Source: Methylotenera sp. (lineage in GTDB: Bacteria > Pseudomonadota > Gammaproteobacteria > Burkholderiales > Methylophilaceae). From it: DNA of 64,000 nucleotides. How positions within the stretch are numbered: the first letter of the stretch is position 1; every line of letters begins with the position of its first letter. The notes below the pieces were generated by a model. The model was given only the letters and a program-made list of their open reading frames with translations. It searched no databases and was not told the origin of the DNA. This document shows, piece by piece, positions 1 through 64,000 of this stretch. Location of the stretch: assembly GCF_029945705.1 (NCBI RefSeq), contig NZ_JAQSDC010000049.1, positions 1 to 64,000 on the forward strand. Direction: 5' to 3'. The translations under genes were made by a program, and so were the position numbers.

Positions 1-69
1 TAGCCACACATAGTCTCAGTTTGCAAAATTATGGTGGATTTTTAGAGATGCCCTTTATATATATGCAGT

Positions 70-597
70 CTAGCTCTTAATTAAACCCTTAAGCACCGCA
101 AACGGATTTGGCTTCTCGCCACTTTGTGTCGTTAGCTCGCTGCAACCCTCTTCATGCATAGGCGCAATGGGCATGGCCATGATGATTTCATCTTCAATTA
201 ACGCGATTAAATCCATCGCTTTATTCGCCTGCTGTAAGTCATAATCGTCGCTATTATCAACATCAACCGCTTCGACATCTGTATCGCTCACTTCGCCGAT
301 TAAATAATTGAAATTTAAACTTAAATTAAGCGGCATTGCATTTAAGCAACGCTGACATGCTGTAGTCAGGTTGCAAGCTACCGTTAACTGTAAAATATGT
401 TGGCCCACTGAGTCAGTCTTGCCTTGCAGCACGTAGCTAATTAAGCCTGTGTAGCTTATTTTTGTAGGGTTTGTTAAGTTAGAAGATTGCATTAACTCTT
501 CTAACCTAGGAAAGTCTTGAAGAGATAACTCGCCTTCTATACGATCATTTTTTTTCGAAAAAGCAATGTTGTCTATTAATATTGTGTTCATGCTCAT
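70..597 (-). CDS. yceD: YceD family protein (DUF177)
   Basis: This 175-residue protein matches the YceD/DUF177 family, which is needed for 23S rRNA accumulation in some bacteria and for chloroplast ribosome biogenesis. Visible hallmarks are a CQRC motif near residue 82, an acidic middle section and the C-terminal NPFAVLKGL segment typical of the family. It normally sits directly upstream of rpmF (ribosomal protein L32). That gene would lie just off the left edge on the same strand and is not visible here. The gene is divergent from pycA. Two ATG codons (M1 and M3) are possible starts and neither has a strong ribosome binding site. Confidence 0.85.
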   Translation of the reverse strand: MSMNTILIDNIAFSKKNDRIEGELSLQDFPRLEELMQSSNLTNPTKISYTGLISYVLQGKTDSVGQHILQLTVACNLTTACQRCLNAMPLNLSLNFNYLIGEVSDTDVEAVDVDNSDDYDLQQANKAMDLIALIEDEIIMAMPIAPMHEEGCSELTTQSGEKPNPFAVLKGLIKS

Positions 598-690
598 TTT
601 TAGTGCTCAAAATTTAGTGTTGGGGATTTAGCTCTAACGATACACATGTTACAATTGCTGGGTTTGAGTATCAAATTTAAGGGCTGTAAC

Positions 691-2109
691 GTGTTCAAAA
701 AAATTCTCGTAGCTAACCGTGGTGAAATCGCAGTGCGTATTGTACGCGCTTGCTCAGAAATGGGCATTAAGTCTGTCGCGATTTATGCGGATGCAGATCG
801 CCAAGCTTTGCATGTTAAAAAGGCAGATGAGGCTTATAACATAGGCGCAGACCCAGTTGCAGGCTATCTAAACGCGCACAATATTGTTAATCTTGCAGTA
901 GCTTCCGGCTGTGATGCGCTACATCCTGGTTATGGATTCTTGTCAGAAAATCCAGAATTAGCGGAGATATGCGCACGCCGGGGTATTAAATTTATTGGGC
1001 CAAATGCTGCAGTCATTCGCCAAATGGGCGATAAAATCCAAGCTAGAAATGCCATGACAGGCGCTGGCATTCCATGCACTCCAGGTAGTGATGGCAATTT
1101 AAAAGACTTAAATGAAGCAGTAGCTTTAGCAGCAAAAATTGGCTACCCAGTGATGTTAAAAGCCACTAATGGTGGTGGTGGGCGTGGCATTCGTCGCTGC
1201 GATAGCGAAAAAGAATTATTAGGTAATTATGACCGCGTTATTTCAGAGGCAAGTAAGGCATTTGGTAAACCTGAAGTATTTTTAGAAAAATGTGTGGTTT
1301 CCCCACGCCATATTGAAGTGCAAATTTTAGCTGACTCACAAGGCAATGTGATTCACTTATTTGAACGTGACTGTTCAATTCAACGTCGCAATCAAAAGTT
1401 AATTGAAATTGCGCCATCACCACAACTTACTCAAGCGCAACGTGACTATATTGGCGGCTTGGCAGTTAAAGCGGCTAAAGCTGTTGGCTATGAAAATGCT
1501 GGGACGGTGGAGTTTTTATTAGATTCTGACAATACTTTCTATTTCATGGAAATGAACACGCGCTTACAAGTTGAGCACACCGTGACTGAAACCATTACCG
1601 GTATTGATATTGTACAAGAGCAAATTCGTGTAGCTTTCGGCCTGCCACTTCAATACGAGCAAAAAGAAGTGCAATTTAGAGGTTATGCGATGGAGTTCCG
1701 TATCAATGCGGAAGATCCAAAAAATGATTTCCTACCTAGCTTTGGCAAAATTACACGATACTACGCGCCTGGTGGACCTGGCGTGCGCATGGATGCTGCG
1801 ATCTACAGTGGCTATGTTATTCCGCCCTATTATGACTCTATGTGTGCCAAGCTGACTGTTTGGGCGCTAGACTGGGAGAGCGTTATTGAACGTGGTCGTC
1901 GTGCACTCGACGATATGCTGATTTATGGTGTAAAAACTACGATTCCATATTACCAAGAGATTTTAAAACATCAAGATTTTAGGGATGCTAACTTTAACAC
2001 TAGCTTTGTTGAGTCACACCCAGAACTCACAAATTACAAGAATGAAATTCCACCTGAGATGATTGCTGCAGCAATTTCAGCAGCAATCGCTGCGCATGAA
2101 GGTATTTAG
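691..2109 (+). CDS. pycA: Pyruvate carboxylase subunit A (biotin carboxylase)
   Basis: This is an AccC-type biotin carboxylase, which uses ATP and bicarbonate to carboxylate the biotin carried by the partner subunit. It starts with the family motif KKILVANRGEIAVR and has the glycine-rich ATP-grasp loop (NGGGGRGIR) and the active-site FMEMNTRLQVEHTVTE segment. The reading frame is open back to an ATG at 646, but I prefer the GTG at 691: AAGGG lies 7 bases before it and it places the conserved start at the N terminus, giving about 472 residues. The next gene encodes the carboxyltransferase plus biotin carrier. The pair therefore fits a two-subunit pyruvate carboxylase making oxaloacetate, not the fatty-acid enzyme. 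A paralogous accC elsewhere cannot be excluded. Confidence 0.85.
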   Translation: MFKKILVANRGEIAVRIVRACSEMGIKSVAIYADADRQALHVKKADEAYNIGADPVAGYLNAHNIVNLAVASGCDALHPGYGFLSENPELAEICARRGIKFIGPNAAVIRQMGDKIQARNAMTGAGIPCTPGSDGNLKDLNEAVALAAKIGYPVMLKATNGGGGRGIRRCDSEKELLGNYDRVISEASKAFGKPEVFLEKCVVSPRHIEVQILADSQGNVIHLFERDCSIQRRNQKLIEIAPSPQLTQAQRDYIGGLAVKAAKAVGYENAGTVEFLLDSDNTFYFMEMNTRLQVEHTVTETITGIDIVQEQIRVAFGLPLQYEQKEVQFRGYAMEFRINAEDPKNDFLPSFGKITRYYAPGGPGVRMDAAIYSGYVIPPYYDSMCAKLTVWALDWESVIERGRRALDDMLIYGVKTTIPYYQEILKHQDFRDANFNTSFVESHPELTNYKNEIPPEMIAAAISAAIAAHEGI

Positions 2110-2205
2110 TTGATTGATTCTTAATTTATAAAACAGGAATGTTTCATAAAAATATAATCATAAAAACATATAGTTAAACGTATTAATTAAAGTAAAGAGT
2201 TAAAT

Positions 2206-4062
2206 ATGAGCCAAACACCAAAAGTACACGTCACCGAGCTTGTTTTACGCGATGGGCATCAATGTCATATCGCAACGCGCATGCGCACAGAAGATATGTT
2301 GCCCATTTGTAGTAAGTTAGATGCGATTGGCTTTTGGTCACTTGAGGCTTGGGGTGGTGCTACTTTTGATGCTTGCGTACGCTATTTAAAAGAAGATCCT
2401 TGGGAGCGCTTACAAAAACTACGTAAAGCACTGCCAAACTCGCGCATTCAAATGCTTTTGCGTGGTCAAAATTTGCTTGGTTATCGCCATTACTCTGATG
2501 ATGTAGTGCAGGCTTTCGTACAGAAGTCTGCTGATAATGGCGTTGATGTGTTCCGTGTTTTTGATGCACTTAACGACACACGCAATTTAGCAGTTTCAAT
2601 TCAAGCAGTTAAAAAAGCTGGCAAACATGCTGAAGGTACCATTAGCTACACAACAAGCCCTGTGCATGATGTAGCGCACTTTGTTGGCATTGCTCAAGAA
2701 CTCGAAGCAATGGGATCAGATACCATTGCTATTAAAGATATGGCTGGACTACTTACACCACAAGCCACTGTTGATTTGGTAAAAGCACTGCGTGCAAATG
2801 TAAACTTGCCGATTCACATACACAGCCATTCTACAAGCGGCTTAGCTAGCATGAACTTGCTACGCGCACTCGAAAATGGCGCTGTCATGATTGATACCTG
2901 TAGCGCAGCATTCTCAGAAGGCGCAAGCCATCCTACGACTGAGAGTATGATCGCGGCTTTGCAGGGTACTGAGTTTGATACTGGCTTGGACATTGCTGCC
3001 ATGCAAGAGGTCACAGCCTATTTTCGCGAAGTTCGTAAAAAATATTGGCAGTTTGAAAGTGAGTTCTCAGGTGTTGATACACGCGTACTATTGAATCAAG
3101 TGCCAGGCGGCATGATTTCAAACTTGAGCAATCAATTAAAAGAGCAAGGCGCGTTAGACCGTATGGATGCTGTATTAGCTGAAATTCCATTGGTACGTAA
3201 AGACCTTGGCTACATTCCATTGGTAACACCAACTTCACAAATTGTTGGTACGCAAGCGGTACTCAACGTGATGACTGGCCAACGTTACAAATCTATTACC
3301 AATGAAGTTAAAAACTATTTCTTAGGCCAGTACGGTAAAGCGCCTAGCGCTGTGAATGAAGAAGTAAAAAAATTAGCAATCGGCGATGCCGAACCTATTA
3401 CCTGCCGACCAGCTGATTTATTAACTCCTGAAATGGCAAAGCTCACCAGTGAATCTGAACGCTTTGCTCAATCTGAAGAAGACGTACTGACATTTGCAAT
3501 GTTCCCAGACATCGGCAAAACGTTCTTACAAGAACGTATCGCTGGTTCGTTACAACCTGAAGCCTTGCTTGATAAAGCCGCAGTAAATGCTTCGGCATCT
3601 CGCTTTGCACCAAGTGAATTTAAAGTCACATTACATGGCGAAACCTTCCATATCAATCTCACAGGCAGCGGTCATGCAGGTGAAGAAAAGCGTCCATTCT
3701 ATGTTTCTATCGACGGTATTGCAGAAGAGGTCATTGTTGAAACCTTGAGTGAAATTGAAGTTTCAGGCGGTGTTAACAATGGTGGCGGTAAGAAAAAGGC
3801 CGCTTCAGGCACAGCTAAAAGTGGTCGACCACGCCCTTCTCACGCGGGTCATGTCACGACATCAATGCCAGGTACAGTAGTTGCGGTGAAAGTAAAAGCG
3901 GGCGACAAAGTGACGGCAGGTGATGGTGTGTTAGTCATTGAGGCGATGAAAATGGAGAATGAAATTCAAGCTGCAGCTACTGGCGTAGTGGTTGCAGTCC
4001 ATGTGGTTAAAGGCGACACAGTGACGCCCGATGAGTCTCTACTTGAAATTCAACCTGAATAA
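2206..4062 (+). CDS. pycB: Pyruvate carboxylase subunit B / oxaloacetate decarboxylase alpha-like
   Basis: This 618-residue protein has an N-terminal carboxyltransferase TIM barrel (about residues 5-300), a conserved PYC/OADA domain, an alanine/lysine/glycine linker near 525, and a C-terminal biotinyl domain with the biotin-acceptor lysine in EAMKMENEI. The carboxylated-lysine motif IAIKDMAG and the metal-binding HSHSTSG segment are present. The first metal motif reads LRDGHQ, where LRDAHQ is usual; the Asp and Gln are kept. It follows pycA with a 96-base gap. No membrane OadB or OadG gene is nearby, so anaplerotic pyruvate carboxylation is more likely than sodium-pumping decarboxylation. Confidence 0.85.
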   Translation: MSQTPKVHVTELVLRDGHQCHIATRMRTEDMLPICSKLDAIGFWSLEAWGGATFDACVRYLKEDPWERLQKLRKALPNSRIQMLLRGQNLLGYRHYSDDVVQAFVQKSADNGVDVFRVFDALNDTRNLAVSIQAVKKAGKHAEGTISYTTSPVHDVAHFVGIAQELEAMGSDTIAIKDMAGLLTPQATVDLVKALRANVNLPIHIHSHSTSGLASMNLLRALENGAVMIDTCSAAFSEGASHPTTESMIAALQGTEFDTGLDIAAMQEVTAYFREVRKKYWQFESEFSGVDTRVLLNQVPGGMISNLSNQLKEQGALDRMDAVLAEIPLVRKDLGYIPLVTPTSQIVGTQAVLNVMTGQRYKSITNEVKNYFLGQYGKAPSAVNEEVKKLAIGDAEPITCRPADLLTPEMAKLTSESERFAQSEEDVLTFAMFPDIGKTFLQERIAGSLQPEALLDKAAVNASASRFAPSEFKVTLHGETFHINLTGSGHAGEEKRPFYVSIDGIAEEVIVETLSEIEVSGGVNNGGGKKKAASGTAKSGRPRPSHAGHVTTSMPGTVVAVKVKAGDKVTAGDGVLVIEAMKMENEIQAAATGVVVAVHVVKGDTVTPDESLLEIQPE

Positions 4063-4082
4063 ATATTTTAAAATTTAACCTA

Positions 4083-4116
4083 AAAGCCGACAGAATAATC
4101 CTGTCGGCTTTTTATT
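4083..4116 (+). terminator. Rho-independent terminator after pycB
   Basis: An 11-bp perfect stem (AAAGCCGACAG at 4083-4093 pairing with CTGTCGGCTTT at 4101-4111) with a 7-base loop is followed by a short T run. It lies 21 bases after the pycB stop and should end the pycAB transcript. Confidence 0.9.
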
Positions 4117-4186
4117 TACCTAGTAATTTATATAGAATCAATCATCTATAAAACATTTATAAACACTTACCAAACACATATAAGCT

Positions 4187-4780
4187 ATGAAAAAAACTAT
4201 GAAACAAACGCTGATATTAGCTTCCTCATCTGAGTTTAGGCGCGAGCTTCTGCAAAAGCTACAAATTCCATTTAGCAGCATTTCGCCACGCGTGGATGAA
4301 ACTCCACTTAAAAATGAAAAGCCGCATGAAACGGCTTTAAGATTGGCGCAAGATAAAGCTAGAAAAATTGGAGCTGAATATCCACATGCTCTAGTGATAG
4401 GCTGCGATCAAGTGGCTACGTTAGATAGTGAACAGCTCGGTAAGCCTCTCAATCACATCAATGCCACTAAGCAGTTAAAGTCCATGCGTGGCCGCGAGGT
4501 TACTTTTCACAGCGCACTTTGCTTATACAATGCAGCTACAGGCAATATGCAGGCTGAAGTTGTGCCTTATCTCGTACGTTTTAGACAACTCAGTGATGAG
4601 CAAATCGAAAACTACCTCAATAAAGAACAACCTTACCAATGTGCTGGCAGCGCAAAATCTGAAGGCTTAGGTATCGCATTAATGGAACGCTTGATAGGTG
4701 AAGACCCGAATGCGTTAATTGGTCTGCCACTTATAAAGTTAATCAATATGCTAGAGAACGAAAATATTTCGGTTTTATAA
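4187..4780 (+). CDS. yceF: Maf family nucleotide pyrophosphatase, YceF type
   Basis: Maf proteins hydrolyse non-canonical or modified nucleoside triphosphates to monophosphates. This one has the N-terminal [14 protein letters not shown] motif, the VDET segment, the metal-binding GCDQVA motif and the signature [14 protein letters not shown]. That last motif places it in the YceF subgroup, which in E. coli prefers 7-methyl-GTP. The length of 197 residues is normal. M1 and M5 are both possible starts. In E. coli yceF is next to and divergent from yceD; here the two are separated by pycAB. Confidence 0.85.
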
Positions 4781-4900
4781 ATAACTTTAAAAATATTAAA
4801 ATAATTTAACCCTTTTCGCAGCTTGCCACGTTTAATGAATCATAGCGTGTTGAACTTAACACTAACACGCTTATCATTTAACCAATTTTGGAGATTAAAT

Positions 4901-6364
4901 ATGTCACTTATTCGCCAGCCAATGAAGCACAAGCTCATCTTGCTAGCTACACTATCTACAATTTATACAGGAGCATTTGCGATGGATTTAGATGAAACGC
5001 GCAGCACATTAAACGACCAGCAGAATGTAGCCGTCACCATCTACAACGGTGATTTAGCGTTGGTCAAAGATACACGCCATGTGATGCTTAAAACTGGCTT
5101 AAATGCCTTAGCATTACGTGATGTGAGTGCACAAATTCGCCCAGAAACGGCACTGTTACGCAGCATCAATGCACCAGGCAGCCTGACCTTACTTGAGCAA
5201 AACTTTGATTTTGATTTACTGACTCCACAAAAACTACTTGAGAAATATGTAGGTAAATCTGTAAATATCGTAAAAACTCACCCAACGACAGGTGCTGAAA
5301 CCACAGAGAAAGCCACAGTTCTTTCGGCAAACAACGGCATAGTGCTTCAAATTGGCAATCGTATTGAAACAGGCATTCCTGGCAGAATTGTTTATGATGA
5401 CGTTCCAGATAACTTACGTGACAGACCAACATTAGTCACACGAATCAATAACAAAGGTGCAACTGACCAAACCGTTGAGTTGAGCTATTTAACAGGTGGG
5501 CTGGGCTGGAAGGCCGATTATGTTGCCGAGTTAAGTCCGAAAGAAGACAGCATTGATTTGTCTGGCTGGGTAACGCTCACCAACACGAGTGGTGCAAGTT
5601 ATAAAAATGCTAAATTGCAATTAGTGGCTGGTGATGTGAATCGAGTTCAACCTCCACAAATTTTTCCCATGGCAAAAGCGATGCGCGGCGATGTGATGAT
5701 GGCTGAAGCTGCCGCACCAATGTCTGAAGAGTCCTTACTCGAATATCACCTCTATACCTTGGATCGTGCAACCACAATTGCAGAAAACCAAACCAAACAA
5801 GTTGCCCTACTCTCTGCATCGAATGTACCTGCGCGTAAAGAATTAGTCTTACGTGGTGCGGATTATTACTATCAAAGTAGCTATGGCGATCTCGGGACTA
5901 AAATGAAAGTTGGGGTGTTTGTTGAGTTTGAAAATAAAGAAGCCTCAAAATTAGGCATGCCATTACCCAAAGGCATATTGCGTGTTTATAAAAAAGATGG
6001 TGCTGGCAATGCACAATTCGTGGGTGAAGACAGCATCGACCATACGCCTAAAAATGAAGTGGTACGCTTAAAACTAGGTGAGTCTTTTGATGTGACTGCC
6101 GATAAAAAGCAAACTAGTTTTAAAATACTACCTAATCCGCAAAAAGGTCACAGTGCGTATGAAAGCGCCTATGAAATTGTCTTAAAAAACGCGAAGAAAG
6201 AAAAAATGACGGTTATCGTGCAAGAGCCTATTTCTGGCGATTGGACCATTACCTCTGAAAGTCAACCTCACAAAAAGGTGAATAGCCATTTAGCTGTTTG
6301 GAAAGTTGAAGTCCCTGCTGAAAGCAATACAACATTAAGCTATAAAGCGGTTGTTAAGTACTAA
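4901..6364 (+). CDS. Exported DUF4139 domain protein
   Basis: The protein has a cleavable signal peptide (charged start, hydrophobic stretch, then TGAFA before MDLDETR) and a long body matching DUF4139. That family is of unknown function and rich in beta strands. A methionine/alanine-rich segment (AKAMRGDVMMAEAAAP) lies near residue 265. I place the start at the ATG at 4901 because GGAGA lies 6 bases upstream and this puts the signal peptide at the N terminus; the frame is open to 4823. Mature protein is expected in the periplasm or outer membrane. No partner gene is evident nearby, so I assign no reaction. Confidence 0.75.
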   Translation: MSLIRQPMKHKLILLATLSTIYTGAFAMDLDETRSTLNDQQNVAVTIYNGDLALVKDTRHVMLKTGLNALALRDVSAQIRPETALLRSINAPGSLTLLEQNFDFDLLTPQKLLEKYVGKSVNIVKTHPTTGAETTEKATVLSANNGIVLQIGNRIETGIPGRIVYDDVPDNLRDRPTLVTRINNKGATDQTVELSYLTGGLGWKADYVAELSPKEDSIDLSGWVTLTNTSGASYKNAKLQLVAGDVNRVQPPQIFPMAKAMRGDVMMAEAAAPMSEESLLEYHLYTLDRATTIAENQTKQVALLSASNVPARKELVLRGADYYYQSSYGDLGTKMKVGVFVEFENKEASKLGMPLPKGILRVYKKDGAGNAQFVGEDSIDHTPKNEVVRLKLGESFDVTADKKQTSFKILPNPQKGHSAYESAYEIVLKNAKKEKMTVIVQEPISGDWTITSESQPHKKVNSHLAVWKVEVPAESNTTLSYKAVVKY

Positions 6365-6460
6365 ATTAGTCTGCAAGTAAAACTCCGTTCCATCATATAA
6401 GTTGGCGGGAGTTAAGCAGAACAAGCAATATCCCCTAAAGATTACTATGAAATCAATAAC

Positions 6461-7174
6461 ATGCTAAAACTAGGAACACTTTACTTAATTCCAGTCACTC
6501 TTGGAGAAGATAATATCACTAAGGTGTTGCCGCCCGACGTCATCAGCATCGTGCAGCAATTAGATGTTTTTGTGGTGGAAAGTGAAAAATCCGCACGGCA
6601 TTTTTTAAGCACAATTAAGACGGCTAAGCCAGTCCGTGAGCTCACGTTAAATTTGCTCAATGAACATACTGAAGATAAAGCCTTACCAGATTTATTAAAA
6701 CCACTCCTAGCAGGTAGAGATGTAGGCTTAATGAGTGACGCTGGCTGCCCAGGTGTGGCAGATCCAGGGGCTAGACTAGTGGAATTAGCCCATCAAAAAG
6801 GGATTCGCGTCGTACCATTTGTGGGACCAAGCTCCATTTTATTAAGCATGATGGCCTCAGGTCTTAATGGTCAACAATTTGCGTTTCTAGGTTATTTACC
6901 AGTCGACAAAACGCAACGTAACCAAAAGCTCAAAGAAATTGAGAAGCGCTCGCTCTCACACAAAGAAACGCAACTATTTATAGAAACACCCTATCGCAAC
7001 CAACATATGTTAGAGGCCATACTGAGCGTCTGCCAGCCCAATACAAGGCTGTGTGTAGCATGTGATATTAGTTTAGAATCTGAAATGATCGTGACAAAAA
7101 CAATCACTAGTTGGAAAAAATCACAACTGCCTGATTTGCATAAACGGCCGACGGTATTTCTGTTATTGGCTTAA
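6461..7174 (+). CDS. Short RsmI-like SAM-dependent methyltransferase
   Basis: This is a tetrapyrrole-methylase-fold protein. The conserved SAM-site segment [17 protein letters not shown] and the [18 protein letters not shown] and FIETPYRN motifs all resemble RsmI, which 2'-O-methylates C1402 of 16S rRNA. It is only 237 residues, whereas RsmI is about 285. The N-terminal [10 protein letters not shown] replaces the usual LVATPIGNLGD, and the C-terminal helical domain of RsmI is absent. It therefore belongs to a shorter paralogous group whose substrate I cannot name. Its 3' end overlaps that of the convergent rnhB by 12 bases. Confidence 0.7.
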
Positions 7175-7747
7175 GCGTCTCACTGGAGCATAGCTGAGTC
7201 TATGCACTGGTGTAATTCCATGTGCATCCAACATTTCCAAATGAAAAGCCGTTGGATAACCTTTATGCTTTGCAAAGCCATATTGTGGGTAGATTTTATC
7301 TAGCTCGTACAATTCAGCATCGCGCGCTACTTTAGCAAGTATAGACGCAGCAGAAATAGCTTGTACTTTACTGTCGCCTTTCACTATAGCTTCGCATGGT
7401 AGACTAATTTTTGGACATTTATTGCCATCTACTTGTACTAAATCAGGAGTAATGCCAAACTGTGCTTGCATAGCTTCAATGGCACGTCTCATGGCTAGCA
7501 AGCTAGCTTGTAGGATATTGATTTCATCTATTTCTTGCGCGCTGCAACTAGCTATCGCCCAAGCCAGTGCATGTTGTTTAATTTCAGCGCTTAGAGAATC
7601 ACGTTTCTTTTCAGAGAGTTTTTTAGAGTCTGCGAGTCCAATGATTGGTCTGTCAGGATTTAAGATAACGGCGGCAGCATAAACTGCACCAGCTAGAGGC
7701 CCACGCCCTGCCTCATCGGCACCACAGATTAACGTTGATGTTGTCAC
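7163..7747 (-). CDS. rnhB: Ribonuclease HII
   Basis: RNase HII cleaves RNA in RNA-DNA hybrids and removes single ribonucleotides from DNA. The N-terminal [12 protein letters not shown] motif carries the first two catalytic acids (D11, E12). VDGNKCP and SILAKVARD motifs follow, the latter holding another catalytic residue region. The length of 194 residues is typical. It directly follows lpxB on the same strand, with its ATG abutting the lpxB stop, as in the conserved lpxB-rnhB order. Confidence 0.95.
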
Positions 7748-8881
7748 TTAGGCCAAGTAAGCAAGAATGGCATTTGCTGCTTTTTCTGCCGTATTTTGCT
7801 TTAAACTATGGTGAATTTTTGTAAATTCAGCTTTAATTTCTGCGAGGTTGTCAGCGTCACTTAACAGTTTGATAGTGGCTTCTGCAAGCTTTTCAGGGGT
7901 AGATTCATCCTGCAACAATTCGGGTACTACAAACTTCTCAGCTAATACATTAGGCAATCCTACATAAGGCTGCAAACGCATGCGCTTAAGAATTTGCCAG
8001 CTTAGTTTAGGCATTCTATAAGTAATCACCATCGGTTTCTTTAATAGCGCGGCCTCTAGCGTGGCTGTGCCAGAGGCTACAATTACAATATCAGCGGCTT
8101 CCATAGCATCATGCGCATGGCCGAATAATATTTGAATAGGCAAACTTTCATTTTCGTGAAAAATAGCTAATTCAAATATTTGTCTAGTTTCTCGTGTGAT
8201 GAGTGGCACTAAAAACACGGCATTAGGAAAGTCTGCATAGATCAGTTTTGCCGTCTTAACAAACAACTCTGCATGTTGCTGCACCTCACTTTGACGGCTA
8301 CCAGGTAACATAGCCACTACCAAAGCGGAAGGCTTTAGCTTTAAACCTTCACGTGCTGCTGTAGTATCTGGTTCCAACGGCAATATATCTGCTAACGGGT
8401 GACCAACATAGGTGACTGGTATACCGGCATGCTGATATAACGCAGGTTCAAATGGAAATAGTGCCAAGATATGTGACACTGAATGCTTAATTTTCTTAAT
8501 TCTATTTTTACGCCAAGCCCACACAGAGGGACTCACATAATGAATAGCGGTAATACCTTTACTCTTTAATTTCTTTTCAAGCCAAAAGTTAAAGTCTGGT
8601 GCATCAATTCCTATGAATAAGTCAATGCGATTAGCAAGCAAGTGATTTAACAATTGACGACGTAATCTAAGCAGCCCAAAAAGATGTTTAATGACTTCAA
8701 CATAACCACGTACGGATAATCGCTCGATAGGAAACAGCGACTGAGCACCTTCACCCAACATTTTTGGCCCAGCTATGCCGACAAACTCAATATCAGAGCG
8801 TTTTAACTTTAATGCTTGCATCAGGTGACTGCCAAGCAAATCACCTGAAGCTTCTCCAGCAACAATACCTATTCTCACCAT
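7748..8881 (-). CDS. lpxB: Lipid-A-disaccharide synthase
   Basis: LpxB joins UDP-2,3-diacylglucosamine to 2,3-diacylglucosamine-1-phosphate to form the lipid A disaccharide at the inner membrane face. The protein begins with GIVAGEASGDLLG and carries HYVSPSVWAWRKNRIKKI, YVGHPLAD, LPGSRQSEV and ASGTATLEAAL, all diagnostic of this GT19 family. The length of 377 residues is normal. It sits between lpxA (9-base gap) and rnhB in the lipid A operon. Confidence 0.95.
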   Translation of the reverse strand: MVRIGIVAGEASGDLLGSHLMQALKLKRSDIEFVGIAGPKMLGEGAQSLFPIERLSVRGYVEVIKHLFGLLRLRRQLLNHLLANRIDLFIGIDAPDFNFWLEKKLKSKGITAIHYVSPSVWAWRKNRIKKIKHSVSHILALFPFEPALYQHAGIPVTYVGHPLADILPLEPDTTAAREGLKLKPSALVVAMLPGSRQSEVQQHAELFVKTAKLIYADFPNAVFLVPLITRETRQIFELAIFHENESLPIQILFGHAHDAMEAADIVIVASGTATLEAALLKKPMVITYRMPKLSWQILKRMRLQPYVGLPNVLAEKFVVPELLQDESTPEKLAEATIKLLSDADNLAEIKAEFTKIHHSLKQNTAEKAANAILAYLA

Positions 8882-8890
8882 GATGATAAA

Positions 8891-9673
8891 TTAACGGACG
8901 ATGCCGCGCGTTGAGACATTCAAGAAATCAGTCAGCAAACCGATTTCGGGGGTGGTAGCTTGCATCGCTGCAAGTTCAATTTTTGCCTCATCTAAAGTAA
9001 GGCCATTGCGATATAAAGCTTTATAACCACGTTTGATTTGTAAAATGCTGTCGGCACTAAAGCCGCGACGCTTCAAGCCCTCAGCATTAATGCCATGTGG
9101 TTTAGCATCATAGCCCGCAGCTGTTACGTAAGGAGGAATATCTTTGAACACAACCGAACCTACCGCAGTAATGACATGCGAGCCAACTTTACAAAACTGG
9201 TGAATCAGCGTAAAGCCACCCAATATTACATGGTCGTGAATATCCACATGGCCAGCCAGTGATGAGTTGTTCGCGAGAATAGTGTGATTGCCAACATCGC
9301 AGTCGTGCGCAATATGAACGTAGGCCATAATCCAATTGTCACTACCGATTTTAGTCGTGCCTTTATCTTGAATTGTGCCGCGATTAAATGTGCAAAACTC
9401 GCGAATAGTGTTGTTATCACCTATTTCTAATAGCGTTGGCTCATCTCGATACTTTTTATCTTGAGGCGCTTCACCTAGTGATGAATATTGAAATATTTGA
9501 TTGTTTTTTCCAATGGTTGTTGGGCCGTTAATCATCACGTGGCCCGCTACACGCGTACCAGAATCAATTCTGACATTTGCGCCAATAATAGAATATGGGC
9601 CAATTTCCACACTAGAATCTAGTTCCGCCTTGGCATCAATAATAGCCGTTGGATGAATTTTTGTTACTGACAT
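8891..9673 (-). CDS. lpxA: UDP-N-acetylglucosamine acyltransferase
   Basis: LpxA performs the first step of lipid A synthesis, transferring 3-hydroxyacyl from ACP to UDP-GlcNAc. The 260-residue protein has the left-handed beta-helix hexapeptide repeats from its N terminus (HPTAIIDAKAELDSSVEIGP) and the catalytic histidine in AYVHIAHDCDVG. A C-terminal helical region follows GINAEGLKRRGFS. It is 3 bases downstream of fabZ, indicating tight co-translation. Confidence 0.95.
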   Translation of the reverse strand: MSVTKIHPTAIIDAKAELDSSVEIGPYSIIGANVRIDSGTRVAGHVMINGPTTIGKNNQIFQYSSLGEAPQDKKYRDEPTLLEIGDNNTIREFCTFNRGTIQDKGTTKIGSDNWIMAYVHIAHDCDVGNHTILANNSSLAGHVDIHDHVILGGFTLIHQFCKVGSHVITAVGSVVFKDIPPYVTAAGYDAKPHGINAEGLKRRGFSADSILQIKRGYKALYRNGLTLDEAKIELAAMQATTPEIGLLTDFLNVSTRGIVR

Positions 9674-9676
9674 CGC

Positions 9677-10153
9677 TTATTTTTCTTTTTTTTCTATCGT
9701 TTTTAAAATGCACATCATTTCTGCTTCGGCAACCACCACACCATCTACACGTGCCACGCCAGAGTATTTCCATATACCTTTTAGAATACGGTCAATCTTA
9801 ACGTTTAAAATAACCTGGTCGCCCGGGGACACTGGCTTTTTAAAACGTGCACTATCAATACCTGCAAAATAATAAACAGAGTCATCACTTGGTTTTGCAC
9901 CCATTGTTTTAAATGATAATACTGCAGCAGCTTGCGCCATCGCCTCCACGATTAACACGCCAGGCATGACTGGATGGTGAGGAAAGTGACCAGGAAAAAA
10001 AGGTTCGTTGATAGTCACATTCTTTAACGCAGTGATTTCTTTACCTAACTCTAGTGAAACAATACGGTCTATCAGTACAAAAGGATAACGATGAGGGAGA
10101 TGTTCAAGGATTTCATGGATGTCCATGCTGGTAGATTCGATATTAGTGGTCAT
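9677..10153 (-). CDS. fabZ: 3-hydroxyacyl-ACP dehydratase FabZ
   Basis: FabZ dehydrates 3-hydroxyacyl-ACP in fatty acid elongation and shares the 3-hydroxymyristoyl-ACP pool with LpxA and LpxD, which explains its place between them. [13 protein letters not shown] is at the N terminus. The active site [20 protein letters not shown] carries the catalytic His and Glu. I keep the first ATG, preceded by TTGAGG at good distance, giving 158 residues; M10 is an alternative. Confidence 0.95.
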
Positions 10154-10235
10154 TATTGCCTCAACTTACTTCTGATAGATTATGCTTCTTATAGATGATG
10201 ACTATATTTTCAATAGTATTTATTTTCTATAGTTC

Positions 10236-11273
10236 TTAATTGTTAGATTTTAACAGAGCTAGCGCTTTTTCAAGTTGTTTAATTTTATCTGACAGCTCAT
10301 CTAAATGACGAATCTTTGCTGCCGTATTAAGCCATGCTTTATGTGTTTGAAATGGCATCAGCGCTGTATAGGTGTCGGCAGTGGGTAATGAGCGCGTAAT
10401 CATGCTGCCTGGCGAGATAGTGACGTTGTCTGCTATCTCTAAATGCCCCAATATCATGGCCGCACCACCAATCTTACAATGCCTACCAATTTTTGCGCTA
10501 CCTGCAATCCCCGTACACCCAGCAATCACTGTGTGTGCACCAATCACGCAGTTGTGACCTATCTGAATGAGGTTGTCTAGCTTAACCCCTTCCTCAATAA
10601 TCGTGTCATCTAACGCGCCACGGTCAACCGTAGTATTGGCGCCTATATCGACATAATCATGAATGATCACACGCCCAACTTGTGGGATTTTAAGCCATCT
10701 ACCAGCTTCTTCTGCATAGCCAAAGCCATCTGAACCGATGACAGCACCAGAAAAAATATGACAATTTTTTCCAACAAGACAATGGTGTTTAATCGTGACA
10801 TTAGGTTCTAAGCGGGTATTGTCGGCAATTTTTACGTCATTTTCAATCACACAACCACTGCCAATAATAACATTATTCCCTAGCACTACATTGGCTCCAA
10901 CCACAGCTAATGCTGAAACACTACATGACTTAGGAATAGTCGCACTTGTATCGACAACCGCACTTGGCGCTACACCTAAAGTGTACTCCGCTGGTGGATT
11001 TAGAAATGCTGATACCTTAGCAAAATATGCATAAGGATTTTCTACGATAATTCTTGGTAGTGAAGTTAACTCAGCGTCTTTCTCTCTTAAAACAAACGCA
11101 CTGGCTTGGCTGGCAGACAGCGCTTTTAGGTATTTGGCATCATTAATGAAGCAAATGTCGCCAGAACTGGCATTTTGTAGGGAAGAAACTCGTGAAATAA
11201 TGGTCGTATTATCACCAACAATACGACCACCTAATGCATCTACAATATCACTAAGCGCGTAATTTTTACTCAT
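10236..11273 (-). CDS. lpxD: UDP-3-O-(3-hydroxyacyl)glucosamine N-acyltransferase
   Basis: LpxD adds the second (N-linked) hydroxyacyl chain in lipid A synthesis. The protein has the N-terminal LpxD domain that binds uridine (about residues 1-100), hexapeptide repeats making the left-handed helix (about 105-310), the catalytic histidine region IQIGHNCVIGAH, and a C-terminal helix ending in KQLEKALALLKSNN. Its length of 345 residues is normal. It lies between skp and fabZ as in most proteobacteria. Confidence 0.95.
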   Translation of the reverse strand: MSKNYALSDIVDALGGRIVGDNTTIISRVSSLQNASSGDICFINDAKYLKALSASQASAFVLREKDAELTSLPRIIVENPYAYFAKVSAFLNPPAEYTLGVAPSAVVDTSATIPKSCSVSALAVVGANVVLGNNVIIGSGCVIENDVKIADNTRLEPNVTIKHHCLVGKNCHIFSGAVIGSDGFGYAEEAGRWLKIPQVGRVIIHDYVDIGANTTVDRGALDDTIIEEGVKLDNLIQIGHNCVIGAHTVIAGCTGIAGSAKIGRHCKIGGAAMILGHLEIADNVTISPGSMITRSLPTADTYTALMPFQTHKAWLNTAAKIRHLDELSDKIKQLEKALALLKSNN

Positions 11274-11321
11274 AGCTCTTGCCCTAAAAATTACTTTTAG
11301 TGACTAAATGTTAACTTTAAA

Positions 11322-11825
11322 TTATTTTTTACCTAACAGTTTCAATACCTTATCAGTAATGTCGATTTTATCTGCAGCATAAGCAACGCCACTATACATC
11401 ACTAAATCATAGCTCTCAGCTTTAGCTACAGATTGCACTGCTTTGTTGATACGATCTTGTAAGCTACCTAACTCTTCATTTTTACGTAAATTGATGTCTT
11501 CACGTAACTCACGTTGCTTGCGTTGAAATTCTGTTTTGATATTTTGCACATCGCGCTCTTTACTGCGACGATCAGCTTCTGCAATGGTTAACCCATCTTT
11601 ATCAAGTGCAGCTTCTAAATCTTTGATTTGCTTAGCCATGCGGTCTAACTCTTGAGAGCGCGGACTAAACTCCTTCTCCAATTTTTTACCACTTTCAGCC
11701 GTCTGCGGTGCTTCTTGTAGAATTTTGTCTACTTGCACATAACCGACTTTCAACTCTGCAGCATTTACACTCATGGCAAAAGTCATCAAACTTACTATCA
11801 ATAATTTTTTCAAGGTACTACTCAC
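11322..11825 (-). CDS. skp: Periplasmic chaperone Skp/OmpH
   Basis: Skp holds unfolded outer membrane proteins in the periplasm on their way to BamA. The protein has a signal peptide (KKLLIVSLMTFAMSVNAA), then LKVGYVQVDKILQEAPQ and a long charged coiled-coil region, as in the OmpH family. The start codon is GTG with a near-perfect AGGAGGT ribosome binding site 5-6 bases upstream. It sits directly downstream of bamA, the usual order. Confidence 0.9.
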   Translation of the reverse strand: MSSTLKKLLIVSLMTFAMSVNAAELKVGYVQVDKILQEAPQTAESGKKLEKEFSPRSQELDRMAKQIKDLEAALDKDGLTIAEADRRSKERDVQNIKTEFQRKQRELREDINLRKNEELGSLQDRINKAVQSVAKAESYDLVMYSGVAYAADKIDITDKVLKLLGKK

Positions 11826-11930
11826 TTAAAACCTCCTAAAACAACTACTTTAATTTACTCACACTATTATGCCATAAGGCTTGGCAACACTGCATCACGA
11901 TTCATCTTACTTTGGAGAATAATCCAGAAA

Positions 11931-14279
11931 CTAGAATTGAGAACCCAATTGGAATTGTATGCTCTGCGTATTATCAGTAGACTTGCTATTCAATGGTTTA
12001 GCATATACTAGCTTTAACGGTCCAAACGGTGAAAGCCAACTAATACCAAGTCCAGTTGAGTAACGAAGATCACTTAAACTGTATGATGAATCCGAACCCC
12101 ATACATTACCGCCATCTAAAAATGCGCTTAGTCTAAATTGTTTTGAATCTTTTAACCCAGGAACTGGGAAAAACAACTCAGCATTACCTAATAAGCGCTT
12201 AGTACCACCTACAGCAAAATCTAACCCTGATATAGGGTCAATATCTCTAGGACCTAACGAGCCATTATCATAACCTCTCACGGAGTTGACGCCACCCATA
12301 AAGTAGTTTTTGAAGAAAGGGTAGTTTTTATTACCGTATGAATCGGCATAACCTATTTCGCCATTCAACATAAATGTGAAGTCTTTATATACGTTTTTGA
12401 ACCACGCCTGTTTGTAATCGATTTTGTAGTAGTTCAAATCTAGCACAGGCAAAGAAACCTCGCCGCTAAGTTTTTGCAATACGCCATTATTAGTAAACAT
12501 AATGCTATCGCGTGTATCGTGAGACCAACCTCCAGAAACTACGATAGAGTTGCTACTGCAGCCAGTAGCATTGCCACAAAATTTTTGATATTGTATGGGG
12601 CTGTTTGTATTTAAATCTACTGTAGTAAAGTCAGCTGCTAGTCCAAAGTTGATGCCATCGCGCTCATTTAAAGGTATCCCAAACCTTACGCCACCACCAT
12701 AAGATGAGGTGTTATAAGATGCAACATTAAGTGAACTTGTATCAACATCACGACGGTATATATCAAACCCGCGGCTTACACCATCTGGCGTGAAATAAGG
12801 ATCGGTATAAGAAAGTGAATATGTAGTATTTACCTTACCAGTGTTAATTTGAGCGCTTACACGATTACCAGTACCTAAAAAGTTATTCTGATTAACGGTA
12901 ATTCCTAGCACCACTCCTTCACTACTAGATAAACCTGCGCCAAACTGTATACTTCCTGTCGACTTTTCAGTAACACTGATATTTAGATCCACTTGATCAG
13001 TTGTACCTGGTACAGCGGGTGTTTCTATGTTTACGTCAGAGAAAAAATCAGTACGGACTAAACGTTCTTTTGAACGATTAATCTTATCTGAAGCATACCA
13101 AGCAGACTCTAGCTGGCGCACTTCACGACGAAGCACTTCATCACGCGTTCTGGTATTACCAGCGATGTTAATACGTCGAACATATACGCGCTTACCTGGA
13201 TCTACAAAAAAGGTAAATGCGGCAATATGTTGCTCTTTATTAACCTCAGGTACTGGGTTAACATTTGAAAATGCATAACCTTCATTGCTTAATCTATCAC
13301 TAATGGCTTTGCTAGACTCAGTAATTTTTTCACGACTAAATGTATCGCCCTTTTTAACTGTAATTAGTTGCTGTATTTCAGCATCAGGCACAATGGTATC
13401 GCCAGCTAATTTCACTTCTGAAATTGTGTATTTCTCACCTTCAGTCACATTGACTGTAATGTAAATATCTTTTTTATCAGGTGTAATTGAAACTTGTGTT
13501 GAATCGATATTAAACTCAAGATAACCGCGATTTAAGTAAAATGAACGAAGTGCTTCAAGGTCGGCATTGAGCTTTTGTTTTGAATATTGATCGTCTTTAT
13601 TCCACCAACTCATCCAATTAGGCGTGGTGAGTAAAAATTCAGCGCGTAAATCATCCATACTAAAGGCTTGATTACCCACGATATTAATACTGCGGATTTT
13701 TGAAACGGCGCCCTCTTCAATATCAAAACGCACAGCCACGCGATTACGTTCTAATGGCGAAACAACAGCCTTAACCGTTGCACCATATTTACCTTGAGAT
13801 AAATATTGGCGCTTTACTTCTTGCTCAGCTCTGTCTAATTGCGACTTATCAAAAATCTGACCTTCAGCAATACCAATCTGCTTCAAGCCCTCTTTCATTT
13901 TATCTGTTGGGAATGATTTATTACCGCTGAAATCGATTTGTGCAATTGATGATCGTTCTTGCACTGTTACTACTAAAACATCACCTTCGGCCTCTATACG
14001 CACATCTTTAAAAAAACCAGTGTTGTATAGAGATTTAATCGCTTGCGAAGCAAGATCATCATTCATCGTTTCGCCAACTTTAACTGGCAAATAAGTAAAC
14101 ACGGTACCTGCCTCGGTACGTTGTAAACCTTCCACACGGATGTCTTTTACTACAAAGGGTTCAAGTGCCAATGCTGAATTTGCAAACAATCCAGAAACTA
14201 ACATTAGAACAGACTTAAGTTTAAGGTTCTTGAAAATATGGTCTGTGTTATTTGAGTGTTTTAGTTTTTTTAATGCCAT
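11931..14279 (-). CDS. bamA: Outer membrane assembly factor BamA
   Basis: BamA folds and inserts outer membrane beta-barrel proteins. After a signal peptide ending ANSALA it has five POTRA domains, beginning [19 protein letters not shown] (about residues 42-440). The C-terminal 16-strand barrel includes the lid-loop signature [13 protein letters not shown] and ends in phenylalanine (QFQLGSQF), the usual outer membrane signal. The length of 782 residues is typical. It starts 4 bases after the rseP stop, so the two are co-transcribed. Confidence 0.95.
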
Positions 14280-14283
14280 GCAA

Positions 14284-15672
14284 TCAGCCTGTTATTAATC
14301 TGTTAATGTCGTTATAAAACGCTAAGATCATCATACAACCCAGCAGAAAAAAACCAACTCTTTGCCCAATATTCAAGGCGAAATCAGAAGTCGGTTTTCC
14401 CGTAAAAATTTCAACTATATAATACATCAAATGCCCGCCATCTAACACTGGTATAGGCAATAGATTCAACACTCCGATGCTTATGCTAATCAGCGCCAAA
14501 AATCCCACAAAGACATTCAAGCCCATTTGCGCACTTTGTCCAGCATAACTGGCAATCGTCAATGGCCCACTTACGCCTTTTAGTGAGACCTGCCCAGTAA
14601 ACATTTTCCCCAACATTTTTAGTGTAAACACTGAAATATCCCAAGTTTTCTCGGTGGCTTTAATGAGTGCAGCAGATGCACTGTAATGTGTAGTGATAAA
14701 AAGCTTATCTTGAGTAGCTTCATCCATTTTAAATGCAACACCAATGCGGCCAAATTTTTTACCATTTTCAGTAAATTGCTCAGGTTTAATAGCGATGTTT
14801 AACACACTAGAATTTCTTTGAATCTCAATTTCTAATTTTTTATTAGGACTCTGTCTGACTTCTTGTACAAAGTCTTCCCACACGCTAATTTTAGTTTTAT
14901 TGACACGTAACACCAAGTCGTTCACCTTTAAGCTGGCCAAATCGGCGATACCATTCTTAGTGACTATACCAATCTTCGCAGGAATATCAGGCTGGTCAAT
15001 AGTTAAGCCCGATTCCGTTAAAATGTCTTTAGCTGCAGCCTCTTGATCAATACCTGATAAATCAAGTTGATGGAGATGAACTTCATGACTGCTATTTACA
15101 GTTTCAACTTCTACATTGCTATTTTTTAGTGACTCATTTAAAAGCAGCCAGCTAACGTCTTGCCAAGATGCTACTTCCTTACCATTAATTTTTTGTATAG
15201 TTTCACCATAGGTAAAATTTGCAACCGCTGCAGGGCTTTGCGCAATCACGTTGCCTAAAACAGGCTTCATACCAACGATGCCCATCATAAACAATATCCA
15301 ATACAAACCAATGGCGAGCAATAAATTAGCCATTGGCCCTGCAATCACAATGGCGATACGCTTAGCTACTGATTGCCGATTGAATGCTCGCATCAACTCT
15401 GCTTCGGAGTATGTCACGGCTGGCGACTCTAATGTTGACTCAGCAGCCATCTCTCGCTCATCGAGCATTTTTACGTAACCGCCTAATGGAATAGCGGCAA
15501 TTACAAACTCAGTTTTATCTACTCCAAATGGCTTAATCCATAATGGTTTACCAAAACCGATAGAGAATTTTAATATTTTTACACCGCACCATTTCGCTAC
15601 TTGATAATGCCCGTATTCATGCACGGTCACCAATACACTCATGGTTAACAAAAAAGCGAGTGCCATTATCAT
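14284..15672 (-). CDS. rseP: RIP metalloprotease RseP
   Basis: RseP is the inner membrane site-2 protease that cuts anti-sigma factors such as RseA and remnant signal peptides. The zinc motif HEYGH is in the first membrane segment (residues 18-22). PDZ domains occupy the middle, and the last conserved motif [13 protein letters not shown] is near residue 400. Its length of 462 residues is normal. Its ATG overlaps the dxr stop (ATGA). Confidence 0.95.
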
Positions 15673-16859
15673 AATGCGCTAATTTGCTTTCTAGCGGCCA
15701 ATCTCGCACGCGTATCAATAGCCACAAGCTGCTCAATCGATTCTACTTGCTCAACACTAGAGGCTGCCAAAACGGCTTCAATGGTATTGGGAATATCCAT
15801 AAAGCCAATTTCCTCAGCTAAAAATGCCTCAACAGCAACTTCATTGGCAGCATTTAAAATAGCTGGTGCTGTTCCTCCCATATTCAAAGCATCATAGGCA
15901 ATGCGTAGACATGGGAATCGAATCAAATCTGGCGCACAGAAGTCTAATCTAGCAGTTCTTAGCAAATCTAAGCTACTCACGCCGCTAGCAAGCCGCTCTG
16001 GATAGCCCAAACCATAAGCAATGGGGGTACGCATATCAGGGTTACCAAGTTGCGCCAAAACACTGCCATCAACATACTCTACCATTGAATGAATCACGCT
16101 TTGTGGATGCACCACCACGTCAATTTGGTTTGGCAAAGCATTGAACAACCAATGTGCTTCTATAACCTCCAAACCTTTGTTCATCATGGTGGCGGAGTCT
16201 ACAGTGATTTTTGGGCCCATCACCCAGTTTGGATGATTTAAAGCTTGCGCACGTGTAACGGTTTTAAGTTCTTGCAAACTAGCATTGCGGAAAGGTCCGC
16301 CTGATGCAGTTAGCAAGACACGCTTTACGCCTAAACTGCTTAATGTTGCATTTGATAGATTTTTTGTACGCTCTTGTGGCATTACTTGGAATATAGCGTT
16401 ATGTTCGCTATCAATAGGTAATAAGCTAGCGCCGCCATCAATCACCGCCTGCATAAACAGATTGCCAGCCATGACTAAGGTTTCTTTATTGGCAAGCAAA
16501 ATACGTTTACCTGCTTTTGCCGCAGCCATAGCTGGATGTAAGCCTGCTGCGCCAACAATGGCCGCCATCACAATAGCTACTTGCTCATGAGCTGAGATGT
16601 CATTCAGCGCAGCTTCGCCATGCTTCACGATAGTTTTTGAGCCAATGTTCTTTAGCTCAACGCTTAGCTCTGTTGCAGCAGCTTCTTGCAACATTACCGC
16701 ATATTCTGGAACATAGGTGTTACATAGTGCCAGCATAGATTTAACGTTGCTATTAGCGGCTAAGGCAAATACATTAAAGCGTTCTGGATGTTGCGAAATA
16801 ACATCTAAGGTTTGCAAACCAATGGTGCCTGTCGCCCCCAATATTGTTACATTTTGCAT
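15669..16859 (-). CDS. dxr: 1-deoxy-D-xylulose 5-phosphate reductoisomerase
   Basis: Dxr converts DXP to 2-C-methyl-D-erythritol 4-phosphate with NADPH in the non-mevalonate isoprenoid pathway. Motifs seen are the NADPH-binding ILGATGTIG at the N terminus, LLANKETLVMAG, DSEHNAIFQ, TASGGPFR and DSATMMNKGLEVIEA. I choose the ATG at 16859 because family members begin a few residues before the nucleotide-binding motif. The ATG at 16886 would add nine residues and overlap cdsA by 11 bases. Neither has a strong ribosome binding site. Confidence 0.92.
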   Translation of the reverse strand: MQNVTILGATGTIGLQTLDVISQHPERFNVFALAANSNVKSMLALCNTYVPEYAVMLQEAAATELSVELKNIGSKTIVKHGEAALNDISAHEQVAIVMAAIVGAAGLHPAMAAAKAGKRILLANKETLVMAGNLFMQAVIDGGASLLPIDSEHNAIFQVMPQERTKNLSNATLSSLGVKRVLLTASGGPFRNASLQELKTVTRAQALNHPNWVMGPKITVDSATMMNKGLEVIEAHWLFNALPNQIDVVVHPQSVIHSMVEYVDGSVLAQLGNPDMRTPIAYGLGYPERLASGVSSLDLLRTARLDFCAPDLIRFPCLRIAYDALNMGGTAPAILNAANEVAVEAFLAEEIGFMDIPNTIEAVLAASSVEQVESIEQLVAIDTRARLAARKQISAL

Positions 16860-16875
16860 TTGGTGACTTACAGAT

Positions 16876-17703
16876 TTAGCGTGCATGTAGTTGTAGGCTT
16901 GAGAATAAAGGATAGTAGATGTAAAACAGCACGAACGGTAAGGTGGGTATTAGCCCATCAATTCTATCTAAAACACCGCCATGTCCTGGCAATAAATGAC
17001 TACTATCTTTCACACCAGCTTGGCGCTTTAATAGTGATTCAAACAGATCACCCATAACACTTAGTATCACTGTTAGCCATAAACCTACAATAATCCAACG
17101 ACTATAGTGCATATAATAAGATAGCACTAAACCATAAATTGTTACGGCTAGGATTGCACCTGCAACGCCTTCCCAAGTTTTCCCAGGACTAATTTCAGGG
17201 GCTAGTTTATGACGTCCGAAACGTTTACCAGCAAAGTAGGCCGCAATATCTGCCAACCAAACAATTGCCAGCACCCCAAGCAACAGCCAAGGGCTTATGC
17301 TCTGCAATCCATTCAAAGCGAGCCAAGTTGACATTAAAAGCACTAAACCCAAAAAAGCCATCAGTATTTTTTGGTTTATTTTTTTTCGTGTAATCAACCA
17401 AAGCGGGGAAAATGCAATCCAAAATAAAGCAGACAAACTTAACAAGCTAAATACAATGCCATCGTGATATAAAGCTAACGGTGTATCAATAGTGAAAATC
17501 CACAACAAACCCATTGCAAGGGCTGAAGCCACATAAATAGGTACATAATGCTTATTGAGCTTAATGAGTTTAGCCCACTCCCAAACACCGACAAGCGTCG
17601 CAGCTAGCGTAAAACAAGTCCAAACCATTTTAGAAGCTAAAAATAACACCATTAAAAAACCAATAGTTAAAAATACAGCTGTGATGACTCTAGTTTTTAG
17701 CAT
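16876..17703 (-). CDS. cdsA: Phosphatidate cytidylyltransferase
   Basis: CdsA makes CDP-diacylglycerol from phosphatidic acid and CTP, the precursor of all bacterial phospholipids. The protein is largely membrane-spanning (about eight hydrophobic segments). It carries the CDS family signature LLKRQAGVKDSSHLLPGHGG followed by VLDRIDGL near the C terminus, with the ISPGKTWEG motif upstream. Length is 275 residues. It lies between uppS and dxr in the conserved order. Confidence 0.95.
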   Translation of the reverse strand: MLKTRVITAVFLTIGFLMVLFLASKMVWTCFTLAATLVGVWEWAKLIKLNKHYVPIYVASALAMGLLWIFTIDTPLALYHDGIVFSLLSLSALFWIAFSPLWLITRKKINQKILMAFLGLVLLMSTWLALNGLQSISPWLLLGVLAIVWLADIAAYFAGKRFGRHKLAPEISPGKTWEGVAGAILAVTIYGLVLSYYMHYSRWIIVGLWLTVILSVMGDLFESLLKRQAGVKDSSHLLPGHGGVLDRIDGLIPTLPFVLFYIYYPLFSSLQLHAR

Positions 17704-17764
17704 AAGTATGGGGTTTGATTATTGAAATTGGCACTTTAACGTTTTTGTAATTAAGCTAGTGCAA

Positions 17765-18523
17765 TTAAACTTTAGGTTCAACCAACTGCTCGCTAGTACG
17801 GCCAAATCGACGCTCACGATTTTGGTAAGATTGAATAGCCAAGTTAAAGGCCGCTTCATTGAAGTCTGGCCAAAGCGTATTCGTGAAATACAATTCGGTA
17901 TAAGCCAGCTGCCATAAAAGAAAATTACTAATCCGAGTTTCCCCGCCAGTACGTATAAACAAATCTGGCTCTGGTGCGTAACTCATGGAAAGATAAGGGG
18001 TAAGATGATCTTCTCTATAAAAACCTGTGAGTTGTGGGGTCGCTAATTGCATTTTATTCACGGCCTGCAAAACATCCCAACGACCACCATAATTGGCAGC
18101 AATCGTTAAAACCAGACCGGTATTACTTGCGGTTAACTGCTCGGATGCCTCGATTTGAGCCACTAACTCTGCATCAAAACGACTGCGATCACCAATCATA
18201 ATAAGCTTGATATTATTTTGATGTAATTTAGCAACCTCGCGCTTAAGTGCGTGCATGAATAGCCCCATCAGATATGAGACTTCTTCCGTTGGCCTGCGCC
18301 AATTCTCACTACTAAAAGCGAATAGTGTTAAATATTCAACCTTTAAAGTGACGCAGTATTTAACAAGATCACGTACTGTCTCCACACCGCGTTTATGACC
18401 TGCAACTCTAGGTAAAAAACGCTTACGGGCCCAACGACCATTACCATCCATAATAACGGCGATGTGCTTAGGAATTTCAGCCGCAGTCGGAATGGTTTGT
18501 GTCGCGCTAGTAAAAAAACCCAC
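17765..18523 (-). CDS. uppS: Undecaprenyl diphosphate synthase
   Basis: UppS condenses isopentenyl diphosphate units in cis to make the C55 lipid carrier for peptidoglycan and LPS. Motifs are [16 protein letters not shown] with the catalytic Asp, [11 protein letters not shown], and the C-terminal [19 protein letters not shown]. The start is a GTG with GGAG 5 bases upstream. The length of 252 residues is typical. Confidence 0.95.
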
Positions 18524-18595
18524 GTAGGCTCCAGTCCATTTGAGCTAGTTTTTTAAATTGAGGAATAATTTGCAAGTGTATGTTCGCTATTTTTC

Positions 18596-19153
18596 TTACA
18601 CAGCCATCAATTCAACTTCTTTTACTTGCAGCATTTTATCAATCTCTATCACGGCTTTGTCTGTCGCTTTTTGAACATCATCTTGTGCACGACGCTCTTC
18701 ATCCTCAGAAATTTCTTTGTCTTTTAGTAATTTTTTCAAAGTGTCATTGGCATCACGACGAGCATTACGGACAGAAACTTTAGCGCCTTCAGCTTCCGAG
18801 CGTACAATTTTGGTCATATCGCGACGGCGCTCTTCAGTAAGCATAGGCATCGGCACGCGAATTAAATCGCCGTTAGTTGCAGGGTTTAAACCTAAATCAC
18901 AGTCACGAATGGCCTTTTCAACCTTACCTATCATGCTTTTTTCAAAAGGCTGCACGTGAATGGTACGAGAGTCGCCCAAATTAACGTTGGCCACTTGATT
19001 GACTGCAACCATAGAGCCGTAGTACTCGACCATTACATGATCTAGCAAGCCTGTATGAGCCCGGCCTGTACGCACTTTGGCTAAATCTGTCTTCAATGCC
19101 TCTAAAGACCTTTGCATTTTCTGATCTACAGTTTTTTTAATATCGTCTAACAT
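18596..19153 (-). CDS. frr: Ribosome recycling factor
   Basis: RRF splits post-termination ribosomes together with EF-G. The protein is the expected 185 residues, starting [14 protein letters not shown], with the [17 protein letters not shown] and [14 protein letters not shown] motifs. The frame is open to a TTG at 19165, but GGAGAAAG just before the ATG at 19153 is a clear ribosome binding site, so the ATG is the start. Confidence 0.95.
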
Positions 19154-19244
19154 TTCTTTCTCCAACTTAATACTTATAATTTTTATGCATTTACTACGAT
19201 GCTAAAGATTCCATCTTTAAAGCTAAATATTGCTGGTGTAACGC

Positions 19245-19961
19245 TTATGGCGTCACCATCGTACCTTCATCTTCACCCATCACCACCCTTTTAAGCGCGC
19301 CTTGCTTAAAAATACTAAATACTGATATTGGTAATTTTTGATCACGGCACAAAGTAAGCGCTGTCGCATCCATTACTTTAAGATTTTTATTAATGGCTTC
19401 ATCAAAGGTAATGGTTTTATAACGCATCGCCTCAGGATTGGTTTTTGGATCATCGGTATAAACACCATCAACTTTCGTTGCTTTAATGACGATTTCTGCA
19501 TTCATTTCCATGCCACGCAAAGCAGCTGCAGTATCTGTAGTGAAGAATGGATTGCCTGTACCCGCACCAAATATGACCACACGCCCTTCTTCCAAGTAGC
19601 GGATGGCTTTGCCGCGAATGTAAGGCTCGGCTACTTGTGCAATGTTTAGCGCGCTTTGTACGCGTGCGTTCAAACCGATATTCTTCATAGCATCTTGCAG
19701 CGCCATGGCGTTCATCACTGTGGCAAGCATGCCCATATAGTCAGCTGTCGCTCTATCCATACCTTCAGCAGCGGGCGCAACTCCACGAAATATATTCCCA
19801 CCGCCAATCACAACCGCGACCTGAACACCTAAATCAACAACTTCTTTCACTTCTGTGACAATTCGAGTAATGGTGGCGCGATTAATACCGTATGCATCAT
19901 CCCCCATTAAAGCTTCGCCAGATAGTTTAAGTAAGATGCGTTTGTAGGCTGGTGTAGCCAT
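19245..19961 (-). CDS. pyrH: Uridylate kinase
   Basis: PyrH phosphorylates UMP to UDP. The protein shows the amino-acid-kinase fold motifs [14 protein letters not shown] at the N terminus and [13 protein letters not shown]. The C-terminal region has [14 protein letters not shown] and [11 protein letters not shown]. Its length of 238 residues is typical, and it lies between tsf and frr as usual. The ribosome binding site GAGG lies 7 bases before the ATG. Confidence 0.95.
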
Positions 19962-20048
19962 AATATTCCTCTTTTTTAAGTTTGCTTATTTAAGCATAAA
20001 ACCACTATTCATGGGCAAAATAAGCGCAATTATTCTTAATTTTTCGCT

Positions 20049-20081
20049 AAAAAAAATGGACTAAACGATTCGCTTAGCCCA
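20049..20081 (-). terminator. Rho-independent terminator after tsf
   Basis: On the minus strand, a TGGGCTAAGCGA / TCGTTTAGTCCA hairpin with a few G-T pairs is followed by eight T residues. It lies about 60 bases after the tsf stop and 90 bases before the pyrH start, so it should separate rpsB-tsf from pyrH, at least partly. Confidence 0.8.
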
Positions 20082-20139
20082 CTATTTTTGAATCTAGCAA
20101 TCAATCAAGTCGCGTTATGCAACCTGATTGACGCGTAGA

Positions 20140-21015
20140 TTACACTTTTGCAGCTGCTGCAACTTCTGCAGCATAATCCACAACAACCTTCTCAATACCT
20201 TCACCTACAGTGAACATTGTGAATGAAGCAACTGAAGCGCCTTTAGATTTAAGCAACTGCTCAATCGTCATTTTGTCGTCTTTAACAAAAACTTGGCTTA
20301 ACAAAGTCACTTCTTTTAGGAATTTTTGCACTGTACCATCAGCAATTTTCTCTAGCATAGCTTCTGGCTTGCCAGCTTCTTTTGCTTTTTCAATCGCTAC
20401 ACGGCGCTCAGCTTCAATTAAGCTAGCATCAATACCTGAAGCGTCTAGTGATTTTGGTTTAGCTGCAGCAATATGCATAGCAATATCTTTAGCTAAGTTA
20501 TCATCACCGCCAACCAAATCAACTAACACGCCAATTTTGCTGCCGTGTACATAACTAGCTAACTTACCTTGTACAGCTGGGCGCGTAAAGCGACGTGGCG
20601 TAATGTTTTCGCCAATTTTACCAACCAATTGAGCACGTGTTTCTTCAACCGTTGCGCCACTCATTGGTAGAGCTGCTACAGCCTCGATATCAGCCGCAGT
20701 ACTGTTAGCAACAATGCTAGCCAATTCATTCACAAACTTCAAAAAGTCTTCATTTTTAGCGCAGAAATCTGTTTCTGAGTTAACTTCAACCATCGCACCT
20801 GTTTTACCATCAGCGCTGATTGAGATACCTACTGTACCTTCAGCAGCTACGCGGCCAGCCGCTTTACTAGCTTTGTTACCAAAACGTACACGTAGAATTT
20901 CTTCTGCGCGTGTCATTTCGCCTTCAGCTTCAGATAACGCTTTCTTACAATCCATCATAGGCGCATCAGTGCGCTCACGTAATTCTTTTACCATACTTGC
21001 GGTAATTTCAGCCAT
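20140..21015 (-). CDS. tsf: Elongation factor Ts
   Basis: EF-Ts is the guanine nucleotide exchange factor for EF-Tu. The N-terminal UBA-like domain has [17 protein letters not shown], and the core begins with [14 protein letters not shown]. The length of 291 residues is normal. It follows rpsB with a hairpin in between, and its ATG has a GGAG ribosome binding site. Confidence 0.95.
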
Positions 21016-21124
21016 TTTGAGCTCCTAAATTTGATAAGTCACCTTCAATTGATGACTTAATATATTGATTTAATGTTTAATTTTATATTTAGAACAAAAA
21101 TCTAATCAAACAAGTTCTAAAATT

Positions 21125-21150
21125 AAAAAAGGGGCTCTTAAGCCCCTTTT
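21125..21150 (-). terminator. Terminator or attenuator between rpsB and tsf
   Basis: A 10-bp perfect stem (AAAAGGGGCT with AGCCCCTTTT) and a 4-base loop are followed on the minus strand by a T run. It sits 14 bases after the rpsB stop and about 110 bases before tsf. It probably lets S2 be made in excess of, or independently from, EF-Ts. Confidence 0.8.
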
Positions 21151-21163
21151 AAGGTGTAGCTAG

Positions 21164-21910
21164 TTACGCAGCTGCAACTTCAGCAACTTCTGCCGTCTCT
21201 TCACTTGCTGATTTAACAAGCTCAGTAATCACAGAGTTACGGCCTTCCAATACAGCATCAGCAATACCACGTGCATACAAGCGAATTGCACGGCTTGAGT
21301 CATCGTTACCTGGAATTACAAAAGCAACGCCATCAGGTGAGTTATTTGTATCAACAATACCGATTACTGGAATGCCTAATTTAGCAGCTTCAGTAATTGC
21401 ACCGCTTTCATGACCAACGTCGATGATGAAAATAGCATCTGGCAAACCGCCCATTTCTTTAATACCACCGATTGAACGCTCTAATTTTTCAATTTCACGT
21501 TTGTAACCTAGCGCTTCTTTTTTACCGAATTTTTCTAAGCTACCATCTGCCAACATCACTTCAAAGTCATGAAGACGTTTAATAGACTGTTTAACAGTTT
21601 TAAAGTTAGTCAACATACCACCCAACCAACGGTGATTTACATAAGCACAACCAGCACGGCTAGCTTCTTCTTTAACGATGTCGCGCGCTTGACGCTTTGT
21701 ACCAACGAATAAGATACGACCTTTGTTTGCAGCCAATGTGCGCACGTGTTTAAGCGCGTCTTCAAACATTGGTAATGTTTTTTCAAGGTTAACAATATGA
21801 ATTTTGTTGCGATCACCGAAAATGAACGGTGCCATTTTTGGATTCCAGTAACGGGTTTGATGGCCGAAATGAACGCCGGCTTCCAACATATCACGCATAG
21901 TGACTGACAT
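21164..21910 (-). CDS. rpsB: 30S ribosomal protein S2
   Basis: This is ribosomal protein S2, with the N-terminal [22 protein letters not shown] motif region, [25 protein letters not shown] and [15 protein letters not shown]. The length of 248 residues is normal for betaproteobacteria. The ribosome binding site is GAGA. It is the first gene of the rpsB-tsf unit. Confidence 0.97.
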
Positions 21911-22307
21911 AATAATTCTCTTTTCAAAAGGGTTATATATTCACACAACTCCAAAAACACCTTAATTAACAAGTCATTACATTAACGTAACAAACGAAAT
22001 TTTAGGCACCCTTGATTGGGTTGTATGTAAATTTTAAAACTGCACTCAAATACTACATTTTTACAAATGCATTTCTGCCAAATTGCAGAGGCAAGATAAT
22101 ACCACTAAGCAAATGAGTTTACTAGCTTATCCCTTCACTTTATTCAATATGAAATAAGACTTAATCTAATCAACCTGAATTCTGCGGAATGACATTTCAA
22201 TTATAAATGCACCAATTGCAAGGTTAGCACTATTTTTGCAGCTCTTTTTATCGCATATAAAGCCACTTGACTAGCGTATGTTACGAAGTTACTGAAGGAG
22301 ATTGTAA
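21911..22307. other. Intergenic region between rpsB and the HDOD gene
   Basis: This AT-rich stretch of nearly 400 bases holds the divergent leaders of rpsB (minus) and the HDOD gene (plus). It must contain the rpsB promoter and an untranslated leader where S2 could bind. I see no convincing -35/-10 pair, repeat or small gene in it. Confidence 0.5.
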
Positions 22308-23159
22308 ATGACATCAACACCCCAAGAGCTTGCCTCACAAGACATCCATACTTGGATTAACTTTATTCGGAGTGCAGAAATCCCTGTTCTAAAGCATACA
22401 GCACGAGAAGTCGCACGCCTTAAAGAGGATGAGGATAACATAAGCGCACGCGCCATTTCTACCGCCGTGCTTAATGACCCTATGATGGTATTTAAAGTAT
22501 TAAGCTTTTCCCAAAATCATAGAGGTAAAAAACAGTTACAAGATTTAGTTCAGGCTGACCAAGCGATATTAATGATGGGGACAACGTCGTTTTTCACAAA
22601 CCTATCACCTAAAATTTTAGTCGAAGATATGCTAAAAACCAACCTCCCTGCTTTAATGCACCTGCTTAAGTTAGTACGTCGCTCGCATCAAGCTGCTCAT
22701 TTTGCAGCTGATTGGGCTACACATTTAGCCGATTTACATGCCGAAGAAGTACGAACTGCAGCATTACTACATGATTTATCTGAAATGCTGATGTGGTGTT
22801 TTGCACCAGACAAAATGAATGTGATATATGCTATGCAACAGGCAGATAAATCTCTACGCAGCGCGGCAGCGCAAGAAGAGGTGCTAGGCTTTAAGTTGTT
22901 AGACCTACAAAAAGAGCTAGTCGAAGCATTTCAACTGCCTCCACTTCTCTCCAAACTCATGCAGGATAGCGCATCAAGTGAACAACGAGTGCGCAACGTC
23001 ACACTAGCAGTCAATCTTGCTCGTCACGCTGCTAACGGTTGGGATGATGCGGCCTTACCCGATGATTATAGTGAAATTGCCGAACTTTTACGCATGGATG
23101 TTGCCAAAGTAATAAGGATTGTTGGCGCACCTGCGATTGGCACTTCAAACATTCCGTAA
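22308..23159 (+). CDS. HDOD domain protein
   Basis: The 283-residue protein matches the HDOD family, an HD-related domain found in signalling proteins. The part from about residue 15 to 215 fits the domain, including the DPMMVFKVLSFSQNHRG segment and an HD-like ALLHDLSEML near residue 160. No attached receiver, GGDEF or EAL domain is present, so any partner must be separate. The ATG has a good AAGGAG site. It stands alone, 76 bases before map. Confidence 0.75.
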   Translation: MTSTPQELASQDIHTWINFIRSAEIPVLKHTAREVARLKEDEDNISARAISTAVLNDPMMVFKVLSFSQNHRGKKQLQDLVQADQAILMMGTTSFFTNLSPKILVEDMLKTNLPALMHLLKLVRRSHQAAHFAADWATHLADLHAEEVRTAALLHDLSEMLMWCFAPDKMNVIYAMQQADKSLRSAAAQEEVLGFKLLDLQKELVEAFQLPPLLSKLMQDSASSEQRVRNVTLAVNLARHAANGWDDAALPDDYSEIAELLRMDVAKVIRIVGAPAIGTSNIP

Positions 23160-23235
23160 ACATTGAATTAGAAATTAAAATTATGAATATATTGCTATGC
23201 TAAAATACGACTAATATTCACAAGTTAGTAAGTTC

Positions 23236-24063
23236 ATGGCGATCTCAATCAAAAATCAGCAAGATATAGAAAAAATGCGCATTGCGGGCAAGCTTGCCTC
23301 TGAAGTGCTCGATTTTATTACCCCGCATGTTGTACATGGCGTGACAACCGAGCAATTAGATAAACTCTGCCACGATTTTATTGTTGACGTACAGCAAGCA
23401 ATCCCTGCACCGCTTAACTATGCGCCTGATGGACATAGACCTTATCCTAAGTCCATTTGCACTTCGATTAACCAACAAATATGCCATGGTGTTCCTAGCG
23501 ATAAAGCACTGAAGAATGGCGACATTGTTAATATTGACATTACCGTGATAAAAGATGGCTACCACGGCGACACGAGCCGCATGTTTTATGTGGGTGAAGT
23601 CACCAGTCAAGCCAAGCGCTTATGTGAAATCACTTACCAAGCCATGTGGCTAGGCATCAGCAAGGTTAAACCAGGAGCTACCTTGGGCGACATAGGTTTT
23701 GCCATTCAAACGTTTGCCGAGAAAAGTGGCTATAGCGTAGTGCGTGAGTTTTGCGGCCACGGAATTGGTAAGGTGTTTCATGAAGACCCTCAAGTGCTGC
23801 ATTACGGCAAACCAGGTATGGGTGTAGTACTTAAAACAGGCATGATGTTTACCATTGAGCCGATGATTAATGCGGGCAAGCGTGACATTAAACACATGCC
23901 AGACGGCTGGACCATTGTTACGAAAGACCGCAGCCTATCTGCGCAATGGGAACATACGATTTTAGTCACTGAAACAGGCTATGAAGTGATGACTTTATCT
24001 AGCGGTTCACCAGCAATCCCAGAGCTTGTGCAAAAAATAGAGTCATCTCAAAAGCCAATCTAA
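23236..24063 (+). CDS. map: Methionine aminopeptidase, type I
   Basis: Map removes the initiator methionine from nascent proteins. The metal-binding residues are in NIDITVIKDGYHGDTSRMF (two Asp), the GHGIGKVFHEDP segment (His), the FTIEPMIN motif (Glu) and a final Glu in SAQWEHTILVTETG. Its length of 275 residues is normal. Ribosomal rpsB is usually divergent from map; here the HDOD gene separates them. glnD follows after 4 bases. Confidence 0.95.
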   Translation: MAISIKNQQDIEKMRIAGKLASEVLDFITPHVVHGVTTEQLDKLCHDFIVDVQQAIPAPLNYAPDGHRPYPKSICTSINQQICHGVPSDKALKNGDIVNIDITVIKDGYHGDTSRMFYVGEVTSQAKRLCEITYQAMWLGISKVKPGATLGDIGFAIQTFAEKSGYSVVREFCGHGIGKVFHEDPQVLHYGKPGMGVVLKTGMMFTIEPMINAGKRDIKHMPDGWTIVTKDRSLSAQWEHTILVTETGYEVMTLSSGSPAIPELVQKIESSQKPI

Positions 24064-24067
24064 CAAA

Positions 24068-26719
24068 ATGTTGTTGGATGATCTGAACAGTCAAGTTAAT
24101 ACGGGAAGTCAGCCTGAAAAGAACAATATTGCGACGCTGAGACAATATCTGAAGGATGGCTTTGTAGCGCTAAAAACTGATTTCTTAAAGGCGCCTAATA
24201 ATACTCGGCTATTTAAGCAGCATTGCAAGCTGATTGATCGCTTACTCCTCAACATTTGGGAGCAAGCAAACATAGATAAGCGTTGCTGCTTAATAGCAGT
24301 GGGCGGTTATGGTCGCGGTGAACTTTACCCCTACTCTGATATTGACTTACTTATATTACTGCCCGAGTCTGATGACCTACAAGCCAGTGCTGGCATCAAT
24401 GCCAAACTTGAAACATTGGTAGGTTTATTGTGGGATATTGGCTTAAATGTCGCCCATAGCGTACGCAGTTTAAGTGAATGTATCCACGAAGCAGAAAAAG
24501 ATATTACGGTACAAACTAATTTAATCGAATCTAGATTAATTACAGGTGAGGCTCATTTCTATAAGGAGTTTTTAGATGAAATTAATCAAACTTTCAGCAG
24601 CCCAGCAGCAATTGCCAACTTCTTTGCTGCCAAGGTAAAAGAACAAAACAATCGTCATGCGAAATTTAATGATACTGCCTATAATTTAGAACCCAATATT
24701 AAAGAAAGTCCTGGCGGACTGCGTGATTTACACATGATATTGTGGGTTGCACAAAGCTTAAACATGACCAGCGTACGTCCATCTGCCGCCAACAGCACTT
24801 GGGCCTTACTTACCAAACAGAATATTATTTCAGCGCTCGAAGCACGACAGATTCAACAGCATCAAAGCAATTTACAATTACTTCGCATACGCTTACATTT
24901 CATTAGTAAACGCCGTGAAGATCGCTTGTTGTTTGACTTTCAAAATGAATTAGCTGATTCGCTAGGTTACGTCAATACACCACGCAAACGCGCCAGCGAG
25001 CAGCTGATGCAAAGTTATTACCGCAGCGTAAAATTCGTTAGTCTGATGAACGAAGTATTACTCAAATCTTTTCAGCAAATCATTTCCATTAATCCGCCAA
25101 TCATAAAATCAATTAATGCGCACTTTGAGTCGCATGACCAATTGTTAGAAGCTAAAACAGCGGGATTACTGCAGCAAGAACCTTCAGCTATTTTTGAGGC
25201 TTTCTTACTGTTGCAGCAACACCCAGAGCTAGATGGCATGGGCGCGACATTATTGCGCAACATGCAAAGAGTTAAGCGCTTAGTTAATCGTGATTTCAGA
25301 CAAAATCCAGTCAATAAAAAACTATTCATTGACATCATTTCGCAGCCAAGCGGTGTCAATCATGCACTTCGCGCCATGAATCGTTATGGTATTTTAGGCA
25401 GTTACATTCCAGCATTCGGTAAAATTATAGGTCAAATGCAGCATGACTTATTTCACGTATACACCGTAGATGAGCACATCCTAAATGTATTAGCTAACCT
25501 ACGCCGCTTTGCTAAGCCAGAGCTTAAACATGAGTTTCCATTATGCAGTAGATTATTTGCAGAGTTTGACGCACCGCATTTATTATATTTAGCTGCTCTA
25601 TTCCATGACATTGCAAAAGGCCGTGGTGGCGATCATTCAACACTTGGCACGGTAGACGCGATTAAGTTTTGTAAACTTCACGGACTTTCTAAAGCTGATA
25701 GCACATTTGTTGCATGGTTGGTAGCAGCACACTTACAAATGTCCTCTACCGCACAAAAATCAGACTTATCTGACCCTAGCGTAATCGAAACATTCTCACG
25801 CTTCGTTCAAAATGAACGTAGACTGGTGGCACTATATTTACTTACCGTTGCAGATATTCGAGGCACAAGCCCATTAGTATGGAATGCCTGGAAAGCAAGG
25901 TTACTGGAAAGCCTATTCAACGCCACCAAGCACGCATTAGCTAACCAATTGCTCTATGTTCAACAAGCCATTACAACCCGTAAATCAGAAGCTGCCGAGC
26001 GACTAAACAAGTTTGGCCTAAGCAGACACTCATACGAGCATTTATGGGAAAAGTTTGGCTCCAACTACTTTATTCGACATGAAAGTGATGAAATCGCTTG
26101 GCATAGCCGCCTACTAACGCCACATCTCAATACCACACACGCCATAGTTCGTGCTAGATTAAGTCCTAGCGGTGATGGTATTCAGGTAATGATTTACAGC
26201 AAAGATCAAAATGACCTATTCGCTAGAATATGTAACTTTTTTGATCGTATGGCTTATAACATTGTAGAGGCAAAGATTTACACCACTGATCACGCCTATG
26301 CATTAGATAGCTTTATTGTTTTAGATCAATCAGGTAAGTCGGTAAGTTACAGTGGTTTATTAAAATTTATTGAAGTGGAACTTGCTCAAAAACTTGATAA
26401 AACCCAACCACTAGAATCACCACTTAAGGGCCGTATAAGCCGCCAAGTGAAGCACATGCCTATATTAGCGCAAGTCACTATTACACAAGAAGCCGACAAC
26501 AATAACCATAAACTAGAAATAATCGCCAACGACCGCACAGGCTTACTAGCGACTTTAGCGCATCAGTTTTTAGTGCTAGAGGTCGAGCTACATAATGCAA
26601 AAATTAACACATTAGGTAATCGCGCTGAAGACATCTTTTTAATCTCGGCAAATAAAGGCCAAAAACTTGATGCTTTGCGCATCATCGCACTGAAAGAGGC
26701 TATTATTTCAGAAATTTAG
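24068..26719 (+). CDS. glnD: PII uridylyltransferase / uridylyl-removing enzyme
   Basis: GlnD senses glutamine and uridylylates or deuridylylates PII, controlling nitrogen assimilation. The nucleotidyltransferase motif GGYGRGELYPYSDIDLLIL is near residue 80. The HD phosphohydrolase motif LFHDIAKGRGGDHS is near residue 515, and two ACT domains fill the C-terminal 180 residues. Its length of 883 residues is normal. It starts 4 bases after map and is closed by a strong terminator. Confidence 0.95.
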   Translation: MLLDDLNSQVNTGSQPEKNNIATLRQYLKDGFVALKTDFLKAPNNTRLFKQHCKLIDRLLLNIWEQANIDKRCCLIAVGGYGRGELYPYSDIDLLILLPESDDLQASAGINAKLETLVGLLWDIGLNVAHSVRSLSECIHEAEKDITVQTNLIESRLITGEAHFYKEFLDEINQTFSSPAAIANFFAAKVKEQNNRHAKFNDTAYNLEPNIKESPGGLRDLHMILWVAQSLNMTSVRPSAANSTWALLTKQNIISALEARQIQQHQSNLQLLRIRLHFISKRREDRLLFDFQNELADSLGYVNTPRKRASEQLMQSYYRSVKFVSLMNEVLLKSFQQIISINPPIIKSINAHFESHDQLLEAKTAGLLQQEPSAIFEAFLLLQQHPELDGMGATLLRNMQRVKRLVNRDFRQNPVNKKLFIDIISQPSGVNHALRAMNRYGILGSYIPAFGKIIGQMQHDLFHVYTVDEHILNVLANLRRFAKPELKHEFPLCSRLFAEFDAPHLLYLAALFHDIAKGRGGDHSTLGTVDAIKFCKLHGLSKADSTFVAWLVAAHLQMSSTAQKSDLSDPSVIETFSRFVQNERRLVALYLLTVADIRGTSPLVWNAWKARLLESLFNATKHALANQLLYVQQAITTRKSEAAERLNKFGLSRHSYEHLWEKFGSNYFIRHESDEIAWHSRLLTPHLNTTHAIVRARLSPSGDGIQVMIYSKDQNDLFARICNFFDRMAYNIVEAKIYTTDHAYALDSFIVLDQSGKSVSYSGLLKFIEVELAQKLDKTQPLESPLKGRISRQVKHMPILAQVTITQEADNNNHKLEIIANDRTGLLATLAHQFLVLEVELHNAKINTLGNRAEDIFLISANKGQKLDALRIIALKEAIISEI

Positions 26720-26766
26720 CTTCCAATAATTTGGTAGCCAATCTAGAAGGCTAGGTATTTAAGCAA

Positions 26767-26799
26767 TAAAAAAGCCTTGAATCATCAAGGCTTTTTTTA
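26767..26799. terminator. Bidirectional terminator between glnD and the cupin gene
   Basis: A 10-bp stem (AAAGCCTTGA at 26771-26780 with TCAAGGCTTT at 26785-26794) has a T run on the right and an A run on the left. It can end both the plus-strand glnD transcript and the converging minus-strand cupin transcript. Confidence 0.9.
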
Positions 26800-26821
26800 T
26801 TTAACGCTCAGTCAGTGAAGA

Positions 26822-27100
26822 CTATGAGTGTTTGTAGTGTTTTTTCAATTGTTTAGTGACTTCCCAGTTTGATTTCAAACCTTTTGGAAACACAACAAAG
26901 TCACCTGCTTTAACTACAACAGTTTCGCCACCAACTGGAGTAACGTGAATTTCACCTTCGAGCAAGTAAGCGCTTTCAGTTGCTGAATCAAAATTCAATG
27001 GGAATTTAGACGGTGCGCAATCCCAGATAGACCAGCTAGAAACGCCTAGTTCTTTTAATTTAGCTTCAGATGGGTTATGGTCAATGATAATTTGAGTCAT
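26822..27100 (-). CDS. Small cupin protein (Cupin_3, DUF861-like)
   Basis: This 92-residue single-domain cupin carries an AYLLEGEIHVTPVGGE first motif and KAGDFVVFPKGLKSNWEV second motif, like the DUF861 group that includes (S)-ureidoglycine aminohydrolase fragments. Such small stand-alone cupins are common and mostly uncharacterised. The histidines typical of a metal cupin are not obvious, so catalysis is doubtful. It has an AGGA ribosome binding site and its own leader of over 100 bases. Confidence 0.7.
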   Translation of the reverse strand: MTQIIIDHNPSEAKLKELGVSSWSIWDCAPSKFPLNFDSATESAYLLEGEIHVTPVGGETVVVKAGDFVVFPKGLKSNWEVTKQLKKHYKHS

Positions 27101-27130
27101 TTTTTAGTCCTATATAAAATGGTTTGATTT

Positions 27131-27158
27131 AAAAACAAATGCCGCATCATGCGGCATT
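27131..27158 (-). terminator. Hairpin with T run upstream of the cupin gene
   Basis: An inverted repeat AATGCCGCA...TGCGGCATT (27138-27158, 3-base loop) is followed on the minus strand by TGTTTTT. It may terminate the betB-betA-UPF0126 transcript, whose last stop is about 200 bases upstream on that strand. It could instead be an attenuator in the leader of the cupin gene, which begins 30 bases further on. Confidence 0.65.
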
Positions 27159-27361
27159 AAAAAATTTGGCGAAAACTACTATTCAACGCCTCCTAAATTG
27201 CAACAAAAATGCATTTGTTACGACTGTATCGCACAATTATAACAACCAACACAATTATCGTCAAAACTAATGGGAATTAACTTAACATCGGCTCTTAATA
27301 AAATACTGGTCACTTTATCGCCATCAGACGCTTTAATTACCCTTGCACCTAACAACAAGAT

Positions 27362-27985
27362 TTAAAAAGGTAATTTAAGGTGATACTTTATTGAGGTTAT
27401 TCTTAGTACAGTTGTAAAAGCAATTGCGACTAGTGTGCTAGGTAGTTCATCTAAACCTAAATATAGGCATATTAAAAATACCGCGCTACCTAGTGCGGCG
27501 CATGTCGCGTAAAGCTCGTTGCGACGAAAAACATTGGGGATTTCATTGCAAATAATATCGCGAATAATTCCGCCAAATACGCCTGTGACTACACCCAGCA
27601 ACATTGAGATATAAAAATCACAACCCACTTGGTGGGCCATACTGGCACCTATTGTGCTAAATAAGCCAAGGCCAAGTGCATCTAATGTGACAAAAATTTT
27701 GGTAACCGTTGAGTTTTCATAAAAGTTGATCGAAAGCGGCGCGGCAGCTATTGCAAAACCCAGCAGCATTAAAGCATAGCCTGAGTGTTGCACCCAATAT
27801 AGAGGATAATGCCCTATCATCAGATCTCGCACAGTTCCGCCACCAAAGGCGGTAATCATGCTCACAGTATAAACACCGATCAAATCCATCCCTTTTTTGC
27901 GCGCTTCTATAATGCCAGTAAATGCAAACGCTAGTACACCGAGTAGTTCAACTAAAGCTAGTACATTGATTTGGGAGAAAATCAC
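27362..27985 (-). CDS. UPF0126 / TRIC-like membrane protein, probable glycine transporter
   Basis: This 207-residue protein is almost wholly hydrophobic, with about seven membrane segments in two similar halves. Each half has the family glycine-arginine motif: FGGGTVRDLMIG and FGGIIRDIICNEIP. The UPF0126 family (YadS, YicG) has been linked to glycine transport by mutant phenotype screens; the same fold is annotated as a TRIC cation channel. It begins with GTG only 10 bases after the betA stop, so it appears to be the third gene of the betB-betA operon. Glycine is the product of the neighbouring pathway, which supports, but does not prove, a glycine role. Confidence 0.75.
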   Translation of the reverse strand: MIFSQINVLALVELLGVLAFAFTGIIEARKKGMDLIGVYTVSMITAFGGGTVRDLMIGHYPLYWVQHSGYALMLLGFAIAAAPLSINFYENSTVTKIFVTLDALGLGLFSTIGASMAHQVGCDFYISMLLGVVTGVFGGIIRDIICNEIPNVFRRNELYATCAALGSAVFLICLYLGLDELPSTLVAIAFTTVLRITSIKYHLKLPF

Positions 27986-27995
27986 TTAATATTTG

Positions 27996-29681
27996 TTATG
28001 TGTTTGAAGCTGCATCTGCATAGCGATGAAGTGGATGAATAAACACTGGTACTACTTTCGCAGAAAGTGGTTTGCGACCTCGAATATTATCTGATATTTT
28101 CTCAGCCATCATAATGGTAGGTGCGTTTAGATTGCCAGTGACGATTTCAGGCATGATAGACGCATCAACCACACGCAGACCTTGTAGACCATGCACGCGA
28201 CCTTCTGTATCAACAACAGCCATTTCATCGTAGCCCATTGCGCATGAGCAGGATGGGTGATACGCCGTTTCGCCATGTTGGCGGACGAATGCATCTATTT
28301 CCGCATCGGTCTGTACGTTTTCACCAGGTGAAATTTCTCGCTCCACATAAGGTGCTAGCGCAGCTTGTTTCATGATATTGCGTGTAATACGCACACCAGC
28401 ACGAAACTCCCGTTTATCTTGCTCGGTAGACATGTAGTTAAACAAGATACTTGGATACTCTAGCGGATCTTTTGAGCGTATTTGCACACGCCCACGGCTA
28501 GGTGAGCGCATAGAACCCATATGTGCCTGAAAACTATGAATCTTAATTGGATTACTACCATCGTAATTAATCGCCACAGGCAAGAAGTGATATTGAATGT
28601 TAGGCCAAGTAAAGCTATCGTCACTACGAATAAAACCGCCCGCTTCAAACTGATTACTCGCGCCTATACCAGTGCCTAAAAAGAGCCATTCGGCACCAAT
28701 TAAGGGCTGATTATAGAGCTTTAGAGCCGGTGCTAATGACACTGGTTGTTTGCATTCGTATTGTTGATATATTTCCATGTGGTCTTGCAAGTTTGCACCT
28801 ACTCCGGGCAAATCATGCACCAATGGAATGTCTAAATCACGCAACAAAGCTGCTGGACCGACTCCTGAGCGCTGCAATATAGGTGGCGAGGCGATAGCGC
28901 CAGCACACAACAAGACTTCACGCTTGGCATTGGCTTGTCGGGACTTGCCACCAAGCAAGTAAGCCACCCCCGTTGCGCGCTTACCCGTAAACAAAATGCG
29001 GTCAGTCAGTGCATGGGTAATAATAGTGAGGTTTTTACGATCGCGCGCTTGGTCTAAATAGCCGCGTGCAGTACTTGAGCGCCTACCTTGCGGCGTGGTT
29101 GTGCGATCCATTGGACCAAAGCCTTCTTGCTGGAAGCCGTTTAAATCTTCAGTATGCGGATAGCCCGCCTGGACGCCTGCTTCAACCATCGCTGCATATA
29201 GCACATTATTGCCGCGTTTTGGGGTAGTGACACTTACAGGGCCGTTATCGCCATGATAATCATTGGAGCCAATATCTCGTGTTTCGGCTTTCTTAAAATA
29301 GGGTAGGCAATCGAAATAAGACCAATTTTCCAAGCCCTTACGTTTAGCCCATCCATCATAATCTAAAGCATTACCACGGATATAACACATGCCATTAATC
29401 AAAGATGAGCCGCCTAAGCCTTTACCGCGACCACATGAAATTCGCCGATTATTCATATGCGGCTCTGGCTCGGTTTCATAAGCCCAGTTATAACGCCTAC
29501 CTTGTATGGGATAAGCTAAAGCTGCAGGCATTTGTGTACGAAAATCTAATCGATAATCAGGCCCACCGGCTTCTAGCAAAAGTACCGTTACATCAGCATC
29601 TTCGGTCAGGCGCGTTGCCAAAACATTACCCGCAGAGCCTGCGCCTATAATGATGTAATCGAACTCAATACTTTTACCCAT
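27996..29681 (-). CDS. betA: Choline dehydrogenase
   Basis: BetA is a membrane-associated FAD flavoprotein of the GMC family that oxidises choline to betaine aldehyde. The FAD site [16 protein letters not shown] is at the N terminus. The GMC signature [20 protein letters not shown] and the catalytic His in [14 protein letters not shown] are present. I place the start at the ATG at 29681 because AAGGA lies 5 bases upstream; an upstream in-frame start would add nine residues. The 561-residue length is normal. It is translated after betB with a 60-base gap. Confidence 0.93.
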
Positions 29682-29741
29682 GACTTTCCTTAAAGACCAT
29701 ACGTTCAATCAATAGACCGACAATAAACTGGTAATCAACCA

Positions 29742-31214
29742 CTAAAACACAGACGTATAATTACCCAACTCAACTTGAATCGACTTAACTCGCGTGTAGT
29801 TTTGTAGCGTCATTAAACCATTCTCGCGCCCTACTCCAGACTGCTTATAGCCACCAACTGGCATTTCGGCAGGTGACTCGCCCCAAGTGTTAATCCAACA
29901 AATACCTGCCTGAAGCTGATGTATAACACGGTGCGCACGACTAATATTTTCTGTAATTAATCCTGCGGCAAGACCGTATTCAGTATCGTTAGCGCGGCGA
30001 ATCACTTCGTCTTCATCGTCATAAACGAGGATACTCATTACAGGCCCAAAAATTTCTTCACGAACAATCGTCATGTCATCTTTACAATCGGTGAACACGG
30101 TTGGCTGTACATAAGCACCATTAGCAAAATCGCCGCTAAGCTCTCGCTTTCCGCCAGCTAACAAGCGTGCGCCTTCTTTGATACCAGAATCAATATAGCG
30201 TAGCACGTTTTGCATATGCGACTGGCTAACTAGTGGGCCAAAATTCGTATTTTCGTCTTGTGGATTACCAAGGCGGATGCGCGCCACACGCTCGATAATT
30301 TTTTGTTCGAATTCCTGAATATTAGAACGATGCACAAACACGCGCGTGCCATTGGTACACACTTGGCCTGAACTATAGAAGTTCGCCATCATCGCAACAT
30401 CTGCGGCTTTATCCATATTGGCATCTGAGAAAACAATCAAAGGTGACTTTCCACCAAGCTCCATCGTCACATCTTTTAAGGTTGAGCTTGAAGCACTCGC
30501 CATGACTTTTTTACCTGTAATCGTGCCGCCTGTGAATGATATTTTCTCAATGCCGGCATGTGCCGTTAACCATGCACCTACTTCAGCACCACTTCCGTTC
30601 AGTACATTAAATACGCCATCTGGTAACCCAGCTTCAGTATAAATTTCAGCTAATTTCAAGGTGCTCAGTGGCGTGACCTCGCTGGGTTTGAAAATCATTG
30701 CATTACCAGCGGCTAAGGCCGGAGCGGATTTCCACAATGCGATTTGAATGGGGTAGTTCCATGCGCCAATGCCAGCCACCACGCCCAGCGGCTCTCTGCG
30801 CGTATAAGCAAAAGCGCTTTCACGTAATGGAATTTGTTGGCCTTCAAGTGCCGGGACTAATCCAGCGTAATACTCAAGCACATCAGCGCCAGTGACAATA
30901 TCGACATAACGCGTTTCAGAAATTGGCTTGCCTGTATCTAAGGTTTCCAACTCAGCAAGCGCATCATTACGCTCACGCAAAATTTCTACGGCCCGTCGTA
31001 AAATACGAGAACGCTGCATGGCCGTCATCGCAGCCCAAACACGCTGACCTTGATTGGCGCTGGCAACAGCAGCATCCACATCAGCTTCTGAGGCAACTTG
31101 CACATCAGCCAACACTTCACCATTGGCAGGGTTAATGGTCTGGAATGTTTTGCCGCTTGTTGCTTCTACCCGCTTACCACCTATGTAAAGTTGTTGTAAT
31201 TCAAAACGTGGCAA
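29742..31214 (-). CDS. betB: Betaine aldehyde dehydrogenase
   Basis: BetB oxidises betaine aldehyde to glycine betaine with NAD(P). Motifs are [21 protein letters not shown], the nucleotide-binding [11 protein letters not shown], the catalytic Glu in MELGGKSP and the catalytic Cys in [14 protein letters not shown]. The length of 490 residues is typical. The start appears to be TTG with GGAG 7 bases upstream, giving the family-like N terminus [14 protein letters not shown]. It heads the betB-betA-UPF0126 unit. No betI repressor is present, unlike enterobacterial bet loci. Confidence 0.93.
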
Positions 31215-31251
31215 AATGGCTCTCCAAATTAAAATTAATGAATATTACTCA

Positions 31252-31315
31252 ATAGTAAGAGTCTAGAGTACTAAGCACCACTTAAATAACGACTTAAATT
31301 TAATCAAAACCGACT
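31252..31315 (-). promoter_or_regulatory. Candidate GbdR-type operator and promoter of betBA
   Basis: On the minus strand the half-site AGTCGGTTTT (31315-31306) is followed exactly 21 bp later by AGTCGTTATT (31294-31285). A -10-like TACTAT (31257-31252) comes 27 bp further. The same layout is found before the porin, choX and soxB. Assignment to the GbdR-like regulator is inference. Confidence 0.6.
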
Positions 31316-31331
31316 GATACTAAACAAAATT

Positions 31332-31358
31332 AAAAAGGACGCCTAGGCGTCCTTTTTT
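31332..31358 (-). terminator. Terminator after the TorF-like porin
   Basis: A perfect 26-bp palindrome (arms AAAAAGGACGCC plus the central TA and their complement, 31332-31357) with T residues at each end lies 28 bases after the porin stop on the minus strand. It lies just upstream of the betB operator, so porin and betBA are separate units. Confidence 0.85.
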
Positions 31359-31385
31359 ACTTCAAGTAAATTTGCTGAAGAGTTC

Positions 31386-32324
31386 TTACCAACTACGTTT
31401 AATATAGAAGGTAAATTTACGGTCATTAATCACTTGACCATTGTCATCTGTATAATATTTAGTATCAATTGAACATTGCTCTTCACCAAAAGTGCCTGTG
31501 TAATTAAAGCCTGCATTAAAGCCATCAAGCGGTTTGCCAGCCGTTGGTAACGAGAAGTTTCTGTTCAAACCAATCAAATAATCTTTTTGATTTAAGCAGA
31601 TGTCGCTAGAGCGTTGATAACCGACTTTGGCAGCTAAGTTTAAACCTGCAAATGGCAAAGTATTAGCATATTTTAATTCATGATACTCAACACCACTAGT
31701 ATCAGCAGCGGCATTAATCACATTAGCTGGGTTTGTAAAGCTTATAGCGCTTGCTGGATCACGCTTTGTGTTACCAATACCATACCAGTCTGTAAAGGCG
31801 TGATAGAACGTATAGGTGAAGCCGTAAGCAGAAACGTTTAAATTACCTTCAAAAGTGTCTTGGTTTCTATTGTGGTAAGATTTCTCACCTTCTGGATACC
31901 ATACATAGTTACCACCCACACCCAACGTAACTGGGCCAAATGTATGTGCGTAGCCACCGTACCAATCAGTTTCCACATGGTTACCTGACCCTAACGGATT
32001 ACCACTAGGGTCAGTAGCAGTAACGCTTCCTGCAGCTCCTAAAGTTTGTGGGTCAGTGGTTGAAAACCAAGTTCCCAGATAGAAACCACTGCTATGCGCC
32101 CAATCAACACCACCTTGCAACGCAGGGCCACCTCCCCAGTCATTACCACGTGAAATGTAATTAGAATAAACGCCAAGATTATAAGTTAGGGTATAAGCGG
32201 GTGCTGGCTCAGCTACGGCTGGAGCCACCTCTTCTGCTGAAGCATAAGCACAGCTTAATAAAATTGGTGCTGCGCACAGTGCGCTTACTACTTGACGATT
32301 TGTAATCCAACTCAGCGCTTTCAT
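31386..32324 (-). CDS. TorF family putative porin
   Basis: The 312-residue protein has a signal peptide ending CAYASA, followed by an alanine/proline-rich linker and beta-strand repeats rich in aromatic residues. The opening LTYNLGVYSNYISRGNDWGGGPALQGG matches the TorF/TIGR02001 outer membrane family. The last residue is Trp (FYIKRSW), compatible with barrel insertion. Its promoter shares the operator layout found at betB, choX and soxB. It is therefore a candidate outer membrane entry route for choline or betaine; the substrate itself is not shown by the sequence. Confidence 0.75.
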   Translation of the reverse strand: MKALSWITNRQVVSALCAAPILLSCAYASAEEVAPAVAEPAPAYTLTYNLGVYSNYISRGNDWGGGPALQGGVDWAHSSGFYLGTWFSTTDPQTLGAAGSVTATDPSGNPLGSGNHVETDWYGGYAHTFGPVTLGVGGNYVWYPEGEKSYHNRNQDTFEGNLNVSAYGFTYTFYHAFTDWYGIGNTKRDPASAISFTNPANVINAAADTSGVEYHELKYANTLPFAGLNLAAKVGYQRSSDICLNQKDYLIGLNRNFSLPTAGKPLDGFNAGFNYTGTFGEEQCSIDTKYYTDDNGQVINDRKFTFYIKRSW

Positions 32325-32709
32325 TTGATTTCTCCCATAATATTCAAAAGATAAAACTAAACAGACTATATATAAAAATTATATTCAATTATGCAACTTC
32401 ATTATCAAAGAATACTTTAGAAAAAAATTAGTAATTACGACATTAATCATAGCAAAAACGCCGAGCTGGTTTTTTTATTTAAGAATCAGAAATATAATCA
32501 ACTCAATACTGCTAACGCTTAAATGCAATCAAATCTTTGTGAGCATTAAGACTTTTTCATCATGGCTTACAGTAAAAAATAATATCTACAATTATTATTT
32601 CAAAATATGATCTTCGGGACTATCATGTTGTAAACCTTAAGAATTATGTGGCATTGAAAAATATATAAATTGTTAAGCGTTCATTGTAAGTCATCGTGAT
32701 TGGGGTCGT
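32325..32709. other. Intergenic region between the porin and gbdR
   Basis: A very AT-rich divergent spacer of 385 bases. Its left half holds the porin promoter and candidate operator. The right half is the gbdR leader, where I see no paired half-sites at 21 bp spacing and no small gene. Confidence 0.5.
32401..32463 (-). promoter_or_regulatory. Candidate GbdR-type operator and promoter of the porin
   Basis: On the minus strand the weaker half-site CGGCGTTTTT (32463-32454) is followed exactly 21 bp later by TGTCGTAATT (32442-32433). A good -10 box GATAAT (32406-32401) comes 26 bp further. The second half-site is identical to one at choX. Confidence 0.6.
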
Positions 32710-33732
32710 ATGTCTTGTAAGGAAATGTCACAGGTCAGGCATGTTGGGTTCTTGACCCTGAATAATTTTTCTATGATTGCATTTTCGAATGCGATTGAAA
32801 TCCTTCGAATGGCAAACTACTTGCTAGGCCAAGAAGTCTACCAGTGGTCAGTCATCACCCCAGATGGCCTACCCGTTGAGGCAAGTAATGGTTTAGCTTT
32901 TGCCAAAACAACCATGCTAGACAATATCGCCATGCCAGACATGCTGCTTGTTTGTGGTGGCGTGGATGTGCAAACTTCCGTCAATTCAAGCGTTATCAAG
33001 TTAATCACCCAAGCTAGCAAGCAAAATGTATGGTTAGGCAGCTTATGTACTGGTAGTTACGCATTGGCAAAAGCTGGCGTGCTAGATGGCTACAAATGCA
33101 CTATTCATTGGGAGAACATGGCAAGTCTGCGTGAGAAGTTTCCATATATCACCTTTATGGAAGAGCTTTTTGTGATTGACCGTGACCGCTGCACATGCGC
33201 AGGTGGAACAGCGCCGATAGACTTAATGTTGGCATTTGTTTTTGCGAGATTTGGCAAAAATTTAGTGGCTGAAATTTCAGACCAATTTATGGTGGTGCGT
33301 GCAAGAGATAGTAAGGATCAACAGCACATTCCAGTTGCAGCGCGTGTTGGTTATAGCCATAAAGCCTTAGTTGAAGTGTCGGCTTTAATGGAGGCAAATA
33401 TTGAAGAACCTCTGCCGTTGGATGAGCTGGCGCGGCTTGCTGGACTCTCTCAGCGCCATTTACAACGTATGTTTAACCACACGCTTAACATGAGCCCTAT
33501 GCATTACTATTTGAACCTTAGGTTAAGGCGTGCTAGATCTTTGCTTTTACAAACGGAGATGTCGATTATGAGCATTACGGTCGCCTGCGGATTTCAGTCT
33601 TCCTGTCACTTCAGCAAATCATACCGCACGCTGTTTGGCTACTCGCCAAGCAAGGAAAGACGTAAGAACCAGCATACGCCAGCTATTCATTCACTTACCA
33701 GCAACACCAATATGCACATAAGTCATACCTAA
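32710..33732 (+). CDS. gbdR: AraC family transcriptional regulator, GbdR-like
   Basis: The protein has an N-terminal DJ-1/PfpI-like sensor domain (about residues 10-190, with GSLCTGSYALAKAG as the nucleophile-elbow equivalent) and a C-terminal AraC DNA-binding domain (about 220-320). That domain contains LARLAGLSQRHLQRMF and a second helix-turn-helix at ITVACGFQSSCHFSKSYR. This GlxA/ArgR-like architecture is that of GbdR, which activates glycine betaine and dimethylglycine catabolic genes in Pseudomonas. Its place inside the cluster supports that role. The first ATG has GGGG 4 bases upstream; M6 is an alternative start. Confidence 0.8.
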   Translation: MSCKEMSQVRHVGFLTLNNFSMIAFSNAIEILRMANYLLGQEVYQWSVITPDGLPVEASNGLAFAKTTMLDNIAMPDMLLVCGGVDVQTSVNSSVIKLITQASKQNVWLGSLCTGSYALAKAGVLDGYKCTIHWENMASLREKFPYITFMEELFVIDRDRCTCAGGTAPIDLMLAFVFARFGKNLVAEISDQFMVVRARDSKDQQHIPVAARVGYSHKALVEVSALMEANIEEPLPLDELARLAGLSQRHLQRMFNHTLNMSPMHYYLNLRLRRARSLLLQTEMSIMSITVACGFQSSCHFSKSYRTLFGYSPSKERRKNQHTPAIHSLTSNTNMHISHT

Positions 33733-33760
33733 AATGACTTTTCATGCGCCGTGATTCACA

Positions 33761-33822
33761 TGTCGTGATTTAACAAGATTCTGTCGTAATTCTTTATTTA
33801 AATGTTGACTACTCGCTATATT
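33761..33822 (+). promoter_or_regulatory. Candidate GbdR-type operator and promoter of choX
   Basis: Half-sites TGTCGTGATT (33761-33770) and TGTCGTAATT (33782-33791) lie exactly 21 bp apart, with a -10-like TATATT (33817-33822) 25 bp further and no good -35. A poor -35 next to the proximal site is typical of AraC-activated promoters. The first half-site is preceded by TCACA, as at soxB. Confidence 0.7.
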
Positions 33823-33932
33823 TTACTACCTGTAACAAAACTTTCTTATTAGTGAGAGTTTCAGTGCGATAACGGGCGTGGTTTAACCATGCTATCTTCT
33901 TTGGGTACGATCAATTTTACGTAGGAGCTAAA

Positions 33933-34922
33933 ATGAATCACTTTGCAAAATCTGTTTTAATCGCCGCACTATTCCCTCTAGCCTTTACTGCCTGCGGCAA
34001 AAAGGAAAGTGAAGTTTCCACTCCTGCGGCCACTGCAGCAGCATCAAGTACTGGCGAAGCTGCTAGTTGTAGTGCTGTAAAATTTGCTGATATTGGCTGG
34101 ACTGACATTACCGCAACCACCGCACTCTCCTCTGTCGTTTTAGAAGGTTTAGGTTACAAACCTGTTTCTACTATTGCATCTGTACCCATTGCATTTGCTG
34201 GCATTAAAAAGAGTCAGATTGATGTTTTCCTTGGTTACTGGTCACCATCAATGACACCAATCGTTGAGCCGTTTCTTAAAGACATTAAAGTACTCGAAAA
34301 ACCTAACTTGGTTGGCGCCAAATATACTTTAGCCGTACCTACTTACGCCTATGAAGCTGGTTTAAAAAGCTTTGCTGATATTGCTAAATTTAAAGATAAC
34401 CTTGAAGGCAAAATGTACGGCATCGAGCCAGGTAATGACGGCAATAAAATCATTGCAGATATGATTACTAAAAATGCATTTGGCCTTAAAGATTTCAAAA
34501 TGGTTGAATCTAGCGAGGCGGGCATGTTGACTGAGGTTAGTCGCTCAGTTAAAAATAAGAAATGGATTGTATTCTTAGGTTGGGCACCTCATCCAATGAA
34601 TGTACAACAAGACATTACTTACCTAAGCGGTGGTGACGACTTCTTTGGTGCAAATTATGGCGAAGCAAAAGTGTACACCGTGACAGCCACTGATTTAGGA
34701 ACACGTTGCCCGAATGTGAATAAACTCGTTACCAATTTAGAGTTTAATTTGGACATGGAAAACCAAGTGATGCTGCCAATTATGGATAAAACAGCACCTA
34801 ATGAAGCGGCAAAAGCTTGGTTAACTAAAAATCCTGCCGTGTTAGACAAATGGTTAGATGGTGTAAATACTTTAGACGGTAAACCTGGTTTAGAAGCGGT
34901 GAAAAAATACTTAGGCGTTTAA
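33933..34922 (+). CDS. choX: Choline/glycine betaine ABC transporter, substrate-binding lipoprotein
   Basis: This is a type II periplasmic binding protein of the ChoX/ProX/OpuAC group. The N terminus is a lipoprotein signal with the cysteine at residue 21 (LAFTAC), then an Ala/Ser/Thr linker. Aromatic residues expected to form the cage round a quaternary amine are visible in DIGWTDI, LGYWSPSM, AVPTYAYEAG and LGWAPHPMN. That pattern resembles the four-aromatic site of ChoX. Choline or betaine are the likely ligands. It has an AGGAG ribosome binding site and a terminator behind it. The ATPase and permease are about 18-20 kb downstream. Confidence 0.8.
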   Translation: MNHFAKSVLIAALFPLAFTACGKKESEVSTPAATAAASSTGEAASCSAVKFADIGWTDITATTALSSVVLEGLGYKPVSTIASVPIAFAGIKKSQIDVFLGYWSPSMTPIVEPFLKDIKVLEKPNLVGAKYTLAVPTYAYEAGLKSFADIAKFKDNLEGKMYGIEPGNDGNKIIADMITKNAFGLKDFKMVESSEAGMLTEVSRSVKNKKWIVFLGWAPHPMNVQQDITYLSGGDDFFGANYGEAKVYTVTATDLGTRCPNVNKLVTNLEFNLDMENQVMLPIMDKTAPNEAAKAWLTKNPAVLDKWLDGVNTLDGKPGLEAVKKYLGV

Positions 34923-34950
34923 ATCCAAGTAATATAAATTAAGTCATATT

Positions 34951-34991
34951 AAAAAGGCCATAACAGTATTTAGCTGTCATGGCCTTTTTTT
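34951..34991 (+). terminator. Terminator after choX
   Basis: A long stem (AAAAAGGCCAT-A-ACAG pairing with CTGT-C-ATGGCCTTTTT, one A-C mismatch) ends in seven T residues, 28 bases after the choX stop. It makes choX a single-gene transcript. Confidence 0.85.
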
Positions 34992-35085
34992 CGTGCTGCT
35001 ATCCTATTACTTTTCAACTAATCACCAAGGTCGTAGACGCAACGCGTTAACGCTTGATTATTTTATGTTGGCTTAAAACGTCACA

Positions 35086-35149
35086 TGTCGTAAAAAGCCA
35101 AGAAACAGTCTGATGTAGCACATTAAACAAAGCGCTGAAACAGCAGAAT
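35086..35149 (+). promoter_or_regulatory. Candidate GbdR-type operator and promoter of the sox-dgc-gbc run
   Basis: Half-sites TGTCGTAAAA (35086-35095) and AGTCTGATGT (35107-35116) are 21 bp apart, with a weak -10-like CAGAAT (35144-35149) 27 bp further. TCACATGTCGT here is identical over 11 bases to the choX site. The second half-site is the weakest of the set. Confidence 0.55.
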
Positions 35150-35191
35150 GTAAATTAACAACTAGTGTTTTAGATTATCGCCGGAGGCCGC

Positions 35192-36445
35192 TTGAAAAAA
35201 GATTATTCCATTTGGAAACTACTCTCACAAGGGTTAAAACATCACGAAGGATGGACGCCAGCTTGGCGCAGCCCTGAAATTAAATCTTCCTATGACGTAG
35301 TGATTATTGGCGCTGGTGGTCATGGTTTAGCCACAGCTTACTATCTCGCTAAAGAGCATGGTATTAAAAATATTGCGGTATTAGAAAAAGGCTATTTAGG
35401 GGGCGGTAATACTGCGCGCAACACCACGATTGTCCGCTCTAATTACCTTTGGGATGAAGCCGCCATGCTTTATGAGCACTCACTCAAGCTGTGGGAAGGA
35501 TTGACCGAAGATATTAACTATAACGTGATGTTTAGTCAGCGCGGTGTGTTCAATTTAGGCCATACACTGCAAGATATGCGCGATATTGAGCGTCGTGTGA
35601 ACGCCAATAATCTAAACGGTATTGATGCCTTGGCGTTGAATGCGCAAGAAGTGAAAGACCGTATTCCAATGATTAACATCTCTAAGGACACGCGCTTTCC
35701 AATTATGGGCGCAAGTTTTCAACCTCGCGCAGGGGTGGCTAGGCACGATGCTGTTGCTTGGGGCTTTGCTCGTGCGGCGAGCAATTACGGAGTTGATATT
35801 ATCGAAAACTGTGAAGTGACCGCGATGGATATTGTTAATTCAGCCATTAAAGGTTTACAAACAAGTAAAGGTTATATTTCAACATCAAAAGTTGGCTGTG
35901 TGACAGCAGGCCATTCATCAGTGATGGCAAAAGCTGCTGGTATCCGCATGCCGCTTGAAAGTCATCCGCTACAAGCGTTTGTTTCCGAGTCACTCAAACC
36001 TATATTAGATACGGTGGTGATGTCTAATGCAGTGCATGGTTATGTGAGTCAATCAGATAAAGGTGAGCTTGTGATTGGCGCAGGCATTGACCATTACACT
36101 AGCTATGCCCAGCGTGGCAGCCCACATGTAATTGAGCACACCGCAGCCGCGATTATCGAACTATTTCCGATGTTTTCACGCGTACGCATGAATCGCCAGT
36201 GGGGTGGCATTGTTGACACAACGCCTGATGCCTGCCCGATTATCAGTAAGACTAAAGTCAAAGGCTTGTACTTTAACTGTGGCTGGGGGACAGGTGGCTT
36301 TAAAGCAACGCCTGGGTCTGGCAATGTATTCGCCCACACCATTGCTCATGATGAACCACACCCATTAAACGCTGCATTCACGCTTGACCGTTTCCATACA
36401 GGTCATTTGATTGACGAGCATGGTGCGGCTGGTGTTGCGCATTAA
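35192..36445 (+). CDS. soxB: Sarcosine oxidase, beta subunit
   Basis: SoxB is the catalytic flavin subunit of heterotetrameric sarcosine oxidase, which demethylates sarcosine to glycine. The FAD site [18 protein letters not shown] starts near residue 35. The [13 protein letters not shown] segment holds the His expected to carry covalent FMN in this family. [15 protein letters not shown] and [15 protein letters not shown] are further family motifs. The start is a TTG with GGAGG 4 bases before it. Length is 417 residues. It is the first gene of a long same-strand run through gbcB with no gap over about 105 bases. Confidence 0.93.
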
Positions 36446-36469
36446 AGCTTAAGCTAAAAAGGAAAAATC

Positions 36470-36769
36470 ATGTTTGTTATTAAATGCCCGCATTGTTTTG
36501 AAGCGCGAGAAGAAGAAGAGTTTAGCTATGGTGGCGAGGCCTTTGTCGCACGCCCAACATCACCCGAAACTGAAAGCGAAGAAAGTTGGGGCGATTACTT
36601 GTTTATGAAACGAAATCCGAAAGGTTGGCACTGGGAAATGTGGGGACATAGCACAGGTTGTCGTAAGTTTTTTGTATTAAAGCGCAACACTGCAAATCAC
36701 ACCACAGTAGGCGCTTGGACATTGGCTGAAGCTCGTAAAATTTATGATGCAGAAGAGGCAACAGCATGA
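36470..36769 (+). CDS. soxD: Sarcosine oxidase, delta subunit
   Basis: SoxD is the small zinc-binding subunit of the heterotetrameric enzyme. At 99 residues it has the expected CPHC motif at residues 6-9 and the later HSTGCRKFF segment, which supply zinc ligands, plus the EESWGDYLFMKRNPKG core. Its stop overlaps the soxA ATG (ATGA), implying translational coupling. Confidence 0.93.
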   Translation: MFVIKCPHCFEAREEEEFSYGGEAFVARPTSPETESEESWGDYLFMKRNPKGWHWEMWGHSTGCRKFFVLKRNTANHTTVGAWTLAEARKIYDAEEATA

Positions 36770-39700
36770 GCAACAGAATCAGTCATAAGAATAGTCGCGT
36801 TGATTTAAACCGCCCACTTACATTTACTTTTGATGGTCAAAGCTATCAAGGCTTTGCAGGTGATACCCTTGCTTCTGCGCTGCTTGCTAATGGTGTTAAA
36901 GTGGTTGCACGCAGTTTTAAATATGGGCGCCCTCGCGGTATTATTGGTTCGGGCGCAGAAGAGCCTAACGCTCTCGTGCAAATCGACGTTGGCGCACGTA
37001 CAACCCCAGATTTAAAAGCTACTCAAGTTGAATTGTATGATGGTTTAGTGGCGGGCCGTACCAGCGGCTGGCCATCGTTAGCGTTCGATCTTAAAAGTGT
37101 AGGCGGTAAATTCTCACGCTTTATGCCTGCAGGCTTTTACTATAAAACTTTTAAATGGCCAACTAAGCTTTGGCCGTTCTATGAAGACATTATTCGCCGC
37201 GCAGCGGGTTATGGTAAATCACCTATTGAAGCAGATACGGAAACTTACGACCATCAGCATCATCACGTAGATTTGCTTGTGGTTGGCGGCGGCGCGACTG
37301 GTTTGCTAGCCGCGCTGTTAGCTGGACGTAGCGGCTTAAAAGTTTTATTGGTTGATGACCAATCTGAACTTGGTGGCTATTTGCTCTCTATGCCTAATAT
37401 ATTGATTGGTGGTGTAAGCGCAAGTACATGGTCAGCTAACATCATTAATGAGTTGCAGAGCTTGCCTAACGTATCCACTCTTTCTCGTACCACGGCCTTT
37501 GCCCTGCATGACATGAACATGATTCAAGCGGTAGAGTTACTGCAAGACCATCTGCCTCATGCAGCAAGAAACAATGCACAACGCCGCGAACGCTTGCATC
37601 GCATTCGTGCGTCTAAAGTAGTGTTGGCGACGGGGGCATTTGAGCGCCCTTTAGTATTCGGCAATAACGACCTGCCAGGCATTATGACGGCTTCTGCGTT
37701 AACCACTTATCTAAACCGCTATGGCGTTGCTTGTGGCAAAAATGCAGTGATTATGACGAGCAATGACTTAGTCTATCAAGGTGCGGTTGACTTGGCTGAG
37801 GCTGGTATTACGGTAACCATAGTTGACACTAGAGAACAGATTAACCCTGAATGGGCTGCTAAAACGAATCAATTAGGTATTAAAGTGTATGTTGGTTATG
37901 GCATTAGCGAGGCGGTTGGTTCTGGCGCGGTGCAAGGCGTACAATTAGTTAAATTAGGTAGCTTAAAAAATGTCGTCACAGCTAAAGGCCCTTATGTGCC
38001 ATGCGATGTTTTAGCTAGCTCTGGCGGATTGTCTCCTACTGTGCACTTGTTCTGCCACGATGGTGGTCGCCCACAATGGGATGATGCTCGTCTAGCATTT
38101 GTGGTTTCTGCTAACGGCCGTGCCAAAGATGGCATTTTCTGTGTAGGCGCAATTACAGGTGTGTTTGCCTTACAAGAAGGCTTAGCCAAAACGCATGACA
38201 CCATTGCAGAGCTTTTAACTGGCCTTGGTAAAACAATCAATGCCTCAGGATTAGTATTAGAAACCGATGAAATTGCTGTCACGCCAGCGCGTCGTATATT
38301 TAATGTGCCTGATGGTAAAGATGGATATGGTGCTAAAGCTTTTGTAGACTTTCAGAATGATGTTGCTGTCACAGATATTCACCTAGCTGTACGTGAAAAT
38401 TATCGTTCAATTGAGCATATCAAACGCTACACCGCACTGGGTTTTGGTACGGACCAAGGTAAGTTATCCAACGTTAATGGCTTTGCTATTGCCGCTGAGG
38501 CTTTGGGTAAAACAATTCCAGAAGTTGGCACAACCACTTATCGCCCTGCTTACACGCCAGTTTCATTTGGAGCATTAGCTGGTGCGCATGTCGGTGATAG
38601 TTTTGAACCTCGCCGTTATACCGCAGTGCAAACCACGCATGAACGCTATGGCGCGGAGTTTGAGCCAGTCGGTCAATGGATGCGCCCTTGGTACTTTCCT
38701 AAACCGGGTGAAGATATTCACGCAGCAGTCAATCGCGAATGCTTAGCCACACGAAATAGTGTGGGTATGTTAGATGCTTCTACTTTAGGAAAAATCGACA
38801 TTCGCGGTAAAGATGTACGTGAGTTTTTAAACCGCATCTATGCCAACGCATGGTCACAACTTGCGGTAGGGAAATGCCGTTACGGCTTAATGTTAGATGA
38901 AGCTGGCATGGTGATGGATGACGGTGTGACAGCTTGCATTTCTGACACACACTTTTTAATGACCACAACATCTGGCGGCGCAGCCCGTGTGATGACTTGG
39001 CTAGAAAAATGGCACCAAACTGAATGGCCTGAGCTAGAAGTGTATATGACCTCTGTGACTGACCATTGGACAACCGCCGCTTTAGTTGGCCCCAAAAGCC
39101 GAGAAGTATTAGCTAAACTTTGCACTGATATTGACTTATCAAAAGAAGCATTCAAGTTTATGGATTGGCGCGATGGCAAAGTTGCAGGCGTGCCTGCACG
39201 CGTGTTTCGTATCAGCTTCTCTGGTGAGTTAGCTTATGAAGTCAACGTTGACGCAAGTTATGGTGATTACATTTGGAACGAGCTTATGAAGGCAGGTAAG
39301 GAGTTTGACATTACGCCTTATGGTACTGAAACCATGCATGTGTTACGTGCAGAAAAAGGCTTCATTATCGTTGGGCAAGATACTGATGGTTCAGTCACGC
39401 CGTTTGACTTGGACATGGCGTGGGCAGTCGGTATGAAAAAACCTTACAGCTTCTTAGGAAAACGTTCACTTGCACGGTCTGATACTAGCCGCACTGACCG
39501 TAAACAATTGGTTGGTTTGCTACCAGAAGACCCTAATGTAGTACTGAAAGAAGGCGCACAACTAATTAATTCGTCAGATATTACGCCACCAGTCGCCATG
39601 TTAGGTCATGTAACGTCTAGCTACCACAGCGCATTTCTTGGTCGCTCTATCGCCATGGGGTTTGTGATTGATGGCATTAAGCGTCGCGATGAAGAAGGCA

Positions 39701-39798
39701 ACAATATCGTTTACGCATGGGCAGAAGGTAAAGCCGTTAAAGTGAAAATCGTTTCATACGTGTTTGTTGATGCAGAAGGAGCGCGACATAATGCTTAA
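36766..39798 (+). CDS. soxA: Sarcosine oxidase, alpha subunit
   Basis: SoxA (1010 residues, normal length) has an N-terminal ferredoxin-like fold without cluster cysteines (about 10-90), a NAD-binding domain starting LLVVGGGATGLLAALLAG near residue 168, and a C-terminal GcvT-like folate domain (about 620-1000). The folate domain catches the methyl carbon as 5,10-methylene-tetrahydrofolate. This is important here, because GlyA encoded four genes later can use that product together with the glycine formed. Confidence 0.95.
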   Translation: MSNRISHKNSRVDLNRPLTFTFDGQSYQGFAGDTLASALLANGVKVVARSFKYGRPRGIIGSGAEEPNALVQIDVGARTTPDLKATQVELYDGLVAGRTSGWPSLAFDLKSVGGKFSRFMPAGFYYKTFKWPTKLWPFYEDIIRRAAGYGKSPIEADTETYDHQHHHVDLLVVGGGATGLLAALLAGRSGLKVLLVDDQSELGGYLLSMPNILIGGVSASTWSANIINELQSLPNVSTLSRTTAFALHDMNMIQAVELLQDHLPHAARNNAQRRERLHRIRASKVVLATGAFERPLVFGNNDLPGIMTASALTTYLNRYGVACGKNAVIMTSNDLVYQGAVDLAEAGITVTIVDTREQINPEWAAKTNQLGIKVYVGYGISEAVGSGAVQGVQLVKLGSLKNVVTAKGPYVPCDVLASSGGLSPTVHLFCHDGGRPQWDDARLAFVVSANGRAKDGIFCVGAITGVFALQEGLAKTHDTIAELLTGLGKTINASGLVLETDEIAVTPARRIFNVPDGKDGYGAKAFVDFQNDVAVTDIHLAVRENYRSIEHIKRYTALGFGTDQGKLSNVNGFAIAAEALGKTIPEVGTTTYRPAYTPVSFGALAGAHVGDSFEPRRYTAVQTTHERYGAEFEPVGQWMRPWYFPKPGEDIHAAVNRECLATRNSVGMLDASTLGKIDIRGKDVREFLNRIYANAWSQLAVGKCRYGLMLDEAGMVMDDGVTACISDTHFLMTTTSGGAARVMTWLEKWHQTEWPELEVYMTSVTDHWTTAALVGPKSREVLAKLCTDIDLSKEAFKFMDWRDGKVAGVPARVFRISFSGELAYEVNVDASYGDYIWNELMKAGKEFDITPYGTETMHVLRAEKGFIIVGQDTDGSVTPFDLDMAWAVGMKKPYSFLGKRSLARSDTSRTDRKQLVGLLPEDPNVVLKEGAQLINSSDITPPVAMLGHVTSSYHSAFLGRSIAMGFVIDGIKRRDEEGNNIVYAWAEGKAVKVKIVSYVFVDAEGARHNA

Positions 39799-40429
39799 CT
39801 CAACTACTACCAACATCTCCGAATTCAGCCCTGTTATGCAATCACCATTGCATCCATTTGGCTTAACTTCAAAACAAGAAAAAGTAAATGATGGCAAAGG
39901 CGTATGGGCGAATGAAATTCCACTATTAGGTTATATTAGCCTGCGTGGAAATTCGCAAAATGCGGCATTTGTTAATGCAGTCAACTCAGCACTCAATGTC
40001 GCACTGCCAACGCAAGCTTGCAGTATGAGTTATACAGCGTGGGGTTCTATTCTTTGGCTTTCCCCAGATGAATGGTTAATCACTTGCAAACGCGATCAAC
40101 GCGCCTCGTTGCAAGGTGCACTTGAAACAGCATTGGCAGACATTCACAGCCAAGTCGTTGATAACTCTGGTGGGTATACCACGGTTTTACTTAAAGGTAA
40201 AAATGCCAGTGAAGTATTGCACCACTGCACGGTGTATGACCTCAACATGCTACAAGCAGGCAAGGTAGTAGGCACAACTTTCGGTAAATTGAACTTTTAC
40301 CTGCATCAACATGAAGATGGGTACTACTTAGTGTTTCGTCGTAGTTTTGCAGACTATATCTGGCGTTATCTCGAGCGCAGCGCCCTGCCCTATGGCTTTG
40401 GCATTGCTCAACTAAACGACGGGTTGTAA
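39791..40429 (+). CDS. soxG: Sarcosine oxidase, gamma subunit
   Basis: SoxG completes the SoxBDAG heterotetramer and is related to the C-terminal folate-binding domain of GcvT. I place the start at the ATG at 39791, which overlaps the soxA stop by 8 bases and is preceded by AAGGAG, giving 212 residues. Family segments include AWGSILWLSPDEWLITC and DNSGGYTTVLLKGKNA. The next gene begins 4 bases after its stop. Confidence 0.9.
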   Translation: MLNSTTTNISEFSPVMQSPLHPFGLTSKQEKVNDGKGVWANEIPLLGYISLRGNSQNAAFVNAVNSALNVALPTQACSMSYTAWGSILWLSPDEWLITCKRDQRASLQGALETALADIHSQVVDNSGGYTTVLLKGKNASEVLHHCTVYDLNMLQAGKVVGTTFGKLNFYLHQHEDGYYLVFRRSFADYIWRYLERSALPYGFGIAQLNDGL

Positions 40430-40433
40430 CAGC

Positions 40434-41840
40434 ATGAACTATAGCGTATTTGAAGTTTTCCGCATTGGTATTGGCCCCTCAAGCTCACATACAGTTGGGC
40501 CGATGATTGCGGTAAACCGTTTTCTTTTAGAGATTGAAAAGCGCGGCTTAATTCAACAAGTCGCTGAAGTTAAAATCCACCTATTTGGATCGTTAGCGCT
40601 CACAGGTAAAGGTCATGGAACAGATTATGCCGTGATTGCTGGCTTGGTTGGCGCACTGCCTGACCAAGTTGACCCTGCAAGCATCATTCCGCTAGTTGAA
40701 TCCATTAAAGAAACTGGCCGTTTAATGTTAATGAATACCGTTGAAATTCCATTTGATTTCAATACGCATTTGGTTTTTCATCATCATCAATCATTACCTC
40801 AGCATCCTAACGGCATGGTATTGCAGGCATTTTATGATGATGGAGATTCACTGCACCGTAATTCATACTTTTCAATTGGTGGCGGCGCAGTTTTGGATGA
40901 GCAAGAAATTCTCCGCACCACAAAAACTAGTGCTATCGTTAAAGAAACCCCTACTTCTACTCCATTCTGGTTTGATAATGCAGCAGATCTATTGAAAATG
41001 GGCAACGCAAAAAATCTTTCAATTGCTGAGATCGTTTGGGGCAACGAATTAAGATACCAAAATGCAGAAGAAACACGCAGCAAGTTACTGCGCGTTTGGG
41101 ATGTCATGAATGCCAGCATTGAACGTGGACTTGTGACAGAAGGCATGTTGCCAGGTGGGCTAAAAGTAAAACGTAGAGCCCATTTACTCTACAAACAAGC
41201 CAGCACAGTCGGCGGTAAATTATCATCAGATTTTCAATCAATGGACATGGTGAGTGCCTTTGCCATTGCGGTGAATGAAGAAAACGCTTGTGGTGGGCGC
41301 GTAGTCACCGCACCAACTAACGGCTCTGCTGGCGTAATACCAGCCGTGTTAAGTTATTTCACGCGTTTTTGCCAACAGCAAAGAACAAAAACTGAAATCG
41401 AAGACAACATCATTAAGTTTTTACTCACCGCTGCGGGCATAGGCATGCTTTACAAAAAGAATGCCTCTATATCAGCCGCTGAAATGGGCTGCCAAGGTGA
41501 GATTGGCGTTTCATGCTCGATGGCGGCAGCGGGTTTAGCAGCTGTGCTCGGTGCAAATAACGAACAAATTGAAAATGCAGCTGAAATCGCTATGGAACAC
41601 AATTTAGGCATGAGTTGCGACCCAATTGGTGGCTTAGTTCAAATTCCATGCATTGAACGCAATAGCATGGGTGCAGTTAAAGCCATTAATGCGGCACGCT
41701 TAGCGATGATGCATGAAGGTGGCCACATTGTATCGTTGGATGCCGTGATTGAAACCATGCGCCAAACGGGTGTGGATATGCAATCAAAATATAAAGAAAC
41801 CGCGCTTGGCGGATTAGCGATAAATGTCGTCGCTTGCTAG
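40434..41840 (+). CDS. sdaA: L-serine ammonia-lyase (single-chain, iron-sulfur)
   Basis: This enzyme deaminates L-serine to pyruvate and ammonia using a [4Fe-4S] cluster. The N-terminal beta domain begins with [20 protein letters not shown]. The alpha part has [18 protein letters not shown] and cluster cysteines in [20 protein letters not shown] and [11 protein letters not shown]. Length is 468 residues. Its position between soxG and glyA indicates that it drains the serine formed from glycine into central metabolism. Confidence 0.93.
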
Positions 41841-41899
41841 TCATTAATTAAGTCAATGTCCTGCCAAAATCATATCTTAATGAATTGGAAAGAGTCCAA

Positions 41900-43177
41900 A
41901 TGAACCAGACTAAAGCACCCTTCTTCTCAGCATCTCTTGCCGACGCTGACCCAGCAATTCAATCTGCGGTCAATGAAGAGCTAGTTAGACAACAATCACA
42001 AATTGAACTGATTGCTTCTGAAAATATTGTCTCGCGTGCGGTGCTAGAAGCACAAGGCACAGTGTTAACCAATAAATATGCTGAAGGCTATCCTGGTAAA
42101 CGTTATTACGGCGGTTGTGAATTTGTCGATAAAGTTGAAACGCTGGCTATCGACCGATTAAAACAACTATTCGGTGCAAAATTCGCCAATGTGCAGCCCC
42201 ATTCTGGCGCGCAGGCCAATGGTGCCGTGATGTTAGCCATTGCAAAACCTGGGGATACTATTTTAGGTATGTCACTGGATGCTGGCGGACACTTAACTCA
42301 TGGTGCCAGACCCGCGCTTTCAGGAAAATGGTTTAACGCAGTGCAATACGGCGTGCGACGTGAAGACTATCGCTTAGATTATGAGCAAGTTGAGGCGCTG
42401 GCCAACGAGCATAAACCTAAAGTGATTATCGCTGGCTATTCAGCCTATCCACGTGCTGTAGATTTTGCTCGCTTCCGCGAAATTGCGGATAGCGTAGGCG
42501 CTACTTTGATGGTGGATATGGCGCATTTTGCTGGAATCGTAGCGGCTGGCCGTCATCAAAACCCAGTTGAACATGCACATATCGTGACATCGACCACACA
42601 TAAAACGCTACGGGGCCCTCGCGGTGGTGTGATACTGACTAATGATGAAGATTTGATTAAAAAAATAAATTCTGCCGTTTTCCCTGGCTTGCAAGGAGGT
42701 CCACTCATGCACGTGATTGCAGGTAAAGCTGTTGCCTTTGGTGAGGCACTTCAACCTGAATTCAAAACCTATATTGACCGAGTATTAGCCAATGCAAAAG
42801 CATTGGGTGAAGTGCTAGTTGCTGGTGGAGTTGACTTGGTAACAGGTGGCACAGACAATCATTTAGTCTTGGTTGATTTGCGCCCAAAAGGTTTAAAAGG
42901 AAATCAAGTTGAACATGCATTAGAGCGCGCGGGTATTACTTGTAACAAAAATGGTATTCCATTCGATGACGAAAAACCAACCGTCACTTCTGGCGTACGT
43001 TTAGGCACACCAGCAGGTACAACACGTGGCTTTGGTGAGTCTGAATTCCGTCAAGTAGGTGAGTTGATCTTACAGGTATTTGAAGGTCTTAAAAACAACC
43101 CGGATGGCGATGAAGTCGTTGAAAAACGTGTTCGTGGTGAAATTTTGGTCTTATGTAATCGTTTTCCAATTTACTAA
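41900..43177 (+). CDS. glyA: Serine hydroxymethyltransferase
   Basis: GlyA interconverts glycine plus 5,10-methylene-THF with serine plus THF, using PLP. The PLP lysine is in [26 protein letters not shown] and [11 protein letters not shown] are present. I place the start at the ATG at 41900, with GGAAAG upstream; the frame extends to a TTG at 41885. The 425 residues are slightly longer at the C terminus than the E. coli enzyme. It is probably a pathway-dedicated copy like glyA1 next to soxBDAG in Pseudomonas, with a housekeeping copy elsewhere; that cannot be checked here. Confidence 0.93.
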
Positions 43178-43280
43178 TCATTACCCCTGCAAACATTAGT
43201 GACTTGAAATGAAGTTTTAATCACATAGCCTATGTAATATTACTTAATCAGTTTCTTAATTTTTTATTTAAGGAAGCAAG

Positions 43281-44264
43281 ATGTCAGAATCGTCAACAAA
43301 AATACATCAAGAAAGCATCGTCATTGATGGTTTAAATATTTCAAAATGGGAACGCCCTGTTTTTGAAGATATGAAAAAAGGTGGTCTCAGCGCTGTCAAT
43401 TGCACAATTTCCGTGTGGGAAGGCTTTCAAGGTACGGTTGGCAATGTCATCGACATGAAAAATCTCATTCGTGAAAGCAGCGATTTATTAACCTTAGTCA
43501 ATAACGTTGCTGATATTCGTCGTGCAAAAGCTGAGGGTAAAACTGGGATTATTTTAGGCTTTCAAAATGCCCATGCTTTCGAAGATAATTTAGGTTATAT
43601 CGAAATATTTGCTGATTTAGGTGTGCGTGTTGTTCAGCTCTGCTATAACACACAAAACCTTATTGGCACCGGTTGTTATGAGCGCGATGGCGGTTTATCT
43701 GGCTTCGGTCGCGAGGTGATTGCAGAAATGAATCGTGTTGGCATTATGGTAGATTTGTCACATGTAGGCGGCAATACTTCTACCGAAGCGATTCTAGCTT
43801 CAAGCAAACCAGTCTGCTATTCACATTGCCTTCCAACTGGCTTAAAACAGCACCCTCGCAACAAAGACGATGAACAACTCAAATTCATCGTAGATCATGG
43901 CGGTTTTATTGGCGTTACAATGTTCCCGCCATTTCTTAAACGTGGCAGCGAAGCCACCGTAGATGACTACGTTGAAGCTTTTGATTACATCATCAATTTG
44001 GTAGGTGATGACTGTGTCGGGATAGGTACTGACTTTACTCAAGGTTACGGAAAACCATTTTTTGAATGGTTAACACACGACAAAGGTCGCCATCGTCGGT
44101 TAACCGATTTTGGTACTGTGATAAACCCAGAAGGCTTCCGCACCATAGGTGACTTTCCAAATTTAACAGAAGCAATGGAACGCGCTGGTTGGAGTGAAAA
44201 CCGTATTCGCAAAGTACTAGGTGAAAACTGGTTACGTGTTTTTGGCGAAGTTTGGACTGCATAA
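43281..44264 (+). CDS. M19 renal dipeptidase-like protein of betaine clusters
   Basis: This 327-residue TIM-barrel protein belongs to the M19 membrane dipeptidase family and resembles the homologue found in Pseudomonas betaine-catabolic clusters (PA5396 type). Compared with M19 enzymes, the first zinc motif HxD is LxI (L18, I20 in IDGLNIS) and the bridging Glu is Gln95 (GFQNAH). The second-site His161 (DLSHV), His182 (YSHCL), Arg193 (HPRN) and Asp251 (GIGTDF) are kept. A normal two-zinc dipeptidase is therefore unlikely. Its ribosome binding site AAGGA is good. Its function in betaine use is unknown. Confidence 0.8.
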   Translation: MSESSTKIHQESIVIDGLNISKWERPVFEDMKKGGLSAVNCTISVWEGFQGTVGNVIDMKNLIRESSDLLTLVNNVADIRRAKAEGKTGIILGFQNAHAFEDNLGYIEIFADLGVRVVQLCYNTQNLIGTGCYERDGGLSGFGREVIAEMNRVGIMVDLSHVGGNTSTEAILASSKPVCYSHCLPTGLKQHPRNKDDEQLKFIVDHGGFIGVTMFPPFLKRGSEATVDDYVEAFDYIINLVGDDCVGIGTDFTQGYGKPFFEWLTHDKGRHRRLTDFGTVINPEGFRTIGDFPNLTEAMERAGWSENRIRKVLGENWLRVFGEVWTA

Positions 44265-44307
44265 TTTAAGCAGAGCAACACTATTATTAAGAATTTAGGA
44301 GATAGAA

Positions 44308-44868
44308 ATGCAGCCATTAGTACCGATTGAAGTTGACGAAAAAACAGGCGTTTGGACCACTGATAGTCTTCCTATGTTGTATGTTCCACGTCATTTTTTT
44401 ACAAACAATCATTTGGCGGTTGAAGACGCGCTTGGCGTTCAGAAGTATTCTGAAATTCTTTACGAAGCTGGTTATAAATCCGCCTATTTCTGGTGTGAAA
44501 AAGAAGCTGAAAAACACCAGTTAACTGGCATGGACGTATTTGATCATTATCTGAAACGTTTATCACAACGTGGCTGGGGTCTATTTAGCTTTGAGTCCGT
44601 AGACCCAAAATCAGGCCGTGCAGAAATCAAATTAGAATATTCATCATTCGTGCTTGCACAACCTGATAAACCTGGAAAGTTATGCTATATGTTCTCAGGT
44701 TGGTTTGCTGGTGCGATGGATTGGGTAACGCAAGAGAAAGGCCATACAGCACATACAAATTGTGGTGAGGTTAGCTGCGCTGAAACATATTGCACAGAAT
44801 CACAGTGCGGTGGAAGTGGGCACGGTCACTGCATATTCACTGTGACGCCATTACCTCACAAAGCCTAA
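44308..44868 (+). CDS. V4R-domain (DUF5943-like) protein of betaine clusters
   Basis: This 186-residue protein has an N-terminal part ending around residue 60 (LYEAGYKSAYFWCEKEA) and a C-terminal 4-vinyl-reductase-like (V4R) domain. The tail has five cysteines: NCGEVSCAETYCTESQC and HGHCIF. V4R domains bind small hydrophobic ligands or metals. The homologue in Pseudomonas lies next to dgcA (PA5397 type). Its constant neighbours suggest a helper role in dimethylglycine or sarcosine metabolism, but no reaction is known to me. Its ribosome binding site is AGGAG. Confidence 0.75.
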   Translation: MQPLVPIEVDEKTGVWTTDSLPMLYVPRHFFTNNHLAVEDALGVQKYSEILYEAGYKSAYFWCEKEAEKHQLTGMDVFDHYLKRLSQRGWGLFSFESVDPKSGRAEIKLEYSSFVLAQPDKPGKLCYMFSGWFAGAMDWVTQEKGHTAHTNCGEVSCAETYCTESQCGGSGHGHCIFTVTPLPHKA

Positions 44869-44888
44869 CCTGACATATTGGAAAACCC

Positions 44889-46952
44889 ATGCGCTACCCT
44901 AACCTTTTCTCACCCTTTACGCTGAATAAGCTAACACTTAGAAACCGTATTGTCAGCACAGCACATGCTGAAGTGTATGCAGAACAAGGCGGCTTGCCTG
45001 GTGAGCGTTACATTCGCTACTATGAAGAAAAAGCCAAAGGTGGTTTAGGATTGGCAATTTGCGGCGGTTCAAGCCCCGTGTCGATTGATAGCCCACAAGG
45101 CTGGTGGAAGTCTGTGAACTTATCTACAGACAAGATAATAGAGCCACTTTCAAACTTAGCAGAAGCCATGCACAGGCATGGCGCTAAGATTATGATTCAA
45201 GCTACACATATGGGCCGTCGTTCTGCATATTATGGTGAACATTGGCCGCATTTAGTCACCCCAAGTGGCGTGCGCGAGCCAGTACACCGCGGTAACGCAA
45301 AAACCATTGAAGCTGAAGAGATTCGTCGCATTATTAAAGACTTTGCATTAGCCGCCAAGCGCGTACAAGCCGCAGGCATGGATGGCATTGAGATATCGGC
45401 CGCGCATCAACATTTAATTGATCAATTCTGGAGTCCTCGCAGCAACTTTCGTACTGATGAATTTGGCGGTAGTTTAGCCAATCGCATGCGCTTTGGTGTT
45501 GAAGTGCTAACAGCAGTCCGTGAAGCCGTAGGTGCAGACTTTTGTGTCGGTATGCGCATGTGTGGCGATGAATTCCATGAAGATGGTTTAGATCATGAAA
45601 CGCTAAAAGAAATTGCCCAGTACATGTCAGAAACTGGTTTGATTGATTTCATCAGCGTTGTTGGCTCAGGCGCCGACACACATAACACCATTGCCAATTG
45701 CATGCCACCGATGGCATTGCCACCTGAGCCATTTGTACATTTGGCAGCTGGTATTAAATCTGTGATTAAAATCCCATTAATGCATGCGCAAAGCATTCGC
45801 GATGCAACTCAGGCTGAACGAATATTAGAAAATTGCTGGGTAGATTTAGTAGGAATGACCCGAGCCCACTTAGCTGATCCGCATTTAGTGACCAAAATCC
45901 GTGACGGTCGCGAAGATGAAATTAAGCAATGTGTAGGTGCGAATTACTGTATTGACCGGCAATACCTTGGTCAAGATGTATTGTGCATTCAAAATGCGGC
46001 CACTTCACGTGAAGCCACCATGCCGCATATCATTGTTAAAACCACTGGTAAAAAACGTAAAGTAGTTGTAATTGGCGCAGGCCCAGCAGGTTTGGAAGCT
46101 GCGCGAGTTTCTGCAGAGCGCGGTCACGATGTGGTTTTATTTGAACGCAATATGAGTGTTGGTGGCCAAGTAAACTTAGCGTCAAAAGTGCCTCAGCGTG
46201 AACAAATGGCGGGCATTATCCGCTGGTTTGACATGGAAACAAAACGTTTAGGCATAGACAGACGATTTGGTGTAGCTGCCGACAGTGCGATGATACTTGC
46301 TGAGAAACCAGATATTGTTGTGTTAGCCACCGGTGGCAGCAGCCATATGCATCAAGTCCCCGCTTGGGGCGTTGCTGAAGGGCTAGCTGTTAGCTCATGG
46401 GATATTTTATCCGAGCGCGTAGCCCCTGGCAAAAACGTGCTTATTTATGACTCCATGAGCACCCATGCGGGCTTTGGTACAGCAGACTTCATTGCAAGTC
46501 GCGGCAATAATGTTGAACTAGTGACGCCTGACGTGAAAGTGGCAGATGATGTAGGTGGAACTACCTTCCCTATTTTCTATCGCCGCCTATACGCGCTTGG
46601 CATCATTCCAACACCTAACTACTGGCTAGACCGTGTGTATGCAGAAGGCGATAAAAAAATTGCCGTGATTCGTAATGAGTATACCGAAGAGCTAGAAGAG
46701 CGAGCAGTAGATCAGGTGGTGATTGAAAATGGCACCACCCCAAATGATGAGCTGTATTGGGCGCTTAAAGAACAATCAGCCAATCATGGTCAAACCGACA
46801 TCAACACCTTATTCGCTTCAGAGGCACAGCCTGCTTTATCCATGCCGTTAAAAGAAGGTGAGTTTTTGCTCTACCGTGTAGGTGATTGTATTTCTATGCA
46901 TAATATTCATGGTGCAATTTATGATGCGCTACGTCTATGTAAAGACTTCTAA
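44889..46952 (+). CDS. dgcA: Dimethylglycine demethylase subunit DgcA
   Basis: DgcA resembles trimethylamine dehydrogenase: an N-terminal Old Yellow Enzyme FMN barrel (about 1-345), an iron-sulfur linker, and a C-terminal FAD/NAD-like domain starting VVVIGAGPAGLEAARVSAERG near residue 385. It converts dimethylglycine to sarcosine with DgcB. The linker reads QCVGANYCIDR then VLCIQN, with C348, C354 and C366, but Ala351 stands where the second cysteine of the usual CxxCxxC cluster motif would be. The length of 687 residues is normal for the family. It is followed directly by dgcB. Confidence 0.9.
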   Translation: MRYPNLFSPFTLNKLTLRNRIVSTAHAEVYAEQGGLPGERYIRYYEEKAKGGLGLAICGGSSPVSIDSPQGWWKSVNLSTDKIIEPLSNLAEAMHRHGAKIMIQATHMGRRSAYYGEHWPHLVTPSGVREPVHRGNAKTIEAEEIRRIIKDFALAAKRVQAAGMDGIEISAAHQHLIDQFWSPRSNFRTDEFGGSLANRMRFGVEVLTAVREAVGADFCVGMRMCGDEFHEDGLDHETLKEIAQYMSETGLIDFISVVGSGADTHNTIANCMPPMALPPEPFVHLAAGIKSVIKIPLMHAQSIRDATQAERILENCWVDLVGMTRAHLADPHLVTKIRDGREDEIKQCVGANYCIDRQYLGQDVLCIQNAATSREATMPHIIVKTTGKKRKVVVIGAGPAGLEAARVSAERGHDVVLFERNMSVGGQVNLASKVPQREQMAGIIRWFDMETKRLGIDRRFGVAADSAMILAEKPDIVVLATGGSSHMHQVPAWGVAEGLAVSSWDILSERVAPGKNVLIYDSMSTHAGFGTADFIASRGNNVELVTPDVKVADDVGGTTFPIFYRRLYALGIIPTPNYWLDRVYAEGDKKIAVIRNEYTEELEERAVDQVVIENGTTPNDELYWALKEQSANHGQTDINTLFASEAQPALSMPLKEGEFLLYRVGDCISMHNIHGAIYDALRLCKDF

Positions 46953-46954
46953 TC

Positions 46955-48850
46955 ATGCTCATGATGAACTACAGCATTACCGCACTATTTTGGCTAGCAA
47001 CAGCAACATTGTTGCTAGGTCTGTGGAAACGTACAAAATTATGGCGTGCAGGCCAGCCTGCGGAATTTGCATGGTTAAATCTATTAGCCATTCCTAAACG
47101 TTATTTTGTAGATTTGCACCATGTGGTTGCGCGTGAACCTTTTATTGCCCGCACTCACGTTGCCACCGCTGGTGGCGCTGTAGCAGCATTAGGCTTAGTC
47201 GCGATTAATTACGGTTTAATGCTGTATTGCGCGGCGCTAAATTGGGCTATATTAGCCGCCACGGCAATCATGTTGATTGGTGTGTTTTTTGTATGGTTAA
47301 GACGCCGCAACGCCCCCGCTCGCCTATCTCGTGGCGCATGGAGCCGACTACCCTACTCACTTGCTGCATTCGCACTAGGTTTGCTGATTGTTAATCTGCC
47401 AGTCACTGTACTTTCTGCTGGCGTTGCAGTGTTTGCTTTATTACTACTCTTAGTAGGCTCAGCCGAACTAGCTTTAGGCATTGGTCTCGGCGGCCCAATG
47501 AAGCACGCCATTGCTGGTTTGTTACACCTTGCTTTTCATCCACGCCAAGAGCGCTTTAGCGGTAAATTATCTACTGCACTCATGACCTTAGACCTGACCA
47601 ATCAAGAGTACGGCATTAATAAACCTTCAGACTTTAAATGGAATCAATTATTGGGTTTTGACGCCTGCGTGCAATGCGGAAAATGTGAAGCGGCTTGTCC
47701 GGCCTTTGCTGCAGGCCAACCACTTAACCCTAAAAAACTCATCCAGGATTTAGTGCTAGGCTTATCCAATGATGAAAAATCTGGCAAAACGGATGCCAAT
47801 TTTGCAGGTAGCCCGTATCCGGGACTGCCAATTGGTGAGCATTCTGGCAGCATGCATGCGCCTATTGTACCCTCGCTCATAGAAGCCGAAACACTATGGT
47901 CTTGCACTACTTGTAGAGCTTGTGTGCAAGAGTGTCCAATGTTAATTGAGCATGTAGATGCCATCGTAGGTTTGCGCCGCAACCTCACCTTAACGCAAGG
48001 GGCTGCGCCAGGCAAAGCACCTCAGACCTTAGAAAACCTACGTCAAACCGCTACGGTTGGTGGTTACGATAGAAATGCACGCTACCATTGGGCCGTTGAT
48101 TTAGACGTTAAAACCATCCAGCCAAATATGCCTGTTGATCTATTATTGGTGGCTGGAGAAGGCGCATTTGACATGCGTTACCAACGCACCTTACGCGCAC
48201 TAGTTAAGCTTCTCAAGGCAGCAAAAATGGATTTTGCGGTGATGGGTGCCTTAGAACGCGATACTGGCGATACTGCAAGACGACTTGGTGATGAAGCTAC
48301 ATTTCAGTCATTGGCAAAGCAAAATATTGATACGTTTAATAGCCTTACATTTAAGCGTATTGTCACGGCAGATCCACATGTGATGCACAGTCTAAAGAAT
48401 GAATACCCTGCCCTTGGTGGCAACTATGAAGTATTGCATCACACCACATTACTTGCGCAGCTAGCTAGCAGCGGTCAATTAAAATTAGGTAAGTCCGCTG
48501 AAACTCGGAAATTAACTTACCACGACCCCTGTTATTTGGGGCGTTACAACGGTGAAACTGATGCGCCACGCGATTTGCTTAAAGCCATTGGTTTACAAGT
48601 GAATGAGATGGAACGTTCAGGCTTACGTGGTCGCTGCTGTGGAGGTGGTGGCGGTGCGCCGCTGACAGATATTCCAGGCAAACAACGTATTCCAGACATT
48701 CGTATTCAGGATGCTCGCAATATAGGCGCAGAGTTGGTTGCAGTCGGCTGCCCACAATGCACCTCAATGTTAGAAGGTGTCGTTAGAAATCGTCCTGACG
48801 TATTAGATATTGCTGAACTAGTGGCATCGGTTATGGAGCATGCATCATGA
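46955..48850 (+). CDS. dgcB: Dimethylglycine demethylase subunit DgcB (iron-sulfur)
   Basis: DgcB is a membrane-anchored iron-sulfur protein. It has several hydrophobic segments in the first 200 residues, two ferredoxin-type motifs (CVQCGKCEAACP and CTTCRACVQECP), and a C-terminal CCG domain with YHDPCYLGRYNG, RCCGGGGG and VGCPQCTSML. It most likely passes electrons from DgcA, or from the EtfAB pair, to the membrane quinone pool. It starts 2 bases after dgcA and its stop overlaps the etfA ATG. Confidence 0.88.
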   Translation: MLMMNYSITALFWLATATLLLGLWKRTKLWRAGQPAEFAWLNLLAIPKRYFVDLHHVVAREPFIARTHVATAGGAVAALGLVAINYGLMLYCAALNWAILAATAIMLIGVFFVWLRRRNAPARLSRGAWSRLPYSLAAFALGLLIVNLPVTVLSAGVAVFALLLLLVGSAELALGIGLGGPMKHAIAGLLHLAFHPRQERFSGKLSTALMTLDLTNQEYGINKPSDFKWNQLLGFDACVQCGKCEAACPAFAAGQPLNPKKLIQDLVLGLSNDEKSGKTDANFAGSPYPGLPIGEHSGSMHAPIVPSLIEAETLWSCTTCRACVQECPMLIEHVDAIVGLRRNLTLTQGAAPGKAPQTLENLRQTATVGGYDRNARYHWAVDLDVKTIQPNMPVDLLLVAGEGAFDMRYQRTLRALVKLLKAAKMDFAVMGALERDTGDTARRLGDEATFQSLAKQNIDTFNSLTFKRIVTADPHVMHSLKNEYPALGGNYEVLHHTTLLAQLASSGQLKLGKSAETRKLTYHDPCYLGRYNGETDAPRDLLKAIGLQVNEMERSGLRGRCCGGGGGAPLTDIPGKQRIPDIRIQDARNIGAELVAVGCPQCTSMLEGVVRNRPDVLDIAELVASVMEHAS

Positions 48851-49980
48851 GTGATGAAAATAACATTAAGCGTATCAACCCGCGCCGGGCTTATAAAATC
48901 ATGGCGGATGGCGTCAAGCGTATTGTATTAGGCAGTATCTCTGATTTCGTGGCGCATGAAGCGACATCTCACCATGGCACAAACAAACCTGTTCGTACAC
49001 CAAGCGCACCGAAAGCGCGTGTATTGGTAATTGCTCATAGCGATAGAGGTATGCTGGATGACCATGCAAGGCAGGCGCTAGCCGCCGCGGCCATTCTAGC
49101 GGATGCCAATACGGCAGTTGTAGTTTTGGTGTTAGGTGAATTGCGTGAAGATTTATCCAATGCTGGTGCAGATGAAGTGCTAGTGATTGCTGAGTTAGAT
49201 TATCAAACATTTCAACCTGATGTTGAAGTGAGTTGTGCAAAAACAATCATAGCGTCAATTGTGCCGAAGCATATTTTTATGCCAGATAATTTGATTGGTG
49301 ACGGCGATCTAGGACGCAGGCTAATCGCTTGCTATCCAGAAAAATCAGCTGCAACGCATGTCATAGAGCTAAACAATGTACAAGTGGCGAACTATCAATT
49401 AGGCGGTACGTCTTTAGCATTAACCAGCTTACCTTATATCGTTTTACTTGCCGCCGATACAACTGACTCGCGCCTAGCCTTTAGCGCTGCAGCACAAAAA
49501 CTGGATAGTACATTCGCTAACCAAAATACAGCTAAAAGCCAAAAAAGCAACTATACAAATTTAGGTATGCAAACTATCTCTGCAGCCAACATCGCTTTAG
49601 AAGAAGCTGACTTTATCGTTTCTGCGGGCAATGGGGTGGATAACGTAACAACCTTACAAGCATTGGCTGCGTCTTTAGATGCAGCGATTGGTGCCAGTCG
49701 CGTGGCGGTAGATGATGGAAAATTTACGCGCGACAAGCAGATTGGTGCAACGGGTAAAACAGTCACCGCCAGCACTTACTTAGCCATTGGTATATCTGGT
49801 GCGGTACAACATTTACAAGGTATTAAAGATTGCCGCCATGTGATTGCGATTAACCGCGACAATAGCGCGCCCATTATAAAGCGGGCAGATTTGTCTGTGA
49901 TTGGCGATGCCGAAAGCATTATGCAAGAACTGATTACCGCTATTGCACAAGTTAAATCATCTGCGCAGGAGGCCGCATGA
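48847..49980 (+). CDS. etfA: Electron transfer flavoprotein alpha subunit-like
   Basis: The C-terminal third matches the FAD-binding domain of EtfA (DKQIGATGKTVTASTYLAIG, GISGAVQHLQGI and AINRDNSAPIIKRADLSVIGD), and the N-terminal part is the ETF nucleotide-binding fold. The first 50 residues carry an extra basic extension (INPRRAYKIMADGVKRIV). This gene pair accompanies dgcAB in Pseudomonas and is needed to accept electrons from dimethylglycine oxidation. ATGA overlaps with both neighbours suggest coupled translation. Confidence 0.88.
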   Translation: MSDENNIKRINPRRAYKIMADGVKRIVLGSISDFVAHEATSHHGTNKPVRTPSAPKARVLVIAHSDRGMLDDHARQALAAAAILADANTAVVVLVLGELREDLSNAGADEVLVIAELDYQTFQPDVEVSCAKTIIASIVPKHIFMPDNLIGDGDLGRRLIACYPEKSAATHVIELNNVQVANYQLGGTSLALTSLPYIVLLAADTTDSRLAFSAAAQKLDSTFANQNTAKSQKSNYTNLGMQTISAANIALEEADFIVSAGNGVDNVTTLQALAASLDAAIGASRVAVDDGKFTRDKQIGATGKTVTASTYLAIGISGAVQHLQGIKDCRHVIAINRDNSAPIIKRADLSVIGDAESIMQELITAIAQVKSSAQEAA

Positions 49981-50780
49981 GCATTAAAAACATTGTTGCA
50001 CTAGTTTCTGCTGGACGTCACCCCATTAGTGGTCAAGCTAGACATTGCCGAAATGACAGTTTGGCTATGACGATAGGCTTAGCATTGACCAGCGATCTCA
50101 ATGCAGAAAATGCCAATAGCGTTAATTTAAAAGTGATACATGCGGGCCATGCGAAGAATGCCGCATTAACGGATTACTTAGCATTAGGAGCTAGTCAAAT
50201 TGATGTAATTCCAGCTTTGGAAAATGCAGATATTGTCGATAGTCTTGCAGAGAATCTTAAAAATGTAGATGTTATTTTAATGGGCAGCCGTGCAGAAAGT
50301 GGACAAGATAGCGGCCTACTGCCCTACTTGCTTGCCGAAAAGCTGAATTATTCATTAGTCGCAAATGTACTCACCATCAAGCAAACAACTGAGGGTATCG
50401 AAGCCTTGCAGTTTTTACCAAAAGGCAAGCGTCGGAGTGTCAAAGTGACAATGCCGACGGTTATCGTCATTCACCCACTAGCACCCGTACAATTACGCCA
50501 CGCTTACGCTCGCCAAGCAAATGGTCATATCAGCCAGTTTGCAACACAAACGCCAACACAAGAATCTAAATACTCATGTACGGTTGAATGGCAAACACAA
50601 TCTACGATACGCAAACCAAACAAGCTAAAAGCCAAAGAAAACAAATCTGGACATGCGCGTATGTTATCGGCGACAGTCAGTGAAAACAAAGGTGGCGCTG
50701 TCGTAAACGATGGAAATTCTGTCGAAAAAGCACAAGTTATTCTGAGCTATTTGCGTGAACATCGTCTTATCAACTTTTAA
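49977..50780 (+). CDS. etfB: Electron transfer flavoprotein beta subunit-like
   Basis: This 267-residue protein fits EtfB: MGSRAESGQDSGLLPYLLAEKL matches the ETF beta signature, and KVTMPTVIVIHPLAPVQLR follows. It partners the preceding etfA, with an ATGA overlap and a GGAGG ribosome binding site. The C-terminal part after residue 190 is variable and basic. The pair is diverged from fatty acid oxidation ETFs and is likely specific to this pathway. Confidence 0.87.
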   Translation: MSIKNIVALVSAGRHPISGQARHCRNDSLAMTIGLALTSDLNAENANSVNLKVIHAGHAKNAALTDYLALGASQIDVIPALENADIVDSLAENLKNVDVILMGSRAESGQDSGLLPYLLAEKLNYSLVANVLTIKQTTEGIEALQFLPKGKRRSVKVTMPTVIVIHPLAPVQLRHAYARQANGHISQFATQTPTQESKYSCTVEWQTQSTIRKPNKLKAKENKSGHARMLSATVSENKGGAVVNDGNSVEKAQVILSYLREHRLINF

Positions 50781-50813
50781 TGTAATTGAACGAAAATTAA
50801 GCTAGGAGATTTC

Positions 50814-52121
50814 ATGAGTATTTCATCAGACATACAAAATATGATTAAAAATCGTCGCAAAGGCTACACGCTTGAAGCTCCCTTTTACTTGAGCCCTGAA
50901 ATCAATGCGCTAGATATTGAAGCTATTTTTGGTCAGCACTGGATTTTTGTTGCTGTAGAACCTGAAATTTCTGAGCCTGGTGACTATATAAAAGTAGATA
51001 TTGGTCATAATTCAGTGATTATTTTGCGTGACGACGATATGGATATTAAAGCATTTCATAATGTTTGCCGCCATCGTGGTTCACAACTTTGCGACGACGC
51101 TAAGGGTAGTGTTGGTAACTTAGTATGCCCATACCACCAATGGACTTACGATCTATCTGGCAAGCTTATTCACAATGCACATATGGGAGATGATTTTGAT
51201 AAGAATATCCACAATCTAAAGCCAGTGCATGTAGGAAATATTGCAGGACTTATTTTTATTTGCTTGAGTGATGAACCGCCTGCTGATTTTGAAGTGATGA
51301 AACGCTCAATGGAGCCTTATATAGCGCCACATCAACTTGCGAATTGCAAAGTAGCCCTTCAAGAAGATATTATCGAGAATGGCAATTGGAAGCTGACGAT
51401 GGAGAATAATCGCGAGTGCTATCACTGCGTGGCTAACCATCCTGAGTTATTAAACTCGATGTATGAATTTGGTTTTGGCTATCAGCCATCTCCAGAAAAT
51501 GCTGAGAAAGTCCAAGAGTTTCGTGATCTGATTGAAACAGAAGCAAACCGCTGGGCTACGTGTGGTTTGCCGTCGGAAGAGATTGATTTACTAGATGGCT
51601 GCGCAACAGCTTATCGCACACAAAGACTTCCACTAGAGAAAGCTGGCGAATCTCAGACTATGGATGGCAAAGTAGCAAGCCAAAAACTATTAGGCAGTTT
51701 TACTCAACGCAACTTGGGTGGCTTATCATTTTGGACTCAACCCAACTCATGGCACCATTTCATGAGTGATCATATTATTACATTTTGCGCTTTACCAATT
51801 GATGCTGAACATACATTGGTTCGCACAACATGGTTGGTGCACAAAGATGCAATCGAAGGTGTGGATTACAACATTGAAAGATTATGCGAGGTGTGGCGCG
51901 CTACTAATAAGCAAGACTCTACGTTGGTCGAGCGAACACAACGTGGCGTGAATAGTGAGTGGTACGAGCCAGGTCCTTACTCTCCTTATACCGAAGAGTT
52001 AGTAGAAAAATTTACTAATTGGTATATACAGCGCTTAGAAGCAACACTAGAGAACCCTGAGTTTATTAAAAAGCAAGCTGCGGCTAACGCTAAAACTGTG
52101 CCGATTATGGTGTGTCGCTAA
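50814..52121 (+). CDS. gbcA: Glycine betaine monooxygenase, Rieske oxygenase component
   Basis: GbcA is the Rieske oxygenase that demethylates glycine betaine to dimethylglycine, releasing formaldehyde. The Rieske ligands are CRHRGSQLC and CPYHQW (C-x-H and C-x-x-H). The mononuclear iron site is NNRECYHCVANHPEL. The length of 435 residues is right for the family. AGGAG precedes the ATG. The gbcB ATG overlaps its stop by one base (TAATG). Confidence 0.93.
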   Translation: MSISSDIQNMIKNRRKGYTLEAPFYLSPEINALDIEAIFGQHWIFVAVEPEISEPGDYIKVDIGHNSVIILRDDDMDIKAFHNVCRHRGSQLCDDAKGSVGNLVCPYHQWTYDLSGKLIHNAHMGDDFDKNIHNLKPVHVGNIAGLIFICLSDEPPADFEVMKRSMEPYIAPHQLANCKVALQEDIIENGNWKLTMENNRECYHCVANHPELLNSMYEFGFGYQPSPENAEKVQEFRDLIETEANRWATCGLPSEEIDLLDGCATAYRTQRLPLEKAGESQTMDGKVASQKLLGSFTQRNLGGLSFWTQPNSWHHFMSDHIITFCALPIDAEHTLVRTTWLVHKDAIEGVDYNIERLCEVWRATNKQDSTLVERTQRGVNSEWYEPGPYSPYTEELVEKFTNWYIQRLEATLENPEFIKKQAAANAKTVPIMVCR

Positions 52122-53242
52122 TGATCTCAAGGAATACGCCTGAGCTTTGGAACGCTAACTTGCCACAATGGGATAGCGACAAGAACAATGTACTTGTTTG
52201 CTGTCAGATAAGGCAAGAAACGCATGACGTGAAAAGCTTTTTCTTTGCACCACAAGAAGCAAGCGTATTCAAATTTTTGCCAGGACAGTTTATTACTCTA
52301 GAACTCAGCATTGATGGCGAAATTATCAATCGTAGTTATACCATCTCATCTTCACCAAATCGCCCACATGTGATTTCGATTACCGTTAAACGTAAGCCTG
52401 ATGGCGTCGTATCAAATTGGTTACATGACAACATGAAAGTGGGTATGCCAATATCGGCATTAGGGCCAACAGGCGATTTCACTTGTGTGCTTTACCCTGC
52501 GCAGAAATATCTATTTTTATCAGGCGGCTCTGGCATTACGCCACTTATGTCGATGGCGCGCTCTTTTCATGAGCTAGCCGAAGACGCTGATGTTATATTT
52601 TTGCATAGTGCAAGATCGCCAGCAGACCTCATTTTTAAACATGAACTTGATTTAATGGCGTTCAATCAAACGAATTTTCAGCCAGTCTATATTTGTGCAA
52701 AAGTGGATAAATCGCCTAATTGGCGCTTACAGCCAGAGTTTATCACCGAGGGTATGCTGACCGCAGAAAGCCTAAAACTAAGTGCGCCAGACTTTTTAGA
52801 GCGCGAAGTGTTTACCTGTGGCCCTGCGCCGTATATGGCATCGGTACGTCATTTACTGGCAACTGCTGGCTTCAATATGGCACATTACCATGAAGAAAGC
52901 TTCACTTTTGACGAGCTACCCGCAGAAACCCAAGCTAGCGTTCAAGCTGAAGAAGAACTCTCAAATCACAATAATATACAAACGTTTTCAGTGGAGTTAA
53001 GCAAAAGCGGAACGACTATTCAGTGCGCACCAGACCAGTTTGTTCTAGATTCGGCGCGTGCAGCAGGCTTAAGACTGCCATCGTCATGCAGCAAGGGTTT
53101 GTGCGGCACTTGTAAAAGTAAATTAATTTCAGGTCAGGTGGAGATGAAGCATGGCGGCGGCATTCGTCAACGTGAGATAGATCAAGGCATGTTTCTACCC
53201 TGCTGCTCTAAGCCATTAAGTAATCTGGTCATTGAAAAATAG
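52121..53242 (+). CDS. gbcB: Glycine betaine monooxygenase, reductase component
   Basis: GbcB supplies electrons from NAD(P)H to GbcA. It has a FAD domain with NRSYTISSSP, a NAD domain with FLSGGSGITPLMSMAR and FTCGPAPYMASV, and a C-terminal plant-type [2Fe-2S] ferredoxin domain with SSCSKGLCGTCKSKL and a final cysteine in FLPCCSKP. I choose the ATG at 52121, coupled to the gbcA stop, over the GTG at 52112. Length is 373 residues. It ends the long sox-to-gbc run. Confidence 0.92.
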   Translation: MISRNTPELWNANLPQWDSDKNNVLVCCQIRQETHDVKSFFFAPQEASVFKFLPGQFITLELSIDGEIINRSYTISSSPNRPHVISITVKRKPDGVVSNWLHDNMKVGMPISALGPTGDFTCVLYPAQKYLFLSGGSGITPLMSMARSFHELAEDADVIFLHSARSPADLIFKHELDLMAFNQTNFQPVYICAKVDKSPNWRLQPEFITEGMLTAESLKLSAPDFLEREVFTCGPAPYMASVRHLLATAGFNMAHYHEESFTFDELPAETQASVQAEEELSNHNNIQTFSVELSKSGTTIQCAPDQFVLDSARAAGLRLPSSCSKGLCGTCKSKLISGQVEMKHGGGIRQREIDQGMFLPCCSKPLSNLVIEK

Positions 53243-53348
53243 GCTAATCGAAAGAAAAAATACAATTTATATTCAAATCATTATTTAGCATTTTCATTAC
53301 TTCGCATTTTAGGGATAGCTTCATTTTTGTAGTAAAGGGGAAATTAAG

Positions 53349-54587
53349 ATGGGGGTCATACAGTCTGTAAATACATCGACGACTGAAGCAAAAGTAGTCG
53401 TCAGAAATCTGCATAAAGTGTTTGGTAATAAACCTGAAGTTGCGTTACAGATGTTGAAAGAAGGATTCCATAAGGATGAAATTCTCAAAAGAACTGGACA
53501 AGTAGTTGGTGTACAAGACGCCTCCTTCGAAATTAACAAAGGTGAAATCTTTGTCATCATGGGACTTTCTGGTTCAGGGAAATCCACTTTAATTCGACTA
53601 CTTAATCGACTCATAGAACCCACTGCTGGCAATATTATTGTTGATGGTGAAGACGTTGCGGCAATGAGTAAAGACAAGTTGCTTAATTTGCGTCGCAAAG
53701 ACATGAGCATGGTTTTTCAGTCATTTGCATTGTTACCGCATAGAACTGTGGTCGAAAATGCAGCATTTGGATTAGAAATCGCTGGTATCAATCTTGCTGA
53801 ACGTGAGCGTCGTGCAATGGAAGTATTAGAGCAAGTTGGTTTGCATACTTTTGCCAAACATTTACCCGCCCAACTCTCTGGCGGTATGCAACAACGTGTA
53901 GGACTTGCGCGCGCGCTCACTGTTAATCCTTCTTTAATGTTGATGGATGAGGCGTTCTCAGCATTAGATCCCCTACGCCGCACTGAGATGCAAGACGTAC
54001 TGATGAAGCTACAACAAGAACAAAAACGGACCATTGTTTTTGTTTCTCATGATCTTGATGAAGCGCTTCGTATTGGTAACCGTATTTGTATTATGGAAGG
54101 CGGTCGCGTCGTGCAAGTCGGCACTTCAGAAGATATTCTTCAACGACCCGCAGATGACTATGTGAAAGCATTCTTTACCGGGGTTGATGTGAACAAATAT
54201 CTGACAGCTAAAGATGTTGCTCAAAAAGAAGAAGTCACCATTTTTGATCGCCCAGATGATTTAGTGGCTGGGTTCAGTGCCGCGCTTGCTCGCATGCGCT
54301 TATTTAACCGAGATTATGCCTTTGTATTAGATGAACTACAGAAAGTGGTGGGGGTAGTTTCTGCAGAATCGCTGACTAATTGCATGAATCAAAAAGGGAA
54401 AAAACTGCGTGATGCGCTATTGCCCGGAGAGTTTGCTATTCCAGGAAAAACGCCAGTGAATGAAGTCCTGAATAAGGTAGTTGGCTGCGCTTGCCCACTG
54501 CCAGTCATTGGTTATAGCGGCGAATATCTCGGTGCAATCACTAAAACAGTTTTACTGCGCAAGCTATATAAGGAGAAAAAAGCATGA
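53349..54587 (+). CDS. choV: Quaternary amine ABC transporter ATP-binding protein
   Basis: This ProV/OpuAA-type ATPase has Walker A GLSGSGKST, signature LSGGMQQRVGLARAL, Walker B LMLMDEAFSALDP, and the family-specific N-terminal extension with a helix before the first strand (VALQMLKEGFHKDEILKRTG). Two CBS motifs fill the C terminus (about 280-405), where OpuA-type transporters sense ionic strength. The CBS domains here are short and acidic/basic charges are few, so catabolic uptake is more likely than osmotic regulation. The upstream gap of 106 bases may hold a promoter; no half-site pair is seen there. Confidence 0.88.
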   Translation: MGVIQSVNTSTTEAKVVVRNLHKVFGNKPEVALQMLKEGFHKDEILKRTGQVVGVQDASFEINKGEIFVIMGLSGSGKSTLIRLLNRLIEPTAGNIIVDGEDVAAMSKDKLLNLRRKDMSMVFQSFALLPHRTVVENAAFGLEIAGINLAERERRAMEVLEQVGLHTFAKHLPAQLSGGMQQRVGLARALTVNPSLMLMDEAFSALDPLRRTEMQDVLMKLQQEQKRTIVFVSHDLDEALRIGNRICIMEGGRVVQVGTSEDILQRPADDYVKAFFTGVDVNKYLTAKDVAQKEEVTIFDRPDDLVAGFSAALARMRLFNRDYAFVLDELQKVVGVVSAESLTNCMNQKGKKLRDALLPGEFAIPGKTPVNEVLNKVVGCACPLPVIGYSGEYLGAITKTVLLRKLYKEKKA

Positions 54588-55429
54588 GCTATAAAATCCC
54601 TCTAGGTGAATGGGTTGCGGGTGCAGTTGGCTGGTTAGAAGTCAATGACCATGGTCTGTTCAATGGCTTGGGCGGAATCATTGACAGCTCAACCGCAGGT
54701 ATTGAAAATGGCTTACAAGCCATCCCTTTTTGGCTATTCGCCATCATCTTTATAGCTATAGGCTATTGGCGCCTTGGCTGGAAGTTTGCCTTATTCTGTA
54801 CGGCTTCTCTTTGGTTAATCAATAACATGGGCTTTACCGCTCAAACATTAGTGACACTCGCACTCATCATATCTGCGACATTAATTAGCTTAACTGTTGG
54901 TATTCCGCTCGGCATTTGGGCAGGCAGAAATGATAAGGCAGAAGCCATTATTCGACCAATATTAGATTTTATGCAAACTATGCCAGCGTTTGTTTACTTG
55001 ATTCCAGCGGCAATGTTCTTTGGCTTAGGTCGAGTACCAGGCGTCATTGCCACTGTTATTTTCGCGATGCCGCCAGTGGTTCGTCTAACGTCACTTGGTA
55101 TCCGCCAAGTGAATAAAGAGCAAGTGGAAGCTGGTATCGCTTTTGGTTGCACGCCTACTCAGTTGCTGATGAAAGTACAAATACCTAGTGCAATGGCTGC
55201 ATTGTTTGCGGGCATTAATCAAACCATTATGATGGCATTATCCATGGTGATTATTGCTTCAATGGTTGGCGCTGGCGGCTTGGGTAATGATGTGTTATCA
55301 AGCATTTCACGCTTAGATATAGGCTTGGGGTTTGAAAGTGGTTTAGGCGTAGTATTGCTAGCCATTATGTTAGATAGAATTACTGAAAGCTTTGGGGTAA
55401 AACGTAACGCTAAAAATGGCATTAAGTAA
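54584..55429 (+). CDS. choW: Quaternary amine ABC transporter permease
   Basis: This ProW/OpuAB-type permease has about six membrane segments and the EAA loop in QVEAGIAFGCTPTQLLMKVQIP, which contacts the ATPase. The first 40 residues (MSYKIPLGEWVAGAVGWL) are amphipathic. The length of 281 residues is normal. Its ATG overlaps the choV stop, with AAGGAG upstream. It works with choV and the distant choX. Confidence 0.9.
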   Translation: MSYKIPLGEWVAGAVGWLEVNDHGLFNGLGGIIDSSTAGIENGLQAIPFWLFAIIFIAIGYWRLGWKFALFCTASLWLINNMGFTAQTLVTLALIISATLISLTVGIPLGIWAGRNDKAEAIIRPILDFMQTMPAFVYLIPAAMFFGLGRVPGVIATVIFAMPPVVRLTSLGIRQVNKEQVEAGIAFGCTPTQLLMKVQIPSAMAALFAGINQTIMMALSMVIIASMVGAGGLGNDVLSSISRLDIGLGFESGLGVVLLAIMLDRITESFGVKRNAKNGIK

Positions 55430-55486
55430 TTTCCATGCTGAGGTATCTGTACTAATTAAAGACTTTAAAATAGTAAGAATTTGACC

Positions 55487-55699
55487 TTAACTTTTGCGTA
55501 ACGGCTCAAGTAACGGTGATAAACCGTTATGGTCAATTTCTTGCATTAAAGCCAATAAACGACCTAATTCATTTTTTGGAAAACCTTCACGCGCGAACCA
55601 ATTAAGATACTGGCTAGGCAAATCTGCAATTAGTCTGCCTTTGTATTTACCGTATGGCATATTGGTGGTGACTAAGCGTTGCAAGTCGTCAGAGTTCAT
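55487..55699 (-). CDS. DUF3820 family protein
   Basis: This small cytoplasmic protein has the DUF3820 core MPYGKYKGRLIADLPSQYL followed by a helix ending in LLALMQEIDHNGL. That family is widespread in proteobacteria, sometimes annotated as a quorum-sensing-regulated factor. The ATG at 55699 gives 70 residues, matching the family; the frame remains open to 55780 with an unrelated extension. It is the only minus-strand gene between the betaine island and the pilus genes. Confidence 0.75.
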   Translation of the reverse strand: MNSDDLQRLVTTNMPYGKYKGRLIADLPSQYLNWFAREGFPKNELGRLLALMQEIDHNGLSPLLEPLRKS

Positions 55700-55873
55700 A
55701 TTCGCTTTTATATTAGTTTTGTTGGCATTATAACCTGATGAAAATAGCGCATCGGGCTTTTGCACTGAAATTAACAACACAACAATCTGTTTTACATTGA
55801 TAGTCTTTTTGCAGCATAATTATCCATATATTAGCACTCTGCTATACCCACTAAAACCGCAGGATAATGACCG

Positions 55874-56194
55874 ATGAAAAGCCTAAAACCAATAGTAGCT
55901 CCCCTATTCATTTTGCTATGCCTAATGAGCTCAACACCAGCACTGGCAAAGGATGTCGCACTGGAGCAAGCCAGCGTTACGGCCGCGCGGCAGGATTACG
56001 ACCGAGCTAAAACGGCTTATGATGATGTGACAAATTCGGTTAATTTACAAGAAAGCCGCATCAAGGATGAGCAAACACGCTTAAAAGAACTACAAGATGA
56101 ACAAGCTGCCAATAAAGTGAACCTTACCAATGCAAAAGCACTGCTAGAGAAAAAGCAAAAGATGCTAGACCGCGCATGGAACAGTAGTAAATAG
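55874..56194 (+). CDS. Small exported coiled-coil protein
   Basis: The 106-residue product has a clear signal peptide (LFILLCLMSSTPALA) and a mature part of about 80 residues made almost wholly of charged heptad-like helix (DYDRAKTAYDDVTNSV and ESRIKDEQTRLKELQDEQA). It has an AGGA ribosome binding site. I do not recognise the family beyond a periplasmic coiled coil. It stands 173 bases before the pilus ATPase gene and may or may not belong with it. Confidence 0.65.
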   Translation: MKSLKPIVAPLFILLCLMSSTPALAKDVALEQASVTAARQDYDRAKTAYDDVTNSVNLQESRIKDEQTRLKELQDEQAANKVNLTNAKALLEKKQKMLDRAWNSSK

Positions 56195-56367
56195 TTGCGC
56201 CAGCTTTGCTTATTGGCATTAGCTGCTGCCTCACACTTAACAGAGTCAAAACCTACCAGCGCCAGCCTGCAACTTAGATTTCAAGGCAAAACCCCTCTTT
56301 ATTCTCACAATTGAATTGTTATCATCCCGTTTATATTTGAGCCTGTACGAATATAAATGAGGTTTAA

Positions 56368-58071
56368 ATGGCACGTCCTGAAAAGATTCGCCTTGGTGAG
56401 ATTCTAGTTCAGCAAAATTTAATTACTGCTGATGATTTAGATAAATCACTTGATGAGCAAAAACGCACCGGTCGCAAACTGGGTCGTATTTTTGTGGATA
56501 AAGGCTATGTCACAGAAATACAGATTTCTGAAGCTTTGGCACGTCAGTTAAAAGTTCCATTTATTGATTTACAGCAGTTCAGCACCAAACCTGAAGTCAT
56601 CAACAAACTCCCAGAAGCGCAAGCGCGCCGTCTACGCTGTGCAGTGCTTGCAGACAAAGGGAGCAGCTACTTGGTGGGCATGGTTGACCCTACTGATTTA
56701 TTCGCTTACGACGAATTAGTACGCTTATTACATCGTGATATTGAGTTAGCTGTTATTCAAGAAAGTGCCCTACTCCAGCTGATTGACCGCAGTTACCGTC
56801 GCACTGACGAAATTTCAAATCTAGCATTAGAATTAGGTCAAGATTTAGGTGATACCGCCATTGATTTTGCGGCAATGGGAATGGGCGGGAGCGCAGAAGA
56901 AGCGCCAGTCGTTAAGCTACTACAAACTATTTTTGAAGATGCCGTGCAAGTACGCGCTTCTGATATTCACATTGAACCACAAGAACATAAACTGCATATT
57001 CGTTTTCGTATTGATGGCGTGATGCATTTACAAACAGAGGCTGATTTAAAAATCGCTTCAGCTTTAGCACTACGTTTAAAACTCATGTCTGGCTTGGATA
57101 TTTCAGAAAAACGCTTGCCTCAAGATGGTCGATTTGCGGTTAAAGTGAAACAACAAGCAGTGGACGTACGTATTTCTTCTATGCCAACACAGTACGGCGA
57201 ATCAGTCGTGATGCGTTTGCTCATTCAAAATACCGCAGGTTTTTCATTAGAAAAGCTAGGTATGCCGCAAGATATGCTGGAGCGTTTCCGCAAGCTCATT
57301 CATCGCCCAAGCGGCATGGTCCTGGTAACAGGTCCAACAGGTAGCGGTAAAACAACAACTCTTTATGCGGCTTTAAGCGAGCTTAATTCCACATCAAACA
57401 AAATCATTACCGTTGAAGACCCTGTTGAATATCGCTTATCTGGTATCAACCAAGTGCAAGTGAATGAAAAAATTGATTTAAGTTTTTCACGGGTATTACG
57501 CTCAACATTACGTCAAGACCCTGACATTATTTTAGTCGGTGAAATGCGAGATCAAGAAACCGCCCAAATCGGCTTGAGAGCAGCCATGACAGGTCACTTA
57601 GTGCTTTCAACCCTGCACACCAATGATGCGATTAGCACGCCAATTCGTATGATAGACATGGGAGCGCCTCGCTATATGGTTGCAATGTCGATATTAGCCG
57701 TAGTTGCTCAACGCCTATTACGACTTGTGTGTGAAGGCTGCGCCGAAACTTATACGCCAGAACCATTTGAGCATGCATGGTTAAAGCATGAGCTTGGTGA
57801 TGCCGTAGACAAACATCGTTATGTGCATGGCAAAGGCTGCAGTATGTGTAATGCCACAGGGTACCAAGGACGTGTAGGTGTTTACGAGCTGCTAGAAATG
57901 AATAATCAATTAATAGACGCTGCAAGTAACCACGACCCTAACCATTTTATTAAACTTGCCAGAGAGCACATGGCAGGCAAATCGCTACGTAAAAGTGCAG
58001 TAGATTTAGTGATTGCAAAACGTACAACCATTGCTGAAGCCATGCGCATCAGCAATCAATTTGAAGAATAG
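56368..58071 (+). CDS. mshE: MSHA-type pilus assembly ATPase
   Basis: This GspE/PilB family extension ATPase is 567 residues long. The N terminus holds two 24-residue MshEN motifs at residues 8-31 and 37-60, separated by 5 residues, which bind cyclic di-GMP in Vibrio MshE. Walker A is GPTGSGKTTT. LVGEMRDQETAQIGLRAAMTGH and LSTLHTNDA are the Walker B/His box region. The zinc tetracysteine is CEGC and CSMC. It is followed by mshG after 15 bases. The secretin and MshI-N genes usually found upstream are absent here. Confidence 0.88.
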   Translation: MARPEKIRLGEILVQQNLITADDLDKSLDEQKRTGRKLGRIFVDKGYVTEIQISEALARQLKVPFIDLQQFSTKPEVINKLPEAQARRLRCAVLADKGSSYLVGMVDPTDLFAYDELVRLLHRDIELAVIQESALLQLIDRSYRRTDEISNLALELGQDLGDTAIDFAAMGMGGSAEEAPVVKLLQTIFEDAVQVRASDIHIEPQEHKLHIRFRIDGVMHLQTEADLKIASALALRLKLMSGLDISEKRLPQDGRFAVKVKQQAVDVRISSMPTQYGESVVMRLLIQNTAGFSLEKLGMPQDMLERFRKLIHRPSGMVLVTGPTGSGKTTTLYAALSELNSTSNKIITVEDPVEYRLSGINQVQVNEKIDLSFSRVLRSTLRQDPDIILVGEMRDQETAQIGLRAAMTGHLVLSTLHTNDAISTPIRMIDMGAPRYMVAMSILAVVAQRLLRLVCEGCAETYTPEPFEHAWLKHELGDAVDKHRYVHGKGCSMCNATGYQGRVGVYELLEMNNQLIDAASNHDPNHFIKLAREHMAGKSLRKSAVDLVIAKRTTIAEAMRISNQFEE

Positions 58072-58086
58072 GCTAAGGAAAAGTAA

Positions 58087-59313
58087 ATGCCATTTTTCAC
58101 ATACAAAGGTCGCGATAAACAAGGCGCTTTAGTGCAAGGCGTTTTGGAGAGCCAAGATAGCAGCACGCTTGCTAGCCAGCTTTTTGGACTAAATATTACG
58201 CCTATAGAAATCTTAGCCAAAAAAACGGAATCTGGCTCAAAAAATATTTCAATTCAACTATTTGAAGAGAAAATTGAAACGATAGATGTCATGTTGTTTA
58301 GCCGCCAAATGTACACGCTATTAAAAGCTGGTATTCCGATTATGAACGCGTTGAATGGCTTGCAAGCCTCTACCAACAATAAAGCATTTTCTAGTGTAGT
58401 TGGCAATATTCGCGAGAGCCTAGGGAGTGGACGAGAACTTTCGTCCGCCCTATCTCAACACCCAGAAGTATTTTCTAGCTTTTACATCAACATGGTACGC
58501 GTTGGTGAAACGACGGGTATGTTAGATACTGTATTTCTGCGCTTATTCGACCATCTAGAATTTGAGCGTTTTATGCACGATCAAATCAAGTCTGCCCTGC
58601 GCTACCCTACCTTTGTCGTGGTTGCGATGGCTGTGGCAATTGTTGTGGTGAATCTATTTGTTATTCCAGCGTTTGCCAAAGTCTTCCAAAGCTTTGGCGC
58701 TGAACTACCTTTAATGACGCGAATACTCCTAGGCTTTTCTCACTTTATGGTTGCAGCTTGGCCTTATCTACTTGTAGGTATTGTAGGTGCAGTAATACTG
58801 TTTCGTTCATACATCAAAACCAGTATCGGTAAATTCAAATGGGATAAATTCAAACTCGGTACACCGCTTGCTGGCAAGATTATTCATAAAGCGACCATGT
58901 CACGCTTTGCCAGAAGCTTTGCACTCGCCAGTAAAAGTGGCGTGCCAATTACCAGCGGGCTAAAGTTAGTGGCACAAACTGCCGATAACGATTATATCGC
59001 GAGCAAAATTGAAGGCATGCGAGAAGGCGTCGAGCGCGGCGAAAGTATATTACGCACCGCAACCAATAGCGGAGTATTCAACCCAATTGTATTGCAGATG
59101 ATTGCGGTAGGTGAAGAATCTGGTGCACTAGACGACTTAATGCAAGAAGTGGCTGATATGTATCAGCGTGATGTGGAATATGAGATTAAAACGCTAGGCG
59201 CTCAAATTGAACCGATTTTAATTGTGTTCTTAGGGATCATGGTACTGATGTTAGCGTTAGGTATTTTCTTACCGATATGGGATTTAGGCAATGTGGCACT
59301 GCACAAAGGCTAA
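58087..59313 (+). CDS. mshG: MSHA-type pilus inner membrane platform protein
   Basis: This is a GspF/PilC-type platform protein of 408 residues with two repeated GspF domains (about 70-190 and 270-395) and three membrane segments. Motifs are FSRQMYTLLKAGIPIMNAL in the first repeat and FARSFALASKSGVPI in the second. It recruits the ATPase and pseudopilins. AAGGA precedes the ATG. Confidence 0.88.
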   Translation: MPFFTYKGRDKQGALVQGVLESQDSSTLASQLFGLNITPIEILAKKTESGSKNISIQLFEEKIETIDVMLFSRQMYTLLKAGIPIMNALNGLQASTNNKAFSSVVGNIRESLGSGRELSSALSQHPEVFSSFYINMVRVGETTGMLDTVFLRLFDHLEFERFMHDQIKSALRYPTFVVVAMAVAIVVVNLFVIPAFAKVFQSFGAELPLMTRILLGFSHFMVAAWPYLLVGIVGAVILFRSYIKTSIGKFKWDKFKLGTPLAGKIIHKATMSRFARSFALASKSGVPITSGLKLVAQTADNDYIASKIEGMREGVERGESILRTATNSGVFNPIVLQMIAVGEESGALDDLMQEVADMYQRDVEYEIKTLGAQIEPILIVFLGIMVLMLALGIFLPIWDLGNVALHKG

Positions 59314-59336
59314 CGCTCAGAAAGTAGAGAATTAAA

Positions 59337-59816
59337 GTGAGTGCGCATTTAGCAAGACATGCTCCAAGTGCGCGTCGTTTCGACTTTGCCGTCACGCTAA
59401 TAGTGATTGGAATACTAGCGACCTTGTTACTAGGTTATTTAAACAAGGCGCAACAAGATATTGAAAGACTAATTGTTGAAACAGAGTTAAATAGCTTGCG
59501 CTTAAGTTTGGCTGAGAATTGGGTGGATAAAAGCGTTAGTAATCAATCTATTGATAGCGTGGCACTGCAAAACAGCAACCCGATGCTACTAATCGCTGAT
59601 AATCCTGAAAACTATATAGGCGAGCTTTCGGAGGCGCCGAGTAACAAAATAGAAATTTGGTATTTTGATACCACAAGAAAACAGCTGATTTATGTATTTA
59701 ATGACGGCAGCCAAGCCAGATATAGATTCAGTAAAACGGCTGGGCAGACTAAAGCCTCATTATTAACAGTGGGTGGTTTAGATTTAGTGAAAGACGTAGC
59801 AGAGGTAAAGAACTGA
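59337..59816 (+). CDS. MshF-position single-pass membrane protein
   Basis: This 159-residue protein has one N-terminal membrane helix (FAVTLIVIGILATLLLGYL) followed by an alpha helix and a beta-rich C-terminal half, so it is shaped like a pilin. It lacks the GFxxxE prepilin peptidase site. In Vibrio the gene after mshG is mshF, of similar size and unknown function, and position is the main evidence. The start is GTG. A REP-like inverted repeat begins 5 bases after its stop. Confidence 0.65.
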   Translation: MSAHLARHAPSARRFDFAVTLIVIGILATLLLGYLNKAQQDIERLIVETELNSLRLSLAENWVDKSVSNQSIDSVALQNSNPMLLIADNPENYIGELSEAPSNKIEIWYFDTTRKQLIYVFNDGSQARYRFSKTAGQTKASLLTVGGLDLVKDVAEVKN

Positions 59817-59820
59817 GTTA

Positions 59821-59903
59821 CCGTCATTCTCGCGAAAGCGGGAATCTAATTTGACTTTGGTTTTAAAACCTAACATGGATTCCCGCTTTCGCGAGAATGA
59901 CGG
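59821..59903. repeat. REP-like inverted repeat
   Basis: Two perfect 26-base inverted arms (59821-59846 and 59878-59903) flank a 31-base centre. Each arm is itself near-palindromic (ATTCTCGC with GCGGGAAT), so it can fold singly or as a long cruciform. The arm sequence CGTCATTCTCGCGAAAGCGG resembles a family of short repeats dispersed in many proteobacterial genomes. No copy elsewhere in this window was noticed. It lies just before the first pilin gene and may stop or stabilise transcripts. Confidence 0.85.
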
Positions 59904-60016
59904 ATGTTTGATAGGTTTACTCAAAACAACGAGTCAAATTGATTTGTACAAAACACTTTAGTAAAAACTTAGTAGAAGTAAATTGATAGATTATTATTTT
60001 TTAAGGATACAACATC

Positions 60017-60592
60017 ATGAACAACACCAAACGCTTAAGCGCATTTAATCTAAGTAAGATTAAGCATGCCAAGGGCTTCACCTTAATTGAATTGATTGTG
60101 GTGATTCTCATTCTGGCTATTTTGGCAGCCATCGCATTGCCACGGTTTACTAACCTACAAAAAGACGCCCGCATTGCAAAACTTAACGCTGCTAGAGGTA
60201 GCGTTGCAGCCTCTTCAGCTTTAGTACGAGCCACCATACTTGCAAGAAACAGCTTGACTGATGCTGCAGCTTGCCCTGGCGGTGGTGGTACAGCCAACAA
60301 TACCAGTAACGTTTGTACTGAAGCTGGAGTTGTTGCCGTCGTATTTGGTTACCCAGATGTAACTGCCATAGGCACTGCAGGTTTGTTGTCTGCAGCTGGT
60401 TTAACTACATCATTTAACCCAACATTAGCAGAACTTAATGGTGACGGTTACAACTACACAGCAACGGGCACAGTGGCGACATTCCAAATTCAAGGTGCAG
60501 TAGCGCCAGCAACCTGCCAATTCACTTACACAGAGCCAACTTTAGCAGGTGCATCACCTGTCATTACGCCTGCTGTGACAACGGGTTGTTAG
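60017..60592 (+). CDS. Type IV (MSHA-type) pilin, first copy
   Basis: This prepilin has a basic leader of about 19 residues ending in KG and the mature N terminus FTLIELIVVILILAILAAIALPRF with Glu5. The leader is cut between G and F by prepilin peptidase. The C-terminal domain (total length 191 residues) has four cysteines, in AACPGG, NVCTEA, ATCQF and the final GC. Its position fits mshB, the minor pilin gene before mshA, but either pilin could be the major one. The ribosome binding site is AAGGA. Confidence 0.85.
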   Translation: MNNTKRLSAFNLSKIKHAKGFTLIELIVVILILAILAAIALPRFTNLQKDARIAKLNAARGSVAASSALVRATILARNSLTDAAACPGGGGTANNTSNVCTEAGVVAVVFGYPDVTAIGTAGLLSAAGLTTSFNPTLAELNGDGYNYTATGTVATFQIQGAVAPATCQFTYTEPTLAGASPVITPAVTTGC

Positions 60593-60670
60593 TCATATAG
60601 ATTTTTTAGTTGATTGTGATTTAAAGCGTGAATGTAGTCTAATTTTTATATTTTTTAAGGAGTCATTAAA

Positions 60671-61147
60671 ATGAAACAGCAAAAGTTTGGTTTTTCAAAA
60701 GTAGGCGCAAGCCAATCTGGTTTTACATTAGTTGAATTAGTCGTGGTGATTGTCATTTTGGGAATTTTGGCAGCCACGGCTTTGCCAAGATTTATTAATT
60801 TAACAGGTGATGCTAGAAGGTCATCAATGAATGGTTTGGCTGGTGGTTTACGCTCTTCAATCGGCGTAGTGCAAGCGCGTTACTTTGCAACAGGTGATTC
60901 AGCAGCAACTTCAGTGACTATGGCTGATACTTCATCTGTAACGGTAATTGCAGTTAAAGGCTTCCCTACTGCTGATGCTGCTGGTATTGAAAAAGCACTA
61001 ACATCTATTGATGGTTTTACCGCTGCATATGCAGCTGGAGTAGCTTCTTTCACACAAACCGGTGGTCCAGCGGCATGTAAAGTTACCTATACTGCTTCAA
61101 CTGGGGCCGTAGATGCCTCTGCAATTACTACTACTAACTGTCCTTAA
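60671..61147 (+). CDS. mshA: Type IV (MSHA-type) pilin, second copy
   Basis: This 158-residue prepilin is cut before FTLVELVVVIVILGILAATALPRF. It shares with the preceding gene the RxS/GLxxSxxxVQA helix style but has only two cysteines (AACKV and TNCP), so one disulfide loop at the C terminus as in MshA. It has a strong AAGGAG ribosome binding site and a hairpin directly after it, both fitting a highly expressed major pilin. The assignment to mshA rests on gene order. Confidence 0.8.
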   Translation: MKQQKFGFSKVGASQSGFTLVELVVVIVILGILAATALPRFINLTGDARRSSMNGLAGGLRSSIGVVQARYFATGDSAATSVTMADTSSVTVIAVKGFPTADAAGIEKALTSIDGFTAAYAAGVASFTQTGGPAACKVTYTASTGAVDASAITTTNCP

Positions 61148-61155
61148 TAGGGTAT

Positions 61156-61191
61156 TCATCATCAGAGACAGGATATTCCCTCTGATGATGA
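61156..61191 (+). terminator. Stem-loop after the second pilin gene
   Basis: A 12-bp perfect stem (TCATCATCAGAG at 61156-61167 with CTCTGATGATGA at 61180-61191) closes a 12-base loop that holds a small GGA/TCC pairing. It lies 8 bases after the pilin stop. No T run follows, so it is more likely an RNA-stabilising or processing hairpin than a full terminator. Confidence 0.6.
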
Positions 61192-61212
61192 GTCCTTAAG
61201 CGACACCTCAAT

Positions 61213-61674
61213 ATGCAGCAAGAACATGGATTCACAATAGTCGAGCTTGTCGCCGTAATGGTGATCACTGGCATTATTGCTGCCATCGCAGCGCCGCGCT
61301 TTATTGGTGTGGATGCTTTCGATGCACGGGGGAGTTATAGCACCTTAGTTTCTGCGTTGCGTTATGCACAAAAAACCGCAATAGCGCAACGTAGAAATGT
61401 CTATGTGAGTATTAATACGACTACTCGCTTTGTGTGTTTAGGTTATACCAACAACTGCAGTTCAGCGGTGATTGACCCGGCTACGCAAGCTGCGTACTCA
61501 AAAACCTTATCAAGCAATGTAAGCATTGCAGCAAGCACTACACCGCTTGGTTTTGACGGATTAGGCAGACCAGTGCCTAACGCCACAGCTACTTTTACCT
61601 TTCAAAATGCTGTTGTACCGAGTGAGTCTACACGCACGATTACCGTAGAAGCGGATACTGGCTATGTACGTTAA
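61213..61674 (+). CDS. mshC: MshC-like GspH-type minor pseudopilin
   Basis: This 153-residue pseudopilin has a very short leader (MQQEHG) followed by FTIVELVAVMVITGIIAAIAAPRF. A GspH-like domain follows (LVSALRYAQKTAIAQRRNVYVSI, then FDGLGRPV). It has two cysteines. Position and length fit MshC. Its stop lies within the next gene. Confidence 0.8.
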   Translation: MQQEHGFTIVELVAVMVITGIIAAIAAPRFIGVDAFDARGSYSTLVSALRYAQKTAIAQRRNVYVSINTTTRFVCLGYTNNCSSAVIDPATQAAYSKTLSSNVSIAASTTPLGFDGLGRPVPNATATFTFQNAVVPSESTRTITVEADTGYVR

Positions 61675-62296
61675 TCAATCTAAATTTAAGAAAACTATTA
61701 TTAAACATCAGCTTGGCGTATCTTTAGTTGAGTTAGTTGTTTTTATGGTCATTGTAAGTGTCGCCTTAGTGGGTGTGCTTAAAGTGCTTGATATTACCAA
61801 TCGCGGTAGCGTTGATCCGCTTGTTCGCAAGCAGGCTATTTCGATTGCAGATTCATTATTGTTAGAAATAGAACAACAACCTTTTACGTTATGCGACCCA
61901 GAGGATACTAATGCCCCTACTGCGGTTACTACAGCCGACTGCACTGGTGGCGCTGCTGCTTCTGAAGATAAAGCCGGTGCGGCACTCATAGGCCCATCTC
62001 CCAGTTCTGAAAGCCGTTACAGCGCAACATCGCCGTTTGACAACGTTGCAGATTACGGCGGCTTTAGCATGCCAGATGCTAACTGTGCAGGCATTTGTAG
62101 CCCAGGTGATAATACGCCGTTAGCAGGTCTTGGCGCCTACAAAGCCGCCGTGACTGTTACCCGCGTAGGCGGTGCAACACCCTTTGCTAGTTTTCCACTG
62201 AGTGCAGTGCTGCAAATTGCTGTGCGCGTAACGGGACCAGCGAATACTGATGTGACATTAACAGGCTATAGGTTTAGGTATGCGCCCAATATTTAA
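61664..62296 (+). CDS. mshD: MshD-like minor pseudopilin
   Basis: This 210-residue pseudopilin has a longer leader ending in LG, then VSLVELVVFMVIVSVALVGVL, as in GspI/PilV-type minor pilins. ISIADSLLLEIEQQPF in the first helix is typical of MshD. It overlaps the end of mshC by 11 bases and the start of mshO by 17. Confidence 0.78.
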   Translation: MYVNQSKFKKTIIKHQLGVSLVELVVFMVIVSVALVGVLKVLDITNRGSVDPLVRKQAISIADSLLLEIEQQPFTLCDPEDTNAPTAVTTADCTGGAAASEDKAGAALIGPSPSSESRYSATSPFDNVADYGGFSMPDANCAGICSPGDNTPLAGLGAYKAAVTVTRVGGATPFASFPLSAVLQIAVRVTGPANTDVTLTGYRFRYAPNI

Positions 62297-63107
62297 ATCC
62301 ATATCAAAAGACTCAGCTGGCTTTACCTTAGTCGAAATGGTCGTAGTCATCACTATTGTAGGGATTCTTGCGGCAGGTGCGGCATTGTTTATTCGCAACC
62401 CTACTCAAGCATTTATTGATAGCGAAAATCGCGCCAATTTAACTGATCGTGCCGATACTGCGCTACGACGGATGGCGCGTGATATTCGAAATGCTTTACC
62501 AAATAGTGTTCGCACCTCAGTCAATGGGGCAGATAGCTTTATCGAATTTGTGCCAGTAAAAGCGGCAGGTCGATACCGTGCAGCTGTAGGTACATCAGTG
62601 AGTGATAATCCATTAGACTTTTCACTCACTGCAGATACTTTTGACGTATTAGGGCCAACGGTGAATGTTGATGCTGGCGATAATCTTGTGATTTACAATT
62701 TGGGCATTTCTGGTTCAGATGTTTATGAAGGCTCAGATAGGCACGCCTTACAGACGACAGGACTACTCAGCACATTAAGCTTTAGCGGTGGTACTTTTCC
62801 GCAAGCATCGCCTTCAAGCCGATTTTTTGTGGTTTCTACACCAGTTTCATATGTGTGCGATATGACAAATAAGCTGCTTTTAATGTATAGCGGTTACAAC
62901 ATGCAAACGACGCAACCAGCAAGTGTGACCGCCTTAAATGCTTTAACTACAGCAAAACTAATGGCCTCTAACTTAAGTTCTTGCCAAATCAATTACGTTT
63001 CAGGGGTATTACAACGAAATGGCGTAGTGACTATTTATTTAGGTTTTACTCAAGATGTGGCTAAAGTAACACTAATGCATCAAGTGAATGTGGTGAACTC
63101 ACCATGA
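62280..63107 (+). CDS. mshO: MshO-like minor pseudopilin
   Basis: This 275-residue pseudopilin is cut before FTLVEMVVVITIVGILAAGAALF, like GspJ/PilW minor pilins. The segment following (ADTALRRMARDIRNALPNSVR) is characteristic of MshO. It starts inside the 3' end of mshD and ends in an ATGA overlap with the next gene. Confidence 0.82.
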   Translation: MRPIFKSISKDSAGFTLVEMVVVITIVGILAAGAALFIRNPTQAFIDSENRANLTDRADTALRRMARDIRNALPNSVRTSVNGADSFIEFVPVKAAGRYRAAVGTSVSDNPLDFSLTADTFDVLGPTVNVDAGDNLVIYNLGISGSDVYEGSDRHALQTTGLLSTLSFSGGTFPQASPSSRFFVVSTPVSYVCDMTNKLLLMYSGYNMQTTQPASVTALNALTTAKLMASNLSSCQINYVSGVLQRNGVVTIYLGFTQDVAKVTLMHQVNVVNSP

Positions 63108-63595
63108 ATAAAACAAGCGCAAAAATCACGTTCATGACTTCAAAAAAAATTCACCAAGGCTTTTTATTGCCAGCTGCAATATTTATTCTTGTTATTTTGG
63201 CTGGCTTAGGTGCTTATGCGCTTAACATTACCAGCATTCAACAAGTTACTTCTACACAAGATGTGCAAGGCACTAGAGCATACCAATCAGCGCGCGCAGG
63301 TGTGGAATGGGGAGCTTATCAAATTTTGCAAACAAGCCCAGATAACACCACAATTTTAGCTTGTTTTACTAGCCCTAGCGTATTAAGCCTTGATGGATTT
63401 ACAGTCACGGTGCGTTGCACAAAGTACGGTGATTACAATGAGCAAAATAGTGATCACACAATAGCAGTTTATCAAATTACCAGCACAGCTACTTTTGGCA
63501 CGGTAAATACTTCAAACTATATAGAACGGCAAATTCAGCTTAACTTAAGTAAGTGCCGCGGTACTGATGCCAGTAGCGCTTATATTTGTAGCTGA
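63104..63595 (+). CDS. mshP: MshP-like pilus assembly protein
   Basis: This 163-residue protein has a basic leader, then GFLLPAAIFILVILAGLGAYAL, a PilX-type start in which Glu5 is absent. The helix after it contains YQSARAGVEWGAYQIL, conserved in MshP/PilX. Two or more cysteines are near the C terminus (NLSKCRG, AYICS). It follows mshO with coupled translation. Confidence 0.8.
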   Translation: MNKTSAKITFMTSKKIHQGFLLPAAIFILVILAGLGAYALNITSIQQVTSTQDVQGTRAYQSARAGVEWGAYQILQTSPDNTTILACFTSPSVLSLDGFTVTVRCTKYGDYNEQNSDHTIAVYQITSTATFGTVNTSNYIERQIQLNLSKCRGTDASSAYICS

Positions 63596-63888
63596 GTTAC
63601 CTAGTAATTTTAATCATAGAAAATACTTAATAGAAACTTACTTAATAAGTAACTAATTGATTCTTGCTTAAAAGTGTGTTGCAAAAGTTTTTTTGTTGGA
63701 TTAATCATTGTACTGACATTATCAAACTCATCTCATTCTAATAATTTAGCAGGTAATCACCTGTTTTTCTTTTGCTTAAAATCTAAATTTTTTCATCATA
63801 ATTCAGTAGAAATTTCCGTAATACTTATTTGCTAAATTAAGAAGTAAGTATTTAAGTTGACTAACTATATCGACTGTATTGTAGGTAA

Positions 63889-64000
63889 ATGATGATAAGT
63901 AAATATTTTTATGGTGTTTTATTAGTAGTGTTCTCAATGTGCACTCAGGCCGCATATTTCCCTATCGCATTATCAACCAATACATTAAATGTAGACCTCA
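63889..64000 (+). CDS. Start of an exported protein, possibly MshQ
   Basis: An ATG at 63889 (or 63892), preceded by GTAGGT, opens a frame that runs off the right edge. The first 37 residues are a signal peptide (KYFYGVLLVVFSMCTQA) and a short mature stretch beginning AYFPIALSTNTLN. In Vibrio and Shewanella the gene after mshP is mshQ, a large exported protein. Position makes MshQ the best guess, but the visible part is too short to test. A 293-base spacer separates it from mshP. Confidence 0.5.
   Translation, partial: MMISKYFYGVLLVVFSMCTQAAYFPIALSTNTLNVDL

Follow-up and report, generated by a model that had tools for sequence, protein, structure and literature searches.

Choline and betaine are plentiful compounds, occurring in lipids and serving as osmolytes, and the Pseudomonas aeruginosa genes for their use (betAB, gbcAB, dgcAB, soxBDAG, glyA1, sda and GbdR), like those described here, lie within one broad region. 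The present locus, in a window of 64,000 nucleotides (the whole stretch analysed) of Methylotenera sp. contig NZ_JAQSDC010000049.1, encodes the same enzymes and the same regulator family, and shares with P. aeruginosa the order dipeptidase-hypothetical-dgcAB-etf (PMC12093977, in excerpt), but its host appears to be a RuMP methylotroph with no match to 2-oxoglutarate dehydrogenase E1, and the run contains neither purU nor a second regulator such as SouR. Contiguous gbc/dgc/sox clusters are described in Vibrio, including V. penaeicida and V. fluvialis, and the V. penaeicida cluster, with betIBA and choVWX directly upstream, resembles the present one; the Vibrio clusters differ in having integrases or IS elements nearby in some species, and the excerpted text makes no mention of methylotrophy (PMC12093977). 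Colwellia psychrerythraea 34H also carries bet, gbc, dgc, sox and glyA close together, in a region for which a horizontal origin has been argued, but has its own BCCT transporters, purU, formaldehyde and formate dehydrogenase genes, and a duplicated sox operon (excerpts of PMC3691474). In the "methylovory" of SAR11, betaine methyl groups are oxidised for energy, much as proposed below, but net C1 assimilation is not predicted there and the sarcosine oxidase is of the monomeric type (PMC3160333, in part).

Burkholderiaceae and Aquitalea clusters of the form glyA/pepM19-DUF5943-dgcAB-etfAB-gbcAB match the order of the central block of the window, with dgcA 81–84% identical, but differ in that, of 61 loci longer than 20 kb from outside Methylophilaceae, 43 had purU within reach. 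Absence of purU was not upheld as a methylotroph signature: it was also missing from 18 of these 61 loci (Derxia, two of the three Aquitalea loci and many Paraburkholderia among them), and while none of the Methylophilaceae stretches examined, several of them incomplete, contained it, a copy lay at another genomic place in 13 of 13.

The original prediction held the one-island arrangement to be unusual. This was not confirmed, and the arrangement was rejected as a novelty, since published examples of contiguous clusters exist in Vibrio and Colwellia and many of the genes are combined in Aquitalea and some Paraburkholderia or Burkholderia loci. Three Aquitalea loci carry sox, dgc, etf, gbc and choVW within 22 kb, and among 62 named loci longer than 20 kb, of which one (L081) is from Methylophilaceae, soxA, choV, choW, dgcAB and gbcAB occurred together in eight (Paraburkholderia or Burkholderia). 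In the same 62 loci, soxA was matched in 17, choV in 13 and betA in 25, while at E up to 1e-25 choX had a match in L081 alone and soxB in five (L064, L075, L079, L080 and L081, two of them partial); L064, from Paraburkholderia tropica, carries part of soxB, and contiguity is therefore even less unusual. Among titles and abstract starts in open-licence PMC, no description of the island in Methylophilaceae was found, and the portions covered of PMC4109929, PMC3728764 and PMC11978286 do not mention choline, betaine or sarcosine. The pathway is known; the host setting is new. We consider it likely, from sequence, that this is a working Pseudomonas-type (Gbc/Dgc/TSOX) choline island in a RuMP methylotroph, with its central block replaced in place.

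Gene content and firmness of the names

The choline-catabolic run spans 27.4–55.4 kb (~28 kb; Table 1). The choline-to-pyruvate gene set predicted there was recovered by family and domain matches, every listed gene being an uninterrupted ORF, so that all enzymes of the Pseudomonas-type pathway are encoded, several of them below curated cut-offs. The predicted porin gene is present, but it encodes a TorF/Gcw_chp family protein whose link to choline is only putative. Three further genes belong to the run: those for the PF03458 "glycine transporter" protein, which adjoins betA also in G090, G027, G106, G041 and G028, the M19 dipeptidase and the DUF5943 protein. ChoX lies ~18 kb away from ChoVW.

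Table 1. Features of the choline-catabolic run in window coordinates, with scores in bits.
Feature	Coordinates	Strand	Basis or remark
PF03458 "glycine transporter" family membrane protein	27362..27985	-	downstream of betA; profile matches
betA, choline dehydrogenase	27996..29708	-	NCBIfam betA 902, cut-off 732
betB, betaine-aldehyde dehydrogenase	29742..31214	-	NCBIfam BADH 742, cut-off 669
TorF/Gcw_chp family putative porin	31386..32324	-	family matches
gbdR-like AraC-family regulator (DJ-1/PfpI + HTH)	32710..33732	+	best match 399.7, below curated cut-off 480
candidate operator TCACATGTCGT	33756..33766	+	177 bases before choX
choX, choline-binding protein of ABC transporter	33933..34922	+	453, cut-off 379; OpuAC domain
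candidate operator TCACATGTCGT	35081..35091	+	111 bases before soxB
soxB, sarcosine oxidase beta	35192..36445	+	over NCBIfam cut-off; alignment to 1vrq_B
soxD	36470..36769	+	best match 93.2, below cut-off 116.5
soxA, C-terminal part GcvT-like	36766..39798	+	1337, cut-off 1164
soxG	39764..40429	+	best match 99.1, below NCBIfam cut-off 144, over Pfam one
sdaA, L-serine ammonia-lyase	40434..41840	+	631, cut-off 345
glyA, serine hydroxymethyltransferase	41885..43177	+	over NCBIfam cut-off; PLP motif TSTTHK
divergent block, M19 peptidase to GbcA	43178..51900	.	right edge approximate; DNA identity drop
M19 membrane dipeptidase	43281..44264	+	family match
DUF5943 protein	44308..44868	+	family match
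dgcA, dimethylglycine demethylase flavin subunit	44889..46952	+	named by domains (Oxidored_FMN + Pyr_redox_2) and gene order
dgcB, DUF3483 + Fe-S subunit	46955..48850	+	named by domains (DUF3483 + Fe-S + CCG) and gene order
etfA	48847..49980	+	best family match 257.7, below curated cut-off 600; domains
etfB	49977..50780	+	best family match 179.7, below curated cut-off 350; domains
gbcA, Rieske oxygenase	50814..52121	+	best match 475.7, below curated cut-off 670; CxHx17CxxH at 85, ExxHxxxxH at 201
gbcB, reductase with Fer2	52112..53242	+	best family match 390.4, below curated cut-off 500
choV/proV ABC ATPase	53349..54587	+	460, ProV cut-off 444 (over); 365, ChoV cut-off 484 (under)
choW ABC permease	54584..55429	+	best match 333.4, below curated cut-off 363

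NCBIfam cut-offs were passed by BetA, BetB, ChoX, SoxB, SoxA, SdaA and GlyA, and the name ChoV is given by context, because the ATPase scored over the ProV and under the ChoV cut-off. No NCBIfam match over a cut-off bears the name DgcA or DgcB; the domain make-up of both agrees with that in PMC12093977, and the order dipeptidase-hypothetical-dgcA-dgcB-etfA-etfB described in the excerpts of that paper supports the Dgc naming here. The sarcosine oxidase is of the heterotetrameric type by its genes, with four subunits encoded in the order B-D-A-G. SoxB aligned over 394 residues (576 bits) to a solved sarcosine oxidase beta subunit, its His185 falling opposite a histidine of 1vrq_B that we take to be the FMN attachment site. 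GbcA is of the Rieske type, with cluster and mononuclear iron ligand motifs both present and domains in agreement; its substrate is predicted.

A predicted route from choline to pyruvate in a methylotroph

In these families two methyl groups leave as formaldehyde and the third is expected on tetrahydrofolate, the carbon that GlyA needs for serine. On this family chemistry, choline would be taken up by ChoXWV and converted by BetA and BetB to glycine betaine, from which GbcAB would remove the first methyl group and DgcAB with EtfAB the second, both as formaldehyde; SoxBDAG would transfer the third to tetrahydrofolate, GlyA would join that carbon to glycine to give serine, and SdaA would yield pyruvate and ammonium. 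Two formaldehydes per choline could thus feed RuMP and H4MPT, and pyruvate would be left for biosynthesis. The original prediction coupled all three N-demethylations to C1 assimilation, and this would hold for the two methyl groups leaving as formaldehyde but not for the third, which would pass through tetrahydrofolate into serine. Substrate specificity and C1 coupling are what we infer from the sequences.

That the host is a methylotroph, as had been proposed, is supported by its gene content. The 12 genomes searched all had hexulose-phosphate synthase over cut-off, with two genes in the host (controls: matches in 12 of 14, over cut-off in two), and PQQ methanol dehydrogenase was over cut-off in 9 of 12, the host among them, with five frames over cut-off, three counted with their neighbours (controls: 0 of 14). 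The gene searched for the H4MPT route, mch, was found in 12 of 12 (controls: 3 of 14 over cut-off, all archaea). A host lacking any route for formaldehyde assimilation would have refuted the original prediction; the presence of these one-carbon genes speaks against such a host and supports its assignment as a RuMP methylotroph. No 2-oxoglutarate dehydrogenase E1 was matched in any of 14 genomes, host included, at E up to 1e-30 (control: matches in 6 of 14 named genomes), and energy would therefore come mainly from the two formaldehydes via RuMP and H4MPT.

An island serving mainly nitrogen supply and osmoprotection (betaine from choline), in which demethylation only salvages ammonium and serine and choline does not support growth as a carbon or energy source, seems unlikely to us. 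BetA and BetB with ABC uptake form the usual osmoprotectant set, the ATPase passes the ProV cut-off, SdaA by family function frees ammonium, and only some sediment dwellers of Methylophilaceae are called facultative methylotrophs (PMC6794327, in excerpt), but GbcAB, DgcAB, SoxBDAG, GlyA and SdaA would all be needless for osmoprotection, and the regulator is GbdR-like, with no BetI among the family matches of the island genes. Less probable still is that the true substrate includes other betaines entering at GbcA, such as proline betaine (stachydrine), the choline branch then being of secondary use. This would fit the score of GbcA below the curated GbcA cut-off, its nearest solved relatives (3vca and 4qup, 388 bits each), which we take to be stachydrine demethylase, and the extra M19 dipeptidase inside the block; however, the best named family of GbcA is glycine betaine monooxygenase GbcA, dgcAB, sox, betAB and choX all lie in the same run, and further enzymes needed for proline betaine were not among the matches.

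Returning to choline catabolism, we propose, tentatively and at somewhat less than even confidence, that a few members of Methylophilaceae truly grow as methylotrophs on choline and the products of its demethylation, with two methyl groups passing to RuMP and the third with the glycine core to pyruvate in a cell without a full TCA cycle, and that the demethylase cassette is exchanged between lineages while genes for uptake, sarcosine oxidation and serine stay. If RuMP methylotrophs use choline or betaine, specialists in one-carbon compounds would receive part of the methyl carbon, and strains of this kind would not be tied to methanol or methylamine only.

Distribution and the divergent central block

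The island is rare and patchy in Methylophilaceae, DgcA being found in 10 of 187 genomes and 3 of 24 genera; this presence, together with a seemingly swapped central block, makes the locus worth follow-up. G090 and G027 (U-2020), of the same genus as the host, have the same flanks and gene order as the window, apart from a missing dipeptidase in both and an extra ORF in G090. At the DNA level the window was identical to G090/G027 at 87.2/88.1% of positions on the left, 71.8/71.6% in 44308-51900 and 88.7/88.4% on the right, with sharp edges in the profile, while G090 and G027 were 91.8, 94.1 and 97.6% identical to each other (left, block, right). A single clade of window, G090 and G027, chosen from synteny but with p-AU tests performed after the first trees were inspected, was rejected for dgcA (p-AU 3e-61), etfA (0.004) and gbcA (0.002), marginally rejected for etfB (0.048) and not rejected for dgcB (0.35); for gbcB and choV the best trees contained it. 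Because the identity drop has sharp edges and most block gene trees conflict with those of their neighbours, the central block looks like a module exchanged in place for a divergent version, the probable route being recombination with other lineages, and provides a concrete case of apparent cassette exchange within a catabolic cluster.

As to candidate donors, dgcA, etfA, etfB and, with weak support (75), dgcB suggest G177/L002, gbcA is nearest to genera g22/g8 (support 82-90), and the dipeptidase, found only in the window among the Methylophilaceae stretches compared (several incomplete), has its closest relative in G193, which belongs to another family (89%, support 99). We regard it as improbable that the block was not replaced and instead owes its divergence to rapid or relaxed evolution, or to an old duplication followed by the loss of alternate copies. 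EtfA and EtfB do show rapid divergence in all comparisons (37-53% identity outside Methylophilaceae), dgcB does not reject the normal clade, and identity also dips outside the block (torF, 73-74% to G090 in two windows; after choX, 66%), but the block edges are sharp, the restricted dipeptidase has its nearest relative outside the family, and the slowly evolving dgcA (81-84% to outside groups) is 95% identical to that of the MAG L002/G177 and 82% to that of G090.

An origin of the entire island by transfer from Burkholderiaceae, suggested by their DgcA identity, was rejected as a simple story because window dgcB, etfA, etfB, gbcA and gbcB group with Methylophilaceae and dgcA is 81-84% identical to each outside group. 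Odd base composition as a sign of arrival was not upheld: GC was 0.42-0.47 in 2-kb windows over 28-50 kb versus 0.39-0.44 elsewhere in the window, but GC3 was 0.31-0.47 in island genes versus 0.30-0.45 in 11 flanking genes measured, and since these ranges overlap there is no clear sign of recent arrival. No tRNA was found in the 64-kb window, no integrase among the neighbour genes searched for families (part of the ORFs), and none of the non-carriers inspected showed a clean empty site. In the close relative G096, DgcA and GbcA were not found, and a phage integrase and a VapE-like gene occupy the position that follows the cupin gene (window coordinates 26822-27100); contigs of two other relatives carry 18-20 kb of other genes between glnD and pilB.

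Candidate operator

We infer regulation of the island by the GbdR-like protein, itself below its family cut-off, and an 11-base repeat is a candidate operator. Allowing up to one mismatch, TCACATGTCGT occurred three times in the window versus 0.9 expected, a count reached in 7 of 100 shuffles, and the sites before betB, torF, gbdR, pepM19, choV and gbcA had three or four mismatches. The exact repeat stands only before choX and soxB, and exact copies lie at the same distances before both genes in the window, G090 and G027.

Gene content and distribution of the island

Contig C49 of the host genome (2.93 Mb, 60 contigs, rated 100% complete) holds the window, and the island genes were assigned using an ORF list and family searches. 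The island is a 22-gene run with no interrupted gene, in which every step of one pathway is covered, so chance is not an issue, and the original prediction that genes for all steps from choline to pyruvate lie within 27.4–55.4 kb was borne out. GbcA, GbcB, GbdR, SoxD, SoxG, both ETF subunits, and ChoW were named by their best match, yet fell below curated cut-offs, and the names DgcA and DgcB were taken from domains and gene order. SoxB was aligned to the solved sarcosine oxidase beta subunit 1vrq_B over 394 residues (576 bits), and the 1vrq_B histidine that we take to be the FMN site is conserved. GbcA contains Rieske and mononuclear-iron motifs, and the solved structures nearest to predicted GbcA were 3vca and 4qup, presumably stachydrine demethylase.

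Features of the window and of two compared genomes
Feature	Position	Strand	Content
Carboxylase-like pair	646–4062		pyruvate carboxylase/oxaloacetate decarboxylase-like, two subunits
Island	27362–55429 (all three rows)	minus	PF03458 'glycine transporter' gene, betA, betB, TorF-type porin gene
Island, next genes		plus	GbdR-like regulator gene, choX, soxB, soxD, soxA, soxG, sdaA, glyA
Island, last genes		plus	M19 dipeptidase gene, DUF5943 gene, dgcA, dgcB, etfA, etfB, gbcA, gbcB, choV/proV, choW
M19 dipeptidase gene	43281–44264	plus	first gene of the divergent block
Stretch of low DNA identity	44308–51900		within the divergent block
Pilus- or secretion-like genes	56368–63595		PilB/PilC-like ATPase and platform genes, then several pseudopilin-like genes with N-methylation motifs
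choX–soxB gap of G090	about 1450656–1452284 of C1		extra ORF of about 1.3 kb
Left junction in G096:C11	L148:11069–15441		phage integrase and VapE/DUF5906 genes

Among named contigs, relatives of DgcA are encoded by 572 stretches, and the comparison was made on the best 80. Within these, L002, a MAG of the Methylophilaceae, has a DgcA 95% identical to that of the window, L081, a MAG of Methylotenera, one at 82%, and most other matches belong by title to Burkholderiaceae (81–84%). Own genome included, DgcA was found in 4/52 genomes of the host's genus, in 10/187 genomes and 3/24 genera of the family, and in 14/399 of an order sample at E <= 1e-200, and GbcA in 9/150 genomes of the family. Another Methylophilaceae genus, g8 (G041:C9, G028:C48; L108, L110), has these same genes in rearranged order, with a betBA–glycine transporter unit convergent beside etfAB-gbcAB-choVW.

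Both the choline/betaine pathway and contiguous gene clusters encoding it have been described before (PMC12093977, PMC3691474); a search of open-licence PMC by title and abstract start returned no paper on this island. With the pathway itself known, the interest of the island lies in its RuMP host and its apparently swapped block. The original prediction would have been refuted by a standard arrangement in many betaproteobacteria, and this was seen in part: dgcA, dgcB, gbcA, and gbcB are present in 62/62 named loci longer than 20 kb (61 without Methylotenera L081), and the sox and cho genes in fewer (soxA 17/62, choV 13/62, soxB 5/62, choX 1/62; betA 25/62). Because locus flanks ended at 10 kb, some of the missing genes may simply lie farther away.

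Proposed pathway and predicted methylotrophic host

By the established chemistry of these enzyme families, choline would be converted to betaine by BetA and BetB, betaine to dimethylglycine and formaldehyde by GbcAB, and dimethylglycine to sarcosine and formaldehyde by DgcAB, with EtfAB taking the electrons. SoxBDAG would then convert sarcosine to glycine and methylene-tetrahydrofolate, GlyA would join that same glycine and that C1 unit into serine, and SdaA would release pyruvate and ammonium. Since GbcAB and DgcAB would each yield formaldehyde, two of the three methyls would be free for RuMP assimilation or H4MPT oxidation, and we infer that choline demethylation is coupled to C1 routes in this way.

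That the host is a methylotroph, previously a surmise, is supported by its gene content. Hexulose-phosphate synthase was above cut-off in 12/12 chosen genomes (two genes in the host) and 2/14 controls, PQQ alcohol dehydrogenase in 9/12 genomes (five frames in the host) and 0/14 controls, and mch was present in 12/12 genomes and, among controls, above cut-off in three archaea only. PMC6794327 also gives RuMP in all Methylophilaceae and the serine cycle in none. The 2-oxoglutarate dehydrogenase E1 family was matched in 0/14 genomes, compared to 6/14 control genomes, and for this reason the host probably cannot run a complete TCA cycle for full pyruvate oxidation. The carboxylase-like pair near the window start is a possible entry point for pyruvate from the island in a host with no such E1 match.

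Divergent block within a shared site

Two same-genus genomes, G090 and G027, carry the island at the same site, bounded to the left by glnD and a cupin gene and to the right by a QSregVF_b gene, hyp106, and pilB. Gene order is that of the window, minus the dipeptidase; G090 has an extra ORF, absent from the window, which by eye might encode an outer-membrane protein. Protein identity to G090/G027 was 92–99% for most outer genes (soxB 99, gbdR 99, choV 98–99, glyA 97, betA 94), lower for gbcB (91), soxG (85–88), and torF (79–87), and within the block 60–64% for DUF5943, etfA, and etfB, and 82–83% for dgcA, dgcB, and gbcA. DNA identity of the window to G090/G027 was 87.2/88.1% on the left, 71.8/71.6% in the low-identity stretch, and 88.7/88.4% on the right, falling directly past the glyA stop and recovering near the gbcA end; between G090 and G027 the corresponding values were 91.8, 94.1, and 97.6%. 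Further dips beyond the block occur at torF and after choX.

The grouping of the genes was compared using trees built by a quick method (LG+G4) from sequences cut from tblastn hits. A clade of the window, G090, and G027, chosen from synteny and tested after the first trees were seen, was rejected for dgcA (p-AU 3e-61), etfA (0.0044), and gbcA (0.0023), marginally for etfB (0.048), and not for dgcB (0.35), while the gbcB and choV trees already contain it. Tree partners were G177/L002 for dgcA, etfA, etfB, and, weakly, dgcB, genera g22 and g8 for gbcA, and G193, a genome of another family, for the dipeptidase. Together, these trees and identity profiles point to in-place replacement of the demethylase module by one or more recombination events, with rate variation or paralogue sorting as the rival explanation. 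The window's dipeptidase shares 89% identity with its G193 counterpart (same order), a closer match than most adjoining genes have to their counterparts.

Flanks and a candidate regulatory word

No tRNA was found in the window, and no integrase among the flanking ORFs family-searched (part of the neighbours). The left flank is kept in the same-genus genomes examined that lack the island, where pilB does not adjoin it. G112 and G078 have pilB 18–20 kb off and G084 has it far away, G127 and G134 carry it on another contig, and in G096 and G102 it was not found at threshold. G177 carries the island, yet not within 7 kb of glnD. In G096, a close relative lacking the island, the integrase and VapE/DUF5906 genes directly follow the island-bordering cupin gene, which suggests that the spot past this gene is used by different insertions. 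The genes beside the island at its pilB end resemble clusters for type IV pili or type II secretion.

The word TCACATGTCGT has two exact copies in the window, upstream of choX (−177) and soxB (−111), and is found before both genes in G090 and G027 at identical distances. Forms with two mismatches precede soxB in G111 and in L079, an Aquitalea locus, while in G106 and G116 they lie on the opposite strand; three mismatches were counted at soxB of L075 and choX of G111, and four at choX of G106. Elsewhere in the window, it has four mismatches at betB, torF, choV, and gbcA, and three at gbdR and pepM19. We regard it simply as a candidate site for the GbdR-like regulator.
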